Origin: an uncultured Roseobacter sp.
GTDB lineage: Bacteria; Pseudomonadota; Alphaproteobacteria; Rhodobacterales; Rhodobacteraceae
NCBI RefSeq assembly: GCF_947493125.1
Contig: NZ_CANLQB010000009.1
Coordinates: 1 to 64,000 of the forward strand
Direction of reading: 5' to 3'
Length of the DNA stretch: 64,000 bases
Translations under genes and position numbers: made by a program
The notes under the pieces: generated by a model
Told to the model about the DNA's origin: nothing
Database searches by the model: none
What the model saw: the letters and a program-made list of their open reading frames with translations, nothing else
Part shown: one piece after another, positions 1 to 64,000 of the stretch
Numbering within the stretch: the stretch's first letter is position 1
How the letters are laid out: the number at the start of each line of letters is the position of its first letter

Positions 1-147
1 TGAAACCATCGTCCAGATGGACCAAAGGCCGGTCATGCACTAACAATCAAATTGGACCACTCAAGTGCGGCTGATCACGGCCGCCATTGACAAGCGCGGC
101 TGCGCCCCGTTCAAGGGGGCGATGAATTTGCGTGCGGTCCGGCAGTG

Positions 148-750
148 ATGCGCCACGGGTTTCCCATGGCACGGGCGGGGGAGGTCATCGGCCTTCTCGG
201 CGGATCGTTCGATCCGGCGCACGGTGGGCATGTACATATCACCCGCGAAGCGCTCAAACGCTTCGGGCTGACGCGGGTCTGGTGGCTGGTGAGCCCGGGC
301 AACCCGATCAAGGCGCGGGGCCCGGCTCCCCTGGCCAGCCGCCTCGCCCGGGCCGGCGCCATCATGCAGCACCCGCGCGTCGAGATCACCGACATCGAGG
401 CGCGGCTGCGCACGCGCTATACCGCCGAGACCCTGCAGCGGCTGGAGGCGGTCTATCCGGGGGTGCGCTTCGTCTGGCTGATGGGGGCGGACAATCTGGC
501 GCAGTTTCACCGGTGGCAGGATTGGCGCGGGATCATGGCGCGGGTGCCGATGGGGGTGCTGGCGCGCCCCGGTGACCGGATTTCCGCACGGATGAGCCCG
601 GCGGCGCGGGTCTTTGCCGCCGCGCGCCTCGCCGGGCGGGCCTCGCACCTGCTGGGCCGGGCGGAGGCGCCGGCCTGGTGTTTCGTCAATGTGCCCATGG
701 TCGCGCAATCCTCTTCCGCGATTCGGGCGGCGGGTGGCTGGAGCGCCTGA
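148..750 (+). CDS. nadD: Nicotinate-nucleotide adenylyltransferase
   Basis: Adenylates nicotinate mononucleotide to deamido-NAD in cytoplasmic NAD synthesis. The product is about 200 residues, the usual length. The N-terminus carries the nucleotidyltransferase signature [11 protein letters not shown], and [11 protein letters not shown] and a late SSSAIR segment match the family. In-frame starts are GTG 145, ATG 148 and ATG 166. ATG 148 is chosen because relatives commonly have a short extension before the VIGLLGG strand; no strong ribosome site separates the options. It is followed 80 bases later by a PBP4-type peptidase gene, a common arrangement in Rhodobacteraceae. Confidence 0.93.
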
Positions 751-830
751 GCCGCGGGCTCACGGTTTTTTAAGCTCTGCAGCCTAGCCTCGCGGTTGTC
801 TCTGCCAGCGTGCTGGGGTTTAGTCTGCCT

Positions 831-2351
831 ATGAACGAACATCGTCGTCCCGCCCTGTCCCGCCGCGCGTTTCTGGCCGGTGCGCTCGCCAGCAGCGCGC
901 TGCCTGCCGTGGCCGAGGCGCCCGCGGTCTCGCTGCGGCCCCGGCTGCGGCCTCTGAAGACGGCGCGGGCCTCCGGCCTCGACCGGATGCTGCGTGAGGC
1001 GGGGGTGAGCGGGCAGGTCGTCTTTGCGGTGGCTGACGCCAAAACCGGTGAAGTGCTGGAGGGCCGGCGCACCCAGGTGCCGCTGGCGCCGGCCAGTGTG
1101 ACCAAGGCGATCACCGCGCTCTATGCGCTCGACGTGCTGGGGCCGCAGCATCGGTTCGTGACCGAGGTGCTGGCGGCGGGAGAGGTGACGGATGGCGTCC
1201 TTGAGGGCGATCTGGTCCTGGTCGGGGGGTGCGATCCGACGCTCGACACCCGGGCGCTGGCGGCATTGGCGGCGCAGCTGAAAGAGGCCGGGCTGCGCGA
1301 GGTGCGCGGGCGGTTTCTGGTCTATGAGAACGCGCTGCGCCCGCTGCGCTCGATCGATCCGGGTCAGCCGGACCATGTGGGGTACAGCCCGGCGGTCTCG
1401 GGTCTGGCGCTGAACTACAACCGGGTGCATTTCGAGTGGAAGCGCGCGGAGGCCAGGACCTACAAGGTGACGATGGATGCGCGCACCGCCGGGTACCGCC
1501 CGGAGGTGACGGTCGCGCGCATGACGGTCGTGGACCGGTCGCTGCCGGTCTATACCTATGAAGACGGCGGCACCCATGACCAATGGACCGTGGCGCGCGG
1601 CGCGCTGGGCGCGGAAGGTGCCCGCTGGCTGCCGGTGCGGCGGCCGGGGCTCTATGCGGGTGAGGTCTTTGCCACGCTGACGCGGGCGCATGGGATTGTG
1701 CTGAAGACGCCTGCGCTGATCGAGGCGCTGCCGGAGGGTGCGCGGCTCGGCGCGGTCGAAAGCCCGGCGCTGCGCGAGATCCTGCACGGGATGCTGAAGT
1801 ATTCCAACAATCTGACCGCCGAGATGGTCGGGCAGGCGGCCACGCGCGTGCGGGCCGGGCGCCCGCATACGCTGGCGGCCTCGGCCCGGCAGATGAACCT
1901 TTGGGCGATGGAGACGCTGGGCATGGAGAGCCCGGCTTTCGTCGATCATTCGGGCCTCGGCAGTGCCAGCCGGGTCAGCCCGCAGGACATGGTGCGCGCG
2001 CTTGCGGCGGCGCATGGGGACGCGCGGCTGCGCCCGCTTCTCAAGCCGGTGACGATGCGCGACGATCAGGGGCGCCCGGTGAAGGATCATGCCGTCAAGG
2101 TGCAGGCCAAGACGGGCACGCTGAATTTTGTCTCGGGGCTGGCGGGCTACATCACGGCACCTGGCGGGCGCGAGATGGTCTTTGCGATCTTCAGCGCCGA
2201 CGAGGACATCCGCGCGACCATCACCCGCGCCAACCGCGAGCGCCCGCAGGGCGCGCGACCCTGGGCCAGCCGCGCGCGTCGGTTGCAGCGGCGGTTGCTC
2301 ACGCGCTGGGGCACGGTTTTGCTGCCGGAGGCCGCTGCGCTGAAGAACTGA
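831..2351 (+). CDS. dacB: D-alanyl-D-alanine carboxypeptidase/endopeptidase, PBP4 type (peptidase S13)
   Basis: Periplasmic peptidoglycan hydrolase that removes the terminal D-Ala or cuts DD-cross-links. The 506-residue protein starts with a Tat-like signal (SRRAFLAGALA, then an A-rich stretch ending near AEA). The penicilloyl-serine motifs occur in order: SVTK, SNN (YSNNLTAE) and KTG (AKTGTLNFVSG). A large insertion between SxxK and SxN is typical of class C type 4 penicillin-binding proteins. ATG 831 is preferred over GTG 810 because it puts the twin-arginine signal close to the N-terminus. Confidence 0.93.
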   Translation: MNEHRRPALSRRAFLAGALASSALPAVAEAPAVSLRPRLRPLKTARASGLDRMLREAGVSGQVVFAVADAKTGEVLEGRRTQVPLAPASVTKAITALYALDVLGPQHRFVTEVLAAGEVTDGVLEGDLVLVGGCDPTLDTRALAALAAQLKEAGLREVRGRFLVYENALRPLRSIDPGQPDHVGYSPAVSGLALNYNRVHFEWKRAEARTYKVTMDARTAGYRPEVTVARMTVVDRSLPVYTYEDGGTHDQWTVARGALGAEGARWLPVRRPGLYAGEVFATLTRAHGIVLKTPALIEALPEGARLGAVESPALREILHGMLKYSNNLTAEMVGQAATRVRAGRPHTLAASARQMNLWAMETLGMESPAFVDHSGLGSASRVSPQDMVRALAAAHGDARLRPLLKPVTMRDDQGRPVKDHAVKVQAKTGTLNFVSGLAGYITAPGGREMVFAIFSADEDIRATITRANRERPQGARPWASRARRLQRRLLTRWGTVLLPEAAALKN

Positions 2352-2469
2352 TGCGCCAGGCGGGGTTGGCGAGCCGTCGAGGCCGTACGCGCGGCTTGAA
2401 CGGCGCTGAAATCCGTGCACACTCAAGGCATTGTCATGAAGTGAATTGTCAGGCCAGTGGGGCGCGGAT

Positions 2470-4320
2470 TTGCCGTCATTTTCAGAAACTCTTGAGGCGG
2501 CGATCCATCAAGCGCTGGCCGAAGCGAACACGCGCAAGCACAAGTTGGCGACCCTAGAGCATTTGTTGTTGACGTTGCTGGATGAGCCTGATGCGCAAAA
2601 GGTTATGCGGGCCTGCGCCGTGGATATTGAAGACCTTCGCGACGTACTGCTTGAGTTCGTAGACATCGACCTCGTTAGCTTGATCTCTGATCTTCCCAAC
2701 AACGAGGCCGCACCGACTGCCGCCTTTCAGCGTGTCATTCAGCGGGCTGCTATTCGCGTCCAATCCACTGGGCGCACTGAGGTGACGGGATCGGAGGTGC
2801 TGGTGGCGATCTTCGCTGAGCGTGAGAGCAATGCAGCCTACTTCCTGCAGGAGCAGGACATAACACGCTATGATGCGGTGAATTTTATCGCACACGGGGT
2901 CGCGAAAGACCCCGCGTACAATGAGCTGGATCCTGAATCAGAACCGCAAGAGGAGCGTCTGACGGAGGCGGAGTGGCGGGCGCGGGAGGAGGCGGCGCGT
3001 GCGGCAGAGCCGGCGTGTGGCGGCGACGCTGGCGCCCGCGACGATGCGGCGCCCGGCCCGGTGCCTAGTGGCAACGCCCCAACCGCTGCAATACGCGTTG
3101 CAACGGCGGACCCTGAGGTGTCTTTCGTGTTTCTGTCCTATGCGCATCAGGATCGGGAGGCTATTGCGGCGCACTATGGGTTGTTGCGGGAGCAGGCGCT
3201 GGACCTCTGGTGGGATCAGGACATTCAGCCTGGCGACAGCTGGCGCGACCGCATCGCGGATCATCTGGAGCAGGCAACCGTTATCCTCACCTTCTGGACG
3301 CAGCACAGCACCGCATCGAAGGCGGTGACCGAGGAGGCGGCGCGGGCGCAGGCGGCGCGCAAGCTGGTGCATGTGCGGCTTGACGATGCGCCGGTGCCTT
3401 ACGGCTTTGGCGAGACCCAATACGTCGATCTGCGCGACTGGGACGGGATGGCGAGCCACCCCGACTATCAGCGCCTGATCTCCGCGCTGCGCGACAAGCT
3501 GGCCCGCCCGACGCTGGAATTCGCCAGCCGCCGGGTCGCGCAGTCGAGCCCGATCGAGATGGTCGCGGATGACGGCAGGCTGACCCTGAAGGACGCGCCC
3601 GTGCATGTGCCGCCGCCTCTGGTGGACCCGGCCGATCTGGCGGCGCGGATCGAGGGGCTGCATCAGTCGGTCTGCACCATGATCGGCATGTGCTCGGACC
3701 GGAACAGCTTTCAGCTGCCGGGGACGCTGGACCACTGCCTCGAGGCGGTGCGCCTGGCGGTCACGACCGATCCGGTGACCTGGTATGCGCTGGAGGACGC
3801 CAAATGCCTGCTCAGCAATTGCCTGCAGGACAGCTTTGCCGCCGAGACCTGGAACGCGGTGGTCTATACCGGTGTGGCGGGACTGGTGACGCGGATCGAC
3901 GAGATCAAACCGTTGCTGCTGCCCCGGCAGATCGACCCGCAGACCGAGGAGCCGAAACCTGTCGCGCCGGAGCCCACGGTGCGGGCGGACGAGGTGGCTG
4001 AGGTGCTGCGCCTGGCGTCCGATCTGCGCGGGGCCTTCGCCTCGGAGGAGGGCGCGGCGGTTCTGAACGACAATGTCCGCCAGAGCCTGGAACAGACGGT
4101 GGAGGCTGTCGAGGAGGCGGGGCAGTCGGACGTGCCCGTGGACCGCAAGCTGCACCGGTTCAGACGAGCGGTGAAGGGGCTGGCCTATCTGACAGGCGGG
4201 TTGATGACCGCCATAGGCACCGGGGTCGTGGTCAACCTGCTGACATCGCCGACGGCGGCGGTGACACTCTCGACGCGGCTGAAACCGATCTTCGACGCGC
4301 TCTTGCAGTTCTTTCTCTGA
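2470..4320 (+). CDS. ClpA-type N-domain / TIR domain fusion protein with C-terminal hydrophobic segment
   Basis: About 616 residues in three parts. Residues 1-150 closely resemble the alphaproteobacterial ClpA N-domain, including LEHLLLTLLDEPDA, FQRVIQRAAIRVQS and VLVAIFAERES. No AAA+ module follows. After a charged, Ala/Pro-rich linker, residues about 217-345 form a TIR domain (FVFLSYAHQDRE, WWDQDIQPGDSW). In SKAVTEEA the second Glu (about residue 289) sits where NAD-cleaving TIRs have the catalytic Glu, although the usual Trp of SxWVxxE is Ala. The remainder is unrecognised and ends in a hydrophobic stretch (TGGLMTAIGTGVVVNLL), a possible membrane anchor or pore-like helix. TTG 2470 is chosen because it reproduces the (M/L)PSFS beginning of ClpA; TTG 2446 is the alternative. 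The N-domain of ClpA binds the adaptor ClpS, so recruitment to the ClpS/ClpAP system is an inference. Function is unproven; defence or cell-death NADase is possible. Confidence 0.85.
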   Translation: MPSFSETLEAAIHQALAEANTRKHKLATLEHLLLTLLDEPDAQKVMRACAVDIEDLRDVLLEFVDIDLVSLISDLPNNEAAPTAAFQRVIQRAAIRVQSTGRTEVTGSEVLVAIFAERESNAAYFLQEQDITRYDAVNFIAHGVAKDPAYNELDPESEPQEERLTEAEWRAREEAARAAEPACGGDAGARDDAAPGPVPSGNAPTAAIRVATADPEVSFVFLSYAHQDREAIAAHYGLLREQALDLWWDQDIQPGDSWRDRIADHLEQATVILTFWTQHSTASKAVTEEAARAQAARKLVHVRLDDAPVPYGFGETQYVDLRDWDGMASHPDYQRLISALRDKLARPTLEFASRRVAQSSPIEMVADDGRLTLKDAPVHVPPPLVDPADLAARIEGLHQSVCTMIGMCSDRNSFQLPGTLDHCLEAVRLAVTTDPVTWYALEDAKCLLSNCLQDSFAAETWNAVVYTGVAGLVTRIDEIKPLLLPRQIDPQTEEPKPVAPEPTVRADEVAEVLRLASDLRGAFASEEGAAVLNDNVRQSLEQTVEAVEEAGQSDVPVDRKLHRFRRAVKGLAYLTGGLMTAIGTGVVVNLLTSPTAAVTLSTRLKPIFDALLQFFL

Positions 4321-4332
4321 GGCGGTGTGCCG

Positions 4333-4755
4333 TCAGGTCAGGTGCCGCGCGCGGGCGCCGCGTTCGATGGCGGCGGCGTGCAGCCGGTCGATGTCGAGCT
4401 CGTAGCGGATCTCTTCCAGCAGGCGCAGCTCGGCCTCGTCCAGCGTGCCGTCGGCGGCAGCCACGTCGCAGGCCAGCGCGTAGCCGGTTTCGAACAGCCG
4501 CTCGGGCAGGCCTTCGCGGATGAGACCGAACAGCGCATCCAGCCCGTCCTCCTGCTCGAAGAGGTCGAAGACCGTCTGGCTGACGACCTTCAGGCGGTCG
4601 TCGTCATAATCCGAAAAGATCGGCAGCGTCTGCACGGCAGTCTGGATTTTCATCAGCTCCGCGGTGCGGATGTCCTCATCCGAGGCGGAGACCGCCATCA
4701 TGAGGGCCACAAGACTGTCTTGTGGCGAAAAGGAGTGAGGGGCGTCATCTTGCAC
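4333..4755 (-). CDS. TerB-like tellurite resistance family protein
   Basis: Small acidic helical protein of about 140 residues. It resembles the TerB fold, with the pattern ACDVAAADGTLDEAELRLLEEI that recalls the paired-helix metal-binding TerB core. Its role in Rhodobacterales is unknown; tellurite resistance should not be assumed because no terCDE genes are present. The open frame extends upstream into the lysK start, but GTG 4755 fits the length of relatives (a short tail before SPQDSLVALM). The ribosome site is weak, so the start is uncertain. It is divergent from lysK and convergent with the TIR fusion gene, ending 12 bases from it. Confidence 0.75.
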   Translation of the reverse strand: MQDDAPHSFSPQDSLVALMMAVSASDEDIRTAELMKIQTAVQTLPIFSDYDDDRLKVVSQTVFDLFEQEDGLDALFGLIREGLPERLFETGYALACDVAAADGTLDEAELRLLEEIRYELDIDRLHAAAIERGARARHLT

Positions 4756-4873
4756 GGGGAGCGGTCTTTCATGAGGGTGTTTGCAGGCCAGATTATTGAC
4801 GCCAATGCTGCAACGCAATAGGGACGGGCGGACCCGGCGCATGGGGTGCCGGGGATCAAGCATCTGGTGAGAC

Positions 4874-6457
4874 ATGTCCGAGATCCGCGACGCTGCACTG
4901 ACAAGCAAGGCCTGGCCCTTTGAAGAGGCGCGCCGGATCCTCAAACGCTATGAAAAAGCGCCGCCCGAAAAGGGCTATGTGCTGTTCTCCACCGGCTATG
5001 GCCCCAGCGGGTTGCCGCATATCGGCACCTTTGGCGAGGTGCTGCGCACGACGATGGTGCGCCGGGCGTTTGAGCAGATCTCGGACATTCCGACGAAGCT
5101 GATCTGTTTTTCGGATGACCTCGATGGCATGCGCAAGGTGCCGGGCAATGTGCCGCAGCAGGAGATGCTGGCCGCGCATATGCACAAACCGCTGACGGAT
5201 GTGCCGGACCCTTTTGGTGAGTTCGAGAGCTTTGGGCATCACAACAACGCCATGTTGCGGCGGTTCCTTGATACCTTCGGGTTCGACTATGAGTTCTATT
5301 CCGCGCGGGAGTTTTACCGGTCGGGGCAGTTTGACGAGGTGCTGCGCCGTGCCGCCGAGCGCTATGACGACGTGATGAAGGTGATGCTGAAAAGCTTGCG
5401 GGAAGAGCGGCAGCAGACCTACTCCATCTTTTTGCCGATCCATCCGGAGACGGGGCGCGTGCTCTATGTGCCGATGAAGCATGTGGATGCGGCTGCCCAT
5501 ACCGTGACCTTCGATGACGAGGACGGGCGCGAGTGGACGCTGCCGGTGACGGGCGGGAATGTGAAGCTGCAGTGGAAGCCGGACTTCGGGGCGCGCTGGG
5601 CGGCGTTGGGTGTCGATTTCGAGATGTACGGCAAGGAGCACGCCACCAATACGGCGATCTACGACCGGATTTGCGAGATCCTGGGCGGACGTAAGCCGGA
5701 GCATTTCAGCTATGAGTTGTTCCTTGATGAGAACGGGCAGAAGATCTCGAAGTCCTCGGGAAACGGGATTTCGATGGATCAGTGGCTGAGTTATGCCAGC
5801 ACCGAGAGCCTGTCGTATTTCATGTATCAGAAGCCCAAAACGGCCAAGCGCATGTATTTCGACGTGATCCCGAAGGCGGTGGATGAGTACCACCAACAGC
5901 TCCGCGCGTTCGAGACGCAGGATATAGTTCAACGGTTGAACAATCCGGTCTGGCACATCCATTCGGGCGATGTTCCGCGCTCGAATATGGTGGTGCCCTT
6001 CTCGATGCTGCTGAACCTCGCGAGCGTCTCGGCGGCGGAAGAGAAGGCGCAGCTCTGGGGCTTTATCCAGCGCTATGCGCCTGAGACCTCGGCCGCGAGC
6101 AACCCGGATATGGACGCGGCGGCGGGCTTTGCGGTGCGGTACTACAACGATTTTGTGAAGCCGAAGAAGGTGTATCGCCTGCCCTCCGATCTGGAGCGCG
6201 CGGCGCTGAGTGATCTGCGGGATCAGCTCACAGCCTATGACGGACCGGTGGAGGACGAGGCGCTGCAGAGCCTGGTCTATGCCTGCGGGCGCGAGCGGTT
6301 CGAGCCGCTGCGGGCGTGGTTCACCGCGCTTTACGAGGTACTGCTGGGCGCGAGCCAGGGGCCGCGGTTTGGCGGGTTCATCGCGCTTTACGGGGTGCAG
6401 GAGACCGTGGCGTTGATTGATGCCGCACTTGCCGGGGACCTGGTCCGCGACAGCTGA
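4874..6457 (+). CDS. lysK: Lysyl-tRNA synthetase, class I
   Basis: Charges tRNA-Lys in the cytoplasm. The 527-residue protein has the class I signatures: PHIG at residues 48-51 (HIGH motif) and KISKS near residue 290 (KMSKS motif). It is the archaeal/alphaproteobacterial LysRS1 type rather than the class II enzyme of most bacteria, which is normal for this lineage. ATG 4874 has a GGTGAG ribosome site just upstream. The gene stands alone between the divergent TerB-like gene and a DUF4864 gene. Confidence 0.96.
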
Positions 6458-6516
6458 CCGCTTGCCCTGCGCCCGGCGCGCCTTACTCTTTTCGCATGAC
6501 AAGAGGGAGGCGCGCC

Positions 6517-6918
6517 ATGCGCAATATGATACTGGGGCTGACACTGGCGCTGGGGATGGCGACGAGCCTGCCTGCGCAGGAAGCCGATATTCAGGCCACG
6601 ATCACCCGCCAGCTCGACGCCTTTCAGGCCGATGATTTTGTCGGCGCGTTTGAATTTGCGAGCCCCAACATCCAGCGGCTGTTCCAGAGCCCCGAGAATT
6701 TCCAGCGCATGGTCACCCAAGGCTATCCGATGGTCTGGCGGCCTGCGGAGGTGCGCTATCTGGAGTTGGAGCAGCAGGGCGGCACCTATGCGCAGCGGGT
6801 GAGGATCACCGACCAGCAGGGCCGCGTGCATGTGCTGGAATACCGGATGCTGGAGACGGGTGCGGGCTGGCGCATCAACGGCGTGCAGATCCTCGAAAGC
6901 GCGGAGCTGAACGCCTGA
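6517..6918 (+). CDS. DUF4864 domain secreted protein
   Basis: About 133 residues with a clear Sec signal peptide (MRNMILGLTLALGMATSLPAQ) and a small mature domain (ITRQLDAFQADDFVGAFEFAS) typical of DUF4864, an NTF2-like family of unknown function. ATG 6517 is chosen over 6496 because the strong ribosome site AGGGAGG lies 6-12 bases upstream and the signal peptide then begins at residue 1. It is probably monocistronic behind lysK. Confidence 0.8.
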   Translation: MRNMILGLTLALGMATSLPAQEADIQATITRQLDAFQADDFVGAFEFASPNIQRLFQSPENFQRMVTQGYPMVWRPAEVRYLELEQQGGTYAQRVRITDQQGRVHVLEYRMLETGAGWRINGVQILESAELNA

Positions 6919-7010
6919 TCCTTGCCCCACCGTCACGGTGCTCAAGGGCGGCTTTAACCCTTCCCCAATAGATCTTGGCCTGACGCGATGGGCGCGTGTG
7001 AGGGCAGATC

Positions 7011-8762
7011 ATGAACAAGGCGATCACCGACGGCGCGGAGCTGATGCCGCCGTCCTATGGGGAGGCATTGGAGTCCTATGCGGCGGGCGATGGCACGGCC
7101 AATGCGCCCGGCGTGGGGCGTGGCGCGCGGCTGATCGCGGATGATCCGGACTTCGGCGCCTGTCTGGAGCTGGACAAGACCGACAGCATTCAGAGCCTGC
7201 GGTATCGGGGGGAGACGCCGCTTCTGCCGGGCTGTTATCTGCGCGTCTCGGTCCGGATCAAGGCCGTCGAGGGCCCCTTGCCCGCCGCGCGCATTGCCGG
7301 ATATGCAGGCGGGCCGCAGGGTGCGGCTGTCGCTGACGCGCAGACGGAGGGGCCGAGCGTGCGGCTGCGGGAGCTGGGTGAGGTGCGCGAGGTGTCGGCC
7401 ATTGTGGGACCGGGCGCGCGGCTCGGTGTCGATATGGTCTGGGGGGCGAATGCGCTCTACGGGCATTTCGGTGTCGATGTGACGGGGCCCAAGGGGGCGG
7501 TACTGCGGATCGCCCCGCTCGTGATCGAGGATGTGACGTCGGTGTTCCTGCACCAGCAGCTGGCGCAGGTCGATGTGCGCGATTTCGGTGCGGCGGGTGA
7601 CGGCGAGACCGACGACAGCGATGCCTTCGAGGCCGCCGATGCGGCGGCGCGCGGGCGCGTCCTGCTGGTGCCCGAGGGGCGGTTTTTCCTCGGCCGGGAC
7701 GTGCGTCTGTCGGCGCCGGTGCGGTTTCAGGGGCAGGTGGTGATGCCGGAGGAGGCGGCGCTGTTGTTGCGGCGGCATTTCGATCTGCCGCAGTATTGCG
7801 ATGCCTTTGGCGATCCGGCGCTGGCGCTGCGCAAGGCGCTGCAGGCGCTGATGCTGCCCCATGCGCCGAGCCGGTTGGACATGAAGGGGGCGACGGTCAC
7901 GCTGGTCGAGCCCTTGCGGGTGCGCGCGCCGCGCACGATGTCCCGGAACGCGCAGCGCAAGACGCTCTGCAATGGGCGGATCGTGGCCGCCGCCGGGCCG
8001 CAGTGGATCCCGCAGGAGCGGCGGGCGCTGGTGCGCTGGGCGGCGGAGGCGCCACGGGTTCTGAACGACGTCACGCTGGCCGGGGAGATCCCGCTGGGCG
8101 CGCATGTGAGCGGTGCGGGGGTGCGGGCCGAGACCTATGTCTCTGACGTGGATCCCGAGGCGCGGATACTGACGCTGAACGGGGCCCTGGGGGGCGGCGC
8201 GGGGACGCGGGATCTGACTTTCACCCGGTTCCGCTATCTGCTGGATTTCAGCGATATACCGACGCTTTGCGATGTCACGCTGTCGGGGATGGATCTGGCC
8301 TGTGAGAGGCTGTCCAGCGGCATAATGCTGGCGCCGCGCGGCGCCAATATGCGCCTGCAGGATTGCACCATCCGCGATATGCGGGACCGCGGGCTGACGT
8401 CCTGCGGCAGCGGCTGCAGCTGTCTTGTGCTCGACCGCAGCAGCTTTGTCAGCCGTCGGCGCACGGCGCTGCCGCATCTGGGCTTCAATGCGAGCTCCAG
8501 CGGGTTGCGGATCGTGAATTGCCGCTCGGACGGGCCGCATACCTTCGGGCATTTTTCAGGCACGCATATGCTGATGTCGGGCTGCCATGTGTCGAATTCC
8601 ACGGGCCAGCTGCACCCTGGTCTGGTGCTTGAACGGGGCCCGAACTGTCTGCTGAGCGGCAATCACTTCGAGGCCTGCAGCGTGGTCGTCGGCGCGGAGC
8701 AGGAGTCGGTGCAGCCGGACGGCAATCTCTTTTCCCCGGCACAGGAGAGGCCCGGACTCTAG
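7011..8762 (+). CDS. Pectate lyase superfamily / GH28-related parallel beta-helix protein
   Basis: A 583-residue protein. Its central segment VRDFGAAGDGETDDSDAF is the classic start of the pectate-lyase-3 type right-handed beta-helix. The C-terminal half has helix-rung repeats with stacked Cys and Asn positions (CTIRDMRDRGLTSCG, LRIVNCRSDGPHTFG, MLMSGCHVSNSTG, CLLSGNHFEACSV). No signal peptide is visible. Substrate and reaction are unknown; many such roseobacter proteins are annotated only as GH28-related. The N-terminal 180 residues look like an added beta-sandwich. The stop overlaps, by 4 bases, the stop of the convergent gene on the other strand. Confidence 0.75.
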   Translation: MNKAITDGAELMPPSYGEALESYAAGDGTANAPGVGRGARLIADDPDFGACLELDKTDSIQSLRYRGETPLLPGCYLRVSVRIKAVEGPLPAARIAGYAGGPQGAAVADAQTEGPSVRLRELGEVREVSAIVGPGARLGVDMVWGANALYGHFGVDVTGPKGAVLRIAPLVIEDVTSVFLHQQLAQVDVRDFGAAGDGETDDSDAFEAADAAARGRVLLVPEGRFFLGRDVRLSAPVRFQGQVVMPEEAALLLRRHFDLPQYCDAFGDPALALRKALQALMLPHAPSRLDMKGATVTLVEPLRVRAPRTMSRNAQRKTLCNGRIVAAAGPQWIPQERRALVRWAAEAPRVLNDVTLAGEIPLGAHVSGAGVRAETYVSDVDPEARILTLNGALGGGAGTRDLTFTRFRYLLDFSDIPTLCDVTLSGMDLACERLSSGIMLAPRGANMRLQDCTIRDMRDRGLTSCGSGCSCLVLDRSSFVSRRRTALPHLGFNASSSGLRIVNCRSDGPHTFGHFSGTHMLMSGCHVSNSTGQLHPGLVLERGPNCLLSGNHFEACSVVVGAEQESVQPDGNLFSPAQERPGL

Positions 8763-9430
8763 AATTCGCGCCAGAGGCCGATCTTGAACTGCGTGTCGCC
8801 GCCGCCCGAGACGGGGATCTCGGCGCTCAGCTGGATCGTGGTGCCGCCCTTGCCGGGGATCACCAGCAGCGAGGGGGCGAATTTGGCGAAGACCTCGCCG
8901 CCCTGATGCGTGAGGAAGACCTGGGCCATGCCCTTGATATGATCGGTGAAGCCGAGCCCGATGGTGCCGTCGAGCTTGATCCGGGTCTCGAGGTCGGAGC
9001 CGGGGATGTTGAGGCTGCTGTCGATCACCGCCCAGCCATAGCGCTCGCCCAGCTTGATGCCGCGGCCCCAGGAGAGCCCGGCCTCGACCGCGGGCGTGAT
9101 GACCGTGTTGAGCGAGCGCGCACCGAGGCCGATGTGCCAGGCCCATTTGTGGGTTGCCTCCGGTTTGCTCAGCGGGAAGCGTAGGAAGACGATGCCCGAA
9201 CCGGACTGTTGCAGCGTGCGGTCGATGCCATAGAAGAGGTCGGCGCCCAGCGTGATGGTCTCGCGCAGCCCGTATTCCAGATAGATGGAGCCTGAGATGT
9301 CTTTCTCTGCCGTCACGCTGCTCGAGGCGGCTGCGAAGCCCTTGCCCTTTTCGCGCAGCCACGGGCCCGCGGGCGCGGTCTGCGCGCTCGCCAGTAGCAG
9401 TCCAAGGGCCAGCGCGAGGTGCCGCATCAT
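8759..9430 (-). CDS. Secreted / outer-membrane beta-barrel-like protein
   Basis: About 223 residues. It begins with a signal peptide (MRHLALALGLLLASAQTAPA), followed by alternating polar/hydrophobic beta strands rich in Gly and aromatics (SGSIYLEYGLRETITLGADL, WAWHIGLGARSLN, TIGLGFTDHIKGM) and a terminal aromatic residue (GLWREF), as is usual for outer-membrane barrels. No enzymatic motif is seen. The start at 9430/9427 (tandem ATGs) has a GGGAGA ribosome site; the longer frame to 9511 would place sequence before the signal peptide. Envelope location is inferred; function is unknown. Confidence 0.65.
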   Translation of the reverse strand: MMRHLALALGLLLASAQTAPAGPWLREKGKGFAAASSSVTAEKDISGSIYLEYGLRETITLGADLFYGIDRTLQQSGSGIVFLRFPLSKPEATHKWAWHIGLGARSLNTVITPAVEAGLSWGRGIKLGERYGWAVIDSSLNIPGSDLETRIKLDGTIGLGFTDHIKGMAQVFLTHQGGEVFAKFAPSLLVIPGKGGTTIQLSAEIPVSGGGDTQFKIGLWREF

Positions 9431-9654
9431 ACCAGTCTCCCGGCGCGGATCATGGTTAACGGGCCTTAACAATTGGTAAATGCCCGTATGAGCTTGGAGG
9501 ATCCCGTCCACAATGCGCCCGCGTTACGTCGAAGACGGCGCCGGAGACTTAGGGGAAAGCGCCCTCACCCCCATCGAGGGGGATCGTGCGCTGCGCGGCG
9601 GTCGCCGCGGGCGAAAGGCTTCAACGGTGCGCCTTGGTTTTCGGACGTGGGGCG
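9431..9654. other. Intergenic region without a supported gene
   Basis: Region between two minus-strand secreted-protein genes. Short open frames on the plus strand have no ribosome site and no recognisable product. A small stem, CCCCC/GGGGG around ATCGA (9568-9582), is present but lacks a T tract, so it is not called a terminator. Confidence 0.5.
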
Positions 9655-10080
9655 CTAGACACCGGCGCGCGCCTCGCAACGCCGGAACTGCTCGACGGGT
9701 TCTGCCGCGCCTTGCAGCGGGATCGCGACACGCTGATCGCCCAGCGTGGCGATGGCGGTCTCGTTGAAGGCGAGCCCGCGCAGCACGTTGCCAAAGCCGC
9801 GGTCGGTCACGGTGAGGGCCGTGCCATCGCCGTTCAGCTGATGCCGGTCGGTCGCGATGCCAAGCGCCGCACCGCCTTCGAAGTCCATGGAGAACACCGG
9901 CGCGGGGACCCACGGCGCGGGCCGTGTGAGCGTGATGGAATAGAGCGGCTGGGTCGGGTCATGGGTCAGTTCCACCGCCACCTCCGCCGTCTCATGGGTG
10001 AGGCGGCAGGGCAAGCCGGGCGTGAACTCCCAGGCGTGGGCCGTGGTGGCCAGCATCAGGGCAGGAAGGGCCGCTTTCAT
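9655..10080 (-). CDS. Hypothetical secreted protein
   Basis: 141 residues beginning with a short signal peptide (MKAALPALMLATTAHA). The mature part is beta-rich with two late Cys positions (LPCRLTHET, FRRCEA) that could form a disulphide. No family is recognised with confidence. It is read on the minus strand, like the preceding secreted-protein gene, but is separated from it by over 200 bases. Confidence 0.65.
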   Translation of the reverse strand: MKAALPALMLATTAHAWEFTPGLPCRLTHETAEVAVELTHDPTQPLYSITLTRPAPWVPAPVFSMDFEGGAALGIATDRHQLNGDGTALTVTDRGFGNVLRGLAFNETAIATLGDQRVAIPLQGAAEPVEQFRRCEARAGV

Positions 10081-10204
10081 GGCGCAAAGCTAGGCCGTTA
10101 CGCTTCGTTGACCAATACGGTCGGTTTCTGGGGTCTGTCGGATGAAAATCGCCGTCCGCGCTCCTATATGCTGGGGAATACGTCAGAAAACAGGAGACCG
10201 CCCT

Positions 10205-10450
10205 ATGAAATGCCCCGTGGATGGAACAACGCTGGTGATCACCGACCGCAGCGGGGTCGAGATCGACTATTGCCCAGAGTGCCGCGGGGTCTGGCTGGAC
10301 CGGGGCGAACTTGACAAGATCATCGACCGCAGCGCCTCAGCGCCGCCCCCACCCCCGCCGCAATCGCGGGGCTATGACGACCGGGGCGACCGGGGCGGGT
10401 ACCGCAAGAAGAAGCGCGGCGGGTTTCTCGAAGACATTTTCGACTTTTAA
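10205..10450 (+). CDS. zf-TFIIB-type zinc-ribbon protein
   Basis: 81 residues. It starts MKCPVDGT and continues DYCPECRGVWLDRGEL, the CPxC...CxxC(R/G)GxWLDxGEL pattern of the bacterial TFIIB-like zinc ribbon family. A proline run and a basic GGYRKKKRGG stretch lead to the C-terminal FLEDIFDF found in many relatives. ATG 10205 is preceded by AGGAGA at a good distance; the upstream frame from 10142 is rejected. Molecular function is not established for the family. Confidence 0.85.
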   Translation: MKCPVDGTTLVITDRSGVEIDYCPECRGVWLDRGELDKIIDRSASAPPPPPPQSRGYDDRGDRGGYRKKKRGGFLEDIFDF

Positions 10451-10468
10451 AGTGGCGCGGCTGGTGGG

Positions 10469-10807
10469 TCAGGCCAGCCGGCTCATCAGCACCATCGACA
10501 GCAGCGCACAGCCGAGCCCTGCGTATTCGCGCGCGTGCAGGTCTTCGCCGAACCACACCGCACCGATGATGGCCAGCGCGACGAGCGTGAGCATAGAATA
10601 GGCCACGCCCGCCTGCGCGAGTGTGACGTGCTGCATGGCGTAGAACCAGAACAGCGCCGAGACGCCGTAGAGCGCCACGCCGATTGCGACGTAAGTCGAG
10701 GTGATCGTGTGGCCCGCGTCGGCGGCGGTTTTTATGGCGAAATCGCCGATGATGACGATGAGCGCGGTGAAGAGGGCGAAGGCGTAGCCGAAGGCAAATT
10801 GGGTCAT
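10469..10807 (-). CDS. Small EamA/SMR-like drug/metabolite transporter
   Basis: 112 residues with four predicted membrane helices. The pattern (GYAFALFTALIVIIGDFAIK at the start, LAQAGVAYSMLTLVALAIIG later) is that of four-helix small multidrug resistance/EamA half transporters, which act as dimers in the inner membrane. Substrate is unknown. ATG 10807 is preferred over the upstream frame to 10861, which would add a polar tail. The gene is convergent with the zinc-ribbon gene. Confidence 0.75.
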   Translation of the reverse strand: MTQFAFGYAFALFTALIVIIGDFAIKTAADAGHTITSTYVAIGVALYGVSALFWFYAMQHVTLAQAGVAYSMLTLVALAIIGAVWFGEDLHAREYAGLGCALLSMVLMSRLA

Positions 10808-10971
10808 AAATACTCGCGGTTTGAAAAGGGTTTGGTTTGAAATGTGGGGAGTGTAGCACAAAAACCCGCCCCGTGCAGCTTTGGCCGCATTTTCGAGGTT
10901 GGCCCGCCGTCCAAACCAGCCGACTTCGCACGGCAGCGCCTGACCCTCCCCTTAGGGTTGGGCTCTCCGCG

Positions 10972-11580
10972 TCATTCGTCTGGTGAGTTCTTCAGCTGCT
11001 GCAGCCATGCGAGAAGACCTTCACGGTCTCTGAGTTCTAAGCGGTTCGGCATGTAGTGTTCCCATTCAGAAGCTACAGAAGGAGCAAAGAATGAAGTTGT
11101 GGTTATTACTGCTTTTGAGGCGTTTCTTTCCCTCGTAAGGGTTCCCATCATCGCGCGTACATCATTTGGGCTTACTCTGCGCCCTCTTTTGAACGCCTTG
11201 CATTGATCGATAATGCGCAACGCGCCAAAGCCGGATTTTTCGGCGATTACATCCATTCCGCCGTCCGCTGAATGTGAGGTAAGGGTCACAGAGAAGCCGT
11301 CCTTCTCGTAGCTTGCGGCGATAAACTCTTCGAAGCGCCTAGGATATTTTGAAAAGTCGTGCAGCAGTTCGGGATTCTGTTCGAGCTGTTTGAATATCTC
11401 CAACCAAGGAAAAGAAAGCGATCTGATTAGGTCGCCTTGCTCGACCTTCTCAGAGAGCTCAAGAATTTCAGTTGGTAAGACGAGCTCGTGCGAAAACTCA
11501 TCGATTTTGGGCTTAACAGGAGATGTTACAGGTGAGCTGGAAAGCCCAAGTCCTAGGTTGGAAATACTCAGTCCTGGCAT
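10972..11580 (-). CDS. Mrr-like restriction endonuclease family protein
   Basis: 202 residues. The C-terminal half is a PD-(D/E)xK nuclease of the Mrr_cat type: FEEFIAASYEKDGFSV, then SADGGMDVIAE with the catalytic Asp, then DQCKAFKRG giving Q-x-K, then a VITTTSFF strand. The N-terminal 75 residues are unrecognised and probably aid target recognition. No methylase or specificity gene is nearby, so a type IV (modified DNA) role or a solitary nuclease is possible. It starts 6 bases after the uvrB stop with no evident ribosome site, and its base composition is visibly AT-richer than uvrB, suggesting acquisition. Confidence 0.8.
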   Translation of the reverse strand: MPGLSISNLGLGLSSSPVTSPVKPKIDEFSHELVLPTEILELSEKVEQGDLIRSLSFPWLEIFKQLEQNPELLHDFSKYPRRFEEFIAASYEKDGFSVTLTSHSADGGMDVIAEKSGFGALRIIDQCKAFKRGRRVSPNDVRAMMGTLTRERNASKAVITTTSFFAPSVASEWEHYMPNRLELRDREGLLAWLQQLKNSPDE

Positions 11581-11586
11581 AAGAAT

Positions 11587-13794
11587 CTACCGCCCCATGC
11601 GTTTCCGCCGCGTCCCACCCCGCATACCGCCGCGGCCCATGGTGCTGCGGCCTGAGGCTTTCTGGGCGTCGTCGACGGCCTTCTCCACAGCATACTGCCG
11701 GGCCATGGGGTCGTCGGCGATGGCGAGGTCGACCGCCTCAAGCCGTTTGACCTCGTCGCGTAGCCGTGCTGCCTCTTCAAATTCGAGGTTTTCGGCGGCC
11801 TTGCGCATGTCGGCGCGCAGCCCGTCGAGCACGGCCTGCAGATTGCCGCCGGCGAGGCTCTTGTCGACCTTGGCGGTCACGCGGTTCATGTCCACGTCGC
11901 CTTTGTAAAGCCCGGCGAGGATGTCCTCGACGTTCTTCTTCACCGTCTCGGGCGTGATGCCGTGTTCTTCGTTATAGGCGATCTGCTTGGCGCGGCGGCG
12001 GTCGGTTTCGGCCAGCGCGCGCTCCATCGAGCCGGTGATGCGGTCGGCATACATGATTACGCGTCCGTCGGCGTTGCGGGCAGCCCGGCCGATGGTCTGG
12101 ATCAGCGAGGTCTCGGAGCGCAGGAAGCCTTCCTTATCCGCATCGAGGATCGCCACCAGCCCGCATTCGGGGATGTCGAGGCCTTCACGCAGCAGGTTGA
12201 TGCCGATCAGCACGTCGAAAGCGCCGAGGCGCAAATCACGCAGGATCTCGATGCGCTCGATGGTGTCGATATCGGAGTGCATGTAGCGCACGCGGATGCC
12301 CTGTTCGTGCATGTATTCGGTCAGGTCCTCGGCCATGCGTTTTGTGAGTGTGGTGCAGAGCGTGCGGTAGCCGTCGGCGGCGACCTTGCGCACCTCGTCG
12401 AGCAGATCGTCCACTTGCATCTCGACGGGGCGGATCTCCACCTCCGGGTCCAGAAGGCCGGTGGGGCGGATCACCTGTTCGGTGAAGACACCGCCCGTTT
12501 GTTCGATTTCCCAACTGGCGGGTGTGGCCGAGACAAAGACGGATTGCGGGCGCATCGCGTCCCACTCCTCGAACTTGAGGGGGCGGTTGTCCATGCACGA
12601 CGGCAGGCGGAAGCCGTGTTCGGCCAGCGTGAACTTGCGCCGGTAGTCGCCCTTGTACATGCCGCCGATCTGGGGCACGGAGACGTGGCTTTCATCCGCG
12701 AAGACGATGGCGTGATCGGGGATGAACTCGAAGAGCGTAGGCGGCGGCTCACCCGGGGCTCGGCCGGTGAGGTAACGCGAGTAGTTCTCGATGCCGTTGC
12801 AGACGCCCGTCGCCTCGAGCATCTCCAGATCGAAGTTGGTGCGCTGCTCCAGCCGCTGGGCTTCGAGCAGTTTGCCATCGTTTACAAGCTGATCGAGCCT
12901 GATCTTCAGCTCTTTCTTGATGCCGATGATCGCCTGCTGCATCGTCGGCTTGGGCGTGACGTAGTGGCTGTTGGCATAGACGCGGATCTGGTCGAAATTG
13001 TCGGTTTTTTCACCGGTCAGCGGGTCAAACTCGGTGATAGATTCCAGTTCTTCGCCGAAAAAAGACAACTTCCACGCGCGGTCTTCGAGGTGGGCGGGGA
13101 AGATTTCCAGGCTGTCGCCGCGCACGCGGAAGCTGCCGCGCTGGAAGGCCTGATCGTTGCGGCGGTATTGCTGGGCGACGAGGTCCGCCATCACCTGCCG
13201 CTGATCATAGGTCGAGCCCACCTTCAAATCCTGCGTCATCGCGCCGTAGGTCTCGACCGAGCCGATGCCGTAGATGCAGGAAACCGAAGCCACGATGATC
13301 ACATCGTCCCGCTCCAAGAGCGCGCGGGTGGCCGAGTGACGCATCCGGTCGATCTGTTCGTTGATCTGGCTCTCTTTCTCGATGTAGGTGTCGCTGCGCG
13401 GCACGTAAGCTTCGGGCTGGTAGTAGTCGTAATAGCTGACGAAATATTCCACCGCGTTGTCCGGAAAGAAGCCCTTGAACTCGCCGTAGAGCTGGGCTGC
13501 GAGCGTCTTGTTGGGGGCCAGAATGATCGCCGGGCGCTGGGTTTCCTCGATCACCTTGGCCATGGTGAAGGTCTTGCCGGTGCCGGTGGCGCCCAACAGC
13601 ACCTGGTCGCGCTCGCCCTGCACCACACCGGCGCTGAGCTCGGCGATGGCGGTGGGCTGGTCGCCGGCGGGCTCGAAGTCCGTGGCCATGACGAACTGCC
13701 TGCCGCCCTCCAGCTTGGGGCGGCTGCGCACGTCGGGGGCCGGGTTGGCCATGATCACGGGAGCGTCGGACGAATCGGTCTGGGCGTAGGGCAT
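11587..13794 (-). CDS. uvrB: Excinuclease ABC subunit B
   Basis: DNA damage verification subunit of nucleotide excision repair. The 735-residue protein has Walker A GATGTGKT at about residues 68-75, the beta-hairpin segment [12 protein letters not shown], helicase motifs ([18 protein letters not shown]) and a C-terminal UVR motif ([15 protein letters not shown]) that contacts UvrC. It ends with a Gly/Arg-rich tail ([14 protein letters not shown]), common in alphaproteobacteria. The N-terminal 30 residues are a family-variable extension and the exact start is less certain. Confidence 0.97.
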
Positions 13795-13878
13795 GGAGCT
13801 TCCTTCGGAGGTCCCTTCAAAGGTGCCACGAATTGTCAGGGGTTCAAGGGGCGCACGGGTCGCTCATGACAAAAATTG

Positions 13879-14613
13879 TCAGCTGGGTCGGTGGCCCAGT
13901 CCCCCGGCGCGCTGCCCGATCAACTGGCAGCCCAGCGTGCGGGTCAGCGCCTCGGTCAGCTCGTCCAGCGTCTCGGCGGAGGCATAGGTGCCGCCCGTCC
14001 GGTCGGCGAGGCAACGGGCGACGGTCACGCGGCGCTCGTAACCTTCGTCCTGCGGGTCGTCCCAGCCGAAATGATCGTCCCGCACCTTGAAGCCGATCAC
14101 ATGCACGGTGAGGTCATGCGCGTCCGCCGCGAGTTCAGAGGCCAAGGTGCAGGGCTGGCCGTTGCACGTCTCCTTGCCGTCGGTCAGCAGCACGATCACG
14201 CCCGGGTCCGCCCGATAGTTCAGCACTTCGGCGGCGCGTTCCACCGCCTTGGTCAGCGGTGTCTCGCCCGCGGGCTGCAGGCGGTCCACGGCGTCGATGA
14301 TCGGGCCTGCGGCGTTCGGACGGGGTGCAAAGCGCAGCTGGATATTGCCGCAGGCCTCGGGTTGACCCGGTCCGTAAATCACCAGGCCCACCCGGCGCAC
14401 GGCGGCGATCTGCGGCATGCTGTCCTGGACCGCGCGGCGCGCTTCGAAAATGCGTGGCTCATCCAGCAGGTTGAACCCCATCTCGGACATCGAGCCCGAG
14501 CCGTCGAAGACGAGCATCGCATCGTCGGTGCAACTTTGCGAGGCGATGAGCGGCCCGGCGGCCAGCATCGCCGTCGTCGCCAACATCACGCCGAAAGATC
14601 GTTTGGCCGTCAT
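13879..14613 (-). CDS. Secreted von Willebrand factor type A domain protein
   Basis: 244 residues with a signal peptide ([21 protein letters not shown]), then a VWA domain with a complete MIDAS start ([12 protein letters not shown]), the Thr of GETPLTKAV and the Asp of LLTDGKETC. Four or more Cys residues suggest periplasmic disulphides. It presumably binds a divalent metal and a protein partner; the partner is unknown. ATG 14613 has the strong ribosome site AGGAGG, so the longer frame from 14640 is not used. Confidence 0.85.
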
Positions 14614-14753
14614 GGGGTCCTCCTGCGGAAAGTCTCGCAAATGCGCGGGGGCCTGTCTATCCCGCCAAAGTAGCGAGGGTTTGCGGTATTTGGCGTCTTG
14701 CCCTGCGGGCTCAAAATGCCGATATAGAGAGCAGCGATCCGAGGAGTTTTGCC

Positions 14754-15065
14754 ATGCGCGCGCGCATCTATCAGCCAGCCAAAACCGCGATGCAGTCGGG
14801 CACCGCCAAGACCCACAACTGGGTGTTGGACTTTGCGCCGGCTTCGGCCCGCGAGGTCGATCCGCTGATGGGCTGGACCTCCTCGGATGACACGCAGAGC
14901 CAGGTGCGGCTGCGCTTCAAGACCAAGGAGGCGGCTGTCGAATACGCGCGGGACAACGGCATTGACGCGGTGGTGCAGGAGCCGAAGAAGCGCCGCCCCA
15001 ATATCCGCCCCGGCGGCTATGGCGAGAACTTCGCCACCGGACGGCGCGGCGCCTGGACGCATTGA
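14754..15065 (+). CDS. ETC complex I accessory subunit, NDUFS4-like
   Basis: 103 residues matching the ETC complex I subunit conserved region, the bacterial homologue of mitochondrial NDUFS4: [14 protein letters not shown] at the start, NWVLDF, then [15 protein letters not shown] and a basic tail ([16 protein letters not shown]). It binds the matrix-side arm of NADH:quinone oxidoreductase. In alphaproteobacteria the gene is normally away from the nuo operon, as here. A GAGGAG ribosome site precedes ATG 14754. Confidence 0.93.
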
Positions 15066-15306
15066 AAAAGTCCGGATCCGCGCGCGGCCCGTCGGAGGTC
15101 CGCGCGGTCTTGGTTGGCGATGGGTCCATCGGCGGTCAGGGCTTCGTGCCCGGCCAGTGAGCCGTGCTTCCTGCCTCACTGTCGTGGAAGCATCCCCACC
15201 ATGTGACCGCACCGAAAGGCCGGGGTGAGGCGGCACAGGCGGCGCAGGCCTTCTGTTTTGCAAAGCATCGACGGATCGCGCGGCTGTGGGTTGATCCTAA
15301 ACGGCG
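15066..15306. other. Intergenic region, no gene recognised
   Basis: GC-rich spacer between the complex I subunit gene and the promoter of the catabolic operon. Neither strand has a convincing coding frame or RNA fold. An imperfect inverted repeat, CCGCGCG...CGCGCGG-like, lies just after the complex I gene (15078-15107) and might end that transcript, but no T tract follows. Confidence 0.4.
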
Positions 15307-15336
15307 TTGACAGCTGGCACGTGCCGATCCTATCAT
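15307..15336 (+). promoter_or_regulatory. Sigma70-type promoter of the pyridine-catabolic operon
   Basis: TTGACA at 15307-15312 and TATCAT at 15331-15336, separated by 18 bases, make the best -35/-10 pair seen in the window. The expected transcript start near 15343 leaves a leader of under 30 bases before GTG 15371. The -10 box touches the operator-like site that starts at 15336, as expected for steric repression. Confidence 0.65.
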
Positions 15337-15347
15337 TTGCATACGAA
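15336..15347. promoter_or_regulatory. Putative MarR operator, site 1
   Basis: TTTGCATACGAA, a near-palindrome overlapping the -10 box of the operon that contains the MarR gene. It shares the pattern TTYGYAYRCNAA with three other sites at 24069, 24173 and 25133, each in front of a different unit of the same catabolic region. That the MarR protein at 22439 binds here is inferred from position and recurrence. Confidence 0.55.
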
Positions 15348-15370
15348 CAAATTTATGCGTGAGGTCTCGC

Positions 15371-16201
15371 GTGAGCTATTTCGCTCCGGACAGTCTGACG
15401 GACGCCTTGAGCCACCTGGCCGGTGAGCCGGGGCAGATTGTGGCGGGGGGCACGGATGTCTATCCCGCCCGGGGCCGGAGACCGGCGGCCGAGCGCTATC
15501 TGGATGTCACGCGGATTGCCGGGTTTACGGAGGTGTCGCACGGGCCGGAGGGCAGCCGATTTGGTGCCGCGGTCACCTGGAGCGATATCGTCAGAGCGGA
15601 TCTGCCGCCGGTGTTTGACGGGCTCAAGGCCGCGGCGAAAGAGGTCGGCAGCATTCAGATCCAGAACGCGGGCACGCTGGCCGGGAATATCTGCAATGCG
15701 TCACCTGCCGCCGACGGGGTGCCCGCGCTGATGACGCTCGACGCGCAGGTCGAGATCGCCAGCGCTGCAAGAGGAGTGCGGCGGGTGCCGCTCGAGGCGT
15801 TCCTGACCGGTGTGCGCCGGACGGCTCTGGAGGCGGATGAGTTGGTCACGGCCATCTGGATCCCTGCACAGCCGGACGGCATGCGCGGCGCCTTTGAGAA
15901 GCTTGGCGCGCGCCGGTATCTGGTGATTTCCATCTGCATGACCGCCGCGGCGGTCGCGGTTGATGCGCAGGGCCGGATTTCCGACGCCCGGATTGCGGTT
16001 GGTGCCTGTTCCGCCGTCGCGCAGCGCTTGCGCTCATTGGAGCAGGAGGTGATCGGCCTGTCGCCCGACGCGGTCACTGTGACCGAGACCCACCTCGCGC
16101 CGCTCTCCCCGATTGACGACGTTCGCGGCGCGGCGTCCTACAGGTTGGATGCGGTGGGCGCCCAGATTGTCCGGGCGATCCGGGCGGCGGGCACCCGATG
16201 A
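15371..16201 (+). CDS. Molybdenum hydroxylase FAD-binding subunit (CoxM/XdhA-like; nicotinate dehydrogenase type)
   Basis: 276 residues of the FAD-binding domain 5 / CO dehydrogenase C-terminal type. The flavin-contacting segments are IVAGGTDVYPA near the start and QIQNAGTLAGNICNASPAADG about one third in. It would pass electrons from the FeS domain of the next gene product to an acceptor. GTG 15371 is chosen: a GAGG ribosome site lies 6 bases upstream; GTG 15359 is the alternative. The stop overlaps the next start (ATGA). As first gene of the operon it lies directly behind promoter and operator site 1. Substrate is inferred from the downstream reductase and amidohydrolase, not from this sequence. 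Confidence 0.88.
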   Translation: MSYFAPDSLTDALSHLAGEPGQIVAGGTDVYPARGRRPAAERYLDVTRIAGFTEVSHGPEGSRFGAAVTWSDIVRADLPPVFDGLKAAAKEVGSIQIQNAGTLAGNICNASPAADGVPALMTLDAQVEIASAARGVRRVPLEAFLTGVRRTALEADELVTAIWIPAQPDGMRGAFEKLGARRYLVISICMTAAAVAVDAQGRISDARIAVGACSAVAQRLRSLEQEVIGLSPDAVTVTETHLAPLSPIDDVRGAASYRLDAVGAQIVRAIRAAGTR

Positions 16202-18933
16202 GCAAGGATTTCATCCATCCGACGCTGGCCTTCCGGCTCAATCAGGCGGATGTGATGGCCGCGCCGGCGCCCGGCCAGCGCCTGTCCGAAGTGTTGCGCG
16301 AGGAGCTAGGAGCCCGGGATGTGAAGGTCGGCTGCGATGCCGGCGATTGCGGGGCCTGCACTGTCCTGCTCGATGGCCAGCCCGTCTGTGCCTGCCTGAC
16401 GCCGGCGCATCAGGTGCAGGGCCGCGAGGTCGACACCTGGGCCGGGCTTTATGAAAGCGATCCGACGGCCAAAGCTCTGGTGCAGAGCTTCAGGGGCCAC
16501 GGGGCGGCGCAATGCGGGATCTGTACGCCAGGGATGATGATCTCGGCGACGGCGCTTCTGCGCGCGCGGACCGCGCCATCGGAAGAGGAGGTGCAGGAGG
16601 CTCTGGGTGGCGTGCTGTGCCGCTGTACCGGGTATCGCAAGATCATTGACGCCGTGATGGGCGTGCCTGCGATGACAACGGAAGAGAGCGACCGGGTCGG
16701 GGCGCCGATCCCGCATGTGGATGCGGAGGCGAAGATGTCGGGCGCGCTGGCCTATGGCGACGACGTGGCCCACGCAGGCTGCCCGGAGATCGTTGTGATC
16801 CGCGCGCCATATCACCATGCGAGGTTCGACTTCGGCGATCTGGACGGCTTTGCGGCGGCGCATGGCCTCGTGGCGATCCTGACGGCGGCGGATGTGCCGG
16901 GGCGGAACCTCTTCGGCGTGATCCCGCAATTCGTCGACCAGCCTGTCTTTGCAGAAGGGACGACGCGGTTTCGCGGCGAGGCGGTGGCGGCCATCGTCGC
17001 CGCGCCGGAGATCCTCGCAGGGCTCGACCTTGAGAGCTTCCCTGTGACCTGGCACGCTCTCCCGGCTGTGAACGACATACAATCCGCGCAGGCGCCCGAG
17101 GCGGCAGAGCTTCACGCGGGCCGCGCGCAGAATGTGATGTGCGGCGGGTTTGTCGCGCGCGGGGATGCCGAGGCTGCGCTGGCACAGGCCGATGTGGTGG
17201 TCGAGGGGCGGTTCCGCAGCGGATTTGTCGAACATGCCTATATCGAGCCCGAGGCCGGTTTTGCCCAGGTGGTCGAGGGCCGCCTTGAAGTGCACGCCTG
17301 CACGCAGGCGCCGATCATGGACCGCGAGGCGCTGGAGGTCATTCTGGGGATGGACGCCTCCCGGATCCGGATCGTGCCCACGGGCATCGGAGGGGGCTTT
17401 GGCTCCAAACTGGATCTGACGGTGCAGCCGTTTCTGGCCATCGCGGCACTCAAGACCGGGCAGCCGGTGCGGATGCGGTATGCGCGCGTGGAGTCGATGC
17501 AAAGCTCGACCAAGCGCCATCCGTCGGACATCACGCTGCGGATCGGCGCAGACCGGGATGGCACGATCCGCGGTGTCAGCTTCTATGGAGAGTTCGACAC
17601 CGGTGCCTATGCCAGCTGGGGGCCGACCGTGGCCAATCGTGTGCCGGTGCATGCCTCCGGGCCATATGCGGTGACGGATTACCGCGCAGAATCCAAGGGC
17701 ATCCATACCAACAACCCGCCTGCCGGGGCCTTTCGGGGCTTTGGCGTGCCGCAGTCCGCCATCGCCCAGGAGAGCCTGTTTGACGAGCTGGCGGAGAAAC
17801 TGGGCCTCGATCCTCTGGAGTTCCGGATAGCCAATGCGCTGGAGAACGGCGTGCCGACGGTTTGCGGGCAGGTGTTCGAGCAGGGCGTGGGGATCAAGGC
17901 CTGCCTGACGGCCCTGCGGCCTGCCTGGGCGCGGGAGCGTGCCGAGGCGGCGGCCTTCAACAGCCGCAACGCGACGCTGAAGCGTGGGGTCGGCGTTGCG
18001 GGGGGCTGGTACGGCTGCGGGAATACGTCCTTGCCGAACCCGTCGACGATCAAGTCAGGGATCACGCCCGATGGTCGCGTCGTGCTGCATCAGGGCGCCG
18101 TGGACATCGGGCAGGGCTCGAACACCGTGATCACCCAGATCTTTGCGCAGGCGCTTGGCGTGCCGGTGGCGCAGGTCGCGCGGGTCGGGGCCGATACGGA
18201 TATCACGCCGGATGCCGGCAAGACCTCGGCCTCGCGCCAGACCTATGTGTCGGGCAACGCGGCTGAGCGGTCCGGCGCGGCGTTGCGGGCGCAGATTCTG
18301 GAGAAGATCAACGTGGGCCCGGATGCTGCCCTGAGCCTCGCGCCCGGTGCGGTGCTGGCCGAAGATGCGGAAGGGGTGCACGCGCTGGATCTCTCGGAGA
18401 TGCCCTTGGATGCTCATGGCTATGTGTTCTGTGCCGAGGAAACCTATGATCCGCCGACGGAACCGCTGGATGCCAATGGCCAGGGCGCGCCTTACGCGCA
18501 GTTTGGCTATGCGGCCCATCTGGCGGTGGTCGAGGTCGACACCGAGATGGGCACGGTCAGACCGGTCCGCTTTGTCGCGGCGCATGATGTGGGCCGGGCC
18601 ATCAACCCGATGCTGGTGGAGGGCCAGGTGCACGGCGGAATTGCGCAGGGGCTCGGCATGGCGCTGATGGAAGAATACATCCCCGGACGCACCGAGAACC
18701 TGCACGACTATCTGATCCCGACCATCGGGGATGTGCCGCCCATCGAGACGCTGATCATCGAAGAACCCGACCCGCATGGCCCCCATGGGGCGAAGGGGTT
18801 GGGCGAGCATGTGCTGATCCCAACGGCGCCCGCACTGCTCAATGCGATCGAGGCGGCGACGGGTGTGCGGCTAACGCAGGTGCCCGCCACGCCTGGGCGG
18901 GTGCGCGCGGCCATTCTGAAAGGCGCGTCATGA
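16198..18933 (+). CDS. Molybdenum hydroxylase, fused [2Fe-2S] and molybdopterin subunit
   Basis: 911 residues. The N-terminal about 155 residues carry the two [2Fe-2S] sites: CDAGDCGAC with a following Cys (plant-type), then CGIC and CRC in LCRCTGYRKI. The remainder is the xanthine-dehydrogenase large subunit with TGIGGGFGSKLD, AFRGFGVPQSA, the GQGSNT pterin-contact region and GAKGLGEH containing the active-site Glu. It would hydroxylate an N-heteroaromatic ring next to nitrogen using water, for example nicotinate to 6-hydroxynicotinate. Fusion of FeS and Mo parts in one chain differs from the four-subunit E. barkeri nicotinate dehydrogenase. Both ends overlap neighbours by ATGA. The exact substrate is inferred from context. 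Confidence 0.88.
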   Translation: MSKDFIHPTLAFRLNQADVMAAPAPGQRLSEVLREELGARDVKVGCDAGDCGACTVLLDGQPVCACLTPAHQVQGREVDTWAGLYESDPTAKALVQSFRGHGAAQCGICTPGMMISATALLRARTAPSEEEVQEALGGVLCRCTGYRKIIDAVMGVPAMTTEESDRVGAPIPHVDAEAKMSGALAYGDDVAHAGCPEIVVIRAPYHHARFDFGDLDGFAAAHGLVAILTAADVPGRNLFGVIPQFVDQPVFAEGTTRFRGEAVAAIVAAPEILAGLDLESFPVTWHALPAVNDIQSAQAPEAAELHAGRAQNVMCGGFVARGDAEAALAQADVVVEGRFRSGFVEHAYIEPEAGFAQVVEGRLEVHACTQAPIMDREALEVILGMDASRIRIVPTGIGGGFGSKLDLTVQPFLAIAALKTGQPVRMRYARVESMQSSTKRHPSDITLRIGADRDGTIRGVSFYGEFDTGAYASWGPTVANRVPVHASGPYAVTDYRAESKGIHTNNPPAGAFRGFGVPQSAIAQESLFDELAEKLGLDPLEFRIANALENGVPTVCGQVFEQGVGIKACLTALRPAWARERAEAAAFNSRNATLKRGVGVAGGWYGCGNTSLPNPSTIKSGITPDGRVVLHQGAVDIGQGSNTVITQIFAQALGVPVAQVARVGADTDITPDAGKTSASRQTYVSGNAAERSGAALRAQILEKINVGPDAALSLAPGAVLAEDAEGVHALDLSEMPLDAHGYVFCAEETYDPPTEPLDANGQGAPYAQFGYAAHLAVVEVDTEMGTVRPVRFVAAHDVGRAINPMLVEGQVHGGIAQGLGMALMEEYIPGRTENLHDYLIPTIGDVPPIETLIIEEPDPHGPHGAKGLGEHVLIPTAPALLNAIEAATGVRLTQVPATPGRVRAAILKGAS

Positions 18934-20414
18934 AAGACGATCTGAAGCCCGAGAAGATCCGCTGCGATGCCTGCCCGGTGATGTGCTACATCGCTGACGG
19001 CAAATCCGGCGCCTGTGACCGCTATGCCAACCACGGCGGGACGCTGGTGCGCCTGGACCCGCTGACGATCATCCAGAATGCGGATCAGAAGCTGGTGCCC
19101 TTCATGCCGAGCGGGACGGAGGATCCGTGGGATGGCGACATCATCAAGGGCGGTCGCCCCTTCGTGACGGCGGTGGGCGCGGGCACCACGTACCCTGATT
19201 ACAAGCCCGCCCCCTTTATCGTGAGCCAGGATGTCGAGGGGGTCGACATGGTTACGGTCGTGACCGAAGGCATTTTCAGCTATTGCGGTGTGAAGGTGAA
19301 GATCGACACCGACCGTCATATCGGCCACGAATGCGATGTCGTGCGGGTCGAGGGCGAGCCGATCGGGCATGTGACGACCTCGGAGTACGGCTCCAAGATG
19401 CTGTCGCTTGGCGGCGTCGAACACCTCACCGGCGGGTCCAAGAAGGAAGGGCGCGTGACCTGCGATGCGCTGATGCGGCTTTGCAACCGCGAGGCGGTGA
19501 CCATGGTCATCGGTGAGCCGGGGCATGAGACCGAGCTGGTGGTGGAGGCGGGCAAACCGCCGATCATCAATGGCGTGACCGAGAACCTGATGCGCGTGGG
19601 CTGCGGCTCGGCCACCATCGGGATGTTCCCCAAGCAGTGGATCGGCCATGTGGATGAGGTGGTTGTCGTCGATGACCATATCACCGGTGTGCTGTCCGAG
19701 CATGAGACCGGCAAGCAGCTGGATGTGCCGGCCACGGGGATCAAGATCAAGGGCCGCCGGTCGACGCCCGGGCGCTACTTTCAGGTGGCCGAGCCCGGCA
19801 CCGGCTGGGGTGGCACGGATATCGAGGATCCGCTGACCATCCTTGGGCCGTTCAATCCCAAGATCGCCTGGGAGGGGTTGCGGCTGTTGATGGTGTCGAC
19901 CACCGGGGAGCAATACGCCTATTTCGAGCTGGACGCCGATCTGGCGCCCCGGCCCAGGCCTGCGCCCGCACAGCTGAAGGCCTCGGCGGATCTGATCGCG
20001 GAGAACTGCGAGCCGTCGGTCTGTTCGGTGCTCTTCATGGGTGGCGCGGGTGGCAGCCTGCGGGCGGGGGTGACGGAAAACCCGGTGCGGCTGACCCGCT
20101 CGGTCAAGGAGAGCCTGACCCATGTGTCCTGCGGCGGGGCCGATGCCTATGTCTGGCCGGGTGGCGGGATCACGGTTATGGTGGATGTGCTGGACATGCC
20201 GACACAGTCGTTCGGATATGTTCCGACCCCGGCGCTGGTGGCGCCGATCGAGTTCACCCTGCGCGTCAGCGACTATGCCGCTCTGGGCGGTCATGTGGAT
20301 CACATGAGGGCTGCGGATGACGTGAACCGCGACGCGGCCCGTCACGTCGCACAGAACGACAGCGCGCATGACCCGATGGCGCGGCGCAACTTTCGCTGGT
20401 CCGGGAAGGGGTGA
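18930..20414 (+). CDS. 6-hydroxynicotinate reductase homologue
   Basis: 494 residues. I recognise it as the family of Eubacterium barkeri 6-hydroxynicotinate reductase, which reduces 6-hydroxynicotinate to 1,4,5,6-tetrahydro-6-oxonicotinate with ferredoxin and carries FeS clusters and a covalent flavin. Near the N-terminus C12, C15, C19 and C29 form a C-x2-C-x3-C-x9-C site. Further Cys residues occur in EGIFSYCGVKVK, VTCDALMRLC, RVGCGSATIG, ENCEPSVC and HVSCGGADAY. GCGSAT resembles, but does not match, the S/T-G-A-T motif that ApbE enzymes flavinylate. It overlaps the Mo subunit (ATGA) and the UPF0280 gene (GTGA). A reductase on a related pyridone acid is the main alternative. Confidence 0.75.
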   Translation: MKDDLKPEKIRCDACPVMCYIADGKSGACDRYANHGGTLVRLDPLTIIQNADQKLVPFMPSGTEDPWDGDIIKGGRPFVTAVGAGTTYPDYKPAPFIVSQDVEGVDMVTVVTEGIFSYCGVKVKIDTDRHIGHECDVVRVEGEPIGHVTTSEYGSKMLSLGGVEHLTGGSKKEGRVTCDALMRLCNREAVTMVIGEPGHETELVVEAGKPPIINGVTENLMRVGCGSATIGMFPKQWIGHVDEVVVVDDHITGVLSEHETGKQLDVPATGIKIKGRRSTPGRYFQVAEPGTGWGGTDIEDPLTILGPFNPKIAWEGLRLLMVSTTGEQYAYFELDADLAPRPRPAPAQLKASADLIAENCEPSVCSVLFMGGAGGSLRAGVTENPVRLTRSVKESLTHVSCGGADAYVWPGGGITVMVDVLDMPTQSFGYVPTPALVAPIEFTLRVSDYAALGGHVDHMRAADDVNRDAARHVAQNDSAHDPMARRNFRWSGKG

Positions 20415-21280
20415 GCGGCGTGGGGCTGACCGCGCATCTTCTGCCCGACGGGCAGCGCCTGCATCTGCAGCACGGGCCTATTGATCTGATCATCGGCGCG
20501 GAGGGGCAGCGGCGGGTGGCGTTCGAGGCGGCGGTGGCCCGTTTTGAGACCATTCTGGACGCATTGGTCGCCGAGTTGCCGGCCCTGCGGGCCGAGATGT
20601 CTCAGGCCCTGGCGATGCCGACGGGGGCTGTTGCCCGGCGGATGCACAGGGCGGCGCTGGGCGTGCCGGGGGATGTCTTCTTCACCCGCATGGCCGCCGT
20701 TGCGGGTGCGGTGGCGGATGAGGTTCTGGCGGCAATGGTGTCGCAGGCCGAGCTGGCGCGGGCCTTTGTGAACAACGGCGGCGACATCGCGCTGCATCTC
20801 GAGGGGGATGCGCAGTTTCGGCTGATGATGTCGGACCATACCGGGCGCGGCTTGGGCCGAATTGTCCTGCGCGCGGGGGAAGGTGTCGGCGGCATCGCCA
20901 CCAGTGGGCGGCACGGGCGCAGCCACAGCCTCGGGATCGCCGACAGCGTCACGGTACTCGCGCCCTGCGCCGCGCAGGCGGATGTGGCGGCCACCCTGAT
21001 TGCCAACTCGGTTGATCTGCCGGGCCACCCGGCCATACGCCGCCGTCCGGCGAACGCGCTGATGGAGGACAGCGACCTGGGCGCGCGGCCTGTGGTGGCG
21101 GGCTGCGGACCCCTGACCGACGCCGAGTGCGCCCGAGCCTTGGGCGCGGGCCGCCGCGTCGCGGATGCCTTCACCGCGGCGGGTCTGATCACCGACGCCG
21201 CCCTGTTCCTGCATGCCCATGCCGATCTGACAGACGGGCCGCGGCTTTCCGTGGCCGACAAGGAGCCCGCCCATGCCTGA
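20411..21280 (+). CDS. UPF0280 family (ApbE-like fold) protein
   Basis: 289 residues. The family is structurally related to the flavin transferase ApbE and is seen here as AFVNNGGDIALHLEGDAQF followed by GIATSGRHGRSHSLGIADSVTVLA, the equivalent of the ApbE ligand-binding core. No signal peptide is present, so it is cytoplasmic, unlike periplasmic ApbE. It is translationally coupled to the reductase gene (GTGA overlap), and the E. barkeri reductase is known to hold a covalent flavin. A flavin-attachment or maturation role for the reductase is therefore a reasonable inference. The next gene overlaps by 8 bases. Confidence 0.82.
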   Translation: MSGVGLTAHLLPDGQRLHLQHGPIDLIIGAEGQRRVAFEAAVARFETILDALVAELPALRAEMSQALAMPTGAVARRMHRAALGVPGDVFFTRMAAVAGAVADEVLAAMVSQAELARAFVNNGGDIALHLEGDAQFRLMMSDHTGRGLGRIVLRAGEGVGGIATSGRHGRSHSLGIADSVTVLAPCAAQADVAATLIANSVDLPGHPAIRRRPANALMEDSDLGARPVVAGCGPLTDAECARALGAGRRVADAFTAAGLITDAALFLHAHADLTDGPRLSVADKEPAHA

Positions 21281-21854
21281 CATTCTCCTCCGCAAGACGG
21301 CCTTTTCGGTCGAAGAGATCTTTCACGAGGGTGGCCCGGCGCCCGACCGCGTGCTGAAACGGGCGGCGGGCATCGCCGTGATCGAGAACCCCTTCGCCGG
21401 CAGGTATGAGCCCGATATCCAGTGGTTCATGGATGACCTCAAACCGCTGGGGCTGTCGATGGCGCAGCGGCTGGTGGACCTTTTGGGCGGGGCTGCACAG
21501 GTCGAGGGTTATGGCAAGGGCGCGCTGGTCGGCGAGGCGGGCGAGCTTGAGCACGGCGCGCTCTGGCATGTGCCGGGCGGCTATGCGATGCGGGAACTGC
21601 TGGACAATTCCAACGCCATCGTGCCGTCCACCAAGAAGGTCGTGGGCGTGGGCGGGCGGCTGGATGTGCCGATCACCCATATCAACGCCTCCTACGTGCG
21701 CAGCCATTTTGACGCGATGGAGGTGGGTTTGAGCGATGCGCCCAAAGCGGGTGAGATGGCGCTGGTGCTGGTCATGACCACGGGGCCGCGGATCCACGCG
21801 CGGGTGGGTGGTCTGGCCGTCGCTGATATCGAAGGAAAGGATGGTCTCAGATGA
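21273..21854 (+). CDS. AA_synth (DUF1185) family protein, copy 1
   Basis: 193 residues of the amino acid synthesis family (PF06684), whose biochemical role is not established. Shared signatures are AVIENPFAGRYE, YGKGALVGEAGELEHGA, IVPSTKKV and INASYVRSHFDAMEVGLSDAPKAGE. It is followed by a paralogue (ATGA overlap) with the same motifs. Position between reductase and enamidase genes suggests a step on the ring-reduced intermediate, or a subunit of a heteromeric enzyme with copy 2. This is inference. Confidence 0.82.
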   Translation: MPDILLRKTAFSVEEIFHEGGPAPDRVLKRAAGIAVIENPFAGRYEPDIQWFMDDLKPLGLSMAQRLVDLLGGAAQVEGYGKGALVGEAGELEHGALWHVPGGYAMRELLDNSNAIVPSTKKVVGVGGRLDVPITHINASYVRSHFDAMEVGLSDAPKAGEMALVLVMTTGPRIHARVGGLAVADIEGKDGLR

Positions 21855-22435
21855 GTGCGAAGATCCGAAAAATCGCCGTCACTGTGGAAGAAACGCACAT
21901 CGAGATTGGTCGTGCCATCTCTCCGGCGACCCGCAAGGCCGTCGCGGCGGCGGTGATCGAAAACCCTTTTGCAGGGCACTATGAAGAGGACCTGAGCCCG
22001 CTGATGGAGATCGGTGCGGAGCTGGGCGCACTTCTGGGCCGGAGATGCGTGGAGGCGCTGGGGATCACGCCGGAACAGGCGGAGAGCTATGGCAAAGCCG
22101 CGATGGTCGGCGAGAATGGTGAGCTGGAGCATGCCGCCGCGCTGCTGCACCCCAAGCTCGGCGCGCCGCTGCGCAAGGAGGTTGAGAAGGGTGCTGCCCT
22201 TGTGCCCTCATCCAAGAAGATGGGCAGCCCCGGTCAGGTTCTGGACGTCCCACTGGGCCACAAGGACGCGGCCTATGTGCGCAGCCATTTCGACGGGATC
22301 GAGGTCCGGCTCAATGATGCGCCGCGGGCCAATGAGATCCTCGTGGCTGTCGCGGTCACCGACAGCGGGCGCCCCTTGCCACGGGTGGGGGGCCTGACGC
22401 ATGAAGAGGCCGAGGGCAAAGACGGATTGCGATAG
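21851..22435 (+). CDS. AA_synth (DUF1185) family protein, copy 2
   Basis: 194 residues, paralogous to the preceding gene: AVIENPFAGHYEEDL, YGKAAMVGENGELEHAA, LVPSSKKM, AAYVRSHFDGIEVRLNDAPR, and the shared C-terminal EGKDGLR. Copy 2 has HKD where copy 1 has HIN before the AxYVRSHFD block, so the pair may have diverged in active-site detail. The MarR gene begins 3 bases after its stop. Confidence 0.82.
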   Translation: MSAKIRKIAVTVEETHIEIGRAISPATRKAVAAAVIENPFAGHYEEDLSPLMEIGAELGALLGRRCVEALGITPEQAESYGKAAMVGENGELEHAAALLHPKLGAPLRKEVEKGAALVPSSKKMGSPGQVLDVPLGHKDAAYVRSHFDGIEVRLNDAPRANEILVAVAVTDSGRPLPRVGGLTHEEAEGKDGLR

Positions 22436-22438
22436 GCC

Positions 22439-22882
22439 ATGAGCAAACACGCGGAGACTGTGACGCTTGACCCGGACTATGTGCTGGACGAGCAGATCGG
22501 GTATCTGCTGCGGCTGGCAGGCCAGCGCCATGCGGCGATCTTTCAGGCGCAGATCTCGGACGGGCTGACGCCGACGCAGTTTTCGACCCTGATCCGGATT
22601 TCCGAACACGAGCAGGTATCGCAAAACCACCTGGGCCGCCTGGCGGCAATGGATGTGGCGACGATCAAGGGGGTGGTGGACCGGCTCAAGGCCAAAGGTC
22701 TTGTGGCCGCCAAGCCCGACCCCGGCGACAAGCGGCGATCGAACATCTGCCTGACAGAGACGGGGGCTGCGCTGATTGCGGACCTCAAGGCGGATGGGCT
22801 GCGGATCACCGAAGAGACGCTGGCCCCGCTCTCAGCCGGTGAGCGCAAGACCCTTGCGCGTCTCTTGCGCAAGATCTGCTAG
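22439..22882 (+). CDS. MarR family transcriptional regulator
   Basis: 147 residues with the MarR winged helix: SQNHLGRLAAMDVATIKGVV (recognition helix region), then the wing DPGDKRRSNICLTETG with the conserved D-x-R. It is the last gene of the seven-gene operon that begins at 15371, so repression through site 1 would be autoregulation. NicR of Pseudomonas putida, the nicotinate regulator that responds to 6-hydroxynicotinate, is also a MarR protein, which fits the proposed role. Four similar near-palindromic sites are its likely operators. Effector and binding are inferred. Confidence 0.88.
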   Translation: MSKHAETVTLDPDYVLDEQIGYLLRLAGQRHAAIFQAQISDGLTPTQFSTLIRISEHEQVSQNHLGRLAAMDVATIKGVVDRLKAKGLVAAKPDPGDKRRSNICLTETGAALIADLKADGLRITEETLAPLSAGERKTLARLLRKIC

Positions 22883-22885
22883 CGG

Positions 22886-24049
22886 TTACCTGACCGCCTC
22901 GGGGAAGCGGTTCGCCGGGGGCGTGTTGCGCGACCGGGTGGTGCGCACGATGCCATCGATGATCGTCATGCCGACCCCGGGCAAATTGCCCTGCTCCACG
23001 CTTTCCAGCATCGTCTTGCCCGGCGAATGCTGGGCCTGATCGAGCAAGACGAAATCCGCCGCATAGCCCTTTTCGATCAGCCCCACATCCAGATTGCGCT
23101 GCCGGGCCGTGTTGCCGGTGCCAAAGCAGAAGGCCTGCGCCGCGGGCACGTTGCCGAAGGCCGAGAGCATGGCGATCATCCGCAAGATCCCCAGGGGCTG
23201 CACGCCGGACCCGGCAGGCCCGTCGGTGCCCAGGATCACCTGATCCAGCTTGTCGAGTTCGCGCGCGGTGTTCACGGTCAGCACGCCAGCGCGCTCGTTT
23301 CCGTTGTGCACGATCTCGAAGGCGGAGCTGCAGGTCTCGCAGAGGCAGATGATCTGATCGTCTGGCAGGGCGGAATGCCCGCCGTTGATGTGACCGATCA
23401 CGTCGGTGCCGGTTTCGATCACCATATCCGCATCAATCAGGCCCGATCCGGGGATCGACGGGCCGCCGGTGTGGATCGTGGACTGCATCCCGTATTTGCG
23501 GGCCCAGCTGACCATCTGCTGGGCGGTCTTGCCGTCCTTGACGGTGCCGAGGCCAACCTCGCCCAGATACTTGACGCCCGCCTTGGCCATCTCGGCAAAA
23601 TCCTCCTCGACCATGCCTTCTTCGATCACAGGGGCGCCCGCGTGAACCTTGACGCCGGAGGGGCGGAAGTTCTCGTACCAGCGCTGTGCGGCGATCGACA
23701 TCGCCTTCAGGCCGACGATATCCTTGGGGCGCCCCGGCATATGCACTTCACCGGCCGAGATCATCGTGGTCACGCCGCCGTGCAGCGTGCTGTCGATCCA
23801 GTGCAACTGCTGCTGGCGCGGGGTGTAGTCGCCCACAACCGGGTGGACATGGCTGTCGATGAGACCGGGCGCCAGGGTGACCCCCTTGGCGTCGACCTCG
23901 CTTGTGGCGCCGTCGCAGTCTAGGTCGGTCTCTGCACCCCAGGCTTCGATCCTGCCATCCACGGCCACGAGGCAATCCCCGTCGAAGATCGGGTCTTCGA
24001 ACTTCCCCGACAGGATCTGACCGATATTCCGTATGACCAGCTTGTCCAT
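22886..24049 (-). CDS. Enamidase-like amidohydrolase
   Basis: 387 residues of the amidohydrolase superfamily. It is close in pattern to E. barkeri enamidase, which hydrolyses 1,4,5,6-tetrahydro-6-oxonicotinate to 2-formylglutarate and ammonia with an Fe/Zn centre. Seen here: DSHVHP, GGVTTMISAGEVHMPGRPKD, GEVGLGTVKDG, IHTGGPSIPGSG, GHINGGHSA, the metal-ligand Asp in LGTDGPAGSG, and the unusual C-terminal SRNTPPA that I also recall in enamidase. ATG 24049 has a GGAGGG ribosome site; the frame to 24103 is rejected. It ends 3 bases from the convergent MarR gene. Operator-like site 2 lies 20 bases upstream of its start. Confidence 0.8.
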   Translation of the reverse strand: MDKLVIRNIGQILSGKFEDPIFDGDCLVAVDGRIEAWGAETDLDCDGATSEVDAKGVTLAPGLIDSHVHPVVGDYTPRQQQLHWIDSTLHGGVTTMISAGEVHMPGRPKDIVGLKAMSIAAQRWYENFRPSGVKVHAGAPVIEEGMVEEDFAEMAKAGVKYLGEVGLGTVKDGKTAQQMVSWARKYGMQSTIHTGGPSIPGSGLIDADMVIETGTDVIGHINGGHSALPDDQIICLCETCSSAFEIVHNGNERAGVLTVNTARELDKLDQVILGTDGPAGSGVQPLGILRMIAMLSAFGNVPAAQAFCFGTGNTARQRNLDVGLIEKGYAADFVLLDQAQHSPGKTMLESVEQGNLPGVGMTIIDGIVRTTRSRNTPPANRFPEAVR

Positions 24050-24068
24050 CGCGCCCTCCGCATATTTG

Positions 24069-24080
24069 TTTGTATGCCAA
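24069..24080. promoter_or_regulatory. Putative MarR operator, site 2
   Basis: TTTGTATGCCAA, the second copy of the TTYGYAYRCNAA pattern, 20-31 bases upstream of the enamidase start. A minus-strand TTGACG at 24103-24098 could be the -35 box of that gene, which would put the site at or after the -10 region. No good -10 hexamer was identified. Confidence 0.5.
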
Positions 24081-24172
24081 CATACTCCGCGACTGCGCGT
24101 CAAGCCAAATAGCGCGGCGCATCCAAGCTTGACAGCGGTGGGACGGGCTCGCTAAGACTGGTATAAAGTCGT

Positions 24173-24184
24173 TTGTATACGAAT
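24173..24184. promoter_or_regulatory. Putative MarR operator, site 3
   Basis: TTTGTATACGAA, the most symmetric copy of the repeated site, directly behind a TATAAA (24163-24168) and 29 bases before the ferredoxin reductase start. Sites 2 and 3 face each other across the 160-base divergent intergenic region between the enamidase and reductase genes. Confidence 0.55.
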
Positions 24185-24213
24185 GAAATATCGATAAAGC
24201 GAAAGGAGAGATC

Positions 24214-25023
24214 ATGGCCCTGGATTCCACGCAGACATCGGACGGGTTCCCGATCCCCGCCGGGGTCTTCGCCCAGACGGTCACGGAGGTCGCGCATTAC
24301 ACCGACCGGCTCTTCAGGTTCCGCATCACGCGGCCTGCGTCCTTTCGGTTCCGGTCCGGTGAGTTCTTGATGATCGGGCTGCCCAATGCGGAAAAGCCGG
24401 TGTTTCGCGCCTATTCCGTGGCCTCGCCCAGCTGGGACGACGCGTTGGAGTTCTATTCGATCAAGGTGCCGGGCGGGCCGCTGACCGAGCACCTGCAGAA
24501 GATCAGGGAGGGCGACACCGTGCTGATGCGGAAGAAACCGACGGGTACCCTGGTCCTTGATGCGCTGTTGCCGGGCAAGCGGCTCTGGATGTTCTCGACC
24601 GGAACGGGCATCGCACCCTTTGCGAGCCTGATCCGCGACCCCGAGACCTATGAGAAATTCGACGAGGTGATCCTGACGCAGACCTGCCGAACGGTGGCCG
24701 AGCTGCGCTATGGGCAGGATCTGGCGGCGGCGGTGAAGGAGGACCCGCTTGTGGGCGAGATGGCGCAGCGGCTGCGCCACTATTGCACGGTCACCCGCGA
24801 GGACTTTCCGGTGCGGGGCCGGATCACCGATCTGATGGCGTCGGGCCAGCTCTTCAACGATCTGGGCGTTGACCCGATCACGCCCGAGAGAGACCGCGGG
24901 ATGATCTGCGGATCAATGGAAATGCTGAAGGACACCAAAGCCGCCCTGGAGGGATTTGGACTGGTCGAAGGGTCGAACAACCGGCCCGACACTTTTGTCG
25001 TCGAGCGCGCGTTCGTTGACTAG
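24214..25023 (+). CDS. fpr: Ferredoxin--NADP reductase
   Basis: 269 residues of the bacterial FNR type. FAD-binding segment is FRAYSVASPSWDD (RxYS motif) and the nucleotide-binding strand is FSTGTGIAPFASLIRD, followed by LTQTCRT and MICGSMEM. It transfers electrons between NADP(H) and ferredoxin or flavodoxin. In this cluster it could supply reduced ferredoxin to the 6-hydroxynicotinate reductase homologue or electrons to the Rieske oxygenase. No ferredoxin gene lies nearby. The C-terminal ending VVERAFVD resembles Fpr of Rhodobacter. GAAAGGAGAG is the ribosome site. This may be a second, pathway-specific Fpr copy. Confidence 0.9.
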   Translation: MALDSTQTSDGFPIPAGVFAQTVTEVAHYTDRLFRFRITRPASFRFRSGEFLMIGLPNAEKPVFRAYSVASPSWDDALEFYSIKVPGGPLTEHLQKIREGDTVLMRKKPTGTLVLDALLPGKRLWMFSTGTGIAPFASLIRDPETYEKFDEVILTQTCRTVAELRYGQDLAAAVKEDPLVGEMAQRLRHYCTVTREDFPVRGRITDLMASGQLFNDLGVDPITPERDRGMICGSMEMLKDTKAALEGFGLVEGSNNRPDTFVVERAFVD

Positions 25024-25132
25024 GATCAGAGCCCGTCTGGTGTGACGGTCGAGCGGGTTCTGGCCCGCTGTCGATATGGTTTTGAGATCAACGCCCAAGG
25101 GATAACCACACCGCAGCACAGCACCAATAACA

Positions 25133-25144
25133 TTCGTACGCTAA
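25133..25144. promoter_or_regulatory. Putative MarR operator, site 4
   Basis: TTCGTACGCTAA, the most divergent copy of the pattern but matching site 2 at most positions when extended by three bases (AACA). A TTGACA at 25155-25160 lies just downstream and may be the -35 box of the Rieske/ABC operon, implying that translation starts at ATG 25217. Weaker than sites 1-3. Confidence 0.4.
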
Positions 25145-25216
25145 CAATTTTTGTTTGACAGAAAATGATTAATGTCCCTCAATGTTCTGAAAAAGCATCA
25201 GGGAGCGGAAGACGCA

Positions 25217-26284
25217 ATGGGGTTCGTGCGAAACAGCTGGTACGTAGCGGGATGGTCGACGGAGTTCGCCCATTCGGTACAGCCGGTGGAAATTGTCGGC
25301 ATCCCCCTCGTGATGTTTCGGGACAGCCGTGGCGCCTTGCACGCGCTGGAAGACCGCTGCCCGCACCGGCTGTTGCCGCTGTCCAAGGGCAAGCTGGTCG
25401 GCGATGCGATCCAATGCGGCTATCACGGCATGACCTTCGATGGCTTCGGCACCTGCGTCCGGGTGCCCGGGCAGGACAACACCCCAAAGAGTGCGAATGT
25501 CCCGTCCTTCCCGGTGGAAGAGCGGCACGGTGTTGTCTGGGTCTGGATGGGCGACCCCGCCGCCGCCGACCCGGCCGCCATTTTCGATATTCCCGAGCTG
25601 TCGCAGGACGGCTGGCACCTGCATCACGGCGGGCACCTGCATATCGAGGCGCATTATCTGAATGTGGCTGAAAACCTGGTGGACCCGGCGCATGTGAGCT
25701 TTGTGCATCCCACGACGCTGGGCAATGCCTCCTCGGAGGACATCCCGGTGCATGTCTCCACCTCCGGCTCGATCATCCGGGCCTGGCGCTGGATCCGCGA
25801 TGCGCCCCCCGTCGGGTTCTTCCAGGCCTTTGGCGGCTTCGACGGCAATGTCGACCGCTGGCACTATTACGATTTGCATCTGCCCTCGACGGCGGTGATC
25901 GATTTTGGCAGCATCGACACATCGGAGAACTGCCCCGAGGACGAGCGCCATCGGGGCGTCCGCGTCTTTGCCCTGCACTTCGTCACGCCGGTGAATGAGA
26001 ACGAGACCATCGACCACTGGATGCACCTGCGCAACACCGCCGTGGGGGATGAGGCTGCCTCGGCTCGGATGGACGCCTTGCTGGCGGCGGCCTTTCAGGA
26101 AGACAAGGACATCCTCGAAGCGATCCATATTGCAGAGCAACGGCCCCAGACCCGCAGACCCGTGCGGATCGCCATCGACAAGGGCCCCAATGTCTACCGC
26201 AAGAGAATCAGAGAGCTGATCGAAGCGGAAGCTGTCGAAGATCTGGGCGAGCCCGTCGCCCCTGTCTTCGTCCAACATGACTGA
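25217..26284 (+). CDS. Rieske-type ring-hydroxylating oxygenase / demethylase alpha subunit
   Basis: 355 residues of the VanA-like family. N-terminal Rieske site: CPHR and, 16 residues later, CGYHG (C-x-H ... C-x2-H). Catalytic mononuclear iron site: NLVDPAHVSFVH with the bridging Asp and two His. Such enzymes use O2 for ring hydroxylation or O/N-demethylation. ATG 25217 (MGFVRNSWYVAGW) has a GGGAGCGG ribosome site and lies behind a possible -35; ATG 25172 would add 15 residues. It is first in an operon with an ABC importer. In this context it might act on an N-methylated pyridinium acid or a ring-opened product; substrate is not readable from sequence. Confidence 0.87.
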   Translation: MGFVRNSWYVAGWSTEFAHSVQPVEIVGIPLVMFRDSRGALHALEDRCPHRLLPLSKGKLVGDAIQCGYHGMTFDGFGTCVRVPGQDNTPKSANVPSFPVEERHGVVWVWMGDPAAADPAAIFDIPELSQDGWHLHHGGHLHIEAHYLNVAENLVDPAHVSFVHPTTLGNASSEDIPVHVSTSGSIIRAWRWIRDAPPVGFFQAFGGFDGNVDRWHYYDLHLPSTAVIDFGSIDTSENCPEDERHRGVRVFALHFVTPVNENETIDHWMHLRNTAVGDEAASARMDALLAAAFQEDKDILEAIHIAEQRPQTRRPVRIAIDKGPNVYRKRIRELIEAEAVEDLGEPVAPVFVQHD

Positions 26285-26311
26285 CGTCATCGCCAACACG
26301 GAGAGAACTCT

Positions 26312-27523
26312 ATGAAGCGCAAGACCTTTTTGAAAACCCTGCTGGGCGTGGCCACTCTGGCCGCGCTGCCGCTGGCCAAGGTGGCGCATGCCGAAGACCC
26401 GATCATCATCGGCGAGATCAACCACTACAAGCGCCTCGCGGCCTTTGCCGAGCCCTACAAGAAAGGGATCGAGCTGCGGCTCAAGGAGGTGAATGCCGCC
26501 GGGGGCGTTCTGGGCCGCCCGATTGAATTCGTCTTCCGGGACGACCAGGGCAAGCCCGGTGAGGCGATCAAGATCGCCGAAGAGCTGATGACCAGTGAAG
26601 GCGCTGTGATGCTGACCGGGACGATCCTGTCGAACGTGGGCCTCGCCATCTCCTCCTACGCGGCGGAGAAGGGTTATGTCTATCTCGCCTCCGAGCCGCT
26701 GGCCGATGCGCTGGTCTGGAGTGCGGGCAACCCCTATACCTTCCGCCTGCGCGCCTCGACGTACATGCAGGCCTCGATGCTGGCCGAGGCCGCGGCCAAG
26801 ACCGATGCCGTGAAATACGCCACCATCGCGCCGAACTACGCCTATGGCAAAGATGCCGTGGCGGCCTTCAAATCGGCGCTGACCAAGCTGCGCCCGGACG
26901 TGGAGTTCGTCGCAGAGCAATGGCCGGCGGTCTTCAAGATCGACGCGGGCGCCGAGGTTCAGGCGCTGGAGCGCGCCAAGCCCGACGCCATCTACAACGT
27001 GACCTTCGGCCCGGATCTTGCGAAATTCGTCCGCGAAGGCACTGATCGCGGGCTTTTTGACGGGCGCAACGTCTATGGTCTGCTGTCTGGCGAGCCGGAG
27101 TACATCGACCCGCTTGGCGAGGAGGCCCCCGAAGGTTGGACCGTGACGGGCTATCCCTGGTATGATCTTGACAGCGGGCCCGAAGGCGAATTCGTGGCGG
27201 CCTATCAGGCCGAATACGATGATCACCCCCGCCTTGGGTCTCTGGTCGGATACATGACCGTGCAGTCCATCGTCGCAGCCCTGGAAAAAGCCGGATCGAC
27301 CGAGACGGAGGCGATCCGTGCGGCCTTTGAGGATCTGCAGCTGGCGACACCCATGGGTGAGATCACCTACCGCTCCATCGACAATCAATCGACCGCGGGT
27401 GCCTATGTCGGCACGACGACGGTGCGCGACGGGCGCGGCGTGATGGTCGACTGGGAGTACAAGGACGGCGCGGACTACCTGCCGTCGGATGAAGAGGTGC
27501 AGGCGCTGCGGCCTGCCGAATAG
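26312..27523 (+). CDS. ABC transporter periplasmic substrate-binding protein, branched-chain amino acid type
   Basis: 403 residues with a Sec signal peptide (LLGVATLAALPLAKVAHA). It is a type I periplasmic binding protein of the LivJ family: GIELRLKEVNAAGGVLGRPI, then DDQGKPGEAIKIAEELM, then YGKDAVAAFK. It follows the Rieske gene by 28 bases and precedes the permease. LivJ-type proteins bind amino acids, but many bind aromatic acids or amides. The operator context suggests uptake of the compound degraded by this cluster. Confidence 0.9.
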   Translation: MKRKTFLKTLLGVATLAALPLAKVAHAEDPIIIGEINHYKRLAAFAEPYKKGIELRLKEVNAAGGVLGRPIEFVFRDDQGKPGEAIKIAEELMTSEGAVMLTGTILSNVGLAISSYAAEKGYVYLASEPLADALVWSAGNPYTFRLRASTYMQASMLAEAAAKTDAVKYATIAPNYAYGKDAVAAFKSALTKLRPDVEFVAEQWPAVFKIDAGAEVQALERAKPDAIYNVTFGPDLAKFVREGTDRGLFDGRNVYGLLSGEPEYIDPLGEEAPEGWTVTGYPWYDLDSGPEGEFVAAYQAEYDDHPRLGSLVGYMTVQSIVAALEKAGSTETEAIRAAFEDLQLATPMGEITYRSIDNQSTAGAYVGTTTVRDGRGVMVDWEYKDGADYLPSDEEVQALRPAE

Positions 27524-27608
27524 GTCTCGGCGCCTCCGGTCGCGCCAGGCGGTGGCGCGCGGCCGGACGCATCCTCTCACGATCTGAAATCGAACGCAGG
27601 TAGGCCTG

Positions 27609-29465
27609 ATGGAGTTTTTTGTCGCGCAGGTTCTGACAGGTCTGGCCAATGCCAGCTCCCTGTTTCTTGTGGCCTGCGGATTGTCGTTGATCTTTGGCGT
27701 CACGCGGATCGTGAACTTCGCGCATGGCAGCCTCTACATGATCGGAGCCTACACCGGTTACAGCCTCATGCAGGTGCTGCCGGGGGCGGTGGGGTTCTGG
27801 GGCTCGATCCTGATTGCGGGGCTTGTGGTGGGCCTCGTGGGGCTGCTCATCGAGATCCTGGTGCTGCGGCCCGTCTATCGCGCGCCGGAGCTTTTTCAGC
27901 TGGTGGCGACCTTCGGGGTGATCCTGGTGATCCAGGATCTGGCGCTGCTGATCTGGGGGCCGGAAGACCTGCTGGGTCCGCGCGCGCCGGGCCTGCGCGG
28001 TGTCGTGCGCATCATGGGCGAGCCGATCCCGAAGTACGACATTGCGCTGCTGATCATCACGCCTTTTGTCGCCGTGGCGCTCTGGTATCTGATCACCAAG
28101 ACCCGTCTGGGCGTGCTGGTTCGGGCCGCCACACAGGACCGGGAGATGGTCGGTGCGCTTGGCGTCAATCAGTCCTGGCTCTTTACCGGCGTGTTCGCGC
28201 TTGGCTCGGCGCTCGCGGGGCTGGGCGGCGCGCTGCAACTGCCCAAGGGCGGGGCCGATCTGCTGATGGATTTCAACATCCTCGCGCCTGTTTTCGTAGT
28301 CGTGGTGATTGGCGGCATGGGCTCGTTGCCCGGGGCCTATCTGGCGGCGATCATCATCTCGGTGCTGAACGTCTTCGGCGTGTCCTACCTGCCGGAATCG
28401 ACGCTGGTGCTGATGTTCGTCGTGATGATCGTGGTGCTGATGATCCGCCCCTATGGGCTCTTTGGCCGCGAGGAAGTCGCCGGAGAGCATGGGCAGGTCG
28501 GCGAGCCGGAACGACCCATCAAACCCGCCTCCAACACCGTGCGAATGGTGGTCGCGGCAGGCTTGGTGCTGCTGGCACTGTTGCCGCTCTATGGCTCGCA
28601 CTTCTCACTGGTGCTGATCACCGATGTGCTCATCTTCTGCCTCTTCGCCGCCTCCCTGCACTTCCTGCTCGGCACGGGCGGGCTGGTCAGCTTTGGCCAT
28701 GCGGCCTACTATGGCGGTGGGGCCTATGTGGCGGCCCTGCTCGTGACCCATGTGAACAGCCCGATGGAGCTGGCCTTCCTCTTGGCCCCCGTCGGCGCCG
28801 GGCTGGTCGCGCTGGCCATTGGCTGGGTCTGCCTGCGCCTGACCGGCGTCTATTTCGCCATGCTGACCCTCGCCTTTGCCCAGCTGATCTGGAGCCTTGT
28901 GTTCCAGTGGGGCGATGTCACCGGCGGCGATGACGGTCTGGTCAACATCTGGCCTGCGGAGTGGCTCAAGGCCACGACGGTCTATTTCTATTTCACGCTC
29001 GTGATTGCCGTGTCGGGGATCCTGATCCTGCGCCATGTGGCGCATTCGCCCTTCGGTTACGCCCTGCGCGCGGCGCGTGACAGTGAGCGGCAGGCCGAAG
29101 CAACCGGCATCGACACCCGCAAAGTCCGCCTTCTGGCCTTTGGGTTCGCCGGGTTCATGGGCGGCTTGGCGGGCGCCCTTTTCGTCTTTTCCAAGGGCAG
29201 CGTGTTTCCCAATGAGCTGGAGATCGCCCGCAGCTTCGACGCGCTGATCGTGGTCTTCCTCGGCGGTGTCAAAACGCTCGCGGGCGGGGTCGTGGGTGCG
29301 GGCTTCTTCAAAGGGATAGAAGAGGTGCTGATCCGTTTTGAATACTGGCGCCTGCTGATGGGTCTGTTGATCATCTTCGTCGTGATCGCGGCGCCGGATG
29401 GCGTGGTCGGCTCCCTGCGCAAGGGGCTGGAGCGCGTCGGGCTGCGCAAGGTGGAGGATCAGTGA
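27609..29465 (+). CDS. Fused LivH-LivM type ABC transporter permease
   Basis: 618 residues with two concatenated permease modules. Residues about 1-285 are LivH-like (ANASSLFLVACGLSLIFGVT, IVNFAHGSLYM) and about 310-610 LivM-like (LLGTGGLVSFGHAAYYGGGA, DSERQAEATGIDTRKVRLLA with the EAA-like loop, FLGGVKTLAGGVVGAGFF). The joining segment near residue 290 is polar (EEVAGEHGQVGEPERP). Together it replaces the usual two separate subunits. Its end overlaps the LivG-type ATPase gene. Confidence 0.92.
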   Translation: MEFFVAQVLTGLANASSLFLVACGLSLIFGVTRIVNFAHGSLYMIGAYTGYSLMQVLPGAVGFWGSILIAGLVVGLVGLLIEILVLRPVYRAPELFQLVATFGVILVIQDLALLIWGPEDLLGPRAPGLRGVVRIMGEPIPKYDIALLIITPFVAVALWYLITKTRLGVLVRAATQDREMVGALGVNQSWLFTGVFALGSALAGLGGALQLPKGGADLLMDFNILAPVFVVVVIGGMGSLPGAYLAAIIISVLNVFGVSYLPESTLVLMFVVMIVVLMIRPYGLFGREEVAGEHGQVGEPERPIKPASNTVRMVVAAGLVLLALLPLYGSHFSLVLITDVLIFCLFAASLHFLLGTGGLVSFGHAAYYGGGAYVAALLVTHVNSPMELAFLLAPVGAGLVALAIGWVCLRLTGVYFAMLTLAFAQLIWSLVFQWGDVTGGDDGLVNIWPAEWLKATTVYFYFTLVIAVSGILILRHVAHSPFGYALRAARDSERQAEATGIDTRKVRLLAFGFAGFMGGLAGALFVFSKGSVFPNELEIARSFDALIVVFLGGVKTLAGGVVGAGFFKGIEEVLIRFEYWRLLMGLLIIFVVIAAPDGVVGSLRKGLERVGLRKVEDQ

Positions 29466-30244
29466 TGAGCGCGGTTCTTGAGACCAGGGGGCTGACACGG
29501 CACTTCGGCGCGATTGTTGCGGTTGACGATGTCTCCTTCCAGTTGCACAGGGGCGAGCTGCTGGCCCTGATCGGCCCGAATGGCGCGGGCAAGAGCACGT
29601 GTTTCAACATGCTGATGGGGCAGCTGAAACCGACCGAAGGCCAGGTGCTGCTCGACGGGGAGGAGATCACCGGACTGCTGCCGCGACAGGTCTGGCGCAA
29701 GGGGGTGGGCCGCACCTTTCAGATCACCGCGACCTATGCGTCGATGACGGTGGTGGAAAACGTGCAGATGGCGCTGCTGTCCCATCACGGCGAGATCCTG
29801 CGGTTTCTGCCCTTCGCCACGCGGCAGTACCGGGAGGAGGCGCTGGCGCTGCTGGATCTGGTCAGCATGGCGGATCAGGCGGATCGTCATTGCGCTGTGC
29901 TGGCCTATGGCGATCTCAAACGCATGGAGCTGGCAATTGCCCTCGCGCATGACCCCAAGGTTTTGCTGATGGATGAACCCACGGCAGGCATGGCACCGAA
30001 AGAGCGCGTGGGTCTGATGAAACTGACCGCGGATATCGTGCGCTCGAAGGGTGTCAGCGTCCTCTTCACGGAGCATGACATGGACGTGGTCTTTGCCCAT
30101 TCCCACCGGATCATGGTGCTGAACCGCGGCGCGTTGATCGCCGAAGGCACGGCCGAGGAGATCCGCACCAATACGACGGTTCAGGAGGTCTATCTCGGCG
30201 GCGGCACCGTCTTTGCCGATGAGGGGGGTGCGGCCCATGCTTGA
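29465..30244 (+). CDS. ABC transporter ATP-binding protein, LivG type
   Basis: 259 residues. Walker A is GPNGAGKST; Walker B is VLLMDEP; the signature is YGDLKRMELAIAL instead of LSGGQ, which is typical of LivG. ATG 29465 shares one base with the permease stop (TGATG); the GTG at 29462 is an alternative. It couples ATP hydrolysis to uptake with the LivF-type partner that follows. Confidence 0.92.
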   Translation: MSAVLETRGLTRHFGAIVAVDDVSFQLHRGELLALIGPNGAGKSTCFNMLMGQLKPTEGQVLLDGEEITGLLPRQVWRKGVGRTFQITATYASMTVVENVQMALLSHHGEILRFLPFATRQYREEALALLDLVSMADQADRHCAVLAYGDLKRMELAIALAHDPKVLLMDEPTAGMAPKERVGLMKLTADIVRSKGVSVLFTEHDMDVVFAHSHRIMVLNRGALIAEGTAEEIRTNTTVQEVYLGGGTVFADEGGAAHA

Positions 30245-30938
30245 GGTCGACCGCATCAACAGCTTCTACGGCAAGGCCCATGTTCTGCGCGATCTCAGCC
30301 TTGACGTGCCCAAGGGTGAGGTGGTCGCACTTCTGGGCCGCAATGGTGCCGGTAAGTCGACGACGATGAAATCGGTGATGCAGATCGTGCGGACCGCCTC
30401 CGGCTCGGTCCGCTTCGAAGGGCAGGAGATTTCCAGACTGCCGCCGCACAAGATCGCCAAACTCGGCGTCGGGTATGTGCCCGAAGACCGCCGGGTTTTT
30501 TCCGACCTGACCGTGGTCGAGAACCTGATCGTCGGCTACCAGCCGCCGCGGGAGGGCTCCGTCACCTGGACCCGGGATATGCTGTTCGACCTGTTCCCGA
30601 ACCTGGCAGAGCGGCGCAACAACCGCGGCAAGGCGCTGTCGGGCGGCGAGCAGCAGATGCTGACCATCGCGCGGACGCTGATGGGCAACCCCTCCCTGGT
30701 GTTGCTGGACGAGCCCAGCGAAGGCGTTGCGCCCGTGATCGTCGAGCAGATGGTGCAGGTGATCACCCAACTCAAATCGGAGGGGCTGACGGTTCTTCTG
30801 TCCGAGCAGAACCTGCATTTTGCCCAGGCGGTGGCAGATCGCGCCGTGATCATCGAAAGCGGCGCGCGGGTTTACCACGGAACCCTGGCCGAGCTGACTG
30901 CAAATCCGGACATCAGGGATGCGTATCTCGCCGCGTAG
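30237..30938 (+). CDS. ABC transporter ATP-binding protein, LivF type
   Basis: 233 residues. Walker A is GRNGAGKST, signature LSGGEQQMLTIAR, Walker B LVLLDEPSEG. The start at 30237 overlaps the LivG gene end by 8 bases and begins MLEVDRINSFYGK as in LivF proteins. It is the last gene of the Rieske/importer operon. Confidence 0.92.
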   Translation: MLEVDRINSFYGKAHVLRDLSLDVPKGEVVALLGRNGAGKSTTMKSVMQIVRTASGSVRFEGQEISRLPPHKIAKLGVGYVPEDRRVFSDLTVVENLIVGYQPPREGSVTWTRDMLFDLFPNLAERRNNRGKALSGGEQQMLTIARTLMGNPSLVLLDEPSEGVAPVIVEQMVQVITQLKSEGLTVLLSEQNLHFAQAVADRAVIIESGARVYHGTLAELTANPDIRDAYLAA

Positions 30939-31109
30939 CCGGGATCGGGCGAGGGGGAGCGGCAGAGTCGTCTCTCCGCATTGGCGCGCCACCACCGGTT
31001 TGCCCGAACAGCCAATGTTGTCTTCGGTCCGGATTTGCGGGATCCTGTGCCCGGTCTGGAGGGGGCCGCGCCGGGATGCTCCCGGGACGATGAGAGGTGC
31101 TGGACTGCG

Positions 31110-31568
31110 ATGAGTTTTGATGTCACCCGGGCCGAGGTCAGCGAGCCGGATGTCGCGGCCCTGCTGGCGCGACACTTCGATCTGATGCGCGCGCAATCCC
31201 CACCCGAGAGCTGCCATGTGTTGCCGGTGGATGATTTGGCACAGCCTGATATCGCCCTCTTTGCGCTGCGTGAGGACGGGGCCTTGTTGGCCATTGGCGC
31301 GCTGCGGGAGTTCGGCACATGGGGCGAGGTGAAATCCATGCACACGGCGGAGGCGGCGCGCGGGCGGGGCGTGGCACGTGCCCTGTTGGACGTTCTGATC
31401 GCCGAGGCGCGCGCGAAGGGCCTGCAACACCTGAGCCTTGAAACCGGGTCCGGCCCGGAGCATGCGGCGGCACGGACGCTTTACGCGCGGGCGGGCTTTG
31501 TCGACTGCCCGCCTTTCGGCAGTTATACTCATGATCCGCTCAGCCATTTCATGACGCGCGCCATCTGA
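31110..31568 (+). CDS. GNAT family N-acetyltransferase
   Basis: 152 residues. The acetyl-CoA binding motif A is AARGRGVARALLDVLI, followed by the beta5-alpha4 region SLETGSGPEHAAARTLYARAGF and a final NYV-like FGSYTHDP. The pattern is that of PhnO/YafP-like acetyltransferases of unknown substrate. ATG 31110 is chosen to match the family N-terminus; the upstream part of the frame (from 30981) is not supported. It is about 170 bases behind the transporter operon and probably independent. Confidence 0.85.
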   Translation: MSFDVTRAEVSEPDVAALLARHFDLMRAQSPPESCHVLPVDDLAQPDIALFALREDGALLAIGALREFGTWGEVKSMHTAEAARGRGVARALLDVLIAEARAKGLQHLSLETGSGPEHAAARTLYARAGFVDCPPFGSYTHDPLSHFMTRAI

Positions 31569-31609
31569 GGCTTGCGTGGACCGCTCCGCTGCGGCATGAA
31601 CGCAGCAGC

Positions 31610-31686
31610 GGTCCCTTAGCTCAACTGGATAGAGCAGCTGACTTCTAATCAGCAGGTTGAGGGTTCGAGTCCTTCAGGGATCGCCA
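31610..31686 (+). tRNA. tRNA-Arg(UCU)
   Basis: A 77-base cloverleaf including an encoded CCA. The acceptor stem pairs GGTCCCT with AGGGATC, the D stem GCTC with GAGC, the anticodon stem GCTGA with TCAGC, and the T stem GAGGG with CCTTC around TTCGAGT. The anticodon loop CTTCTAA places TCT at 31644-31646, reading AGA. The discriminator base is G. No second copy of its 3' end, which would suggest an integrated element, was seen in the window. Confidence 0.96.
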
Positions 31687-31915
31687 TCTGCCTAATGGTT
31701 CATGATGTGCAGCGGAGTCTTTCTCGCCGCGCCAGAGAGCGCGTTGAGCCAAGCCATGTTCAGGCTGCGATACACCCCCAAGCGTTTGGCATTGGCTCTA
31801 CCTCAGGTTCATAAACTTAACCAAAAATTGCAAAACTCCGGGGCTCGGTTTGATATCCAGCACCGTCTGGCGTATGTCCCGGCGCCGTAACCAGTCGATT
31901 TGGTGAGGAAAAACC
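31687..31915. other. Spacer behind the tRNA gene, no supported gene
   Basis: A 62-codon open frame at 31702-31890 has no ribosome site or recognisable product. The sequence is AT-richer than the neighbours. GTGAGGAAAAACC just before 31916 supplies the ribosome site of the following lipoprotein gene. Confidence 0.4.
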
Positions 31916-32284
31916 ATGAAATTGCCTATGTCGCTGCTCGCAGCGTCCTTAACGATTGCCGGCTGTGCGACCATCACAAACGACGAAAACGTCCCGGTGG
32001 CGTTGTCGTTTAGCGACGGAAGCCGGGGGACCTGTTCGCTGTCCAACACCCGAGCCACCTACACCGTCGATATGCCCGCCACCCAGATGGTGCGGCGCGC
32101 GCGCAGTCCGCTCAGCTATGATTGCACGACGTCGAGCGGCAAGACTGCCAAAGGCATCATTCCGAGCGCGATCGAAGGTGGCAAGGTCGCTGCCAGCGTT
32201 GTTTTCATCGACTTTGGCATAACCGACGCCATTACGGAGAAAGGGCGCACCTACCCGGCGAGTTTTGTGATCCCGATCCGGTAG
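31916..32284 (+). CDS. Small lipoprotein
   Basis: 122 residues beginning MKLPMSLLAASLTIAGC, a lipoprotein signal peptide with the lipobox IAGC; Cys17 would be lipidated. The mature domain (RGTCSLSNTRATYTVDMPAT, then LSYDCTTSSGK) has a Cys pair and no known motif. It resembles small translocated or phage-related lipoproteins, but no family is assigned. It lies directly behind the tRNA gene, with less GC-rich codons than most of the window. Confidence 0.65.
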   Translation: MKLPMSLLAASLTIAGCATITNDENVPVALSFSDGSRGTCSLSNTRATYTVDMPATQMVRRARSPLSYDCTTSSGKTAKGIIPSAIEGGKVAASVVFIDFGITDAITEKGRTYPASFVIPIR

Positions 32285-32415
32285 GTAGACGTGCCGGGGC
32301 CGACAGGCGAGGGCGAGGCCAGCTTTTGAGCATCACGAAAACTGGCTGAGCGCACAGCTGGCTGGAACCTCAGGATCGTCGTTGCCAGCACAAGTGTTCC
32401 AACATGCCTCTGGGC

Positions 32416-33387
32416 TTACGGATCCAGCCCGGTCACGGTGATGACGGCTTTCATCGGAAAATGATCCGAGCCGACGTGCTCCAGACGCCCGAAGGACACC
32501 AGCTCCACCCCTTTTGTCAGGTAGAGCTGGTCGATGGGAAAGCGCATGATCCAGGAGTTGGCATCAAAGCTGGGCAGCAAACCGCGGCCGATGCGCGGGT
32601 CGCGAAAATCGCCATAGTCCTTGAACCGTTCGGAGGTGCGCGACCAGGCGACGTCGTTGAAATCACCCATGGCGACGACAGGCAGCAGGGTCCGGTCGGC
32701 AAGTTGTGCGGCGCGTTTGATCTGGGCATCACGCTCTTCGGTGTCGGTGCCTGGCACAGGCGGTTTCGGATGCAGCCCGACAAAGAAGAAATCCCCGGTC
32801 GGCGCGGTCAGCTGGGCCAGCACGGCGGGCGTGTCGTCGTCGCTGAGAAACACCATCTCGGCGCGGGTCACCGGCAGGTTGGTGGCAAAGACCGCGCCAT
32901 AGTAGTTCGGCAGCGGATGACGCAGCACCGTCTCGTAGCGCGCCAGTTGCTCCTCCACCGCATCGACCCAGGCCTGATCCGTCTCCATCAGGAAGAGCAC
33001 ATCCGGTGCCTCCCGATCAATCAGCGCGCGCAGCCGGTGGTGATCCGTGTTCTCCATCAACACGTTCACGGAGAGGATCGACGCCTGCTGCGCGTCCGGC
33101 GTGCCCGGTACCAGCGTCAGTTCGGGCTGGACGAGTGGCGTGTAGGGCAGGATGCGGTACGTCTGGTAGAGCGCACAGCCGACGAGCACCACCGCGGCAA
33201 GCTGGGCTGCATGGCCCCCGAGCCAGATCCCCAGCGCCGCGGCGAGAAGGGCGACCCCTGCGATATGGACCCGCGGGAAGTCCCAGCCCCGCACCCACCA
33301 CTGGACGCTGTGTGTCAGGGGCGCCGCCGTGGTGAATAGTACAGCGGCCACGAGCAGCCAGAAAATAAGGGAGAGGCCGAACGCCAT
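32416..33387 (-). CDS. Endonuclease/exonuclease/phosphatase family membrane protein
   Basis: 323 residues. Three hydrophobic helices fill the first 95 residues, then an EEP domain: SVNVLMENTDHHRL, MET with the metal-ligand Glu, GLHPKPPVPG, VVAMGDFNDVAWSRT (GDFN motif) and the terminal SDHFPM. The domain would face the periplasm or cytoplasm from an inner-membrane anchor. Substrate (phosphodiester in nucleic acid, lipid or glycan) is unknown. It is the last gene of the GtrBA-methyltransferase operon, 51 bases behind the membrane glycosyltransferase. Confidence 0.85.
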   Translation of the reverse strand: MAFGLSLIFWLLVAAVLFTTAAPLTHSVQWWVRGWDFPRVHIAGVALLAAALGIWLGGHAAQLAAVVLVGCALYQTYRILPYTPLVQPELTLVPGTPDAQQASILSVNVLMENTDHHRLRALIDREAPDVLFLMETDQAWVDAVEEQLARYETVLRHPLPNYYGAVFATNLPVTRAEMVFLSDDDTPAVLAQLTAPTGDFFFVGLHPKPPVPGTDTEERDAQIKRAAQLADRTLLPVVAMGDFNDVAWSRTSERFKDYGDFRDPRIGRGLLPSFDANSWIMRFPIDQLYLTKGVELVSFGRLEHVGSDHFPMKAVITVTGLDP

Positions 33388-33438
33388 ATGTGGAATGCCC
33401 TTTTGTCGTCTCCGGCGCGCCGAGAGCGCACTCACATA

Positions 33439-34911
33439 TCAACCAGATGAGTCCGATATGGTTCCCGATTGGTAGCCCGAGATGGCGGAAGGGTCCATCG
33501 GCGACAGATCACGTTCCGGGACGATCAGAACTGTCACCCCGTCCATCGGCAGCACTTGCCAGGTGGCGCCGGTTTCCATGGGGCGCGGCACCGCGCTACA
33601 GTCGGCGGCCGGCAGGTCACAGAGGATTGGCGTATGCCCGCTGAGCTGCTTGATGCGATAGTGGAGCGCGAATTCGGATTGGATCGTGGCACTGCGTCCC
33701 GCGTCGCTCTGCATCGCGCGTCCGAATACATGGACCGGCCCCGGCAATCGCGCCAGCTCGGCACCGACCGCCCGGGTCTGCGATTGCCACGTCTGAAAGC
33801 CGACATAGCGTTGGTGCGCCACGATACCGTAAGCCAGCGCGAGCATCAGGCCCGTGATCAGACCGAGCCGCAACAAGGGCCGCTGCCCCTGGTTGAGCAG
33901 CTGGGCGGCGCGGATCACGATCACCGCGTATATCACCCATGCAAAGATCATCGCGCGTGACGGCACCAGAATGCCGAGCTTGGCGGCCTGCAGCGTGATC
34001 AGAGCAAGACCTGTCAGAAGCCCGGCACCGAGATAGGCCAGCTCCATCGGAGCCCGGCGGGTCATGATGACACCGGCCCCGACCAGCACAGCGGCATGCA
34101 CGGCCAGCAGCTGGGGCGCGCCAAGGGTGATTTTGTTAAGAAACTCTGCGAAGCTGCGCCACACCCAGTCGAGATTGCCCCAGAGCCCTGCAAGACCCTG
34201 GGCAGGCTCCGCCTGGCGCCAATCGGCCAGCGGCACACCGAAGACACCGTGCACGTGCCAGTTCAGCGCGTAGGTGATCAGCACCGCGCCGACAAAGCTC
34301 GCGCCGAACAGCATCAGAAGGCCGATGAGATCGCGCGGGGACCGCCGCTCGGTCCCCGCCAGGCAAAGGGCCAGCAGCAGCAGCGGGTAGGTCGTATAGG
34401 CCATGAACGTGGGCACCACAAAGAGCGGCAACAGCAGCCGTGCCGTGCGCTGCGGGGTGCAACAGACCACGACCCCATAGAGTGCCACCAGCGCGAGACC
34501 CGGCAGCAGAGTGTTGAACCAGCCGGAGATCAGCGTGGCCGGGGGGGCCACGAGGATCAGCACGGCCATCAGGGCCGCGACCGGCAGCGACCGGTCCTCC
34601 CGCGTGGCGACAACGGCCAGGGCGGTCGCATAGACCGCCCAACAGATCTGGTAGAGCGCGAAGTTCAGCCAGGCCGGTGTGATCACCTCGCGCAGGTGCC
34701 AGAGGTAGTTGAGCCAGCGCCCCTCGTGCAATGTCTTGTTCCAGAACATCTCCGGCTCCCCCAGAAGGGCGGGGAAGTCGTCATGTCGGATCATCGGGTC
34801 CAGCAGGTTGGGCAGAGAGACGAGGAAGATCACCGCGAGGGAGATCCAGAACACCGGGTTGATCCGCAGGCGTGAGGCTGCCCGCGCCTCTGTCATCTCC
34901 GTAACCGCCAT
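33439..34911 (-). CDS. GtrII-like multi-span membrane glucosyltransferase
   Basis: About 490 residues with some ten to eleven membrane helices and a periplasmic C-terminal domain. The first loop has MIRHDDFP, the acidic-pair signature of GT-C type glycosyltransferases such as GtrII. With GtrB and GtrA upstream it would transfer a sugar from the undecaprenyl carrier to lipopolysaccharide or capsule in the periplasm. Starts at 34911 (MAVTEMTE) or 34896 are both possible; the one at 34929 would overlap the methyltransferase more. Confidence 0.7.
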   Translation of the reverse strand: MAVTEMTEARAASRLRINPVFWISLAVIFLVSLPNLLDPMIRHDDFPALLGEPEMFWNKTLHEGRWLNYLWHLREVITPAWLNFALYQICWAVYATALAVVATREDRSLPVAALMAVLILVAPPATLISGWFNTLLPGLALVALYGVVVCCTPQRTARLLLPLFVVPTFMAYTTYPLLLLALCLAGTERRSPRDLIGLLMLFGASFVGAVLITYALNWHVHGVFGVPLADWRQAEPAQGLAGLWGNLDWVWRSFAEFLNKITLGAPQLLAVHAAVLVGAGVIMTRRAPMELAYLGAGLLTGLALITLQAAKLGILVPSRAMIFAWVIYAVIVIRAAQLLNQGQRPLLRLGLITGLMLALAYGIVAHQRYVGFQTWQSQTRAVGAELARLPGPVHVFGRAMQSDAGRSATIQSEFALHYRIKQLSGHTPILCDLPAADCSAVPRPMETGATWQVLPMDGVTVLIVPERDLSPMDPSAISGYQSGTISDSSG

Positions 34912-34915
34912 GAGA

Positions 34916-35689
34916 TCAGGCCGATACATGTGCCCGCTGCGCCGCCTTGCGCGCCCGCAGGCTCAGCACCGCCGCGCGCAGTTGGGCCATGCGGGTCACC
35001 GCGGGTTGCGGCAAATGGCCGAGCAGTGCGCAGCGCAGCCGCCACAGCGCATCACCGCTATTTTGCACCTTGGTGCCACGCGGCACCTCATGGCGCAGGA
35101 TATCGTCGGACACCCCGGCGCGCCCCGCGTCATTCATATAGAGAACGGCGTTATAGCGATACCAGGGCGCGACCGTGCGGTCATCTTTCAGATGCGGGCG
35201 CAGACAGTCATAGGCGCGATACCCCCGCGCCTCGAAGAGCCCCTGCCAGTAGGACAGCGGGCGCTCGTTGACATGAAACTCGCCCCCCTGGCCCACGACG
35301 GCGGCTGAAAACAGCACCCGGTCAGAGGCGGTGGTCAGGCTCTCCACCAGCGTCTCGGCGGCAGTGGCGGGCAGGTGTTCGCCCACCTCCAGGCTCTGGG
35401 CCAGATCGAACCGGCGCCCGGTGTCCAGCGGCCGGGTCAGATCAACGGGCAGAAACGCATCCCGGTCGATCTCCAGCGTCTCCGGGTCCACGTAGTCGCC
35501 ATCGGCGCCCAGCACCTGCGCGGTGCCTGCGCGCCGCCATTCGTCGAGCCAGACGCCGCGCCCGCAGCCAAGGTCGATGACGCTTGCGGGGCGCAGCAGC
35601 GGGAAGAGCAGGCGCGTCACACGTTGCGCCGATGCGCGTGCGCTGGCGTCGATGTAGTCAAAGAAGGTGTCGCTGTAGATGTGGCTCAC
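34916..35689 (-). CDS. Class I SAM-dependent methyltransferase
   Basis: About 257 residues. SAM-binding motif I is VIDLGCGRGVWLDEW, followed by VLGADGDYVD and the motif-IV strand FDLAQSLEVGEHL. GTG 35689 shares bases with the gtrA stop (GTGA) and is preceded by AGGACA, so the longer frame to 36178, which would run antiparallel-free through gtrA, is rejected. The context suggests methylation of a surface sugar or a precursor. Confidence 0.83.
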   Translation of the reverse strand: MSHIYSDTFFDYIDASARASAQRVTRLLFPLLRPASVIDLGCGRGVWLDEWRRAGTAQVLGADGDYVDPETLEIDRDAFLPVDLTRPLDTGRRFDLAQSLEVGEHLPATAAETLVESLTTASDRVLFSAAVVGQGGEFHVNERPLSYWQGLFEARGYRAYDCLRPHLKDDRTVAPWYRYNAVLYMNDAGRAGVSDDILRHEVPRGTKVQNSGDALWRLRCALLGHLPQPAVTRMAQLRAAVLSLRARKAAQRAHVSA

Positions 35690-36072
35690 GAGGCTGTCCT
35701 TCCGGTCTGCCCGGTTGCAAAGACCCAGGTGCTCATGATGATGTAGTTCTGAACCGGCAGGACCACGGTCACCAGCGCGGCGGCGGCCCAGTCGGCCAGC
35801 GCGAGGGCGGGGCCAAGCCCGCCGGTGATCAGCATCGAGGTCAGAAACCCGAGCGCCACCATCGCGCCGAACCGTCCAATCTGTGTCGGGTTCATCAGTC
35901 GCTTGCGGAAGGTGAACCCGGCCTGCCCGACGTACTGCAGGCACACCGCGAGCCCGAAGGCCAGGGCGTTGGCCCAGATGCGCGGCAGATCGAGGCCGAG
36001 GAAGCCGAGATAGAGCAGCAGATAGCTCGCCGCAGCGAGGCTGCCGATCAGGGCAAAGCGCGCCAACCGCAT
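35686..36072 (-). CDS. gtrA: GtrA family flippase-like membrane protein
   Basis: 128 residues with four membrane helices, the GtrA layout: ARFALIGSLAAASYLLLY, VCLQYVGQAGFTFRKR with the conserved TFR after helix 2, RFGAMVALGFL, and the final VQNYIIMSTWVF. The family is thought to flip the lipid-linked sugar made by GtrB to the periplasm. It overlaps both neighbours (TGATG with gtrB, GTGA with the methyltransferase). Confidence 0.88.
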   Translation of the reverse strand: MRLARFALIGSLAAASYLLLYLGFLGLDLPRIWANALAFGLAVCLQYVGQAGFTFRKRLMNPTQIGRFGAMVALGFLTSMLITGGLGPALALADWAAAALVTVVLPVQNYIIMSTWVFATGQTGRTAS

Positions 36073-37022
36073 CAGGCCGACTTCCGCAGGGCGGCGGATG
36101 GCGTGTCCCGCAGCTCTTCGCTGACGAAATAGAGCGGACGGTTCTTCGCCTCAACATAGAGGCGCCCGATGTATTCACCCATGATCCCCAGTGTGAGCAG
36201 TTGCACGCCCGAGAAGAAGCTGATCGCCAGCACCACCGAGGCCCAGCCGGGCGCGGTCTGGTAGAGAATCAGCGAATAGGCCACATAGACCGCCATCAGC
36301 GCCGTGATGCCGAGGCTGGCAAAGGACAGCCGGGTGGCGAGTTTCAGCGGTTTGGTCGAGAAGGACGTCATCGCGTCGACGGCAAAGCGCAGCATCGCGC
36401 GGAACGGGTACTTCGTCTCGCCCACCTCGCGCGGGGCGCGGGTGTATTCGATGCCGATCTGCCGGAACCCGACCCAGGCGAACATGCCGCGGATAAAGCG
36501 CGCCCGCTCGGGCATGGCCAGCACGGCATCCAGTGTGGTGCGGTTCACCAGCCGGAAATCGCCGGTGTCGCGCGGGATCGGCACGTCCGACAGCGCGTTC
36601 AGCAGGCGGTAGAAGGCATAGGCGGTGGCGCGTTTGAAGAGGCTCTCGCCTTGCCGTTCGATCCGGCGGCCATAGACCACGTCATAGCCCTGATCCATCA
36701 TCGACATCATGTCGCCGAGCAGCTCGGGCGGGTCCTGCAGATCGGCGTCGAGCATCATGATCCGCTCACCGGTGGCGGCTTCGAGCCCGGCGGTGAGCGC
36801 GATCTGATGGCCCCGGTTCGCCGAAAGCCGCACGCCGACGACATCGGGGCAGAGCAACCGCGCGTCTTGGATGGCCTCCCAGGTGCCATCGGTCGACCCG
36901 TCATCGACGAGGATGATCTCGGAGCTGTCGCACCACGGCGTGATCGCCGCCGACAGCCGGGCCACCAGCGTCGGGATGACGTCTTCTTCGTTCATGCACG
37001 GAACGACGATGGACAGATACAT
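36072..37022 (-). CDS. gtrB: GtrB family polyprenyl-phosphate glycosyltransferase
   Basis: 316 residues: a GT2 catalytic domain (SIVVPCMNEEDVIPTL, LVDDGSTDGTWE, MLDADLQDPPEL with DxD) and two C-terminal membrane helices (LGITALMAVYVAYSLI, VLAISFFSGVQLLTLGIM), then IGRLYVEAKNRPLY as in GtrB/DPM1-like enzymes. It loads a sugar, usually glucose, onto undecaprenyl phosphate. ATG 37022 (MYLSIVVP) is chosen over GTG 37100. First gene of the five-gene operon. Confidence 0.9.
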   Translation of the reverse strand: MYLSIVVPCMNEEDVIPTLVARLSAAITPWCDSSEIILVDDGSTDGTWEAIQDARLLCPDVVGVRLSANRGHQIALTAGLEAATGERIMMLDADLQDPPELLGDMMSMMDQGYDVVYGRRIERQGESLFKRATAYAFYRLLNALSDVPIPRDTGDFRLVNRTTLDAVLAMPERARFIRGMFAWVGFRQIGIEYTRAPREVGETKYPFRAMLRFAVDAMTSFSTKPLKLATRLSFASLGITALMAVYVAYSLILYQTAPGWASVVLAISFFSGVQLLTLGIMGEYIGRLYVEAKNRPLYFVSEELRDTPSAALRKSA

Positions 37023-37089
37023 GGTGCGGCCCCGCAGCTTCCTCAGTGCAGTCGAGGCTAGCTCTGCAATGCGGTCGGAATAAGGCAAT

Positions 37090-37109
37090 TTCCGCACCAA
37101 ACTGCGGAA
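37090..37109. repeat. Hairpin upstream of gtrB
   Basis: TTCCGCA / TGCGGAA, a perfect 7-base inverted repeat with a 6-base loop, 68 bases before ATG 37022. It may be an operator, a leader hairpin, or the end of the AtuA/DUF4387 transcript; no strong T tract follows directly. Confidence 0.4.
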
Positions 37110-37182
37110 GAGGCGCGCCGAGATTGTGCACCAATCGGAAACATAGCGTTTTCAGAATTGCGCATCGTGGGGCGAAAAATCT

Positions 37183-37482
37183 TTAGATATCAAGATCTCC
37201 GACCAGCGCGGCCCAGGATGCACCGTGCATGTCGCGGTCATCGACGGCGCCTTGCACGGCAGGGCGTGGCAGGGAGAATTTCACCACATTGAGATCCGGC
37301 ATATCGAAGCGCTTGATCGTCTGGCTGTCGGCTTCAAAGACGGCGGCGATCCTTGCGGTCTCCAGGTCCCGGACCACGCGGGCATAGGCTTCGGGGCTGC
37401 CGCAGAAGATGTCGATGGTCAGCCAGAAGGGTCCCGCGTTCTTGCTGCGGACCTTGGTGACGAGGGTGCGGAGCTCAGCCAA
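37183..37482 (-). CDS. DUF4387 domain protein
   Basis: 99 residues: LVTKVRSKNAGPFWLTIDIF followed by VVRDLETARIAAVFEADSQT and VKFSLPRPAVQGAVDDRDMHG. These proteins regularly follow AtuA/DUF1446 proteins, and here the start overlaps the AtuA gene end by 8 bases. The pair probably forms a two-subunit enzyme or complex. The reaction is unknown. Confidence 0.85.
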   Translation of the reverse strand: MAELRTLVTKVRSKNAGPFWLTIDIFCGSPEAYARVVRDLETARIAAVFEADSQTIKRFDMPDLNVVKFSLPRPAVQGAVDDRDMHGASWAALVGDLDI

Positions 37483-38830
37483 TGTCGATGACCTCCAGCC
37501 GGAAGGCGTCCATCGGGTCGCTCAGATACAGCACATGGTGCAGCACGAACTCATAGACCACGCCCTGGTGCATGTCGGGCGGCGAGAAGAGGAAGGCGAA
37601 GGTGGGCTGCTCCTCCTCCTGCGTCAGCGGATGGTGCAGCAGGTAGGGGTTCAGCAGCTTGCCGATCTCGGCGGCCTGCTCTTCGGTGGGCGCGGTGATG
37701 ATCCCGATCACACCGATCTCCACCGGGTCGCCGGACCGTGTCTCCAGCGCGCCGAAGCTGGCGGAGTGGCCGATCAGGCGGATCTCCAGCGTGAAGTCCT
37801 CGGCTGCGATGTCCATGCGGTCGAGGATCTTGGCGCTGCATCTGGCCACGATGTCCTCGGCCCATTGGGCCGCATTGGCCACGTAGTGCGGATCGCGCAG
37901 CAGCGCCATCAGCACCGTGCGGCAGCCCGCGGGCCGCGCGCCTTCGAGCTTGACGGTGTAGCGGTCGGCGGGCACCCATTTTGAGCCTTCGACGCGCACC
38001 GAGGTCTTGTCGAGCGCGGTATAGCGCGCGCCGGTCACGTCCAGATGCCCGCCGGGTTCATGCAGGATGAAGGGGTCGGAATTCTCATAGAGCATATGCG
38101 CCGAGACCGTGTGCGGGCTGGCATGGGCCCCATCGGCCAGCGGCGTCACGGTGAATCCGGTGTCGTCGAAGTCGATCATGATGACACCGGATTGCGGGTT
38201 GGTGGCACAGAGCGCACCACATTCGCCGATCTTGGCCCCGTGCCAGGCGCCACCCGCGTGATCCCCGCGCATCAGCGGCAAGGCGGCGATGATCGCCGTG
38301 TCGGTGGTGCGCCCGGCGATGATGATGTCCGCGCGGGTCTGGAGGGCCGCTGCGATCTGCTCGGCCCCGGCCAGCGCCACGATGTTGGAGCAGGCGCGGA
38401 TGTCCTGCCCGGTCACCTCGGGTGCGCCAGACAGAGGGACGATCTCGCCCGCCTCGTAAGCTCGTGCAATGCTGCCGGGATCCTGCGAGGACCGGAGCAC
38501 CGCCACTTTCAGCGGTGTGCCCTGTTCGGTGGCGATCTCGCGGGTGATGTCGAGCATCCAGTCTGCGGCGCTGTCCGTCCCACAGGTCCCGGCGGTGCCA
38601 ATGACCAGGGGCACACCGGCCTCGGCGCGGGCTTTCATCAGTCCCGCCCACTCGAGTTTGGTTGAGGCGCGCGCGTATTTCGACACACCACGCCCAAGAT
38701 AAGAAGGCCCGCTGTCGGTGGAGCCGCCATCGATCGCGATGATATCAGGATTGGCTGCAATGCCCCGGGCAAGGGCATCCGCGTCATAGTTCAAGCCCAG
38801 AGCGCCGGAGGGGATCAGAACCCGGGTCAT
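37475..38830 (-). CDS. AtuA / DUF1446 family protein
   Basis: 451 residues. Recognisable segments are DIIAIDGGSTDSGPSYLG, PLVIGTAGTCGTD, DIIIAGRTTDTAIIAALP and ENSDPFILHEPGGHLD, which define the acyclic-terpene-utilisation AtuA family. AtuA itself has no settled reaction, and terpene use should not be assumed here. The neighbourhood (DUF4387 partner, TctCBA transporter, TctDE-like regulators) suggests catabolism of an imported organic acid. ATG 38830 follows a 120-base gap containing three hairpins. Confidence 0.85.
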   Translation of the reverse strand: MTRVLIPSGALGLNYDADALARGIAANPDIIAIDGGSTDSGPSYLGRGVSKYARASTKLEWAGLMKARAEAGVPLVIGTAGTCGTDSAADWMLDITREIATEQGTPLKVAVLRSSQDPGSIARAYEAGEIVPLSGAPEVTGQDIRACSNIVALAGAEQIAAALQTRADIIIAGRTTDTAIIAALPLMRGDHAGGAWHGAKIGECGALCATNPQSGVIMIDFDDTGFTVTPLADGAHASPHTVSAHMLYENSDPFILHEPGGHLDVTGARYTALDKTSVRVEGSKWVPADRYTVKLEGARPAGCRTVLMALLRDPHYVANAAQWAEDIVARCSAKILDRMDIAAEDFTLEIRLIGHSASFGALETRSGDPVEIGVIGIITAPTEEQAAEIGKLLNPYLLHHPLTQEEEQPTFAFLFSPPDMHQGVVYEFVLHHVLYLSDPMDAFRLEVIDIG

Positions 38831-38859
38831 GAGGACGAACCGTTGAGCGAAGCGCGGGA

Positions 38860-38950
38860 GGCCGGTGCGCAAGCGGGCGCGGGCCAAGGCCCGCGCCCGC
38901 TTGCGCACCGGCCATGCCCGGCTGCGCCGGGCAGGACGGCTTTGCCGTCC
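38860..38950. repeat. Cluster of three perfect hairpins between tctA and the AtuA gene
   Basis: Stem 1: 26-base arms at 38860-38885 and 38888-38913 with a 2-base AA spacer, perfectly complementary and almost all G/C. Stem 2: GCCCGGC tgc GCCGGGC at 38916-38932. Stem 3: GGACGGC ttt GCCGTCC at 38934-38950. They fill the gap directly after the tctA stop (38952). No T tract is present, so simple termination is not obvious; mRNA end protection, attenuation or a REP-like element are options. Confidence 0.85.
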
Positions 38951-38951
38951 A

Positions 38952-40457
38952 TCAGTCGGTCACCGCTTGCGGTTTCTTCAGGATGTTGCGCAGGAACATC
39001 GGTGCCACGAAACCGGCGATGGCGGCCACCCAGAGGCCAATGGCGATGGGGCTGGAGAAAAGGTAGATCGGATCGCCATCCGACAGCGTCATGGCGCGGC
39101 GCAGCGCGTCTTCCATCTTGCCGCCCAGCAGGATGCCAAGGATCACGGGCACTGTGGGAACATCCAGCTTGCGCAGAATGTAGCCCAGCACGCCGAAGCC
39201 CACCATGAGCAGCAGATCGAAGTAGCTGCCCGAGAGCGAGTAGATGCCCACGAAGGAGATCATCGTCACGCCCGGCAGAAGCACCCAAGCAGGCACCGAG
39301 AGGATCTTCACGAAGATCTTCACCATCGGCACGTTCATCAGCAGGAGCACCACATTGGCGATGAGCAGCGAGGCGATGAGCCCCCAGACCACATCCGCCT
39401 TTTCGGTAAAAAGCGTTGGACCGGGGGTGATGTTCAGCGTCATCAGCAACGCCAGCAGCACTGCCGTGGTGCCCGACCCCGGCACGCCCAGCGTCAGCAT
39501 CGGGACCAGCGCGCCTCCGGCGGCAGAGTTGTTCCCCGCCTCAGGCGCCGCCACACCTTTCGGCACGCCCGTGCCAAAGCCGCCCTTTTCCCCCGCGATG
39601 GATTTCTCGGACATATAGGCCAGGAAGGAGCCCAGCGACGCGCCCGCACCCGGCAGGATACCTGCAATGAAGCCCACGAAGGATGCGCGCAACATGGTCC
39701 ATTTGGTGGCCATGATATCCTTCCAAGGAATGCGCACCTTGTCGAGCTTCACGCCGATGGAGGAGCCCTTGCCGTGGCTTTCGATGAAGAAGAACACCTC
39801 GGCGATCGCAAACAGCCCGACGATGGCGACAAGAAAATCGATGCCGTCAAACAGGTGCAGGTTGCCCCCCGTAAGGCGGGGCAAACCAGAGGAGCTGTCC
39901 ACCCCGATCATCGCAATCCCGAGGCCCATGCAGGCCGCCAGCGCCGCCTTTGCCTGGTTGTTGGACGCCATGCCTCCGAGCGTGCAGAAGGCCAGAAGAT
40001 ACAGCGCGAAATACTCCGCTGGGCCAAAGAAAAAGGCGACCCGCGCCAGTGTCGGCGCCAGCAGCATCAGCCCAACGGTCGCCAGCAGCGCACCGACAAA
40101 GGACGCCACACCGGAGAGCACCAGCGCATCGCCGGCGCGGCCCTGCTTGGCCATCGGGTAGCCGTCGAGCGTGGTCATCAGCGCGGGCTCGTCGCCTGGG
40201 ATGTTCAGCAGGATCGACGAAATCCGCCCGCCGTACATCGCGCCGTAGTAAACGGAGGTCATCAGAACCAGTGCGGAGGTCGCATCGAGCCCCAGTGTAA
40301 AGGCAATGGGGATCAGGATCGCCACGCCGTTCGATGGGCCGAGGCCCGGCAAGGCGCCGATGATCGTGCCCAGAAAGCAGCCGCAGACCGCCAGAAACAG
40401 GGTGAAGGGCGACAGCGCCACGGAAAACCCGAGCGCCAGATTGGCAAGGATATCCAT
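38952..40457 (-). CDS. tctA: Tripartite tricarboxylate transporter large permease, TctA
   Basis: 501 residues with about ten to twelve membrane helices. The TctA signatures are IIGALPGLGPSNGVAILIPI, the middle MYGGRISSILLNIPGDEPAL and LPRLTGGNLHLFDGIDF, and GSFLAYMSEKSIAG. It forms the transport channel with TctB, driven by an ion gradient. The order tctC-tctB-tctA is standard. Substrate is unknown. Confidence 0.94.
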   Translation of the reverse strand: MDILANLALGFSVALSPFTLFLAVCGCFLGTIIGALPGLGPSNGVAILIPIAFTLGLDATSALVLMTSVYYGAMYGGRISSILLNIPGDEPALMTTLDGYPMAKQGRAGDALVLSGVASFVGALLATVGLMLLAPTLARVAFFFGPAEYFALYLLAFCTLGGMASNNQAKAALAACMGLGIAMIGVDSSSGLPRLTGGNLHLFDGIDFLVAIVGLFAIAEVFFFIESHGKGSSIGVKLDKVRIPWKDIMATKWTMLRASFVGFIAGILPGAGASLGSFLAYMSEKSIAGEKGGFGTGVPKGVAAPEAGNNSAAGGALVPMLTLGVPGSGTTAVLLALLMTLNITPGPTLFTEKADVVWGLIASLLIANVVLLLMNVPMVKIFVKILSVPAWVLLPGVTMISFVGIYSLSGSYFDLLLMVGFGVLGYILRKLDVPTVPVILGILLGGKMEDALRRAMTLSDGDPIYLFSSPIAIGLWVAAIAGFVAPMFLRNILKKPQAVTD

Positions 40458-40458
40458 G

Positions 40459-40947
40459 TCAGTGCCCCACGAATGGAATGAGAATTGTCAGCGCGTCCCA
40501 GAGCTTGGCGGCCGTCGGTACCTTGTAGGCGACGATATTGCCGAGGCCCAAGGCGAATTTGAACAGAACGAACAGCCCTAGAGACAGCCCTATGCCAGCG
40601 AAGATCGCGGGCTTCACATTGGGCGAAATCTGGTAGCTCAGAATGCCAGCCGCAAAGGCCGTCGGCAGGATGAAGCCCAAAGGCGTGATCATCACCGCAT
40701 AGACACAGAGCACCAACACTGCGACCCCCATGGCGGCCCAGGTGCGGCCCACGGGCCAATCCGGGTCGGGGTCGGGGCGGAACATGATCGTGAGAGAGCA
40801 GAGCGCCGCCACCCCGCCAATCATCAGGGGAAAGAGCTTGGGCAGGAATTCACCCGAGAAGAGGTTCGTCTGGATCTGGGTGGCGGCCGCGATATACGCG
40901 ACCGCCGTGATCAGACAGACCAGACCAAAAATCCGGTCCGAGGCCAT
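40459..40947 (-). CDS. tctB: Tripartite tricarboxylate transporter small subunit, TctB
   Basis: 162 residues with four predicted membrane helices (FGLVCLITAVAYIAAATQI, LFPLMIGGVAALCSLTIMF, GVAVLVLCVYAVMITPLGFI and a long helix near GIGLSLGLFVLFKFALGL). One base separates it from tctA, and its start overlaps the tctC stop (TAATG). Confidence 0.9.
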   Translation of the reverse strand: MASDRIFGLVCLITAVAYIAAATQIQTNLFSGEFLPKLFPLMIGGVAALCSLTIMFRPDPDPDWPVGRTWAAMGVAVLVLCVYAVMITPLGFILPTAFAAGILSYQISPNVKPAIFAGIGLSLGLFVLFKFALGLGNIVAYKVPTAAKLWDALTILIPFVGH

Positions 40948-41915
40948 TACTGAAGGACCCCCAGTTCCTTGGACATCGCGTTGATCTCGGCCACGAGACC
41001 ATCAACGTAAGACTGGAAGTCGCCGCCCACCTTGGTGAAAGGCGCAAGGCCATTGTCGACCATGGCCTGGGCCCACTCATCGCTGTCAGCCACCTGCTGC
41101 AGCTTGCCGGCCCATTCGTCGAACTTCTCATCCGAGATATCCTTGGGCACGTAGAGACCGCGCCAGTTCACCGCGACCACGTCATAGCCCTGCTCCTTTG
41201 CCGTCGGGATATCCTCAAAGCCCGGCACGCGCTCTTCGGTCAGCACCGCGATCACGCGGATATCGCCATTGTTCAGGAAGGAGATGATCTCGGACATATC
41301 GCCCGTCATGGCCTGGGTGAACCCCCCCACGGTCTGGGTGATCGCATCCGCGCCACCATCGACACCGATGTATTTCACCTTCGTGATGTCGGTGAAACCG
41401 GCCTCTTTCAGGATCATCAAGGGTTTCATGTGGTCGAAGCCACCAACGGCCGACCCCCCCGCAAAGGCGACGGAGCCCGGATCGGCCTTGATCGCCTCCA
41501 CAAGATCATTCAGCGACTGATATTCACTGTCCGCGGCCACGGCGATCACGCCCGGGTCTGCCCCGATGGCGCCCACAAACCGCACCTGATCCGCCGTCAT
41601 GCCCGCATAGGCGTTCTGCGCCAGACGTGTGGTGGTCGCAGAAGACGCGGCGATGATCACATCGCCATCATCCGAGCGCTCGCTGACGACGTGGTTATAA
41701 GCCAGGCCGCCGCCCGCCCCGGGCATATTGGTGACCTGCACAGGCTGGTCGACCGCGCCGATGTCATACATGATCTTGCCGATCTGACGGCAGGTGAAAT
41801 CCCAGCCGCCCCCGGGGTTTGCGGGTGCGATGCACTCCGCTGCCGTGGCGCCACTTGCCACGCCGACGGACAACACGGCACCCGTCATGAGCGCCTTGAA
41901 AAAGCGTTTCGTCAT
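40947..41915 (-). CDS. tctC: Tripartite tricarboxylate transporter substrate-binding protein, TctC
   Basis: 322 residues with a Sec signal peptide (FFKALMTGAVLSVGVASGATA). The TctC hallmarks are APANPGGGWDFTCR near the N-terminus, NMPGAGGGLAYNHV and the domain-two EAGFTDITKVKYIG. ATG 41915 (MTKRFFK) is chosen with GGGAGG upstream rather than the frame to 41957. It is divergent from the TctD-like regulator gene. Confidence 0.92.
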   Translation of the reverse strand: MTKRFFKALMTGAVLSVGVASGATAAECIAPANPGGGWDFTCRQIGKIMYDIGAVDQPVQVTNMPGAGGGLAYNHVVSERSDDGDVIIAASSATTTRLAQNAYAGMTADQVRFVGAIGADPGVIAVAADSEYQSLNDLVEAIKADPGSVAFAGGSAVGGFDHMKPLMILKEAGFTDITKVKYIGVDGGADAITQTVGGFTQAMTGDMSEIISFLNNGDIRVIAVLTEERVPGFEDIPTAKEQGYDVVAVNWRGLYVPKDISDEKFDEWAGKLQQVADSDEWAQAMVDNGLAPFTKVGGDFQSYVDGLVAEINAMSKELGVLQ

Positions 41916-41936
41916 TGGTTCCTCCCATTTGACTTG

Positions 41937-41952
41937 ACGAGTTTGCACTCGT
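41937..41952. promoter_or_regulatory. Inverted repeat in the tctC leader
   Basis: ACGAGT tttc-type loop ACTCGT: 6-base arms at 41937-41942 and 41947-41952 around TTGC, 22 bases upstream of the tctC start. It could be an operator or leader hairpin. Confidence 0.35.
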
Positions 41953-41976
41953 TTCATGTGGTCAGATGACTGTAGG

Positions 41977-41998
41977 AACCTGACACGAACCTGTCACG
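41977..41998. promoter_or_regulatory. Tandem 11-base repeats, putative TctD binding site
   Basis: AACCTGACACG is followed at once by AACCTGTCACG, a direct repeat with one mismatch and 11-base spacing, the geometry expected for a dimer of an OmpR-family regulator. It lies in the divergent tctC/tctD region, 22 bases before the regulator start, and could serve both directions. Confidence 0.5.
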
Positions 41999-42020
41999 CT
42001 GGAAGAATGAGCAGCACCAA

Positions 42021-42689
42021 ATGAGATTTTTGCTGGTCGAGGACAACGCCGATCTGGCCCGCGCGCTGACCGGCCGCTTTGCGGTGGATGGGCATGTGGT
42101 GGACCATGCGAGCACGCTTGCGGATGCGGAGCTCGCCACGCGCACCGTGGCTTACGATCTGATTTTGCTCGATATTATGTTGCCTGACGGGGATGGCCGC
42201 GAGTTCCTGCGCCGCCACCGCGCGCAGGATGATCCGACGCCCGTAATCGTTCTCACGGCGCGCTCGGAGGTGTCTGATCGCGTGGGTTTGCTCGATCTGG
42301 GAGCCGACGATTACATCACCAAACCCTTCGATTTTGCCGAGCTCGAGGCGCGCACCCGCGCGGTGATGCGCCGCCTCGGCGGGGCGGCGGACAACAAAAA
42401 GGAATTCGCGGGGCTCATATTCGATTCGAATGCGGGCACCATCTCCGCCGGGGGGCGCTCCGAACAGCTGCGCAATCGTGAGATGCGCCTGTTGGAGGTC
42501 TTTTTCGCGGCGCCGGGGCAGATCTTTTCCAAGTCGCACCTGATGGACCGGCTGTTTTCCTTCGCCGATGACGTCTCGGAGAACGCCATTGAGGTCTACG
42601 TGGGCCGGTTGCGCCGCAAACTCAGCGAGACACAGGCGACCATCGAGACGGTGCGGGGCCTTGGCTATCGTATGGTGCGCCGGGAATGA
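42021..42689 (+). CDS. OmpR-family response regulator, TctD-like
   Basis: 222 residues: receiver domain with phosphoacceptor D51 (LLDIMLPDGDG) and acidic pair VEDN, the conserved Thr/Ser in VLTARSE and Lys in YITKPFD; then a winged-helix output domain (LRNREMRLLEVFFAAPGQIF, ENAIEVYVGRLRRKL). It is divergent from tctCBA and overlaps its kinase gene (ATGA). It probably activates the transporter operon when substrate is present. Confidence 0.92.
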   Translation: MRFLLVEDNADLARALTGRFAVDGHVVDHASTLADAELATRTVAYDLILLDIMLPDGDGREFLRRHRAQDDPTPVIVLTARSEVSDRVGLLDLGADDYITKPFDFAELEARTRAVMRRLGGAADNKKEFAGLIFDSNAGTISAGGRSEQLRNREMRLLEVFFAAPGQIFSKSHLMDRLFSFADDVSENAIEVYVGRLRRKLSETQATIETVRGLGYRMVRRE

Positions 42690-44065
42690 CCGCTGCGCGC
42701 GCGCCCAGCTCCATACGGCGGCGTCTGGTGGTGCAGCTGGCGCTGGTGGCGGCGTTGCTGTCGGTGGTCTTCTTCCTCGCGCTGCGGGTCGTGGCCGAGC
42801 GCGCCACCGAGGCCACGCAGGACAACATCCTCGCCGCCTCCGCCACCTCCATCGCAGACGCGGTCTATACAGATGCGGGCGTGGTGCGGGTGGAGATCCC
42901 GTATTCCGCGCTGTCGATGCTCGGCACGGTCAGCGAGGACCGCGTGTTCTACCACGTGATCCTCGATGGCGAGACGCTCACGGGCTATGAGGATCTGCCG
43001 GTGCCCGAAACCCGTGGGGCCGGGCGCGATCCGCGCTTTGCCACCACTCTCTATCGCGGCGACACGGTGCGCGCGGTGGTGGTGCGCCGCACGCTGAACG
43101 CCGATCGTATCCACCGGGTCGAGGTGGTGGTGGCGCAGACCCGGCTGGGCCTCGCCGCGATCTCCTCGCGTATCACCACCACGGCCACGGCCATCGGCGT
43201 GGTGTTCTTCCTCGCCGCCACCGCGCTCAGCACCTTCGCCGCCCAGAACGCGCTCGCGCCGCTGAGCCGTCTGGCCGAGGCCGTGCGCCGCAGAGGCCCG
43301 CGCGACCTGCGCCCCGTGACCGCCGAGACGCCCACTGAACTGACCCCGCTTGTCGGCGGGCTCAACGGCTTCATCGCCCGGCTGCGCGCGGCCCTCACCC
43401 GCTCCGAAGACCTGATCGTCGAGGCCGCGCACCGGGTGCGCACGCCGCTGGCCACCGTGCGCACGCAGGCCGAGATGGTGCATCTGCAGATGGAGAAGCC
43501 GGAGAATCGCGCGGCCCTGCGCCAGATGATCCGCGCGGTGGATGAAAGCTCCCGCTCTGCCGGGCAGCTGCTCGACCACGCCATGGTCACCCTGCGCTCC
43601 GACCAACTGGAGACCGAGGAGATCGACCCTGCCGACCTGCTCCGCGACGCGGTGGACCGGCTCTCGCCCACTGCGGACCTCAAGGACATCGCCATCGCCC
43701 TCGACCTTCCCGACGCAACGCTCAGAGTGCGGGGCGACGCGATCCTGCTGCAGAACGCGGTGCGCAACATCCTGGACAATGCGATCAAATACTCGCCCGC
43801 CGACACCCAAATCACCGTGCGGCTGGTTCCCGGCGCGACCTGCCGCCTGGAGGTCTGCGATCAGGGGCGCGGGTTCGTCGTGGAAGACGTGGCCCGCATG
43901 CCCGAGCGCTTCTCGCGCGGCTCGAACGTGGAGGACGTGGTGGGCTCCGGCCTCGGCCTCACCATCGTGCGCGACGTGGCCGAGGCCCATGGCGGTGCGC
44001 TCGACATCACGCCCAACACAGGAGGCCCCGGCGCATGCGTCACGCTTGTCTTGCCCTGCTCCTGA
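42686..44065 (+). CDS. Sensor histidine kinase, TctE-like
   Basis: 459 residues. An N-terminal membrane helix (LALVAALLSVVFFLALRVV), a periplasmic sensor region, a second helix (IGVVFFLAATALSTFAA), a HAMP-like segment, the H-box EAAHRVRTPLATVR with the phosphoaccepting His, and an ATPase domain with N box NILDNAIKYSP and G boxes GRGFVVED and GSGLGLTIV. It pairs with the preceding response regulator. Confidence 0.92.
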   Translation: MTAARAPSSIRRRLVVQLALVAALLSVVFFLALRVVAERATEATQDNILAASATSIADAVYTDAGVVRVEIPYSALSMLGTVSEDRVFYHVILDGETLTGYEDLPVPETRGAGRDPRFATTLYRGDTVRAVVVRRTLNADRIHRVEVVVAQTRLGLAAISSRITTTATAIGVVFFLAATALSTFAAQNALAPLSRLAEAVRRRGPRDLRPVTAETPTELTPLVGGLNGFIARLRAALTRSEDLIVEAAHRVRTPLATVRTQAEMVHLQMEKPENRAALRQMIRAVDESSRSAGQLLDHAMVTLRSDQLETEEIDPADLLRDAVDRLSPTADLKDIAIALDLPDATLRVRGDAILLQNAVRNILDNAIKYSPADTQITVRLVPGATCRLEVCDQGRGFVVEDVARMPERFSRGSNVEDVVGSGLGLTIVRDVAEAHGGALDITPNTGGPGACVTLVLPCS

Positions 44066-45057
44066 CCTTTTGGGCCGCACTGGCCAGCGCCTTCGAGATC
44101 GAGGAAAGCCGCAGCTATCCAGCCCCCGGCAGCCCAGAACTGCGCATCCTTTCGACAGCCGACGCGGATGTCTTCGAGCCGATCATCAAGGCCTTCCAGG
44201 CGCTTCACCCGATCTCCATCACCTATGACGTGGCAAGCTCCGCGCAGGTCATGCAGGCCCTCTACGACGAGGAGGCGGGCTACGATCTGGCAATCTCCTC
44301 GGCGATGGATCTGCAGACCAAGCTGGCCAATGACGGGCTCGCGCAGCGCTACAGCTCCGACGCCACCACCGCCCTGCCGCCCTGGGCGAAGTGGCGCGAC
44401 CAGATCTTTGCCTTCACGCAGGAGCCCGCGGTACTGGTCCTCAACGCCGACGCGTTCAAAGACCTGCCGTTGCCGAAAAACCGTGCGGGGTTGATTGCCC
44501 TGCTGCGCGACCATCCGCAGGTCTTTGATGGGCGCATCGGCACCTATGACGTGCGGGTCTCGGGCTTGGGCTATCTTTTCGCCACGCAGGATTCGCGCAA
44601 CACCGAAAGCTTTTGGCGACTGACGGAGGTCATGGGGCGGCTCAACACGCGGCTCTACTGCTGTTCGGGCGAGATGATCGATGCGGTGGCGCGCGGCGAG
44701 CTGGCGCTGGCCTACAACGTGCTCGGCTCCTACGCGCAGGCGCGGCTGGCGGACACGCCCGGCATCGTGATTGTCGAGATGGATGATTTCGTCTCGGTCA
44801 TGCTGCGCACGGCGCTGATCCCGCAGACGGCACAGGCACCGCAGGCCGCCGGGCTGATGATCGACTTTCTCGCCAGCATGCGGAACCGCCCCGATCTGGT
44901 CGCTGCCACCGGCCTGCCACCGGTGGTGAACGGCGCGGGCGCGGATGAGAGCGTGATCCGCCCGATCCGCCTTGGCCCCGGATTGCTGGTGTTCCTCGAC
45001 CGGCTGCGCCGCGACACCTTTCTGCGCAGCTGGGTCAGTTCGATCGAGCAGAATTGA
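44035..45057 (+). CDS. Periplasmic solute-binding protein linked to the TctDE-like system
   Basis: 340 residues with a signal peptide (CLALLLTFWAALASAFE). It is an iron/polyamine-type (SBP_bac) binding protein: LRILSTADADVFEPIIKAF, then DLAISSAMDLQTKLANDG and ALAYNVLGSYAQARL. No ABC permease follows. The start overlaps the kinase gene by 31 bases, so it is co-translated with it and probably presents the ligand to the sensor kinase rather than feeding a transporter. Confidence 0.82.
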   Translation: MRHACLALLLTFWAALASAFEIEESRSYPAPGSPELRILSTADADVFEPIIKAFQALHPISITYDVASSAQVMQALYDEEAGYDLAISSAMDLQTKLANDGLAQRYSSDATTALPPWAKWRDQIFAFTQEPAVLVLNADAFKDLPLPKNRAGLIALLRDHPQVFDGRIGTYDVRVSGLGYLFATQDSRNTESFWRLTEVMGRLNTRLYCCSGEMIDAVARGELALAYNVLGSYAQARLADTPGIVIVEMDDFVSVMLRTALIPQTAQAPQAAGLMIDFLASMRNRPDLVAATGLPPVVNGAGADESVIRPIRLGPGLLVFLDRLRRDTFLRSWVSSIEQN

Positions 45058-45079
45058 GGCGCGCACCGCCGGTCCGGCC

Positions 45080-45835
45080 TCAGTGGTCCAGCATTGCCCA
45101 GAGACGCCGCTTGATCTGGATGAAGTCGTCGGTGAGCCGCATCTCGTCGGCGCGCGGACGGGGCAGGGCGACCTCCTCCACATGCTGGATGCGGCCAGGG
45201 CGCGCGGACATCACCACGATCTTGTCCGACAGAAAGATCGCCTCCTCCAGATCGTGGGTCACGAAGATCACCGTCTTCTGCGACTGGCGCCAGGCGTCCA
45301 GCAGATCGGACTGCATCCGCTCCTTCGTCTGGGCGTCCAGCGCGCCGAACGGCTCGTCCATCAGCAGGACATCCGGGTCATTGGCATAGACCCGGCCAAT
45401 ATCGACCCGCTTGCGCATGCCGCCCGACAACTCGCGCGGCCAGCGGTCCTCAAAGCCCTTCAAGCCGACCATCTCGGTCCACTTGGCCTCGATCTCGCGC
45501 TGCTCGGCGGCACCCGCGCCCCGCAGCCGCGGCCCATAGGAGATGTTGCGCGCGACCGTCATCCAGGGAAACACCGCGTCCTGCTGAAAGACCATGCCGC
45601 GCCGCCGGTCCGTGCCCCGGATCACCTCGCCATCCAGCGTCATCCGCCCGTCGGAGGGATCGAACAGCCCCGCCATCATCTTCAGCAGCGTGGATTTCCC
45701 GCAACCCGACGTCCCGACAATCGAGGTGAAGCTGCCGCTCTCGAAGGTCAGTTCGATGTTCTCCAGAACGGTCAGCGCCTCCGCCGTGCCTTCGCCGAAC
45801 GTATGGGTCAGCTTATCGACAACGATCTCGGGCAT
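45080..45835 (-). CDS. ABC transporter ATP-binding protein, nitrate/sulfonate/taurine type
   Basis: 251 residues: Walker A GTSGCGKST, signature LSGGMRKRVDIGR, Walker B VLLMDEPFGALD and the His-loop VTHDLEEA. This is the SsuB/TauB class. Its start shares one base with the permease stop (TGATG). The frame to 45910 adds an unrelated tail and is rejected. Confidence 0.92.
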   Translation of the reverse strand: MPEIVVDKLTHTFGEGTAEALTVLENIELTFESGSFTSIVGTSGCGKSTLLKMMAGLFDPSDGRMTLDGEVIRGTDRRRGMVFQQDAVFPWMTVARNISYGPRLRGAGAAEQREIEAKWTEMVGLKGFEDRWPRELSGGMRKRVDIGRVYANDPDVLLMDEPFGALDAQTKERMQSDLLDAWRQSQKTVIFVTHDLEEAIFLSDKIVVMSARPGRIQHVEEVALPRPRADEMRLTDDFIQIKRRLWAMLDH

Positions 45836-46611
45836 CAGTCGCGGGTCTCCGACCAGACCATCAGCCGCTTCTGAATGGCGCGGAAGCTGCGGTCCATGAT
45901 GAAGGCGCAAGCGCCGATGATCACGATGATCATCATCACCTGATCGGTGAGGAAATAGCGCCGCCCCTCCTGCAGCATGAAACCAAGCCCGCTGGGCGCT
46001 GCGATGAGTTCCGCGGCCACCAGCGTGGTCCAGGCGGCGGCCAGGGCGATGCGGTAGCCGGTGATGATGAAGGGGGTGGCCGCGGGGACGGCCACGGTTC
46101 GAAACACCTGGAATCGCGTCGCCCCCATGGTCGAGGCGGCATCCACATAGACCTGCGGCACATTCTTCATGCCGGCAATCACATTGACCACGCAGACCAT
46201 GAAGCAGGCGATGGTGATCAGCAGCACCCGGCTGAATTCCTCGATCCCGAACCAGATGATGATGATCGGAATATAGGCCAGTGGCGGGATCGGGCGGATC
46301 GCTTCGATCAGCGGATCGACGAGATATTCAACGGTCTTGTACCACCCCACCAGACAGCCGATGATCACCGCGCAGGTGGTGCCGATGAAAAAGCCAAGGA
46401 AGATGCGATAGAGACTGGCGCCAAGCGCATCGAGCAGCGTGCCCGCGCCGAGGTTGGTGAAGAACGAGCCGATGATATCGGGGATCGGCGGCAACAGGGC
46501 GGGGTTGTTGTCGGCCCGGCTGGTGACCAGCGCATAGGCCAGCAGCACCAGACCAATCGACAGGGCGCCCAGAACCAGACGCCCCGACAAAAGTCTTCTG
46601 AGCCAATCCAT
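45835..46611 (-). CDS. ABC transporter permease, nitrate/sulfonate/taurine type
   Basis: 258 residues with six predicted helices. The EAA loop region reads VYVDAASTMGATRFQVFRTV, then VPAATPFIITGYRIALAAAW, the TauC/SsuC pattern. It starts 3 bases after the binding-protein stop. Confidence 0.92.
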   Translation of the reverse strand: MDWLRRLLSGRLVLGALSIGLVLLAYALVTSRADNNPALLPPIPDIIGSFFTNLGAGTLLDALGASLYRIFLGFFIGTTCAVIIGCLVGWYKTVEYLVDPLIEAIRPIPPLAYIPIIIIWFGIEEFSRVLLITIACFMVCVVNVIAGMKNVPQVYVDAASTMGATRFQVFRTVAVPAATPFIITGYRIALAAAWTTLVAAELIAAPSGLGFMLQEGRRYFLTDQVMMIIVIIGACAFIMDRSFRAIQKRLMVWSETRD

Positions 46612-46614
46612 GGC

Positions 46615-47649
46615 CTAGAGTTGCTTGACGATCTGGTCCGAGACGAGCGCGTCGAGATCGGGCATGCCACCGATGCGCTCGTTCGCGACGAGGAACTCGG
46701 ATTGCACGCGCAGCGCGTTGGTCAGCAGACCTTGCGCGTAGACGTCCTTGATCTCGGTGGTGTCGAAATAGAAATACCCGTTCAGGAGCGGCTCAACATC
46801 CGCCGCCGTGACCCCGGCGCGGCCCATGCCGGTCTGCCAGGCGATCATCCGCTCTACGGTGCCGGCATTGTCCTCGCGCAGCATCTTCACCGCCTGATCG
46901 TGGAAGGCGCGCACCACTTCGACATAGGCGGCCTCTTTCTCATCGAGGCTTTGCTGCGTGGTCATGAACACATCCATGATCGACGGCCGCTTTTCGATTG
47001 GCATCTGCGCGCCTTCGACCAGAAGCGACGCCTCCGGCAGCGCGTCATAGATCAGCTTGCGCGAGGTCGCCAGCGGCACCGTCGCGTCGACCGCACCGGC
47101 GATGAAGGCCGATTGCCCGTCGATGGGTTCCATGTTCACCCGGGTCAAACGCATGTCGCCCAGCCCCTCGTTTTCGAGTGCGACACCGAGGAAGAAATCG
47201 AAATTGGATCCGGAGGTCACGGCGATCTTCTTGCCTTCCAGATCGGCCAGCGAACTCATGCCGGGCTGGCCTACGATCTGGAAGAGGCCCGAGGCATCGC
47301 CGCAGATCGAAATCTCCCGGAAATCGGCCACCTTGCGGAACATGGCGGCCAGCGGCGGCACGGAGCCCACGGTGATCGTATCGACCGATCCGCCGACCAT
47401 CGCCTCGATCGCCGGAGGCCCGGAGGGAAAGACCGAAAACTCCATCTCGACGCCCGGTGCAAATCCCTGGTCCTGGATCAGCCAGTAAAGCCCGAAGGAA
47501 TAGGCCGGAATGATGCCCACGCGCAGCGTCTCGGTCGCCGCATGCGCCTTGCCGACGAAGAACCCCGGCGCCGCGAGCGCGGCACTGGCGGCAAGGCCCC
47601 CTCCCATCACCGCACGGCGTGTCACGTAACTGGTCTTTGAATTCGGCAT
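46615..47649 (-). CDS. ABC transporter substrate-binding protein, SsuA/TauA-like
   Basis: 344 residues with a Tat-like signal (VTRRAVMGGGLAASAALAAP) and the NMT1/SsuA fold: TLRVGIIPAYSFGLYWLIQD, GGSVDTITVGSVPPLAAMF, KKIAVTSGSNFDFFLGVAL. The class carries sulfonates, taurine, nitrate or pyrimidine precursors. It lies divergent from a sulfatase gene, so a sulfated or sulfonated organic ligand is likely. Confidence 0.9.
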   Translation of the reverse strand: MPNSKTSYVTRRAVMGGGLAASAALAAPGFFVGKAHAATETLRVGIIPAYSFGLYWLIQDQGFAPGVEMEFSVFPSGPPAIEAMVGGSVDTITVGSVPPLAAMFRKVADFREISICGDASGLFQIVGQPGMSSLADLEGKKIAVTSGSNFDFFLGVALENEGLGDMRLTRVNMEPIDGQSAFIAGAVDATVPLATSRKLIYDALPEASLLVEGAQMPIEKRPSIMDVFMTTQQSLDEKEAAYVEVVRAFHDQAVKMLREDNAGTVERMIAWQTGMGRAGVTAADVEPLLNGYFYFDTTEIKDVYAQGLLTNALRVQSEFLVANERIGGMPDLDALVSDQIVKQL

Positions 47650-47721
47650 AGCCTGTCCTCCCGGTCTTCTCCCACCCCGAGCGTTGAGATGCCTCTCTTC
47701 CGCCCTGGCTCCAATATATCA

Positions 47722-47749
47722 ATTGTCATAATTTTTGACACTTGTCAAT
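47722..47749. promoter_or_regulatory. Palindromic operator-like region between transporter and sulfatase
   Basis: An AT-rich island holding TTGACA ct TGTCAA, a perfect 14-base palindrome at 47735-47748, and another half TTGTCA at 47723. It sits in the 152-base divergent region between the binding-protein and sulfatase genes, overlaps possible -35 boxes in both directions, and may bind a shared regulator. Confidence 0.45.
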
Positions 47750-47801
47750 CTTGTGGAGGCAATCTAAGCTTTTGCGAACCCGATCCTTGCGGAGCCTTCG
47801 C

Positions 47802-49334
47802 ATGAACATCGTTCTTGTGCTTGTCGACAGCCTGACCCGCAATTGCCTGCAGGCCTACGCGCCCGACAGCCCCTGCCGGACCCCGAATATCGACCGGCTG
47901 GCCGCCCGGGCGCATGTCTTTGACAATCACTTCGTGGGCAGTCTGCCCTGCATGCCCGCGCGCCGTGAGTTGATCGCCGGACGCAAGGAGTTCATGTGGC
48001 GCCCCTGGGGGTCGCTCGAAGTCTTCGACCCGCGCCTGCCGTCTGAGGTGAAGACGGGCGGCTATCACACCCATATCGTGACCGATCATTACCACTACTG
48101 GGAAGAAGAGGCGAACGGCTACATCCAGAGCTATGACACCACCGAGATGATCCGCGGTTATGAGGTGGATCACTGGCAGCGCCAGGACCCGCACGAGGAA
48201 AAACCCGTCTGGGTGCGCAAGGTCGAGGAGTTCCGCGCGCCCGAGCACATCGGGCAGTATTATGCCAACGTGAAGGATTTCGCGGGTGAGGAGGACTACT
48301 TCTCGGCCAAGACATTCGGGAGCGCCTGTGACTGGCTCGACAGGCATGCCCGCAAGGGCAAGTTCTTCCTGCATGTGGAAACCTTCGACGTGCACGAACC
48401 CTTCGATATCCCGGAGCCTTACGAGAGCATGTACGCCGACGGTGCCACCAAGAACGAGTTCAACATCTGGCCGCCCTATCAGGTCTATGACGACCTCAAC
48501 GCCTTCATGGATCAGACCACGCCGGAGGAGCTGGCCTTCCTGAAATCGCAGTTCATGGGCAAGGTCACGATGATGGACAAGTGGCTCGGCACGCTCTTCG
48601 ACAAGCTCGACGAGATGGCGCTGTGGGAAGACACGATGGTGATCCTGACCACCGACCATGGCCACGACATGGGCGAGCGGCGTGCCTTCGGCAAGCAGCA
48701 CCCGCATTTCGACAGCCATGCCAACATCCCGCTGATGATCTGGCACCCCAAATACCCGGGCAACGGCACACGGCTTAGCGGTCTGACCCAGACGGTCGAT
48801 CTCTTCGCCACCATCATCGACGCGGCCGGGGTGGAACTGACCCCCGCCAACCGCCACAGCCGCTCACTGCTGCCCATGATCACCCAAGGCACACCGTCGC
48901 CGCGCCAGGCGGTGCTGTACGGAACCTTCGGGCAGGGCGTCTGCGTCACCGACGGGGCGTGGACGCTGCTGAAGTCTCCGGTGCCCGACGCGCCGCTCTA
49001 TCTCTATTCGACGGCGATCTTCCGGCCCCTGATCGTCGACAACCCGGTGGATGGCCGGCTGGCGAAGCCTCCGAACAAACCGGTCGATCAGGGCTACTTC
49101 GATCCCAGCGTCGATCTGCCCATGTGGAAGATCCCCATCAAGGTCGATCCGCGCACGGATGAGAACTTCCTCTTCCACCGGGCGGACGACCCCGACCAGT
49201 CGGAGAACCTCTGGGAGCGCGCCCCCGACGCGCGGGCCCGGATGCTGCGCCTGATGCGGGAGCTGATGGACGACGAAGGCTTTCCACCCGAACAACTCGC
49301 CCGGCTGGGGCTGGAGGAAACGGTCGCGGCCTAG
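47802..49334 (+). CDS. Type I (formylglycine) sulfatase, cytoplasmic
   Basis: 510 residues of the alkaline phosphatase/sulfatase superfamily. LPCMPARREL contains the C-x-P-x-R motif with Cys50, the residue oxidised to formylglycine. Metal-site segments are the N-terminal VLVDSLTR and the later TTDHGHDMGE. No signal peptide is present: the protein starts straight at the catalytic strand MNIVLVLVDS, so desulfation would happen inside the cell after uptake. ATG 47802 has GCGGAG upstream. The stop overlaps by 4 bases the stop of the convergent gene for the formylglycine-generating enzyme, which would activate it. Confidence 0.92.
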   Translation: MNIVLVLVDSLTRNCLQAYAPDSPCRTPNIDRLAARAHVFDNHFVGSLPCMPARRELIAGRKEFMWRPWGSLEVFDPRLPSEVKTGGYHTHIVTDHYHYWEEEANGYIQSYDTTEMIRGYEVDHWQRQDPHEEKPVWVRKVEEFRAPEHIGQYYANVKDFAGEEDYFSAKTFGSACDWLDRHARKGKFFLHVETFDVHEPFDIPEPYESMYADGATKNEFNIWPPYQVYDDLNAFMDQTTPEELAFLKSQFMGKVTMMDKWLGTLFDKLDEMALWEDTMVILTTDHGHDMGERRAFGKQHPHFDSHANIPLMIWHPKYPGNGTRLSGLTQTVDLFATIIDAAGVELTPANRHSRSLLPMITQGTPSPRQAVLYGTFGQGVCVTDGAWTLLKSPVPDAPLYLYSTAIFRPLIVDNPVDGRLAKPPNKPVDQGYFDPSVDLPMWKIPIKVDPRTDENFLFHRADDPDQSENLWERAPDARARMLRLMRELMDDEGFPPEQLARLGLEETVAA

Positions 49335-50266
49335 AGGTCCCAGACCACCCGAAACCCGGTGTGGGTGGTGGTGCTGTCCGGCGCATTGCCGGTGCGCGCC
49401 GCGATCCGGTAGCGCCAGCAATAGCTCGCATGGCAGAGAAACGACCCGCCCTTGGTCAGCCGGAACCCCGCCATGCTGGCCTGCCGCTGCCGCGCCGCCT
49501 TGCGCTGGGAGCGGATGCGGAAGGGCTCGGCGGTCCATTCCCAGACATTGCCGACCATGTTGTAAAGACCGTATCCATTGGCCGCGAAGGAGCGCGCCGG
49601 CGCCGTGGTCTCATAGCCGTCGAGGGCCCGGTTCTGCTGCGGAAACCGCCCCTGCCAGACGTTGCAGGGAAAAAAGCTCTGATCATCCGGGTCCCGGTCG
49701 CCCCAGGGATAGCGCGCATCGGCCAACCCGCCCCGGGCGGCGTGCTCCCACTCCCGCTCGCTGGGCAGTCGCCCCCCGGCCCATTGCGCAAAGGCCCGGG
49801 CGTCGCGCCAGGAGACATGCACCACCGGATGGTCGGGGTGCCAGGCTGCTCGCGCGGTGCCCGGCCCGTTGATCTCGCGCCAATTGGCCCCCGCGATCCC
49901 GCGCCACCATTCGACCTGGGCTGCCCCCTGCGTCAGCCCGACATCATCCGCAAGCTGCGCCCAGAACACATAGGACCACCCGTGGTGCTCCGCTTCGGTG
50001 ATATGGCCCGTGTCCTCGATGAACGCCGCGAAGTCGGCGTTGGTCACGGCGGTCTCGCCGATCCGGAAGGGCTTCAGCCGCCTGCTGCTCACGGGCCCTT
50101 CGGCGTCCTCGGCGATGAGCGGGCGGGCCGTGCCCAGCAGCGCCGGACCGCCCGGGATCTCCACGGTGGGATAATCCGCAACGCTCCGGCGCGGGGCATA
50201 GTCCGGACAGCTGTATCTGCCGGCGCCGCGCCGCGCGGCGGGCGCACAGCAGGGCGGCTCAGCCAT
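49331..50266 (-). CDS. Formylglycine-generating enzyme (SUMF1/FGE family)
   Basis: 311 residues. TRPL-like N-terminal VEIPGGPALLGTA, then GRLPSEREWEHAARGG, YPWGDRDP and NMVGNVWEWTAEPF. The C-terminal GGSFLCHASYCWRYRIAAR holds the two Cys that in genuine FGE bind copper and oxidise the sulfatase Cys; many SUMF1-like proteins lack them, so true FGE activity is likely. ATG 50266 overlaps the SorC gene end by 8 bases, making it the last gene of the sugar operon. A short Cys-rich N-terminus (PPCCAPAARR) is unusual. Confidence 0.92.
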   Translation of the reverse strand: MAEPPCCAPAARRGAGRYSCPDYAPRRSVADYPTVEIPGGPALLGTARPLIAEDAEGPVSSRRLKPFRIGETAVTNADFAAFIEDTGHITEAEHHGWSYVFWAQLADDVGLTQGAAQVEWWRGIAGANWREINGPGTARAAWHPDHPVVHVSWRDARAFAQWAGGRLPSEREWEHAARGGLADARYPWGDRDPDDQSFFPCNVWQGRFPQQNRALDGYETTAPARSFAANGYGLYNMVGNVWEWTAEPFRIRSQRKAARQRQASMAGFRLTKGGSFLCHASYCWRYRIAARTGNAPDSTTTHTGFRVVWDL

Positions 50267-51233
50267 TAAGCAGGGCGGTGCCAAGCGCTGAGTCGACGCA
50301 GAGATGCGTGACCAGCCCGCCGCGGATCGCCGCCAGCGCCGCGGCACTGCGGTCGGCACCACAGACGATCAGCAGGCGTTTGCGCGCGGCGCGCAGATCG
50401 GCGATCTGGGCCGCGATCAGCCGCGCCCGCGGCGGCAGGTCGATCTCGGCGCCCTGCGCGTCCAGATAACGGCAGCACACGATGCCAACCGCGCCGGCCT
50501 CCCGCGCGGCGGTCAGCTCGGCACCGCTGGCCATGCCCGCCGCCACCAGATGCGTATCGGGTTGCACGTTGCCGATCGAGTAGACCGCCAGATCCAGCGC
50601 GCCGAGCCGCTCCAGCTGCGCCTTGATCGTGGGCTCCGCCCGCATCCGCTCGGCCAGATCCGCGTTCGAAATCAGCCCCGGCGCATGCAGGGTAAAGCAC
50701 TGTGCTCCCAGTTTGGTGGCGATCTGGATGGTGCAATTCTCCGAGGCTGGAACCCGCTCGGAGATCATCGACCCGATCAGTTGGCAGACTTCCACATCCG
50801 CCACCGGGTTCAGCGGCATCGCATCGGCCACCGCCATCACGGTCTCGCCCCAGGCCACGCCGATCCGGTCGCCGGGGCTCGCCACGTCCAGCAGCGCGCT
50901 GCAGGCGACCCGGCCCAGCTGCGCCAGCGTCTCGGCCCGGCTCAACGTCTGATCCGCCTCCGCATGGGCGATATAGACATCCTCCAGCCCGTAGGCCTCG
51001 CGCAGATCCCGCGCGAGGCTGGAGCCCGAGAGGTGCCGCCCGTCGACGCGGATGTCGACGATGCCCAGATCGCGGCTGTCGCGCAGCATGTTCACGATGG
51101 TCGCCCGGCTGACCTTCATCCGCTTGGCGATCTCGCCCTGGGTCAGCCCCTCGCCATAGTAGAGCAACGCCACATTCGACAGCAGTGCTTCTTTGTCTCC
51201 GCTCGGGCGGTGCGAGGATACGGGCCTGTCCAT
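50259..51233 (-). CDS. SorC/DeoR-type sugar-binding transcriptional regulator
   Basis: 324 residues: an N-terminal helix-turn-helix (GLTQGEIAKRMKVSRATIVN) and a C-terminal sugar-binding domain (GDRIGVAWGETVMAVADAMP, CGADRSAAALAAIRGGLVTH, LCVDSALGTALL). SorC proteins respond to phosphorylated sugars. ATG 51233 lies 2 bases after the aldolase stop. It likely controls its own operon and the divergent transketolase genes. Confidence 0.92.
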   Translation of the reverse strand: MDRPVSSHRPSGDKEALLSNVALLYYGEGLTQGEIAKRMKVSRATIVNMLRDSRDLGIVDIRVDGRHLSGSSLARDLREAYGLEDVYIAHAEADQTLSRAETLAQLGRVACSALLDVASPGDRIGVAWGETVMAVADAMPLNPVADVEVCQLIGSMISERVPASENCTIQIATKLGAQCFTLHAPGLISNADLAERMRAEPTIKAQLERLGALDLAVYSIGNVQPDTHLVAAGMASGAELTAAREAGAVGIVCCRYLDAQGAEIDLPPRARLIAAQIADLRAARKRLLIVCGADRSAAALAAIRGGLVTHLCVDSALGTALLNG

Positions 51234-51235
51234 CC

Positions 51236-51901
51236 TCAGGAATTTACGTCCTTTTCCCCGGACTGGCCATAGTTCTGCCGGAACCAGGCCGCGCATCGGT
51301 CGATCTCCTTTTGCGGCAGCTCCTCCACCGTGCCGTGCAGCATCGCCAGATGGGTCGTCATGGCGGCCTCTTCCAGATACATCGCCACCGAGGTTGCCTC
51401 GGTCGCCGAGGCGCCCATCGTGAAGACGCCATGCGCCTTGACCAGCACCGCCATGCCGCCGTCCGCCGCCTCCAGAATCGCCTGACCGGTGTCGACCTCG
51501 CCCGGCGTGGCATAGCGTGAACAGGGCACGTCGCGCCCCAGAATATGGGTGATCGGCGTCAGCACCGCGGGAATGCGCGCGCCGCGTGCGGCGAAGCTCG
51601 TGGCATAGGGCGAATGGGTGTGGCACATGCCGCGAACATCCGCACGGTGCCGGTAGATGTAGAGGTGAATGCCGGTGTCCACCGACGGCTTCATCTCCCC
51701 CTCCACGATGCGCCCGTCGAGATCGACCACCACCATCGTCTCCGGCGTCAGCTTGGAGAACTTCACCCCCGAGGGCTTGATCACCACCAGCCCGGTCTCG
51801 GGATCGCGGCCCGAGACATTGCCGCCTGATCCCACCACCAGCCTGTTGCGCGGCAGCTCGTGGTTCTGCTCGCAGACCTCTTCCTTCAGCGCCTCCAGCA
51901 T
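51236..51901 (-). CDS. Class II aldolase / ribulose-5-phosphate 4-epimerase-like protein
   Basis: 221 residues of the aldolase II/adducin family. VGSGGNVSGRD and IKPSGV bind phosphate, MCHTHSPYATSFA holds zinc-ligand His residues, and KAHGVFTMG supplies the third His. Such enzymes cleave fuculose-1-phosphate-like ketose phosphates to DHAP and an aldehyde, or epimerise ribulose-5-phosphate. ATG 51901 shares one base with the dehydrogenase stop (TGATG). Its place behind a kinase and a dehydrogenase suggests it cleaves the phosphorylated ketose. Confidence 0.88.
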   Translation of the reverse strand: MLEALKEEVCEQNHELPRNRLVVGSGGNVSGRDPETGLVVIKPSGVKFSKLTPETMVVVDLDGRIVEGEMKPSVDTGIHLYIYRHRADVRGMCHTHSPYATSFAARGARIPAVLTPITHILGRDVPCSRYATPGEVDTGQAILEAADGGMAVLVKAHGVFTMGASATEATSVAMYLEEAAMTTHLAMLHGTVEELPQKEIDRCAAWFRQNYGQSGEKDVNS

Positions 51902-52962
51902 CACGCCACCTCCCTTTGGTTTCGGGGCACCCCATGCGGATAAACGACGATCTTCAGCGAGGTCTCCGCCTCCACCAGCAGGCGGAAGGCCTCCGCCGAC
52001 TGTGCGATGTCGAAGCGGTGCGAGATCGCCTGATCGGCCTTGATCCGCCCCGCCTCCAGCAGCCGCAGATAGCTGTAGGTATCGGTGTGATCGGAGGAGT
52101 AGCGCGAGGTTACGGTGATCTGGTCGAAATAGGCGGCATTGCCGTCCCGCACCCAGTCGGTCTCGGGCGGCAGCGGCGCGCCGAGATGCAGGCAGCCCCC
52201 CACCTCCACCAGCGCCAGCGCCTGCGCCCAGGCCTCCGCAAAAGGCGCTATCACGATCACCGTATCGGCCAGCCGCCCGCCGTTGAGCGCGCGCAGCGCC
52301 GCCGCCGCGTCCTCGGTCCTGGGGTTGATCGTGTGGGTCGCGCCGAACTCTTGCGCGCGCGCCAGCCGCCAGTCCGAGAAGTCCAGCGCCACGACCTTAC
52401 CCGCCCCGAAGAGCGGCGCCAGATGCACGAAACCCTGCCCCATGAACCCCGCGCCGACGACCGCCACCGTGTCACCCGGCTGGATGTGGCAGACCTTGAG
52501 CCCCGAGAGCACGCAGGACCACGGCTCGATGGTGACCGCCGCCTCGGTCGAGAGGCTCTCGGGGATCTTGTGCGCATCCATCGCCAGATGCTGCGCCGTC
52601 ACCCGGTAGAATTCACAGACACCGCCTGGGTCGAGCGTCATGGACTTGTAGAAGGGGTCTCGGGTGAAATGCCCGCGCCGTGACAGATGCGAATTGATCC
52701 GCCCCACATGGTGATTCACGAAGACCCGGTCGCCCACGGCGAACTCCGTGACCCCGGCACCCACCTCGACCACCTCGCCCACCGGCTCATGGCCCAGCAC
52801 CTTGGGCTCGGACTTGTACCAGGCCATGGTCTCGCCGCCGCAGAGCCCGCAGGCCAGCGTCTTCATCAGCATCTCGCCCGGTCCGATCTGTGGCACCGGG
52901 CGCTCTTCCAACCGGATATCGTCGATGGCGTATTGGACGGCGGCCTGCATGGTTCGGGTCAT
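51901..52962 (-). CDS. Zinc-binding medium-chain alcohol/polyol dehydrogenase
   Basis: 353 residues. The catalytic zinc region is CGLCGGET with GHEPVGEVVEVGAGV; the structural zinc Cys cluster is missing. The Rossmann motif is VAVVGAGFMGQGFV and DFSDWRL supplies the acidic residue favouring NAD. The chain begins MTRTMQAAVQYA. Likely oxidises a polyol or sugar hydroxyl before phosphorylation. The start overlaps the kinase stop (ATGA). Confidence 0.88.
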   Translation of the reverse strand: MTRTMQAAVQYAIDDIRLEERPVPQIGPGEMLMKTLACGLCGGETMAWYKSEPKVLGHEPVGEVVEVGAGVTEFAVGDRVFVNHHVGRINSHLSRRGHFTRDPFYKSMTLDPGGVCEFYRVTAQHLAMDAHKIPESLSTEAAVTIEPWSCVLSGLKVCHIQPGDTVAVVGAGFMGQGFVHLAPLFGAGKVVALDFSDWRLARAQEFGATHTINPRTEDAAAALRALNGGRLADTVIVIAPFAEAWAQALALVEVGGCLHLGAPLPPETDWVRDGNAAYFDQITVTSRYSSDHTDTYSYLRLLEAGRIKADQAISHRFDIAQSAEAFRLLVEAETSLKIVVYPHGVPRNQREVA

Positions 52963-54473
52963 GGCTGTTCCTTGCGCAGAGATGAAAGCTCCGCCTGCAG
53001 CATCCGATGATGCTGGGCGATGGTGTGATAGCGGGCGAAGACCGGGCCATAGCGGTCGTGGTCGCGCGGCGTATAGGTCTCCTGCGCCTCGGCGCGTCGG
53101 GCGGCCAGCGCCACGGCTTCGCCATGGCCGGCGGCCGCGGCCCCCAGCGCCGCCGCGCCCCAGAGCCCGTGATCGGAAGCGGCACTCACCAGAACCGGCT
53201 GGCCCATGACATCGGCGATGATCTGGCTCCAGACCGGGTTGCGCGCGCCACCCCCCGTCAATTGTACGGGCGCCGTCGGCAGCCCGCCTTCCGCCTCGAA
53301 GCAATGGCGCAGGCTGAGGGCGGCGCCCTCCATCACCGCGCGGCCCATGTCCCCCGTCGTGGTGGTCGCCGACAGCCCATGAAAGGCGCCGCGCATGTCC
53401 GGGGCGACAAAGGGCGCGCGCTCACCGTTCAGATAGGGCAGGAAGGTGACCCCGTTCGATCCGGGCGGCACCGCCTCGACCAGCGCATTCATCCGCGCGG
53501 CAACGTCGCCCACCGAGGCGCCGCCCAGGCTCTTGGGATGCAGCCCCGCGAACCAGTCAAAGGCTGCCGCTCCGGTGGTGGGGGCCAGCACCCGGATCAC
53601 CACGTCCGATGTGGGGTGCAGGACACTGGCGCCCACCGGCGCATCTGCCGGTGTCACCCGGTCGGTGAGGATGTTCACCACCGCCGTCGTTCCCAGGATC
53701 ATCATCGTCTGGCCGGGCTGGTCCATGCCCATGCCGACGATCATCGCCGACAGATCGAGCGTGCCGACGGCCACCGGCACCCCCTCCGGTAACCCGGTCG
53801 CGCGCGCCGCCTCCGGTGTCAGCCCGCCCAGCGTCTCATCCGCCCGGCGCGGCGCCACCAGCCGCGGCGCGATGTCCGCGCAGTCCAGCGCCGCCATCTG
53901 CGCCTCGGAATAGCCGCGGGCGGCGAAGTCGAGAAAGGGGATCGACGCATCCGAGACATCGGTCGCGATCTGCCCGGTCAGGCAAAGCCCGATCCAATCG
54001 GCACAGGTCACCGCATGCGCGGTCCGCGCGGCCACCTCCGGGCGCTGGTCGCGCAGCCAGCGCCAGAGCATGCCCGAGGTGCCCGACCACAGCGACGTGT
54101 GGCAGCCCCGGCCAATCGCCGCCGTCGCACCGCGCTCGGTCAGCGCGGCCAGATCCTCCGCGGTGCGCGTGTCGTTCCACAGCATCGCGGGGCCCACGGG
54201 CGCGCCGTCTTTGGTCACGCACCAGAGCCCATCGCCCTGCGCCGCCACCCCCAGCGCGGCGAACTGCGCCCCGGCGCTTTTCCCGGCCAGATCGGAGAGC
54301 ACGGCGCAGACCGTCTGCCAGACCTGCGCCATGTCCTGCTCGCTCTCGCCCCCGGCGCGCTGGATCACCGCATTGGGGGCCTCCGCCTGGGCGATCTGCG
54401 CGCCGTCCGGCGTATAGGCGGCGGCCTTCACCGCCGTGGTGCCCACATCCAGCCCCACCCACAGCGCCGTCAT
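52959..54473 (-). CDS. FGGY family carbohydrate kinase
   Basis: 504 residues resembling xylulokinase/erythritol kinase. N-terminal ATP-phosphate motif VGLDVGTTAVKAAAY, FGGY signature part I around WNDTRTAED and part II GVTFLPYLNGERAPFVAPD, and the adenosine-binding TGGGARNPVWSQIIADV. It phosphorylates a ketose or polyol in the cytoplasm. ATGA overlaps with the neighbours on both sides. Specificity cannot be read. Confidence 0.9.
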   Translation of the reverse strand: MTALWVGLDVGTTAVKAAAYTPDGAQIAQAEAPNAVIQRAGGESEQDMAQVWQTVCAVLSDLAGKSAGAQFAALGVAAQGDGLWCVTKDGAPVGPAMLWNDTRTAEDLAALTERGATAAIGRGCHTSLWSGTSGMLWRWLRDQRPEVAARTAHAVTCADWIGLCLTGQIATDVSDASIPFLDFAARGYSEAQMAALDCADIAPRLVAPRRADETLGGLTPEAARATGLPEGVPVAVGTLDLSAMIVGMGMDQPGQTMMILGTTAVVNILTDRVTPADAPVGASVLHPTSDVVIRVLAPTTGAAAFDWFAGLHPKSLGGASVGDVAARMNALVEAVPPGSNGVTFLPYLNGERAPFVAPDMRGAFHGLSATTTTGDMGRAVMEGAALSLRHCFEAEGGLPTAPVQLTGGGARNPVWSQIIADVMGQPVLVSAASDHGLWGAAALGAAAAGHGEAVALAARRAEAQETYTPRDHDRYGPVFARYHTIAQHHRMLQAELSSLRKEQP

Positions 54474-56782
54474 ATGCGGCCCTCCGCGGGCGCGCCCTCG
54501 GCCGGCCGGATCGTCGGCGGCCGATCAATGGTGAGCGGCGGCAGCGGGCGCGTCCACTTCTCCACCCGCACCAGCGCCGTATGGGCCATGTTGCCCTGGC
54601 TGAGCTCCGAACACCCGCGGTCGATGGTCAGCACATTCGGGTTCCCATGCACCTCCAGCGGCGCGCCGTCGATGATCTGCGGGTCGAACCACGCCCCCGT
54701 CGCTAGCGCGATGCAATCCCGGCGCAGCAGCGGGTCCAGCCGCAGCCCAGCCAGACAGGCTCCGCGCGCCGTCCAGAGCCGCAGGATATCCCCTTCCTGC
54801 ACTCCCCGCGCTGCTGCGGTCTCGGGGTGCAGATAGGCAGGCTCCCGCCCCGCGATCTTATCCGCCAGCGCCTCGCTGCCGCGATCGTTCTGCCCGTGCA
54901 GCCTTGTGTCGGGCTGGCCGGAGATCAGATGCAGCTCGTCGCTCTGTGCGGCCAGAAGCGACTCCACCGGCGGTATCCAGGTTGGGTGCCCGGGGCAGCC
55001 GGACAGCGCGAAGCCGTCAATCGTCGCGTTATGCAGGGTGATCCTGCCGCTCTCCGTGGCCAGCGGCGCGCCCTCCGGATCGGCGACAAACCCGGCAAAG
55101 GCGATCCGGTCCTCCTCCGCGTCCGGCACATCGAAACGCCCGGCCTCGGCAAACCCGTCGAACCCGGGGAGCGCGATGCCCTCCTGCTGCGCCACGCACT
55201 GGGCCGCGCCCCAGAGATGGCGCAGCCAGCCGTCGCTGTCGCGCCCTTCGGTGAAGGCCGCCTCCAGCCCCATCTCGCGGGCAATCCCGCGGAAAATATC
55301 ATAGTCATCCCACGCCGCGCCCATCGGTGCGAAGGCCGGTGACATGAAGAACAGCGACGGATCGCGCCGGTTCATCATCAGATCGCGCCGCTCCAGCGGG
55401 CTCGTGGCAGGCAGCACGATGTCCGCGCGCCGCGCCGTGGCGGTCCAGCTGTGATCCTGGATAACGATGGTCTCGGGCCGCCGCCACGCGGTCTCCAGAC
55501 GGTTCAGATCCTGATGGTGGTGGAACGGATTGCCACCGCACCAGTAGATCAGCCGGATGTCCGGATAACGCCGCGTCGCCCCGTTGTAGCGGTAGGCGCC
55601 GCCGGGGGTGAGCAGCATATCGGCAACGCGCGCGACCGGAATGAACTCATCCACCGGGTTCCGGCCCTGCGGCAGCGACGGCCAGTCGATCAGCCGCGCG
55701 GCCCGCCCCACATGGGTGGTCGAGCCGTAGCCGAAGGCAAAGCCCGTGCCCGGCTGGCCGATCTGCCCCAGGACGCAGACCAGCCCAAGAGCCGCCCAGA
55801 GCACCTGTTCGCCGTGATCGGCCCTCTGCAGGCCCCAGTTCACCGCAATCATGCTGCGGCTTTCGGCCAGCGCGGCGGCGATCTCCCGGATCCGCGCCGC
55901 CGGGATATCGCAGAGCGGCGCGGCCCAGTCGGCTGATTTCGCCACGCCATCCGCCTCCCCCAACAGATAGGCGCGCCAGATCGGCCAGCCGCTGGTGCAG
56001 CGCTGCAGGAATGCCTCATCCGCCTGACCCGCCGCGACCACCTCATAGGTCAGCGCCAGCAGCAGCGCCGTGTCCGTGCCGGGCCGGATCGACTGCCATT
56101 CGGCACCCGGCATGTCGGACCCGCGCGGCGAGATATTGATCACCCGCGCCCCGCGCTCCCGCAGCCGCGCCAGGGGCAGGCCGATGTCGTGCCGCGCCAC
56201 GCCGGAGGAGGAGATCTGCGCGGTGCGCTCGGAGATCCCGCCGAAGGCCAGCAGCAGATCGCAGTGGTCCCCCACCAGGCGCAGGCTAGTCATCTCGTCC
56301 TGAAAGGCGCGGTTGCTCAGCCCGATGATATGCGGAAAGAGCACCTCCGCCGCCGCGTGCGAATAGGTCTCGCGCGAGCTGACATACCCGCCCGCAAGGT
56401 TGAGAAAGCGCCGCATCTGGCTTTGCGCGTGGTGAAACCGCCCCGTGCTCGCCCAGCCATAGGAGCCGCCGAAGATCGCGCCGTTCCCGTGGGTGTCACG
56501 CACCCGCGTGATCTCCCGCGCCACCAGGCGGCTGGCCTCCGCCCAGTCCAGCGTGATGAACTCATCCGCGCCGCGCGCCTCACCGCTGTCGCCCTCCAGC
56601 CAGCCGCGCCGCACCACCGGCGCCTGCACACGGCTGCCGGGATCGCGCGCCGCCGAGACCCAGCCGCGCCCGATGCGCGAGGGGTTGGGATCGTCCTCAA
56701 GCGGTATGAGGCCCCCCGCGCCGTCCAGTCGATAGGTGCCCCAGTGGGACGCGGTGTATGCCATAAACCGTTTCTCAGCCAT
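54470..56782 (-). CDS. Molybdopterin oxidoreductase of the DMSO/biotin-sulfoxide reductase family (BisC/TorZ-like)
   Basis: 770 residues. Mo-bisMGD family signatures are FGGSYGWASTGRFHHAQSQ with the Ser that ligates Mo, YWCGGNPFHHHQDLNRL, and the C-terminal LHGQNDRG region. There is no Tat signal and no N-terminal FeS Cys cluster, matching cytoplasmic BisC-type sulfoxide or N-oxide reductases. The ribosome site is AAGGA before ATG 56782. It is the first gene of a sugar-type operon, an unusual place, so the substrate may carry a sulfoxide or N-oxide. Confidence 0.88.
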   Translation of the reverse strand: MAEKRFMAYTASHWGTYRLDGAGGLIPLEDDPNPSRIGRGWVSAARDPGSRVQAPVVRRGWLEGDSGEARGADEFITLDWAEASRLVAREITRVRDTHGNGAIFGGSYGWASTGRFHHAQSQMRRFLNLAGGYVSSRETYSHAAAEVLFPHIIGLSNRAFQDEMTSLRLVGDHCDLLLAFGGISERTAQISSSGVARHDIGLPLARLRERGARVINISPRGSDMPGAEWQSIRPGTDTALLLALTYEVVAAGQADEAFLQRCTSGWPIWRAYLLGEADGVAKSADWAAPLCDIPAARIREIAAALAESRSMIAVNWGLQRADHGEQVLWAALGLVCVLGQIGQPGTGFAFGYGSTTHVGRAARLIDWPSLPQGRNPVDEFIPVARVADMLLTPGGAYRYNGATRRYPDIRLIYWCGGNPFHHHQDLNRLETAWRRPETIVIQDHSWTATARRADIVLPATSPLERRDLMMNRRDPSLFFMSPAFAPMGAAWDDYDIFRGIAREMGLEAAFTEGRDSDGWLRHLWGAAQCVAQQEGIALPGFDGFAEAGRFDVPDAEEDRIAFAGFVADPEGAPLATESGRITLHNATIDGFALSGCPGHPTWIPPVESLLAAQSDELHLISGQPDTRLHGQNDRGSEALADKIAGREPAYLHPETAAARGVQEGDILRLWTARGACLAGLRLDPLLRRDCIALATGAWFDPQIIDGAPLEVHGNPNVLTIDRGCSELSQGNMAHTALVRVEKWTRPLPPLTIDRPPTIRPAEGAPAEGRI

Positions 56783-56792
56783 CGTGAGTCCT

Positions 56793-56828
56793 TGACTTTT
56801 ACATATGATAGAAATACTGACTTTTGTA
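56793..56828. promoter_or_regulatory. Direct repeats in the divergent promoter of the sugar cluster
   Basis: TGACTTTTACA (56793-56803) and TGACTTTTGTA (56818-56828) recur 25 bases apart in an AT-rich 65-base divergent region; the second copy is part of the palindrome CTTT-TGT-AAAG. TTGACT at 56792 and TATGAT at 56804 may be promoter elements. The SorC regulator is the likely ligand. Confidence 0.5.
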
Positions 56829-56847
56829 AAGTATTCGCGAGGACGCC

Positions 56848-57771
56848 ATGCGGAATGAAAAAACCACCGAAGACGTCGCTCTCGGGATCCGGCGCAGAGT
56901 ATTTGAGCATTCGATCCGGAACAATGGCGGCTATCTCAGCCAGGCCTGTTCGGCGGCCGAACAGCTGGCCTGGCTTTACAATGAAGAGCTGACGCTCGGC
57001 GCGCCCACGCTGCCCCTGATCCCCGAACCCTTCGGCGGCGTGCCGTCGGCGGAGAACGCGGGCTATCACACCGGCGCGGGCTACAACGGGCCCGCAGCAC
57101 CCGAGTTCGACCGCCTGTTCATCGCCCCGGCGCATTACGCGCTCGTCGCCTACGCCACGCTGATCGAGGTCGGGCGGATGGCGCCCGAGGGGCTGGAGAT
57201 GTTCAATCAGGACGGCTCCTCGGTGGAGATGATCGGCGCCGAACACAGCCCCGGCATGGAGGTGCACAACGGCACGCTCGGGATCGGGCTCTCCACCGCC
57301 GCAGGGCTCGCATGGGGCCGCAAACGCCGCGGTGAGCCGGGGCGCACCTGGGTCTTCATGTCCGACGGCGAAGTGCAGGAGGGCCAGACCTGGGAGGCGG
57401 TGCAGGCCTGCGCCTTCCACGGCATCGAGGTCAAGGCGATCATGGATGTGAACGACCAGCAATGCGACGGCGCGATGTCCTCGGTGATGGAGGTCGGCGA
57501 CATCCGCACCAAGTTCGAGACCTTCGGCGCCGCCTGCATCGAGATCGACGGCCACGACCTCGGCGCCATGCGCGATGCGGTCCGTGAACCGCACGCGGGC
57601 AAGCCGCTGATCATCCTCGCGCGCACCAACCCGTTCCACAGTATGCCGATCCTGGAGGAACGCTTTCCGCGCCTGCACTACGTGCGCTTCAAATCCGACG
57701 AGGAACGCGCCCGCTTCAATGTGTCGATTGCTGCCGATCTCGGCGTCGATCCCATCGACTACGCACAGTGA
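56848..57771 (+). CDS. Transketolase, N-terminal subunit
   Basis: 307 residues with the thiamine-diphosphate domain of transketolase: HNGTLGIGLSTAAGLAWG, then the GDGxxxEG-like SDGEVQEGQTWEA and, about 30 residues on, DVNDQQ as the Mg-binding partner, and EIDGHD. It is half length and works with the next gene product. CGAGGA precedes ATG 56848. Split transketolases are common in catabolic clusters and transfer two-carbon ketol units. Confidence 0.92.
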   Translation: MRNEKTTEDVALGIRRRVFEHSIRNNGGYLSQACSAAEQLAWLYNEELTLGAPTLPLIPEPFGGVPSAENAGYHTGAGYNGPAAPEFDRLFIAPAHYALVAYATLIEVGRMAPEGLEMFNQDGSSVEMIGAEHSPGMEVHNGTLGIGLSTAAGLAWGRKRRGEPGRTWVFMSDGEVQEGQTWEAVQACAFHGIEVKAIMDVNDQQCDGAMSSVMEVGDIRTKFETFGAACIEIDGHDLGAMRDAVREPHAGKPLIILARTNPFHSMPILEERFPRLHYVRFKSDEERARFNVSIAADLGVDPIDYAQ

Positions 57772-57784
57772 GAGGTCCCGCATC

Positions 57785-58789
57785 ATGGTAGAGATGGTCA
57801 ACCGCCCCTATGCCAGGGCCTTCGAGACATTCGCCGCCGGCAACCCGGACATCCTCTGCCTCTCGGCGGATCTGACCTCCTCCTGCGAAATCGACGGCTT
57901 CCGCGACCGCCACCCGGACCAGTTCCTCTCCCTCGGCATGGCCGAACAGAACATGATGAGCTTCGCCGGCGGGCTAGGCCTCGCCGGGTTCCGGCCCTTC
58001 GTGCACACCTTCGGCGTCTTCATGTACCGCCGACCCTACGATCAGCTGATGGCCTCCATCGCGTACCCCCGGCGCAAGGTCCGGCTGATGGGGTTCCTGC
58101 CCGGTGTCACCACGCCCGGCGGCATGACGCATCAGTCCATTGAGGACATTGCCGTCATGCGCTCGATCCCCAATATGACCATCCTGGAGACCGGCGATGC
58201 CACCGAGGTCGAAAGCATCTGCGCCGCCGCCGACAGCATCGACGGGCCGGTCTGGTGCCGCATTCTGCGCGGCACCGTGCCCCGGCTCTTCGACACCCCG
58301 ATCCGCGTGGGCGAGATGCGCGAGCTGTCCCCGGGCGACGACATCCTCGTCGTGACCTCCGGCATCACCACCGAAGAGGCCCTGCGCGCCCGCTCGGCGC
58401 TGACCAAGGCGGGGCTCAGCATCCGGCACCTGCATCTGCACACGATCAAACCCTTCGATCACGCGGCATTGCTCGACCATATCGCCTCGGTCCGCTCTGG
58501 CGTGATCACGCTGGAAAACCACGTGACCGAGGGCGGCATCGGCAGCCTCGTGGCCGAGACCATGGCCGATGCCGGCGTCGGCAAGCGGCTGATCCGGCTG
58601 GGGCTCAAGGACACCTATGCGCATGGCGGCTCCCGCGCGTATCTCATGCGGTACTACGGGCTCGACGCGCTGGCGCTGGTGCGCGGTGTCGAAGATCTGC
58701 TGGAGACGGAATTCGGCATCTCCGAGGCGGATCTCGACGCCGCCCGTGTCGATGACGTGCACTCTCTCGCCAAGGCCGAAGCGCTCTGA
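57785..58789 (+). CDS. Transketolase, C-terminal subunit
   Basis: 334 residues covering the pyrimidine-binding and C-terminal transketolase domains: LGMAEQNMMSFAGGLGLAGF with the Glu that activates thiamine diphosphate, THQSIEDIAVMRSIPNM, and TLENHVTEGGIGSLVAE. It starts 13 bases after the N-terminal subunit gene with GAGAGG upstream. The pair would supply or consume tetrose/pentose phosphates from the adjacent kinase/aldolase route. Confidence 0.92.
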   Translation: MVEMVNRPYARAFETFAAGNPDILCLSADLTSSCEIDGFRDRHPDQFLSLGMAEQNMMSFAGGLGLAGFRPFVHTFGVFMYRRPYDQLMASIAYPRRKVRLMGFLPGVTTPGGMTHQSIEDIAVMRSIPNMTILETGDATEVESICAAADSIDGPVWCRILRGTVPRLFDTPIRVGEMRELSPGDDILVVTSGITTEEALRARSALTKAGLSIRHLHLHTIKPFDHAALLDHIASVRSGVITLENHVTEGGIGSLVAETMADAGVGKRLIRLGLKDTYAHGGSRAYLMRYYGLDALALVRGVEDLLETEFGISEADLDAARVDDVHSLAKAEAL

Positions 58790-59084
58790 CAGCGGGCTGC
58801 ACTCTCGCAGGTGCGCAGGCCGCCGGCCCTCGAACAGGGGGGCCGCCGTCAGCGGGCGAGCGCAGGGCGGCCTATCTCCTCACCGGCGCGATTGCGGCAC
58901 GCGTTCGCGCCCATGTCCTCGCGCCTGCGCTGATATCCGTCGGCGCTCCATCCCGCGTCGGACCCGCCGCATGCTCGGGCAGGAGCGCAGTGGTCTCGGG
59001 GTCCTCTGCCTCACATCTCATTTGATGCAAGGCGATCGGGTTGACCGCACGACCACTGCGCCCGGCGCTCTCGTCCGGCATTGC
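58790..59084. other. Intergenic region, nothing recognised
   Basis: About 295 bases between convergent transcription units. It contains short GC-rich inverted pieces (CCGCCGGCC, GGGGGGCCGCC near 58828-58850) that could end the transketolase transcript. The small open frames present have no ribosome site or family resemblance. Confidence 0.4.
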
Positions 59085-59708
59085 CTAGCTGCGCGGCGGA
59101 CGGCTCTTGTAGACCGGCAGGCGCCATCCGAAGGCCAGAGAGCCCGCCCGCAGCGCCCATGTCACCCCCGCGCAGAGCATCAGCGGCACCAGCGCATCCG
59201 GGAAATAGGGCCGCGCAAAGGCCGCCACCGCAGCACCCGCAAAGGCCGCGGTCACGTAAAGCTCCCCCTGTTTCAGCACCAGCGGCACATCGTCGAGCAC
59301 GACGTCCCTCAACAGCCCGCCCATGCAGCCGGTGATCGTGCCCATCAGCACCACCACCAGCACCGGCTGCCCCAGCGCCAGCGCCACGCCGGTGCCCGCA
59401 GGCACCGCCACGGCCAATGCAAAGCTGTCCAACCAGATCAGCGTCTTCAGCCGGCTCTCAAAGAGATGCGCGGTCAGAAAGACCAGCAACGCCGCAGCAC
59501 AGGCCACGCCGATATAGGCGGGCTGCGCGATCCAGAAGATCGGATTGCGGTCGAGCAGCACGTCCCGCACGGTACCGCCGCCCACCGCCGTCAGGCAGGC
59601 CACAAAGGCGAAGCCCACGATGTCGAGCTGCTGGCGCGACGCCACCAGCGCGCCCGTGAGCGCAAAGATAAAGACCGAGGCGTAATCCAGAAACCCAATC
59701 AGGCTCAC
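59085..59708 (-). CDS. Trimeric intracellular cation channel family (UPF0126) membrane protein
   Basis: 207 residues with seven predicted helices in two repeats. Repeat 1: FIFALTGALVASRQQLDIVG and GGGTVRDVLLDRNPIFW; repeat 2: VPAGTGVALALGQP and GGLLRDVVLDDVPLVL. The duplicated GG(T/L)xRDxxL motif defines the family, which forms potassium-permeable channels in some bacteria. GTG 59708 overlaps the NUDIX stop (GTGA). Confidence 0.88.
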   Translation of the reverse strand: MSLIGFLDYASVFIFALTGALVASRQQLDIVGFAFVACLTAVGGGTVRDVLLDRNPIFWIAQPAYIGVACAAALLVFLTAHLFESRLKTLIWLDSFALAVAVPAGTGVALALGQPVLVVVLMGTITGCMGGLLRDVVLDDVPLVLKQGELYVTAAFAGAAVAAFARPYFPDALVPLMLCAGVTWALRAGSLAFGWRLPVYKSRPPRS

Positions 59709-60106
59709 AGCGCCCTCCTGATCCAAAGGGCGGCACGCCGAAAGGGCGGCGCAAACCGCTCCGGCAGGGGCGCGTCCAGCTCCAGCCAGAAGAAGCGGAA
59801 GAGATGCCCGCCATCGTCGGCGCAATGGTGCTGCCAGCGCTCTCGCAGAGGCCCCGCCAACCGGCAGAGGCTGAAATGCCAGCGCGCGCCCGTGTCGATC
59901 TCCGTACTCTCGCCGAGATAAATCGCCGCCCGCGTCTCCAGCCCGCTTTCCTCGAACAGCTCGCGCGCCGCGGCCCGCTCGGGCCGTTCCCCCGGTTCGA
60001 TCCCGCCTTTCACCAGCTGCAACCCGGCGAGAGGGTGTTCAAACGCCGCGATCCGTCGCGGCACCCCGTCGAGATGCAGCGCGACCGGGCAGGCGACCTC
60101 ACGCAC
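59705..60106 (-). CDS. NUDIX hydrolase
   Basis: 133 residues with a full Nudix box: [20 protein letters not shown] followed by SGL. It hydrolyses a nucleoside diphosphate linked to another group; substrate unknown. The core (VKGG, then [13 protein letters not shown]) fits small MutT-like enzymes. GTG 60106 is chosen because it overlaps the rnhA end by 8 bases; the longer frame to 60181 would read through rnhA. Confidence 0.85.
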
Positions 60107-60563
60107 CGGCAGCCTTCTTGAAGGGCGCCATGCCGGCGCGCGCCAGCTCGTCCGCGCGCTCGTTCTCCGGGTGGCCCGCATGGCCCTTGACCCATTTCCA
60201 GGTCACGTCATGGGCCGCGTTCGCCGCATCCAGCCGCTGCCACAACTCGGCATTGGCCACAGGCTTCTTTGCGGCATTCTTCCAGCCGTTCTTCTTCCAG
60301 CCAAAGATCCAGCCCGTGATGCCATTCTTCACGTAGTTGCTGTCGGTCACGATGGTGATCGTGCTGCGGCGGCTCAGGCTCTCCAGCGCGTGGATTGCCG
60401 CCAGCAGCTCCATGCGGTTGTTCGTGGTCTCTGGCTCGCCACCCTTGAGCTCACGCTCCTTCACCACAGCCTCGCCCTCCATGGCGCGCAGCAGCACGCC
60501 CCAGCCGCCGGGGCCCGGATTGCCCGAACAGGCGCCGTCGGTATATGCAAAAAGCTCAGCCAT
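60099..60563 (-). CDS. rnhA: Ribonuclease HI
   Basis: 154 residues. The DEDD catalytic set is visible: D9 in [16 protein letters not shown], Glu in [12 protein letters not shown], Asp in IVTDSNYV and the last Asp in NERADELA, plus [12 protein letters not shown]. It degrades RNA in RNA-DNA hybrids. The start at 60563 ([10 protein letters not shown]) overlaps the methyltransferase end by 8 bases. Confidence 0.96.
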
Positions 60564-61149
60564 GAGCGGCGAGGCATATCCAGTCGGCTTCGACACCGTC
60601 AAGGCCCTTTTCGCGCCCCGTTGTCCGGTCGGTCACTGTCAGCCCCACGTCCGCCAGCAGCCCGGTCAGCTCCGCATCGGTGTAATAGGTGTAAAGCCGC
60701 CCGATGGGATCGCGCTTTTCGCCTGTCCCGGTCTTCATGCCGATGTGAAAACGCCCCCCGGGTCTCAAGGCTTCGGCAATCGCCGTCAGATGCCGGGGCA
60801 TGTCGCCACGCGGGGCATGCAGCAGCGAGAAATTCGCCCAGATGCCGTCATAAAGATCGGTGCCGATGACATCGTCAAACCCCGCCACCCGCGCGTCCAC
60901 GCCCGAATGCGCGTTGGCCAGCGCCACCATCTCCGGCACCGGATCGAAGGCTGTCACCTGCAACCCCGCCGCAGCCATCTGAGCGGCAGAATTGCCCGGT
61001 CCACAGCCCAGATCCAGCGCATGGCCACCCTCTGGCAGGGCCTCAATGAAGGCCCTCAAATGGGGGGTCTGTGCGCTGCCACCCGAAAACCGCCGCGCAT
61101 AGTCCTGCGCCCGTTCCGCATAGACCTTCAGGGTTTCCGCATCACTCAT
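60556..61149 (-). CDS. Class I SAM-dependent methyltransferase
   Basis: 197 residues. Motif I is [19 protein letters not shown], then [11 protein letters not shown] and [18 protein letters not shown], as in SAM methyltransferases of the type-11/25 class. ATG 61149 shares one base with the DUF3429 stop (TGATG). Substrate is unknown; the gene is often found beside ispH and rnhA in Rhodobacteraceae. Confidence 0.86.
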
Positions 61150-61598
61150 CAGATCACCGTGACCACGAGGCACGCGACCACCACGGTGGTCAGCAAAACC
61201 CGCAGCGCCATCCACCAGCGCGGCGTCAGCCCCCATTGCGAGAAGGCGAAATCCAGCACCAGCAGGCCCAGAAACCCGAAGATCAGGTTCATCGCCGCCG
61301 TTGTCGGCCCGCCGCCGGTCATGAAGAACGCCCAGAGCGCCGGGATGACCGAGAGCGCATAGCCCGTCGCCGCCCGCGCGCCGGAGGTCTTGGTGGCAAA
61401 GCCCCAGAGCACGCCCGACATGAACGACAGGATCACCGAGCCGTAGAAGAGCTGTACGTAAGGCCCCACGAACCGCGGCCCCAGCGCCTCGGCGCCCCAG
61501 GCCGCGAGCGGGCCGTTCACGTAGGTCGCCGCGCCCCAGACAAAGGGGACGAGCCCGGCAAGCCCAAGGATCAGCGGTGCGGTGGGAATGCGGCTCAT
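61149..61598 (-). CDS. DUF3429 family membrane protein
   Basis: 149 residues with five hydrophobic helices (LILGLAGLVPFVWGAATYV, LFYGSVILSFMSGVLWGF, ALSVIPALWAFFMTGG, LIFGFLGLLVLDFAF, VLLTTVVVACLVVTV). The FLSGVLWG-like core is typical of DUF3429. Function is unknown. ATG 61598 is chosen over the longer frame to 61706. Overlaps the neighbouring DUF1905 gene (ATGA). Confidence 0.82.
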   Translation of the reverse strand: MSRIPTAPLILGLAGLVPFVWGAATYVNGPLAAWGAEALGPRFVGPYVQLFYGSVILSFMSGVLWGFATKTSGARAATGYALSVIPALWAFFMTGGGPTTAAMNLIFGFLGLLVLDFAFSQWGLTPRWWMALRVLLTTVVVACLVVTVI

Positions 61599-62047
61599 AA
61601 CCCGTCCACCAGTCCGGCGATCCGCTTGGCCCGCGTCTCGGGGCGTTTCGCGGCCGTCACATGATGCAGCATCCCGCGTTGTTTGCCGGGCGTCAGGGCG
61701 GCCCACTCGGCGGCACGCCCTGCACCGCGCAGGGCAGCCATCACATCCTCCGGCACCTCGACCTCATCGGGCGATGCGGGCCGCAACCGCGCCTCAAAGA
61801 CCTCACCGGGTTCCAGGCCGGTCTCGCGCAGCAGCGCCTTGCCGGTGTAGAGGAACACGCCGTCGATGGCGGGCGATTTGGTCAGCGCGAGGTTCACCGG
61901 GTGATCGTTCAACTCGCCTTCCACCCGGCGCGCGCCCCGCGCTTGCAGCGCCGCTGCCACGTCATCGGGCAGGCGCAACACGGTGTAGGTGTTCTTGCCC
62001 CATTCCATCGGAGTGATCACGGCGTCAAAACTGATCCAGTCGCTCAC
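61595..62047 (-). CDS. DUF1905 / YdeI-like protein
   Basis: 150 residues: an N-terminal DUF1905 barrel (MEWGKNTYTVLRLPDDV, VNLALTKSPAIDG) and a C-terminal helical bacteriocin-protection (OmdA/YdeI) type segment (ALTPGKQRGMLHHVTAAKR). Function is not established. GTG 62047 overlaps the LysE gene stop (GTGA), so the long frame to 62407 is rejected. Confidence 0.83.
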   Translation of the reverse strand: MSDWISFDAVITPMEWGKNTYTVLRLPDDVAAALQARGARRVEGELNDHPVNLALTKSPAIDGVFLYTGKALLRETGLEPGEVFEARLRPASPDEVEVPEDVMAALRGAGRAAEWAALTPGKQRGMLHHVTAAKRPETRAKRIAGLVDGL

Positions 62048-62658
62048 GCCCGCTCCAGCGCCAGACGACCCGCAAGCGCTGCAAAGATCGCCGCGAAGGA
62101 GCGGTTGAGCCAGCGCATCACCGCCTCCGAGCCCAGCAGCCACCTGCGTGCCTGCGCCGCAAAGAGGCCATAGAGCACGAAGACTGCGAAGGTCAGCGCC
62201 ATGAAGATCGCCCCCAGGACGGTCATTTCCAGCGTGGCCGTGGCCGGGTTGCCGGAGAGGAACGGGGGCAGGAGCGCCAAAAAGAAGATCGACAGCTTCG
62301 GGTTCAGGATGTTGATCAGCGCACCGCGCCGGGCGATGCGCCAGCCGTTCTCGACCTTGCGATCCGCCGAGATCGCCAGCGCCCCGCCCGAGCGCAGCGA
62401 TTGCCACGCAAGATAGAGCAGGTAGGCCACGCCCGCGACCTTCACGACCGTAAACAGGACGGCGGAGGTATGCAGCACCGCCGCCAGCCCCAAGGTTGCC
62501 GCCGCAAGGTGCGGCACGATCCCGAAGGTGCAGCCCAGAGCCGCCCAGAGCGCCGCCACGCGGCCTTGGCCCAACCCCAGCGCCAGCGTGTAGATCACGC
62601 CCGTCCCGGGGGCCAGCACGACAACAATGGCGGTCAGAAGAAATTGCAGCGAAATCAT
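62044..62658 (-). CDS. LysE/RhtB family exporter
   Basis: 204 residues with about six helices. The family hallmarks are [20 protein letters not shown] near the start (GP-like turn), [17 protein letters not shown], and [18 protein letters not shown]. It exports amino acids or related compounds across the inner membrane. It overlaps the ispH gene end (ATGA). Confidence 0.9.
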
Positions 62659-63605
62659 GCGGGCACCCTCAGCACACGTGGAACCTTGAATTCGACGTTT
62701 TCAACGGCGGTCTCCACCACCTCGCGGGTCACGTCATAATGTTCGGAAAAGGCGTCCATCACCTCGTTGATCAGAACCTCGGGCGCCGAGGCCCCGGCGG
62801 TGATCCCGATGCTGCGGATGCCCTCCAAAGCGCGCCAGTCGATGTCACTCGCCCGCTGCACCAGCTGGGCATAGTCACAGCCCGCGCGCGCGCCGACCTC
62901 GACCAGCCGCTTGGAGTTCGACGAATTCGGCGCGCCCACCACCAGCATCGCATCGCAATGCGGCGCCATCGCCTTCACCGCTTCCTGCCGGTTGGTGGTG
63001 GCGTAACAGATGTCTTCCTTGTGTGGACCCACTATGGCCGGGAAGCGTGCTTGCAGTGCCGCAACGATATCGGCGGTGTCATCCACGCTCAGCGTCGTCT
63101 GGGTCACATAGGCCAGCCGCTCCGGGTCGCGCACCGAGACGGTGGCCACATCCTCCACCGTCTCGACCAGCAGAACCTCGCCCTCCGGCAGCTGCCCCAT
63201 GGTGCCCACGGTCTCGGGATGGCCCGCGTGGCCGATCATGATCATCTGCAATCCATTGTCGGAATGCCGCTGCGCCTCGATATGCACCTTGCTGACCAGC
63301 GGGCAGGTGGCATCCACATAGATCATCTCGCGCGCGGCGGCGGCGGCGGGCACTGCCTTCGGCACCCCATGGGCGGAGAAGATCACCGGCCGGTCATCGG
63401 GGCACTCATCCAGCTCCTCGACAAACACCGCACCCATTTCGCGCAGCCCGTCAACCACAAATTTATTATGAACGATTTCGTGGCGCACGTAGACCGGCGC
63501 GCCCCATTTTTCCAGCGCCATTTCCACGATCTTGATGGCGCGGTCCACGCCCGCGCAAAAGCCGCGCGGGGCCGCGAGATAGAGGGTCAAAGGGGGTTTC
63601 GTCAT
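62655..63605 (-). CDS. ispH: 4-hydroxy-3-methylbut-2-enyl diphosphate reductase
   Basis: Last step of the MEP isoprenoid pathway, giving IPP and DMAPP. The 316-residue protein carries the three [4Fe-4S] ligands in [13 protein letters not shown] (C17), [12 protein letters not shown] and [12 protein letters not shown], and the proton-relay Glu region around [13 protein letters not shown] 63605 is used; the GTG at 63611 is an alternative. It heads the minus-strand run of overlapping genes down to 59085. Confidence 0.96.
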
Positions 63606-63676
63606 CTGCACGCTCCGGTCATGTCACCAGAGGTACGCCCTTGGGCGGCGAGCGTCCAGAGCGACGTCGCAGCAGG

Positions 63677-64000
63677 TCAGCCGTTGGCCGCGTCCGGCAC
63701 GTCGCGGGGCGGGCGCCCGATCACGTCCTTCAGCTCGTCCAACTCGATGAAATTGTCCGCCTGCCGGCGCAGATCGTCGGAGATCATCGGCGGCTGACTG
63801 CGGATCGTCGAGACAACCGAGACGCGAACACCTTGTCGCTGCAGGCTCTCCACCAGCGGGCGGAAATCGCCGTCACCCGAGAACAGCACAATGTGATCGA
63901 CCCGCGGCGCCAATTCCATGGCGTCCACCGCAAGCTCGATATCCATGTTTCCCTTGACCTTCCGGCGGCCCATGCTGTCGGTGTATTCCTTCGCGGGCTT
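63677..64000 (-). CDS. NYN domain protein (LabA/DUF88), 5' part outside the window
   Basis: Only the C-terminal about 107 residues lie in the window; the frame stays open to base 64000 without a required start, so the gene is partial. Visible are GRRKVKGNMDIELAVDAMEL and HIVLFSGDGDFRPLVESLQR with the conserved Asp residues of the PIN-like NYN nuclease fold. It is likely an RNA-processing nuclease. The stop lies about 70 bases before ispH. Confidence 0.85.
   Translation of the reverse strand, partial: KPAKEYTDSMGRRKVKGNMDIELAVDAMELAPRVDHIVLFSGDGDFRPLVESLQRQGVRVSVVSTIRSQPPMISDDLRRQADNFIELDELKDVIGRPPRDVPDAANG

Follow-up and report, generated by a model that had tools for sequence, protein, structure and literature searches.

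The 64,000-nucleotide stretch of DNA analyzed here (the window) carries, at 15336-30938, a gene cluster whose core very probably encodes the tetrahydro-oxonicotinate (THON) route for the breakdown of nicotinate, the acid form of vitamin B3, as judged from its sequence. For the cluster as a whole, we favor an aerobic nicotinate catabolic regulon with a Rieske-type trigonelline demethylation front end. An earlier note had reported a pyridine-carboxylate gene cluster at this place, and our open reading frame and profile check of the window confirmed it, all the named genes being located and open at the coordinates listed below.

15336-15352, + strand: MarR-type operator-like site upstream of the FAD subunit gene (TTTGCATACGAACAAAT)
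15359-16201, + strand: FAD subunit of Mo hydroxylase, candidate nicotinate 6-hydroxylase (PF00941, PF03450)
16198-18933, + strand: fused [2Fe-2S]/molybdopterin subunit of Mo hydroxylase (Fer2, Fer2_2, MoCoBD_1, MoCoBD_2)
18930-20414, + strand: 6-hydroxynicotinate reductase (Hnr) homologue without ferredoxin domain (homology, Cys motif, tree, predicted structure)
20411-21280, + strand: UPF0280 protein, ApbE-like, candidate Hnr flavin transferase (NF003322, 351.5 bits, cut-off 290)
21273-21854, + strand: AA_synth (DUF1185) protein 1 (PF06684)
21851-22435, + strand: AA_synth (DUF1185) protein 2, close to SPO0826 (PF06684; 360 bits to 2QTP, the SPO0826 structure)
22439-22882, + strand: MarR-family regulator (family profile match)
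22886-24049, - strand: enamidase (2VUN, E=2.5e-104)
24064-24080, - strand: operator-like site at the enamidase promoter (pattern match)
24172-24188, + strand: operator-like site upstream of Fpr (pattern match)
24214-25023, + strand: ferredoxin/flavodoxin-NADP reductase, Fpr (FAD_binding_6, NAD_binding_1)
25172-26284, + strand: VanA-type Rieske oxygenase, predicted trigonelline N-demethylase (Rieske and VanA_C)
26312-27523, + strand: periplasmic binding protein of the importer (PF13458)
27609-29465, + strand: fused Liv-type permease (PF02653, two stretches)
29462-30244, + strand: importer ATPase 1 (PF00005, PF12399)
30213-30938, + strand: importer ATPase 2 (PF00005)

The closest named gene relatives of the source bacterium are marine.

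Probable reductive nicotinate core

The nicotinate fermentation cluster of Eubacterium barkeri was reportedly described by Alhapel in 2006. The claim that the first three steps in the window are of this type held, as a Mo hydroxylase, an Hnr homologue and an enamidase with a 2VUN match are all encoded. The comparison was made through a relative, Acetobacterium bakii (locus L040), whose stretch has these three enzymes in common with the window and also holds UPF0280 and AA_synth. It further encodes an Hgd-like dehydrogenase, FAD, [2Fe-2S] and split Mo subunits, a B12-binding protein, PrpF, PEP_mutase and aconitase-family genes. The scanned genes of the window cluster include none for Hgd, the B12-mutase or dimethylmalate.

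The reductive nicotinate route was known before from anaerobes and some aerobes, and the aerobic THON gene set is not new: PMC3511419 already presents this gene set for Azorhizobium, Bradyrhizobium, R. palustris and strain SG-6C. Like the aerobic THON clusters of A. caulinodans, Bradyrhizobium and SG-6C presented there, the window combines the first three steps with an ABC importer and a pair of conserved proteins of unknown function, with hydroxylase, Hnr, enamidase and importer in one cluster. Among 100 proteobacterial Hnr loci, UPF0280 was present in 99, AA_synth in 97 and a window-type Mo hydroxylase in 83; the gene association is therefore not due to chance. The system had previously been called a hybrid. 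Its reductase/enamidase core and its Rieske gene are both real, but the label oversells what is one core route with a separable Rieske front end.

The Pseudomonas-type NicABC route has the same first intermediate as the route of the window, and NicA/B/C-like genes are found together with MarR, importer and Rieske genes similar to those of the window. However, NicC oxidizes 6-hydroxynicotinate, whereas the Hnr route reduces it. No NicC was found in the source genome at E<=1e-60.

Against nicotinate dehydrogenase (3HRD), the fused Mo subunit scored 250, 202 and 111 bits for chains A, B and D, respectively; its best single solved chain was the aldehyde oxidoreductase 1DGJ (382 bits), and every NCBIfam match was under its cut-off. 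The E. barkeri-type enzyme has four subunits with a split Mo protein, whereas the window encodes two subunits, [2Fe-2S] and Mo parts being fused. In Azorhizobium doebereinerae (L106), the hydroxylase is NicB-like and not of the window's FAD type, and, unlike in the window, no Rieske gene was found within 10 kb of the enamidase.

The Hnr homologue matched no Pfam or NCBIfam family at E<=0.001. We compared it with an anaerobe-type group (loci L040-L095 and L098, mostly Firmicutes and Desulfobacterota, a set defined by locus number and not by relation to oxygen). It was 38-47% identical to the Hnr proteins adjoining enamidases in this group, 40-47% identical over its full length to 24 anaerobe-type rows, among which E. 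barkeri's own protein does not figure, and 43% identical to the A. bakii Hnr over the 391 residues present in the fetched stretch. The four cysteines of the CX2CX3CX9C site (Cys12, 15, 19 and 29) were each conserved in 134/135 sequences, the sole exception being the A. bakii protein, cut at the stretch edge so that this part is missing. An N-terminal 2x[4Fe-4S] ferredoxin domain was found in all 43 scorable anaerobe-type Hnr but in none of the 99 proteobacterial ones. Judged by this domain and by the tree, the window Hnr belongs to the proteobacterial branch, and not to the anaerobe-type branch with its ferredoxin domain. In a tree of 105 of the 135 sequences, for which one in five of the anaerobe-type ones was kept, it fell in one proteobacterial clade with the A. 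doebereinerae Hnr; L167, from a genome (G206) with both enamidase and HyuA, was among the 105 and in no label group. The expected grouping with nicotinate-type Hnr was thus borne out through stand-ins such as A. doebereinerae, the E. barkeri and A. caulinodans proteins being absent from the tree. A. doebereinerae is a congener of the biochemically studied Azorhizobium species. The predicted Hnr model, though confident (pLDDT 86.2), had no Foldseek match at E<=0.001, so the fold gives no functional hint.

Ring opening

The amidohydrolase had been described as enamidase-like, and the result goes further: its best solved relative is the E. barkeri enamidase 2VUN (352.8 bits, 45% identity), with the next match at 28 bits, which makes it a strong enamidase homologue. 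Residues H67, H69, E164, H193, H220 and D276 (2VUN numbering), of metal-ligand type, are invariant in five aligned enamidase rows. Of 292 genomes sampled from the order, 77 bear Hnr. Each of the 77 encodes at least one of two enzymes, with an enamidase homologue in 41, a HyuA-type hydrolase in 37 and both in a single genome. HyuAB therefore looks like an exchangeable ring-opening enzyme, on the basis of this distribution.

The earlier note had left the ring-opened product to the AA_synth proteins or to genes elsewhere. The second option gained support, as a glutaryl-CoA dehydrogenase (GcdH) homologue is encoded on another contig of the same genome, so that the product need not be processed within the cluster. 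The AA_synth proteins are unlikely handlers, since in the anaerobe-type group, too, they have Hnr or enamidase as a neighbor; at E<=0.001 the protein model matched only DUF1185 chains.

UPF0280 and the flavin of Hnr

Hnr reportedly carries a covalently bound flavin (Alhapel, 2006). Thr229 of Hnr was considered as an ApbE-type flavin acceptor and rejected, the position being Ala in 31/101 proteobacterial Hnr. UPF0280 had no Pfam family at E<=0.001, and hence no Pfam ApbE match. Using hhalign against ApbE, it reached 91.8% with the L206 sequence alone and 90.8% with a 12-row alignment, in which clear ApbE motifs occur only in L205 and L206 and the other rows may be wrong frames. From this profile-profile similarity we call UPF0280 ApbE-like, without filing it as ApbE, and it may attach the flavin of Hnr. 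UPF0280 stood alongside Hnr in 36/45 anaerobe-type loci and AA_synth in most such loci. As both accompany Hnr in this group, they are not just for an aerobic product.

Rieske oxygenase and its partners

The Rieske enzyme has the Rieske and VanA_C domains and the iron-binding motifs of VanA and DdmC, and its nearest solved relative is the dicamba O-demethylase DdmC (3GB4). The Rieske motif (C63-H85) and D171/H174/H179 are intact, and both motifs (CXH..CX2H and DX2HX4H) were found in 28/28 sequences, that of the window included. In contrast to VanA and DdmC, its genomic setting suggests a pyridine N-methyl group as the predicted substrate.

A Rieske orthologue (E<=1e-110) was present in 14/292 genomes, 12 with Hnr and 2 with NicC, and in 0/209 others (hypergeometric P=1e-8, uncorrected for relatedness). 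NicC at at least 61% was found in 5/5 Rieske genomes not picked by Hnr and in 0/12 Hnr ones; among these five, G200 supplied the NicC query and the Rieske protein of G552 reached only 39%. The Hnr search left out G657, G477 and G552, and Rieske homologues at 39-40% occurred in G342, G361 and G410. In L196, NicC and the Rieske gene share one stretch, and this NicC is a 6-hydroxynicotinate 3-monooxygenase homologue (5EOW, 527.6 bits, against 198 for the next distinct enzyme).

Could the Rieske gene and the importer be unrelated neighbors with no part in pyridine breakdown? Relatives of the cluster are also found on plasmids, so linkage can arise without function. This reading is nonetheless improbable: each of the 12 Hnr-linked Rieske copies has Hnr no more than 15 kb away, whether the partner is enamidase or HyuA, the gene also occurs in NicC genomes, and operator-like sites are shared. 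Moreover, the binding-protein tree follows Rieske presence (3 changes versus 13.3 in shuffles). The Rieske gene is immediately upstream of the binding-protein gene in 21/28 loci, including the NicC genome G477.

It is likely that the Rieske enzyme yields nicotinate, and we lean, with less assurance, toward trigonelline N-demethylation as its predicted activity, given the association, the enzyme family and natural occurrence, which other nicotinate precursors would fit too. The earlier note had left nicotinate, 6-hydroxynicotinate, picolinate, trigonelline and homarine all open; the list can be narrowed to nicotinate or trigonelline, favored over picolinate and homarine because the Rieske gene also accompanies NicC, a 6-hydroxynicotinate enzyme. 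A picolinate/homarine cluster, in which Rieske demethylation to picolinate would be followed by 6-hydroxylation, reduction and hydrolysis to 2-oxoadipate, is chemically possible, and DdmC removes the methyl group of an ortho-methoxybenzoate, the substitution in trigonelline being meta. In PMC8269262, homarine is also far more abundant than trigonelline in marine particles, although a correction (PMC10134881) states that its levels had been overstated. We still give this alternative little credence, since the same Rieske orthologue occurs with NicA-, NicB- and NicC-like genes, NicC being a clear 6-hydroxynicotinate 3-monooxygenase homologue, and since enamidase and Hnr have relatives in the E. 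barkeri-type nicotinate cluster.

With the core unchanged, the Rieske substrate could also be another nicotinate precursor, such as a pyridine carboxylate that is O-methylated or methyl-substituted. What the association data establish is the product alone, nicotinate or 6-hydroxynicotinate, and the DdmC relationship fits an O-demethylase; this option is rather unlikely, as the naturally occurring N-methyl derivative of nicotinate is trigonelline. In addition, trigonelline was measured in marine particles, the authors claiming its first detection in marine samples (PMC8269262, 2021). The same text reports that R. pomeroyi grew better with trigonelline than with homarine. In the sampled loci closest to R. 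pomeroyi SPO0826 (L131 and L133), the fetched stretch contained no Rieske gene, and no orthologue at E<=1e-110 was present in the corresponding genomes (G103 and G128), so trigonelline use of the R. pomeroyi type is probably Rieske-independent. The TgnA/TgnB pathway, which opens the ring first (Perchat 2018, as cited in PMC8269262), possibly has the same starting compound, whereas demethylation to nicotinate is proposed here.

Fpr (NF008178, 127.9 bits, under the cut-off of 390) is not tied to the Rieske gene. Fpr occurs in 18 of the 100 proteobacterial Hnr loci, 13 of them without a Rieske gene in the fetched stretch; conversely, 12 of the 17 Rieske-bearing loci lack Fpr there. A role as reductase for the Rieske enzyme alone is therefore not supported, and because of the 13/18 loci it is more likely that Fpr works with Hnr, or with both enzymes.

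Proposed pathway

From the genes, homologies, motifs, linkage and part exchange read in the sequences, we infer the following reactions, substrate, flavin link and regulation. The Liv-type importer would take up a zwitterionic pyridine carboxylate, and the Rieske oxygenase, receiving NADPH electrons via Fpr or ferredoxin, would oxidize the N-methyl group of trigonelline, giving formaldehyde and nicotinate. The Mo hydroxylase would convert nicotinate to 6-hydroxynicotinate, which would be reduced to tetrahydro-6-oxonicotinate by Hnr, an enzyme with a single Cys4 iron-sulfur site and probably with a flavin linked covalently to it by UPF0280. Enamidase would open the ring to 2-formylglutarate and ammonia, and carbon would leave by the Azorhizobium glutarate route, using the GcdH encoded elsewhere. 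The MarR protein would control three promoters.

We tentatively extend this proposal: the Rieske and binding-protein genes may form a mobile trigonelline module for three routes (Hnr with enamidase, Hnr with HyuAB, and NicABC), HyuAB may be an unrecognized ATP-dependent THON lactamase repeatedly replacing enamidase, aerobic Hnr may have lost its ferredoxin domain, and UPF0280 may be the dedicated flavin transferase of Hnr. A literature search, outside which lay most subscription papers and all preprints, found nothing on UPF0280, on hydroxynicotinate with hydantoinase or, by title, on a Rieske trigonelline demethylase. If true, the demethylating route would connect trigonelline with the turnover of vitamin B3 among roseobacters and supply a marker gene, the enamidase/HyuAB exchange and domain loss would represent an anaerobic reductive pathway rebuilt for aerobic life, and the UPF0280 and HyuAB genes would gain testable functions.

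Regulation and uptake

The window MarR protein resembles those of nic clusters, with 53%, 51% and 44% identity to the MarR proteins adjoining NicA-type genes in L196, L217 and L218, respectively. The operator pattern had 4 matches in 64 kb (<=2 mismatches) versus 0.01 expected, the pattern having been built from three of these 4. The importer family also adjoins nic-type genes in A. vitis and Roseomonas mucosa.

Core of the cluster

The core of the cluster is ordinary, its front end is new and testable, and several part exchanges are seen. The window comes from contig 9 of a 32-contig genome of 4.83 Mb, and the intact cluster spans 15359-30938 in the following order:

FAD subunit of the Mo hydroxylase
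Fused [2Fe-2S]/Mo subunit
18930-20414, 6-hydroxynicotinate reductase homologue (Hnr)
UPF0280 protein
Two AA_synth proteins
MarR regulator
22886-24049, enamidase-like amidohydrolase, opposite strand
24214-25023, Fpr
25172-26284, VanA-type Rieske oxygenase
26312-27523, importer binding protein
Fused permease
Two ATPases

The amidohydrolase had been proposed to be enamidase-like, which the solved structures bear out: the Eubacterium barkeri enamidase 2VUN, at 352.8 bits against 28 for the runner-up, is its sole strong relative. His67, His69, Glu164, His193, His220 and Asp276 (2VUN numbering), which we take to have a metal role, were unchanged in all five aligned enamidase sequences. The Mo subunit matched the chains of nicotinate dehydrogenase 3HRD at 250, 202 and 111 bits; its top single solved chain was an aldehyde oxidoreductase (382 bits), and homology therefore leaves the substrate of the Mo hydroxylase unsettled.

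Bacterial and archaeal contigs were scanned with the enamidase alignment, and the best 80 loci among the matches listed were kept. The top one, from Acetobacterium bakii, was 83% identical to the E. barkeri protein, and Hnr, Mo hydroxylase, UPF0280 and AA_synth recurred near the enamidases in many of the longer loci of this set. A. bakii has additional genes of the E. barkeri type, namely an Hgd resembling hydroxyisobutyrate dehydrogenase, Mo subunits in split form, PrpF, a B12-binding protein, and PEP_mutase and aconitase family genes; inside the fetched stretch, its Hnr was 43% identical to the window Hnr over 391 residues.

The genome carries one Hnr copy, and the nearest named Hnr genes in the plasmid collection were from Sulfitobacter (at most 80% identity). 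The earlier note had listed Hnr among the anaerobic-type nicotinate enzymes and mentioned a reductive route in Azorhizobium. In a tree built by a quick method, with long branches flagged, the window protein fell within a proteobacterial clade containing Azorhizobium doebereinerae (L106), and a long branch separated it from the anaerobe-type rows (mostly Firmicutes and Desulfobacterota, grouped by locus number). For A. caulinodans, Bradyrhizobium, R. palustris and SG-6C, an excerpt of PMC3511419 describes a cluster in which an ABC importer and two unknown proteins accompany a homologue that shares 42% identity with the Hnr of E. barkeri. Since the Hnr tree agrees with this printed cluster, the core route is already known in kind. 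At 100 Hnr loci, the hydroxylase was of the window type in 83 and of the NicB type in 6, never both, with neither in the stretch in 11. The NicB-like hydroxylase replaces the FAD type in L033, L037, L106, L113, L162 and L163.

Candidate accessory proteins and electron supply of Hnr

Of 100 proteobacterial Hnr loci, 99 had UPF0280, and the one that did not, L112, is a short contig. Profile-profile alignment matched UPF0280 to ApbE at 91.8% and 90.8% (controls, 0.2% and 0.4%), and it keeps the NNGGD, ATSG and AD..AT motifs. Because the flavin of E. barkeri Hnr is covalent, UPF0280 may attach the flavin of Hnr. It was missing from the stretch in 9 of 45 anaerobe-type loci, and its distribution is thus not evidence that it is obligate for Hnr. 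AA_synth was found in 97 of the 100 proteobacterial loci; an excerpt of PMC2954203 gives it a chorismate-mutase-like fold and suggests a role in amino-acid metabolism.

Two N-terminal CX2CX2CX3C ferredoxin motifs were present in 43/43 scorable anaerobe-type Hnr (of 45), and the pair was found in 0/99 scorable proteobacterial ones (of 101), whereas the CX2CX3CX9C site is kept in both. Fpr lay inside the fetched stretch at 19/101 proteobacterial versus 0/45 anaerobe-type loci; with the window excluded, it was seen in 18/100, 13 of these 18 having no Rieske gene. Fpr is the putative electron donor of Hnr in aerobes; at most Hnr loci, where no nearby Fpr was seen, the electrons must come from some other donor. 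The Hnr model (pLDDT 86.2, pTM 0.84) retrieved no solved relative with Foldseek at E<=0.001, and Hnr possibly has an unsolved fold.

Two probable ring-opening enzymes

Among 292 sampled genomes of the order Rhodobacterales, Hnr was present in 77 (E<=1e-20); 42 had an enamidase homologue (E<=1e-60), and 41 of these also carry Hnr. Enamidase identity was at least 76% in 38 of these 41 and only 48-50% in three (G121, G129, G176); the homologue in the Hnr-less genome, G013, was 43% identical. HyuA, at least 62% identical to the Sagittula protein (E<=1e-250), was found in 37 of the 77 Hnr genomes, so that every one of the 77 has enamidase or HyuA, and only G206 has both. HyuA lay within 15 kb of Hnr in 28/37 genomes and enamidase in 33/41, the others being elsewhere in the genome. 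On the Hnr tree (105 of 135 sequences used), the enamidase/HyuA label changed 5 times, at least 4 changes being forced by starred branches, versus 31.6 in shuffles. Elsewhere, HyuAB enzymes use ATP to hydrolyse lactams, and HyuAB is therefore probably a substitute hydrolase of tetrahydro-oxonicotinate (THON); conceivably, the substrate in HyuAB clusters is another isomer.

The Rieske oxygenase and its predicted substrate

The Rieske enzyme has Rieske and VanA_C domains with intact iron-binding motifs, and dicamba O-demethylase is its closest relative of solved structure. Orthologues (at least 62%, E<=1e-110) were found in 14 of the 292 genomes. Twelve of these carry Hnr, always within 15 kb, together with enamidase (7) or HyuA (5). 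Sulfitobacter pontiacus DSM 110277 (L032) is an example of the enamidase type with a Rieske gene, and Sagittula stellata E-37 (L035) of the HyuAB type. The two other genomes, G200 and G237, have NicC, a homologue of 6-hydroxynicotinate 3-monooxygenase (527.6 bits for the G200 copy) that is rare in the order (6/292). One stretch of G200 holds the Rieske gene, a GbcB-like reductase, a sodium:solute symporter and NicA-, NicB- and NicC-like genes; in G237, NicC lies about 21 kb from the Rieske gene on the same contig, and a 43% relative of the G200 reductase carries NAD-binding and Fer2 domains. No Rieske gene was seen in the 209 genomes that lack both Hnr and NicC (P=1e-8 for 14/14 among 83, uncorrected for kinship). 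At 60% identity, NicC was seen in 0/12 genomes with Hnr and Rieske gene, G021 having a 38% homologue. Outside the order, NicC also occurs in the Rieske genomes G657 (Rieske 61%), G477 (45%) and G552 (39%), and the four NicC-linked copies stand at two places in the Rieske tree.

At 21 of 28 loci, including G477, the importer binding-protein gene follows immediately after the Rieske gene on the same strand; at the other 7, the stretch read contained no binding-protein match. L032 and L145 are near copies of each other. The binding-protein tree (39 rows) tracks the presence of the Rieske gene, the exceptions or changes numbering three versus 13.3 in shuffles, and the importer family adjoins genes annotated in nic-pathway order in Agrobacterium vitis and Roseomonas mucosa. 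This association with Hnr and NicC genomes, the importer and nic-type genes makes nicotinate the likeliest product of the Rieske enzyme. The natural N-methyl precursor of nicotinate is trigonelline, hence the predicted substrate. Homarine as substrate would yield picolinate, which is not a known substrate of NicC.

One observation speaks against the trigonelline reading. An excerpt of PMC8269262 reports that growth of R. pomeroyi was better on trigonelline than on homarine. Despite this, the Rieske gene was absent from the fetched stretches of L131 and L133, the sampled loci nearest to the R. pomeroyi AA_synth protein SPO0826 (95.8%), and no orthologue was found at the cut-off in their genomes; trigonelline use there probably goes by other means.

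In the plasmid collection, 8 Sulfitobacter records carry the Rieske gene on a plasmid, one of them sourced from a seawater mesocosm with diatoms; the Sulfitobacter locus L032 is on NZ_CP084962.1. Separately, some Hnr clusters with no visible Rieske gene encode a membrane protein of about 469 residues and no Pfam match (L031:8146-9555, relatives in L033 and L036) close to another Liv-type importer; this protein is perhaps another front end.

Proposed carbon exit and regulation, and surroundings

A glutaryl-CoA step in nicotinate breakdown was reportedly described by Kitts in 1992. Another contig of the genome encodes a homologue of glutaryl-CoA dehydrogenase (3GNC, 621 bits), selected among 12 acyl-CoA dehydrogenase loci for a motif which we take to mark it; its top match was 4W9U (707 bits), named only acyl-CoA dehydrogenase. 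An excerpt of PMC3511419 has THON conversion running via glutarate.

A 17-bp site was read from three promoters (15336, 24064 and 24172). With at most 2 mismatches, the 64 kb held beyond these only an overlapping reverse copy at 24167, a count that is partly circular as the pattern was built from the same promoters. A site-matrix match of at least 12 was observed in 71/89 related loci (no shuffle comparison), with none in L108, L114 and L117. The window MarR is 44-53% identical to MarR proteins adjoining NicA-type genes in L196, L217 and L218.

Upstream of the cluster, an Mrr-type nuclease-domain protein adjoins UvrB (10975-11580 and 11587-13794). A tRNA-Arg gene at 31610-31686, about 670 bases past the last importer gene, is a possible island boundary.
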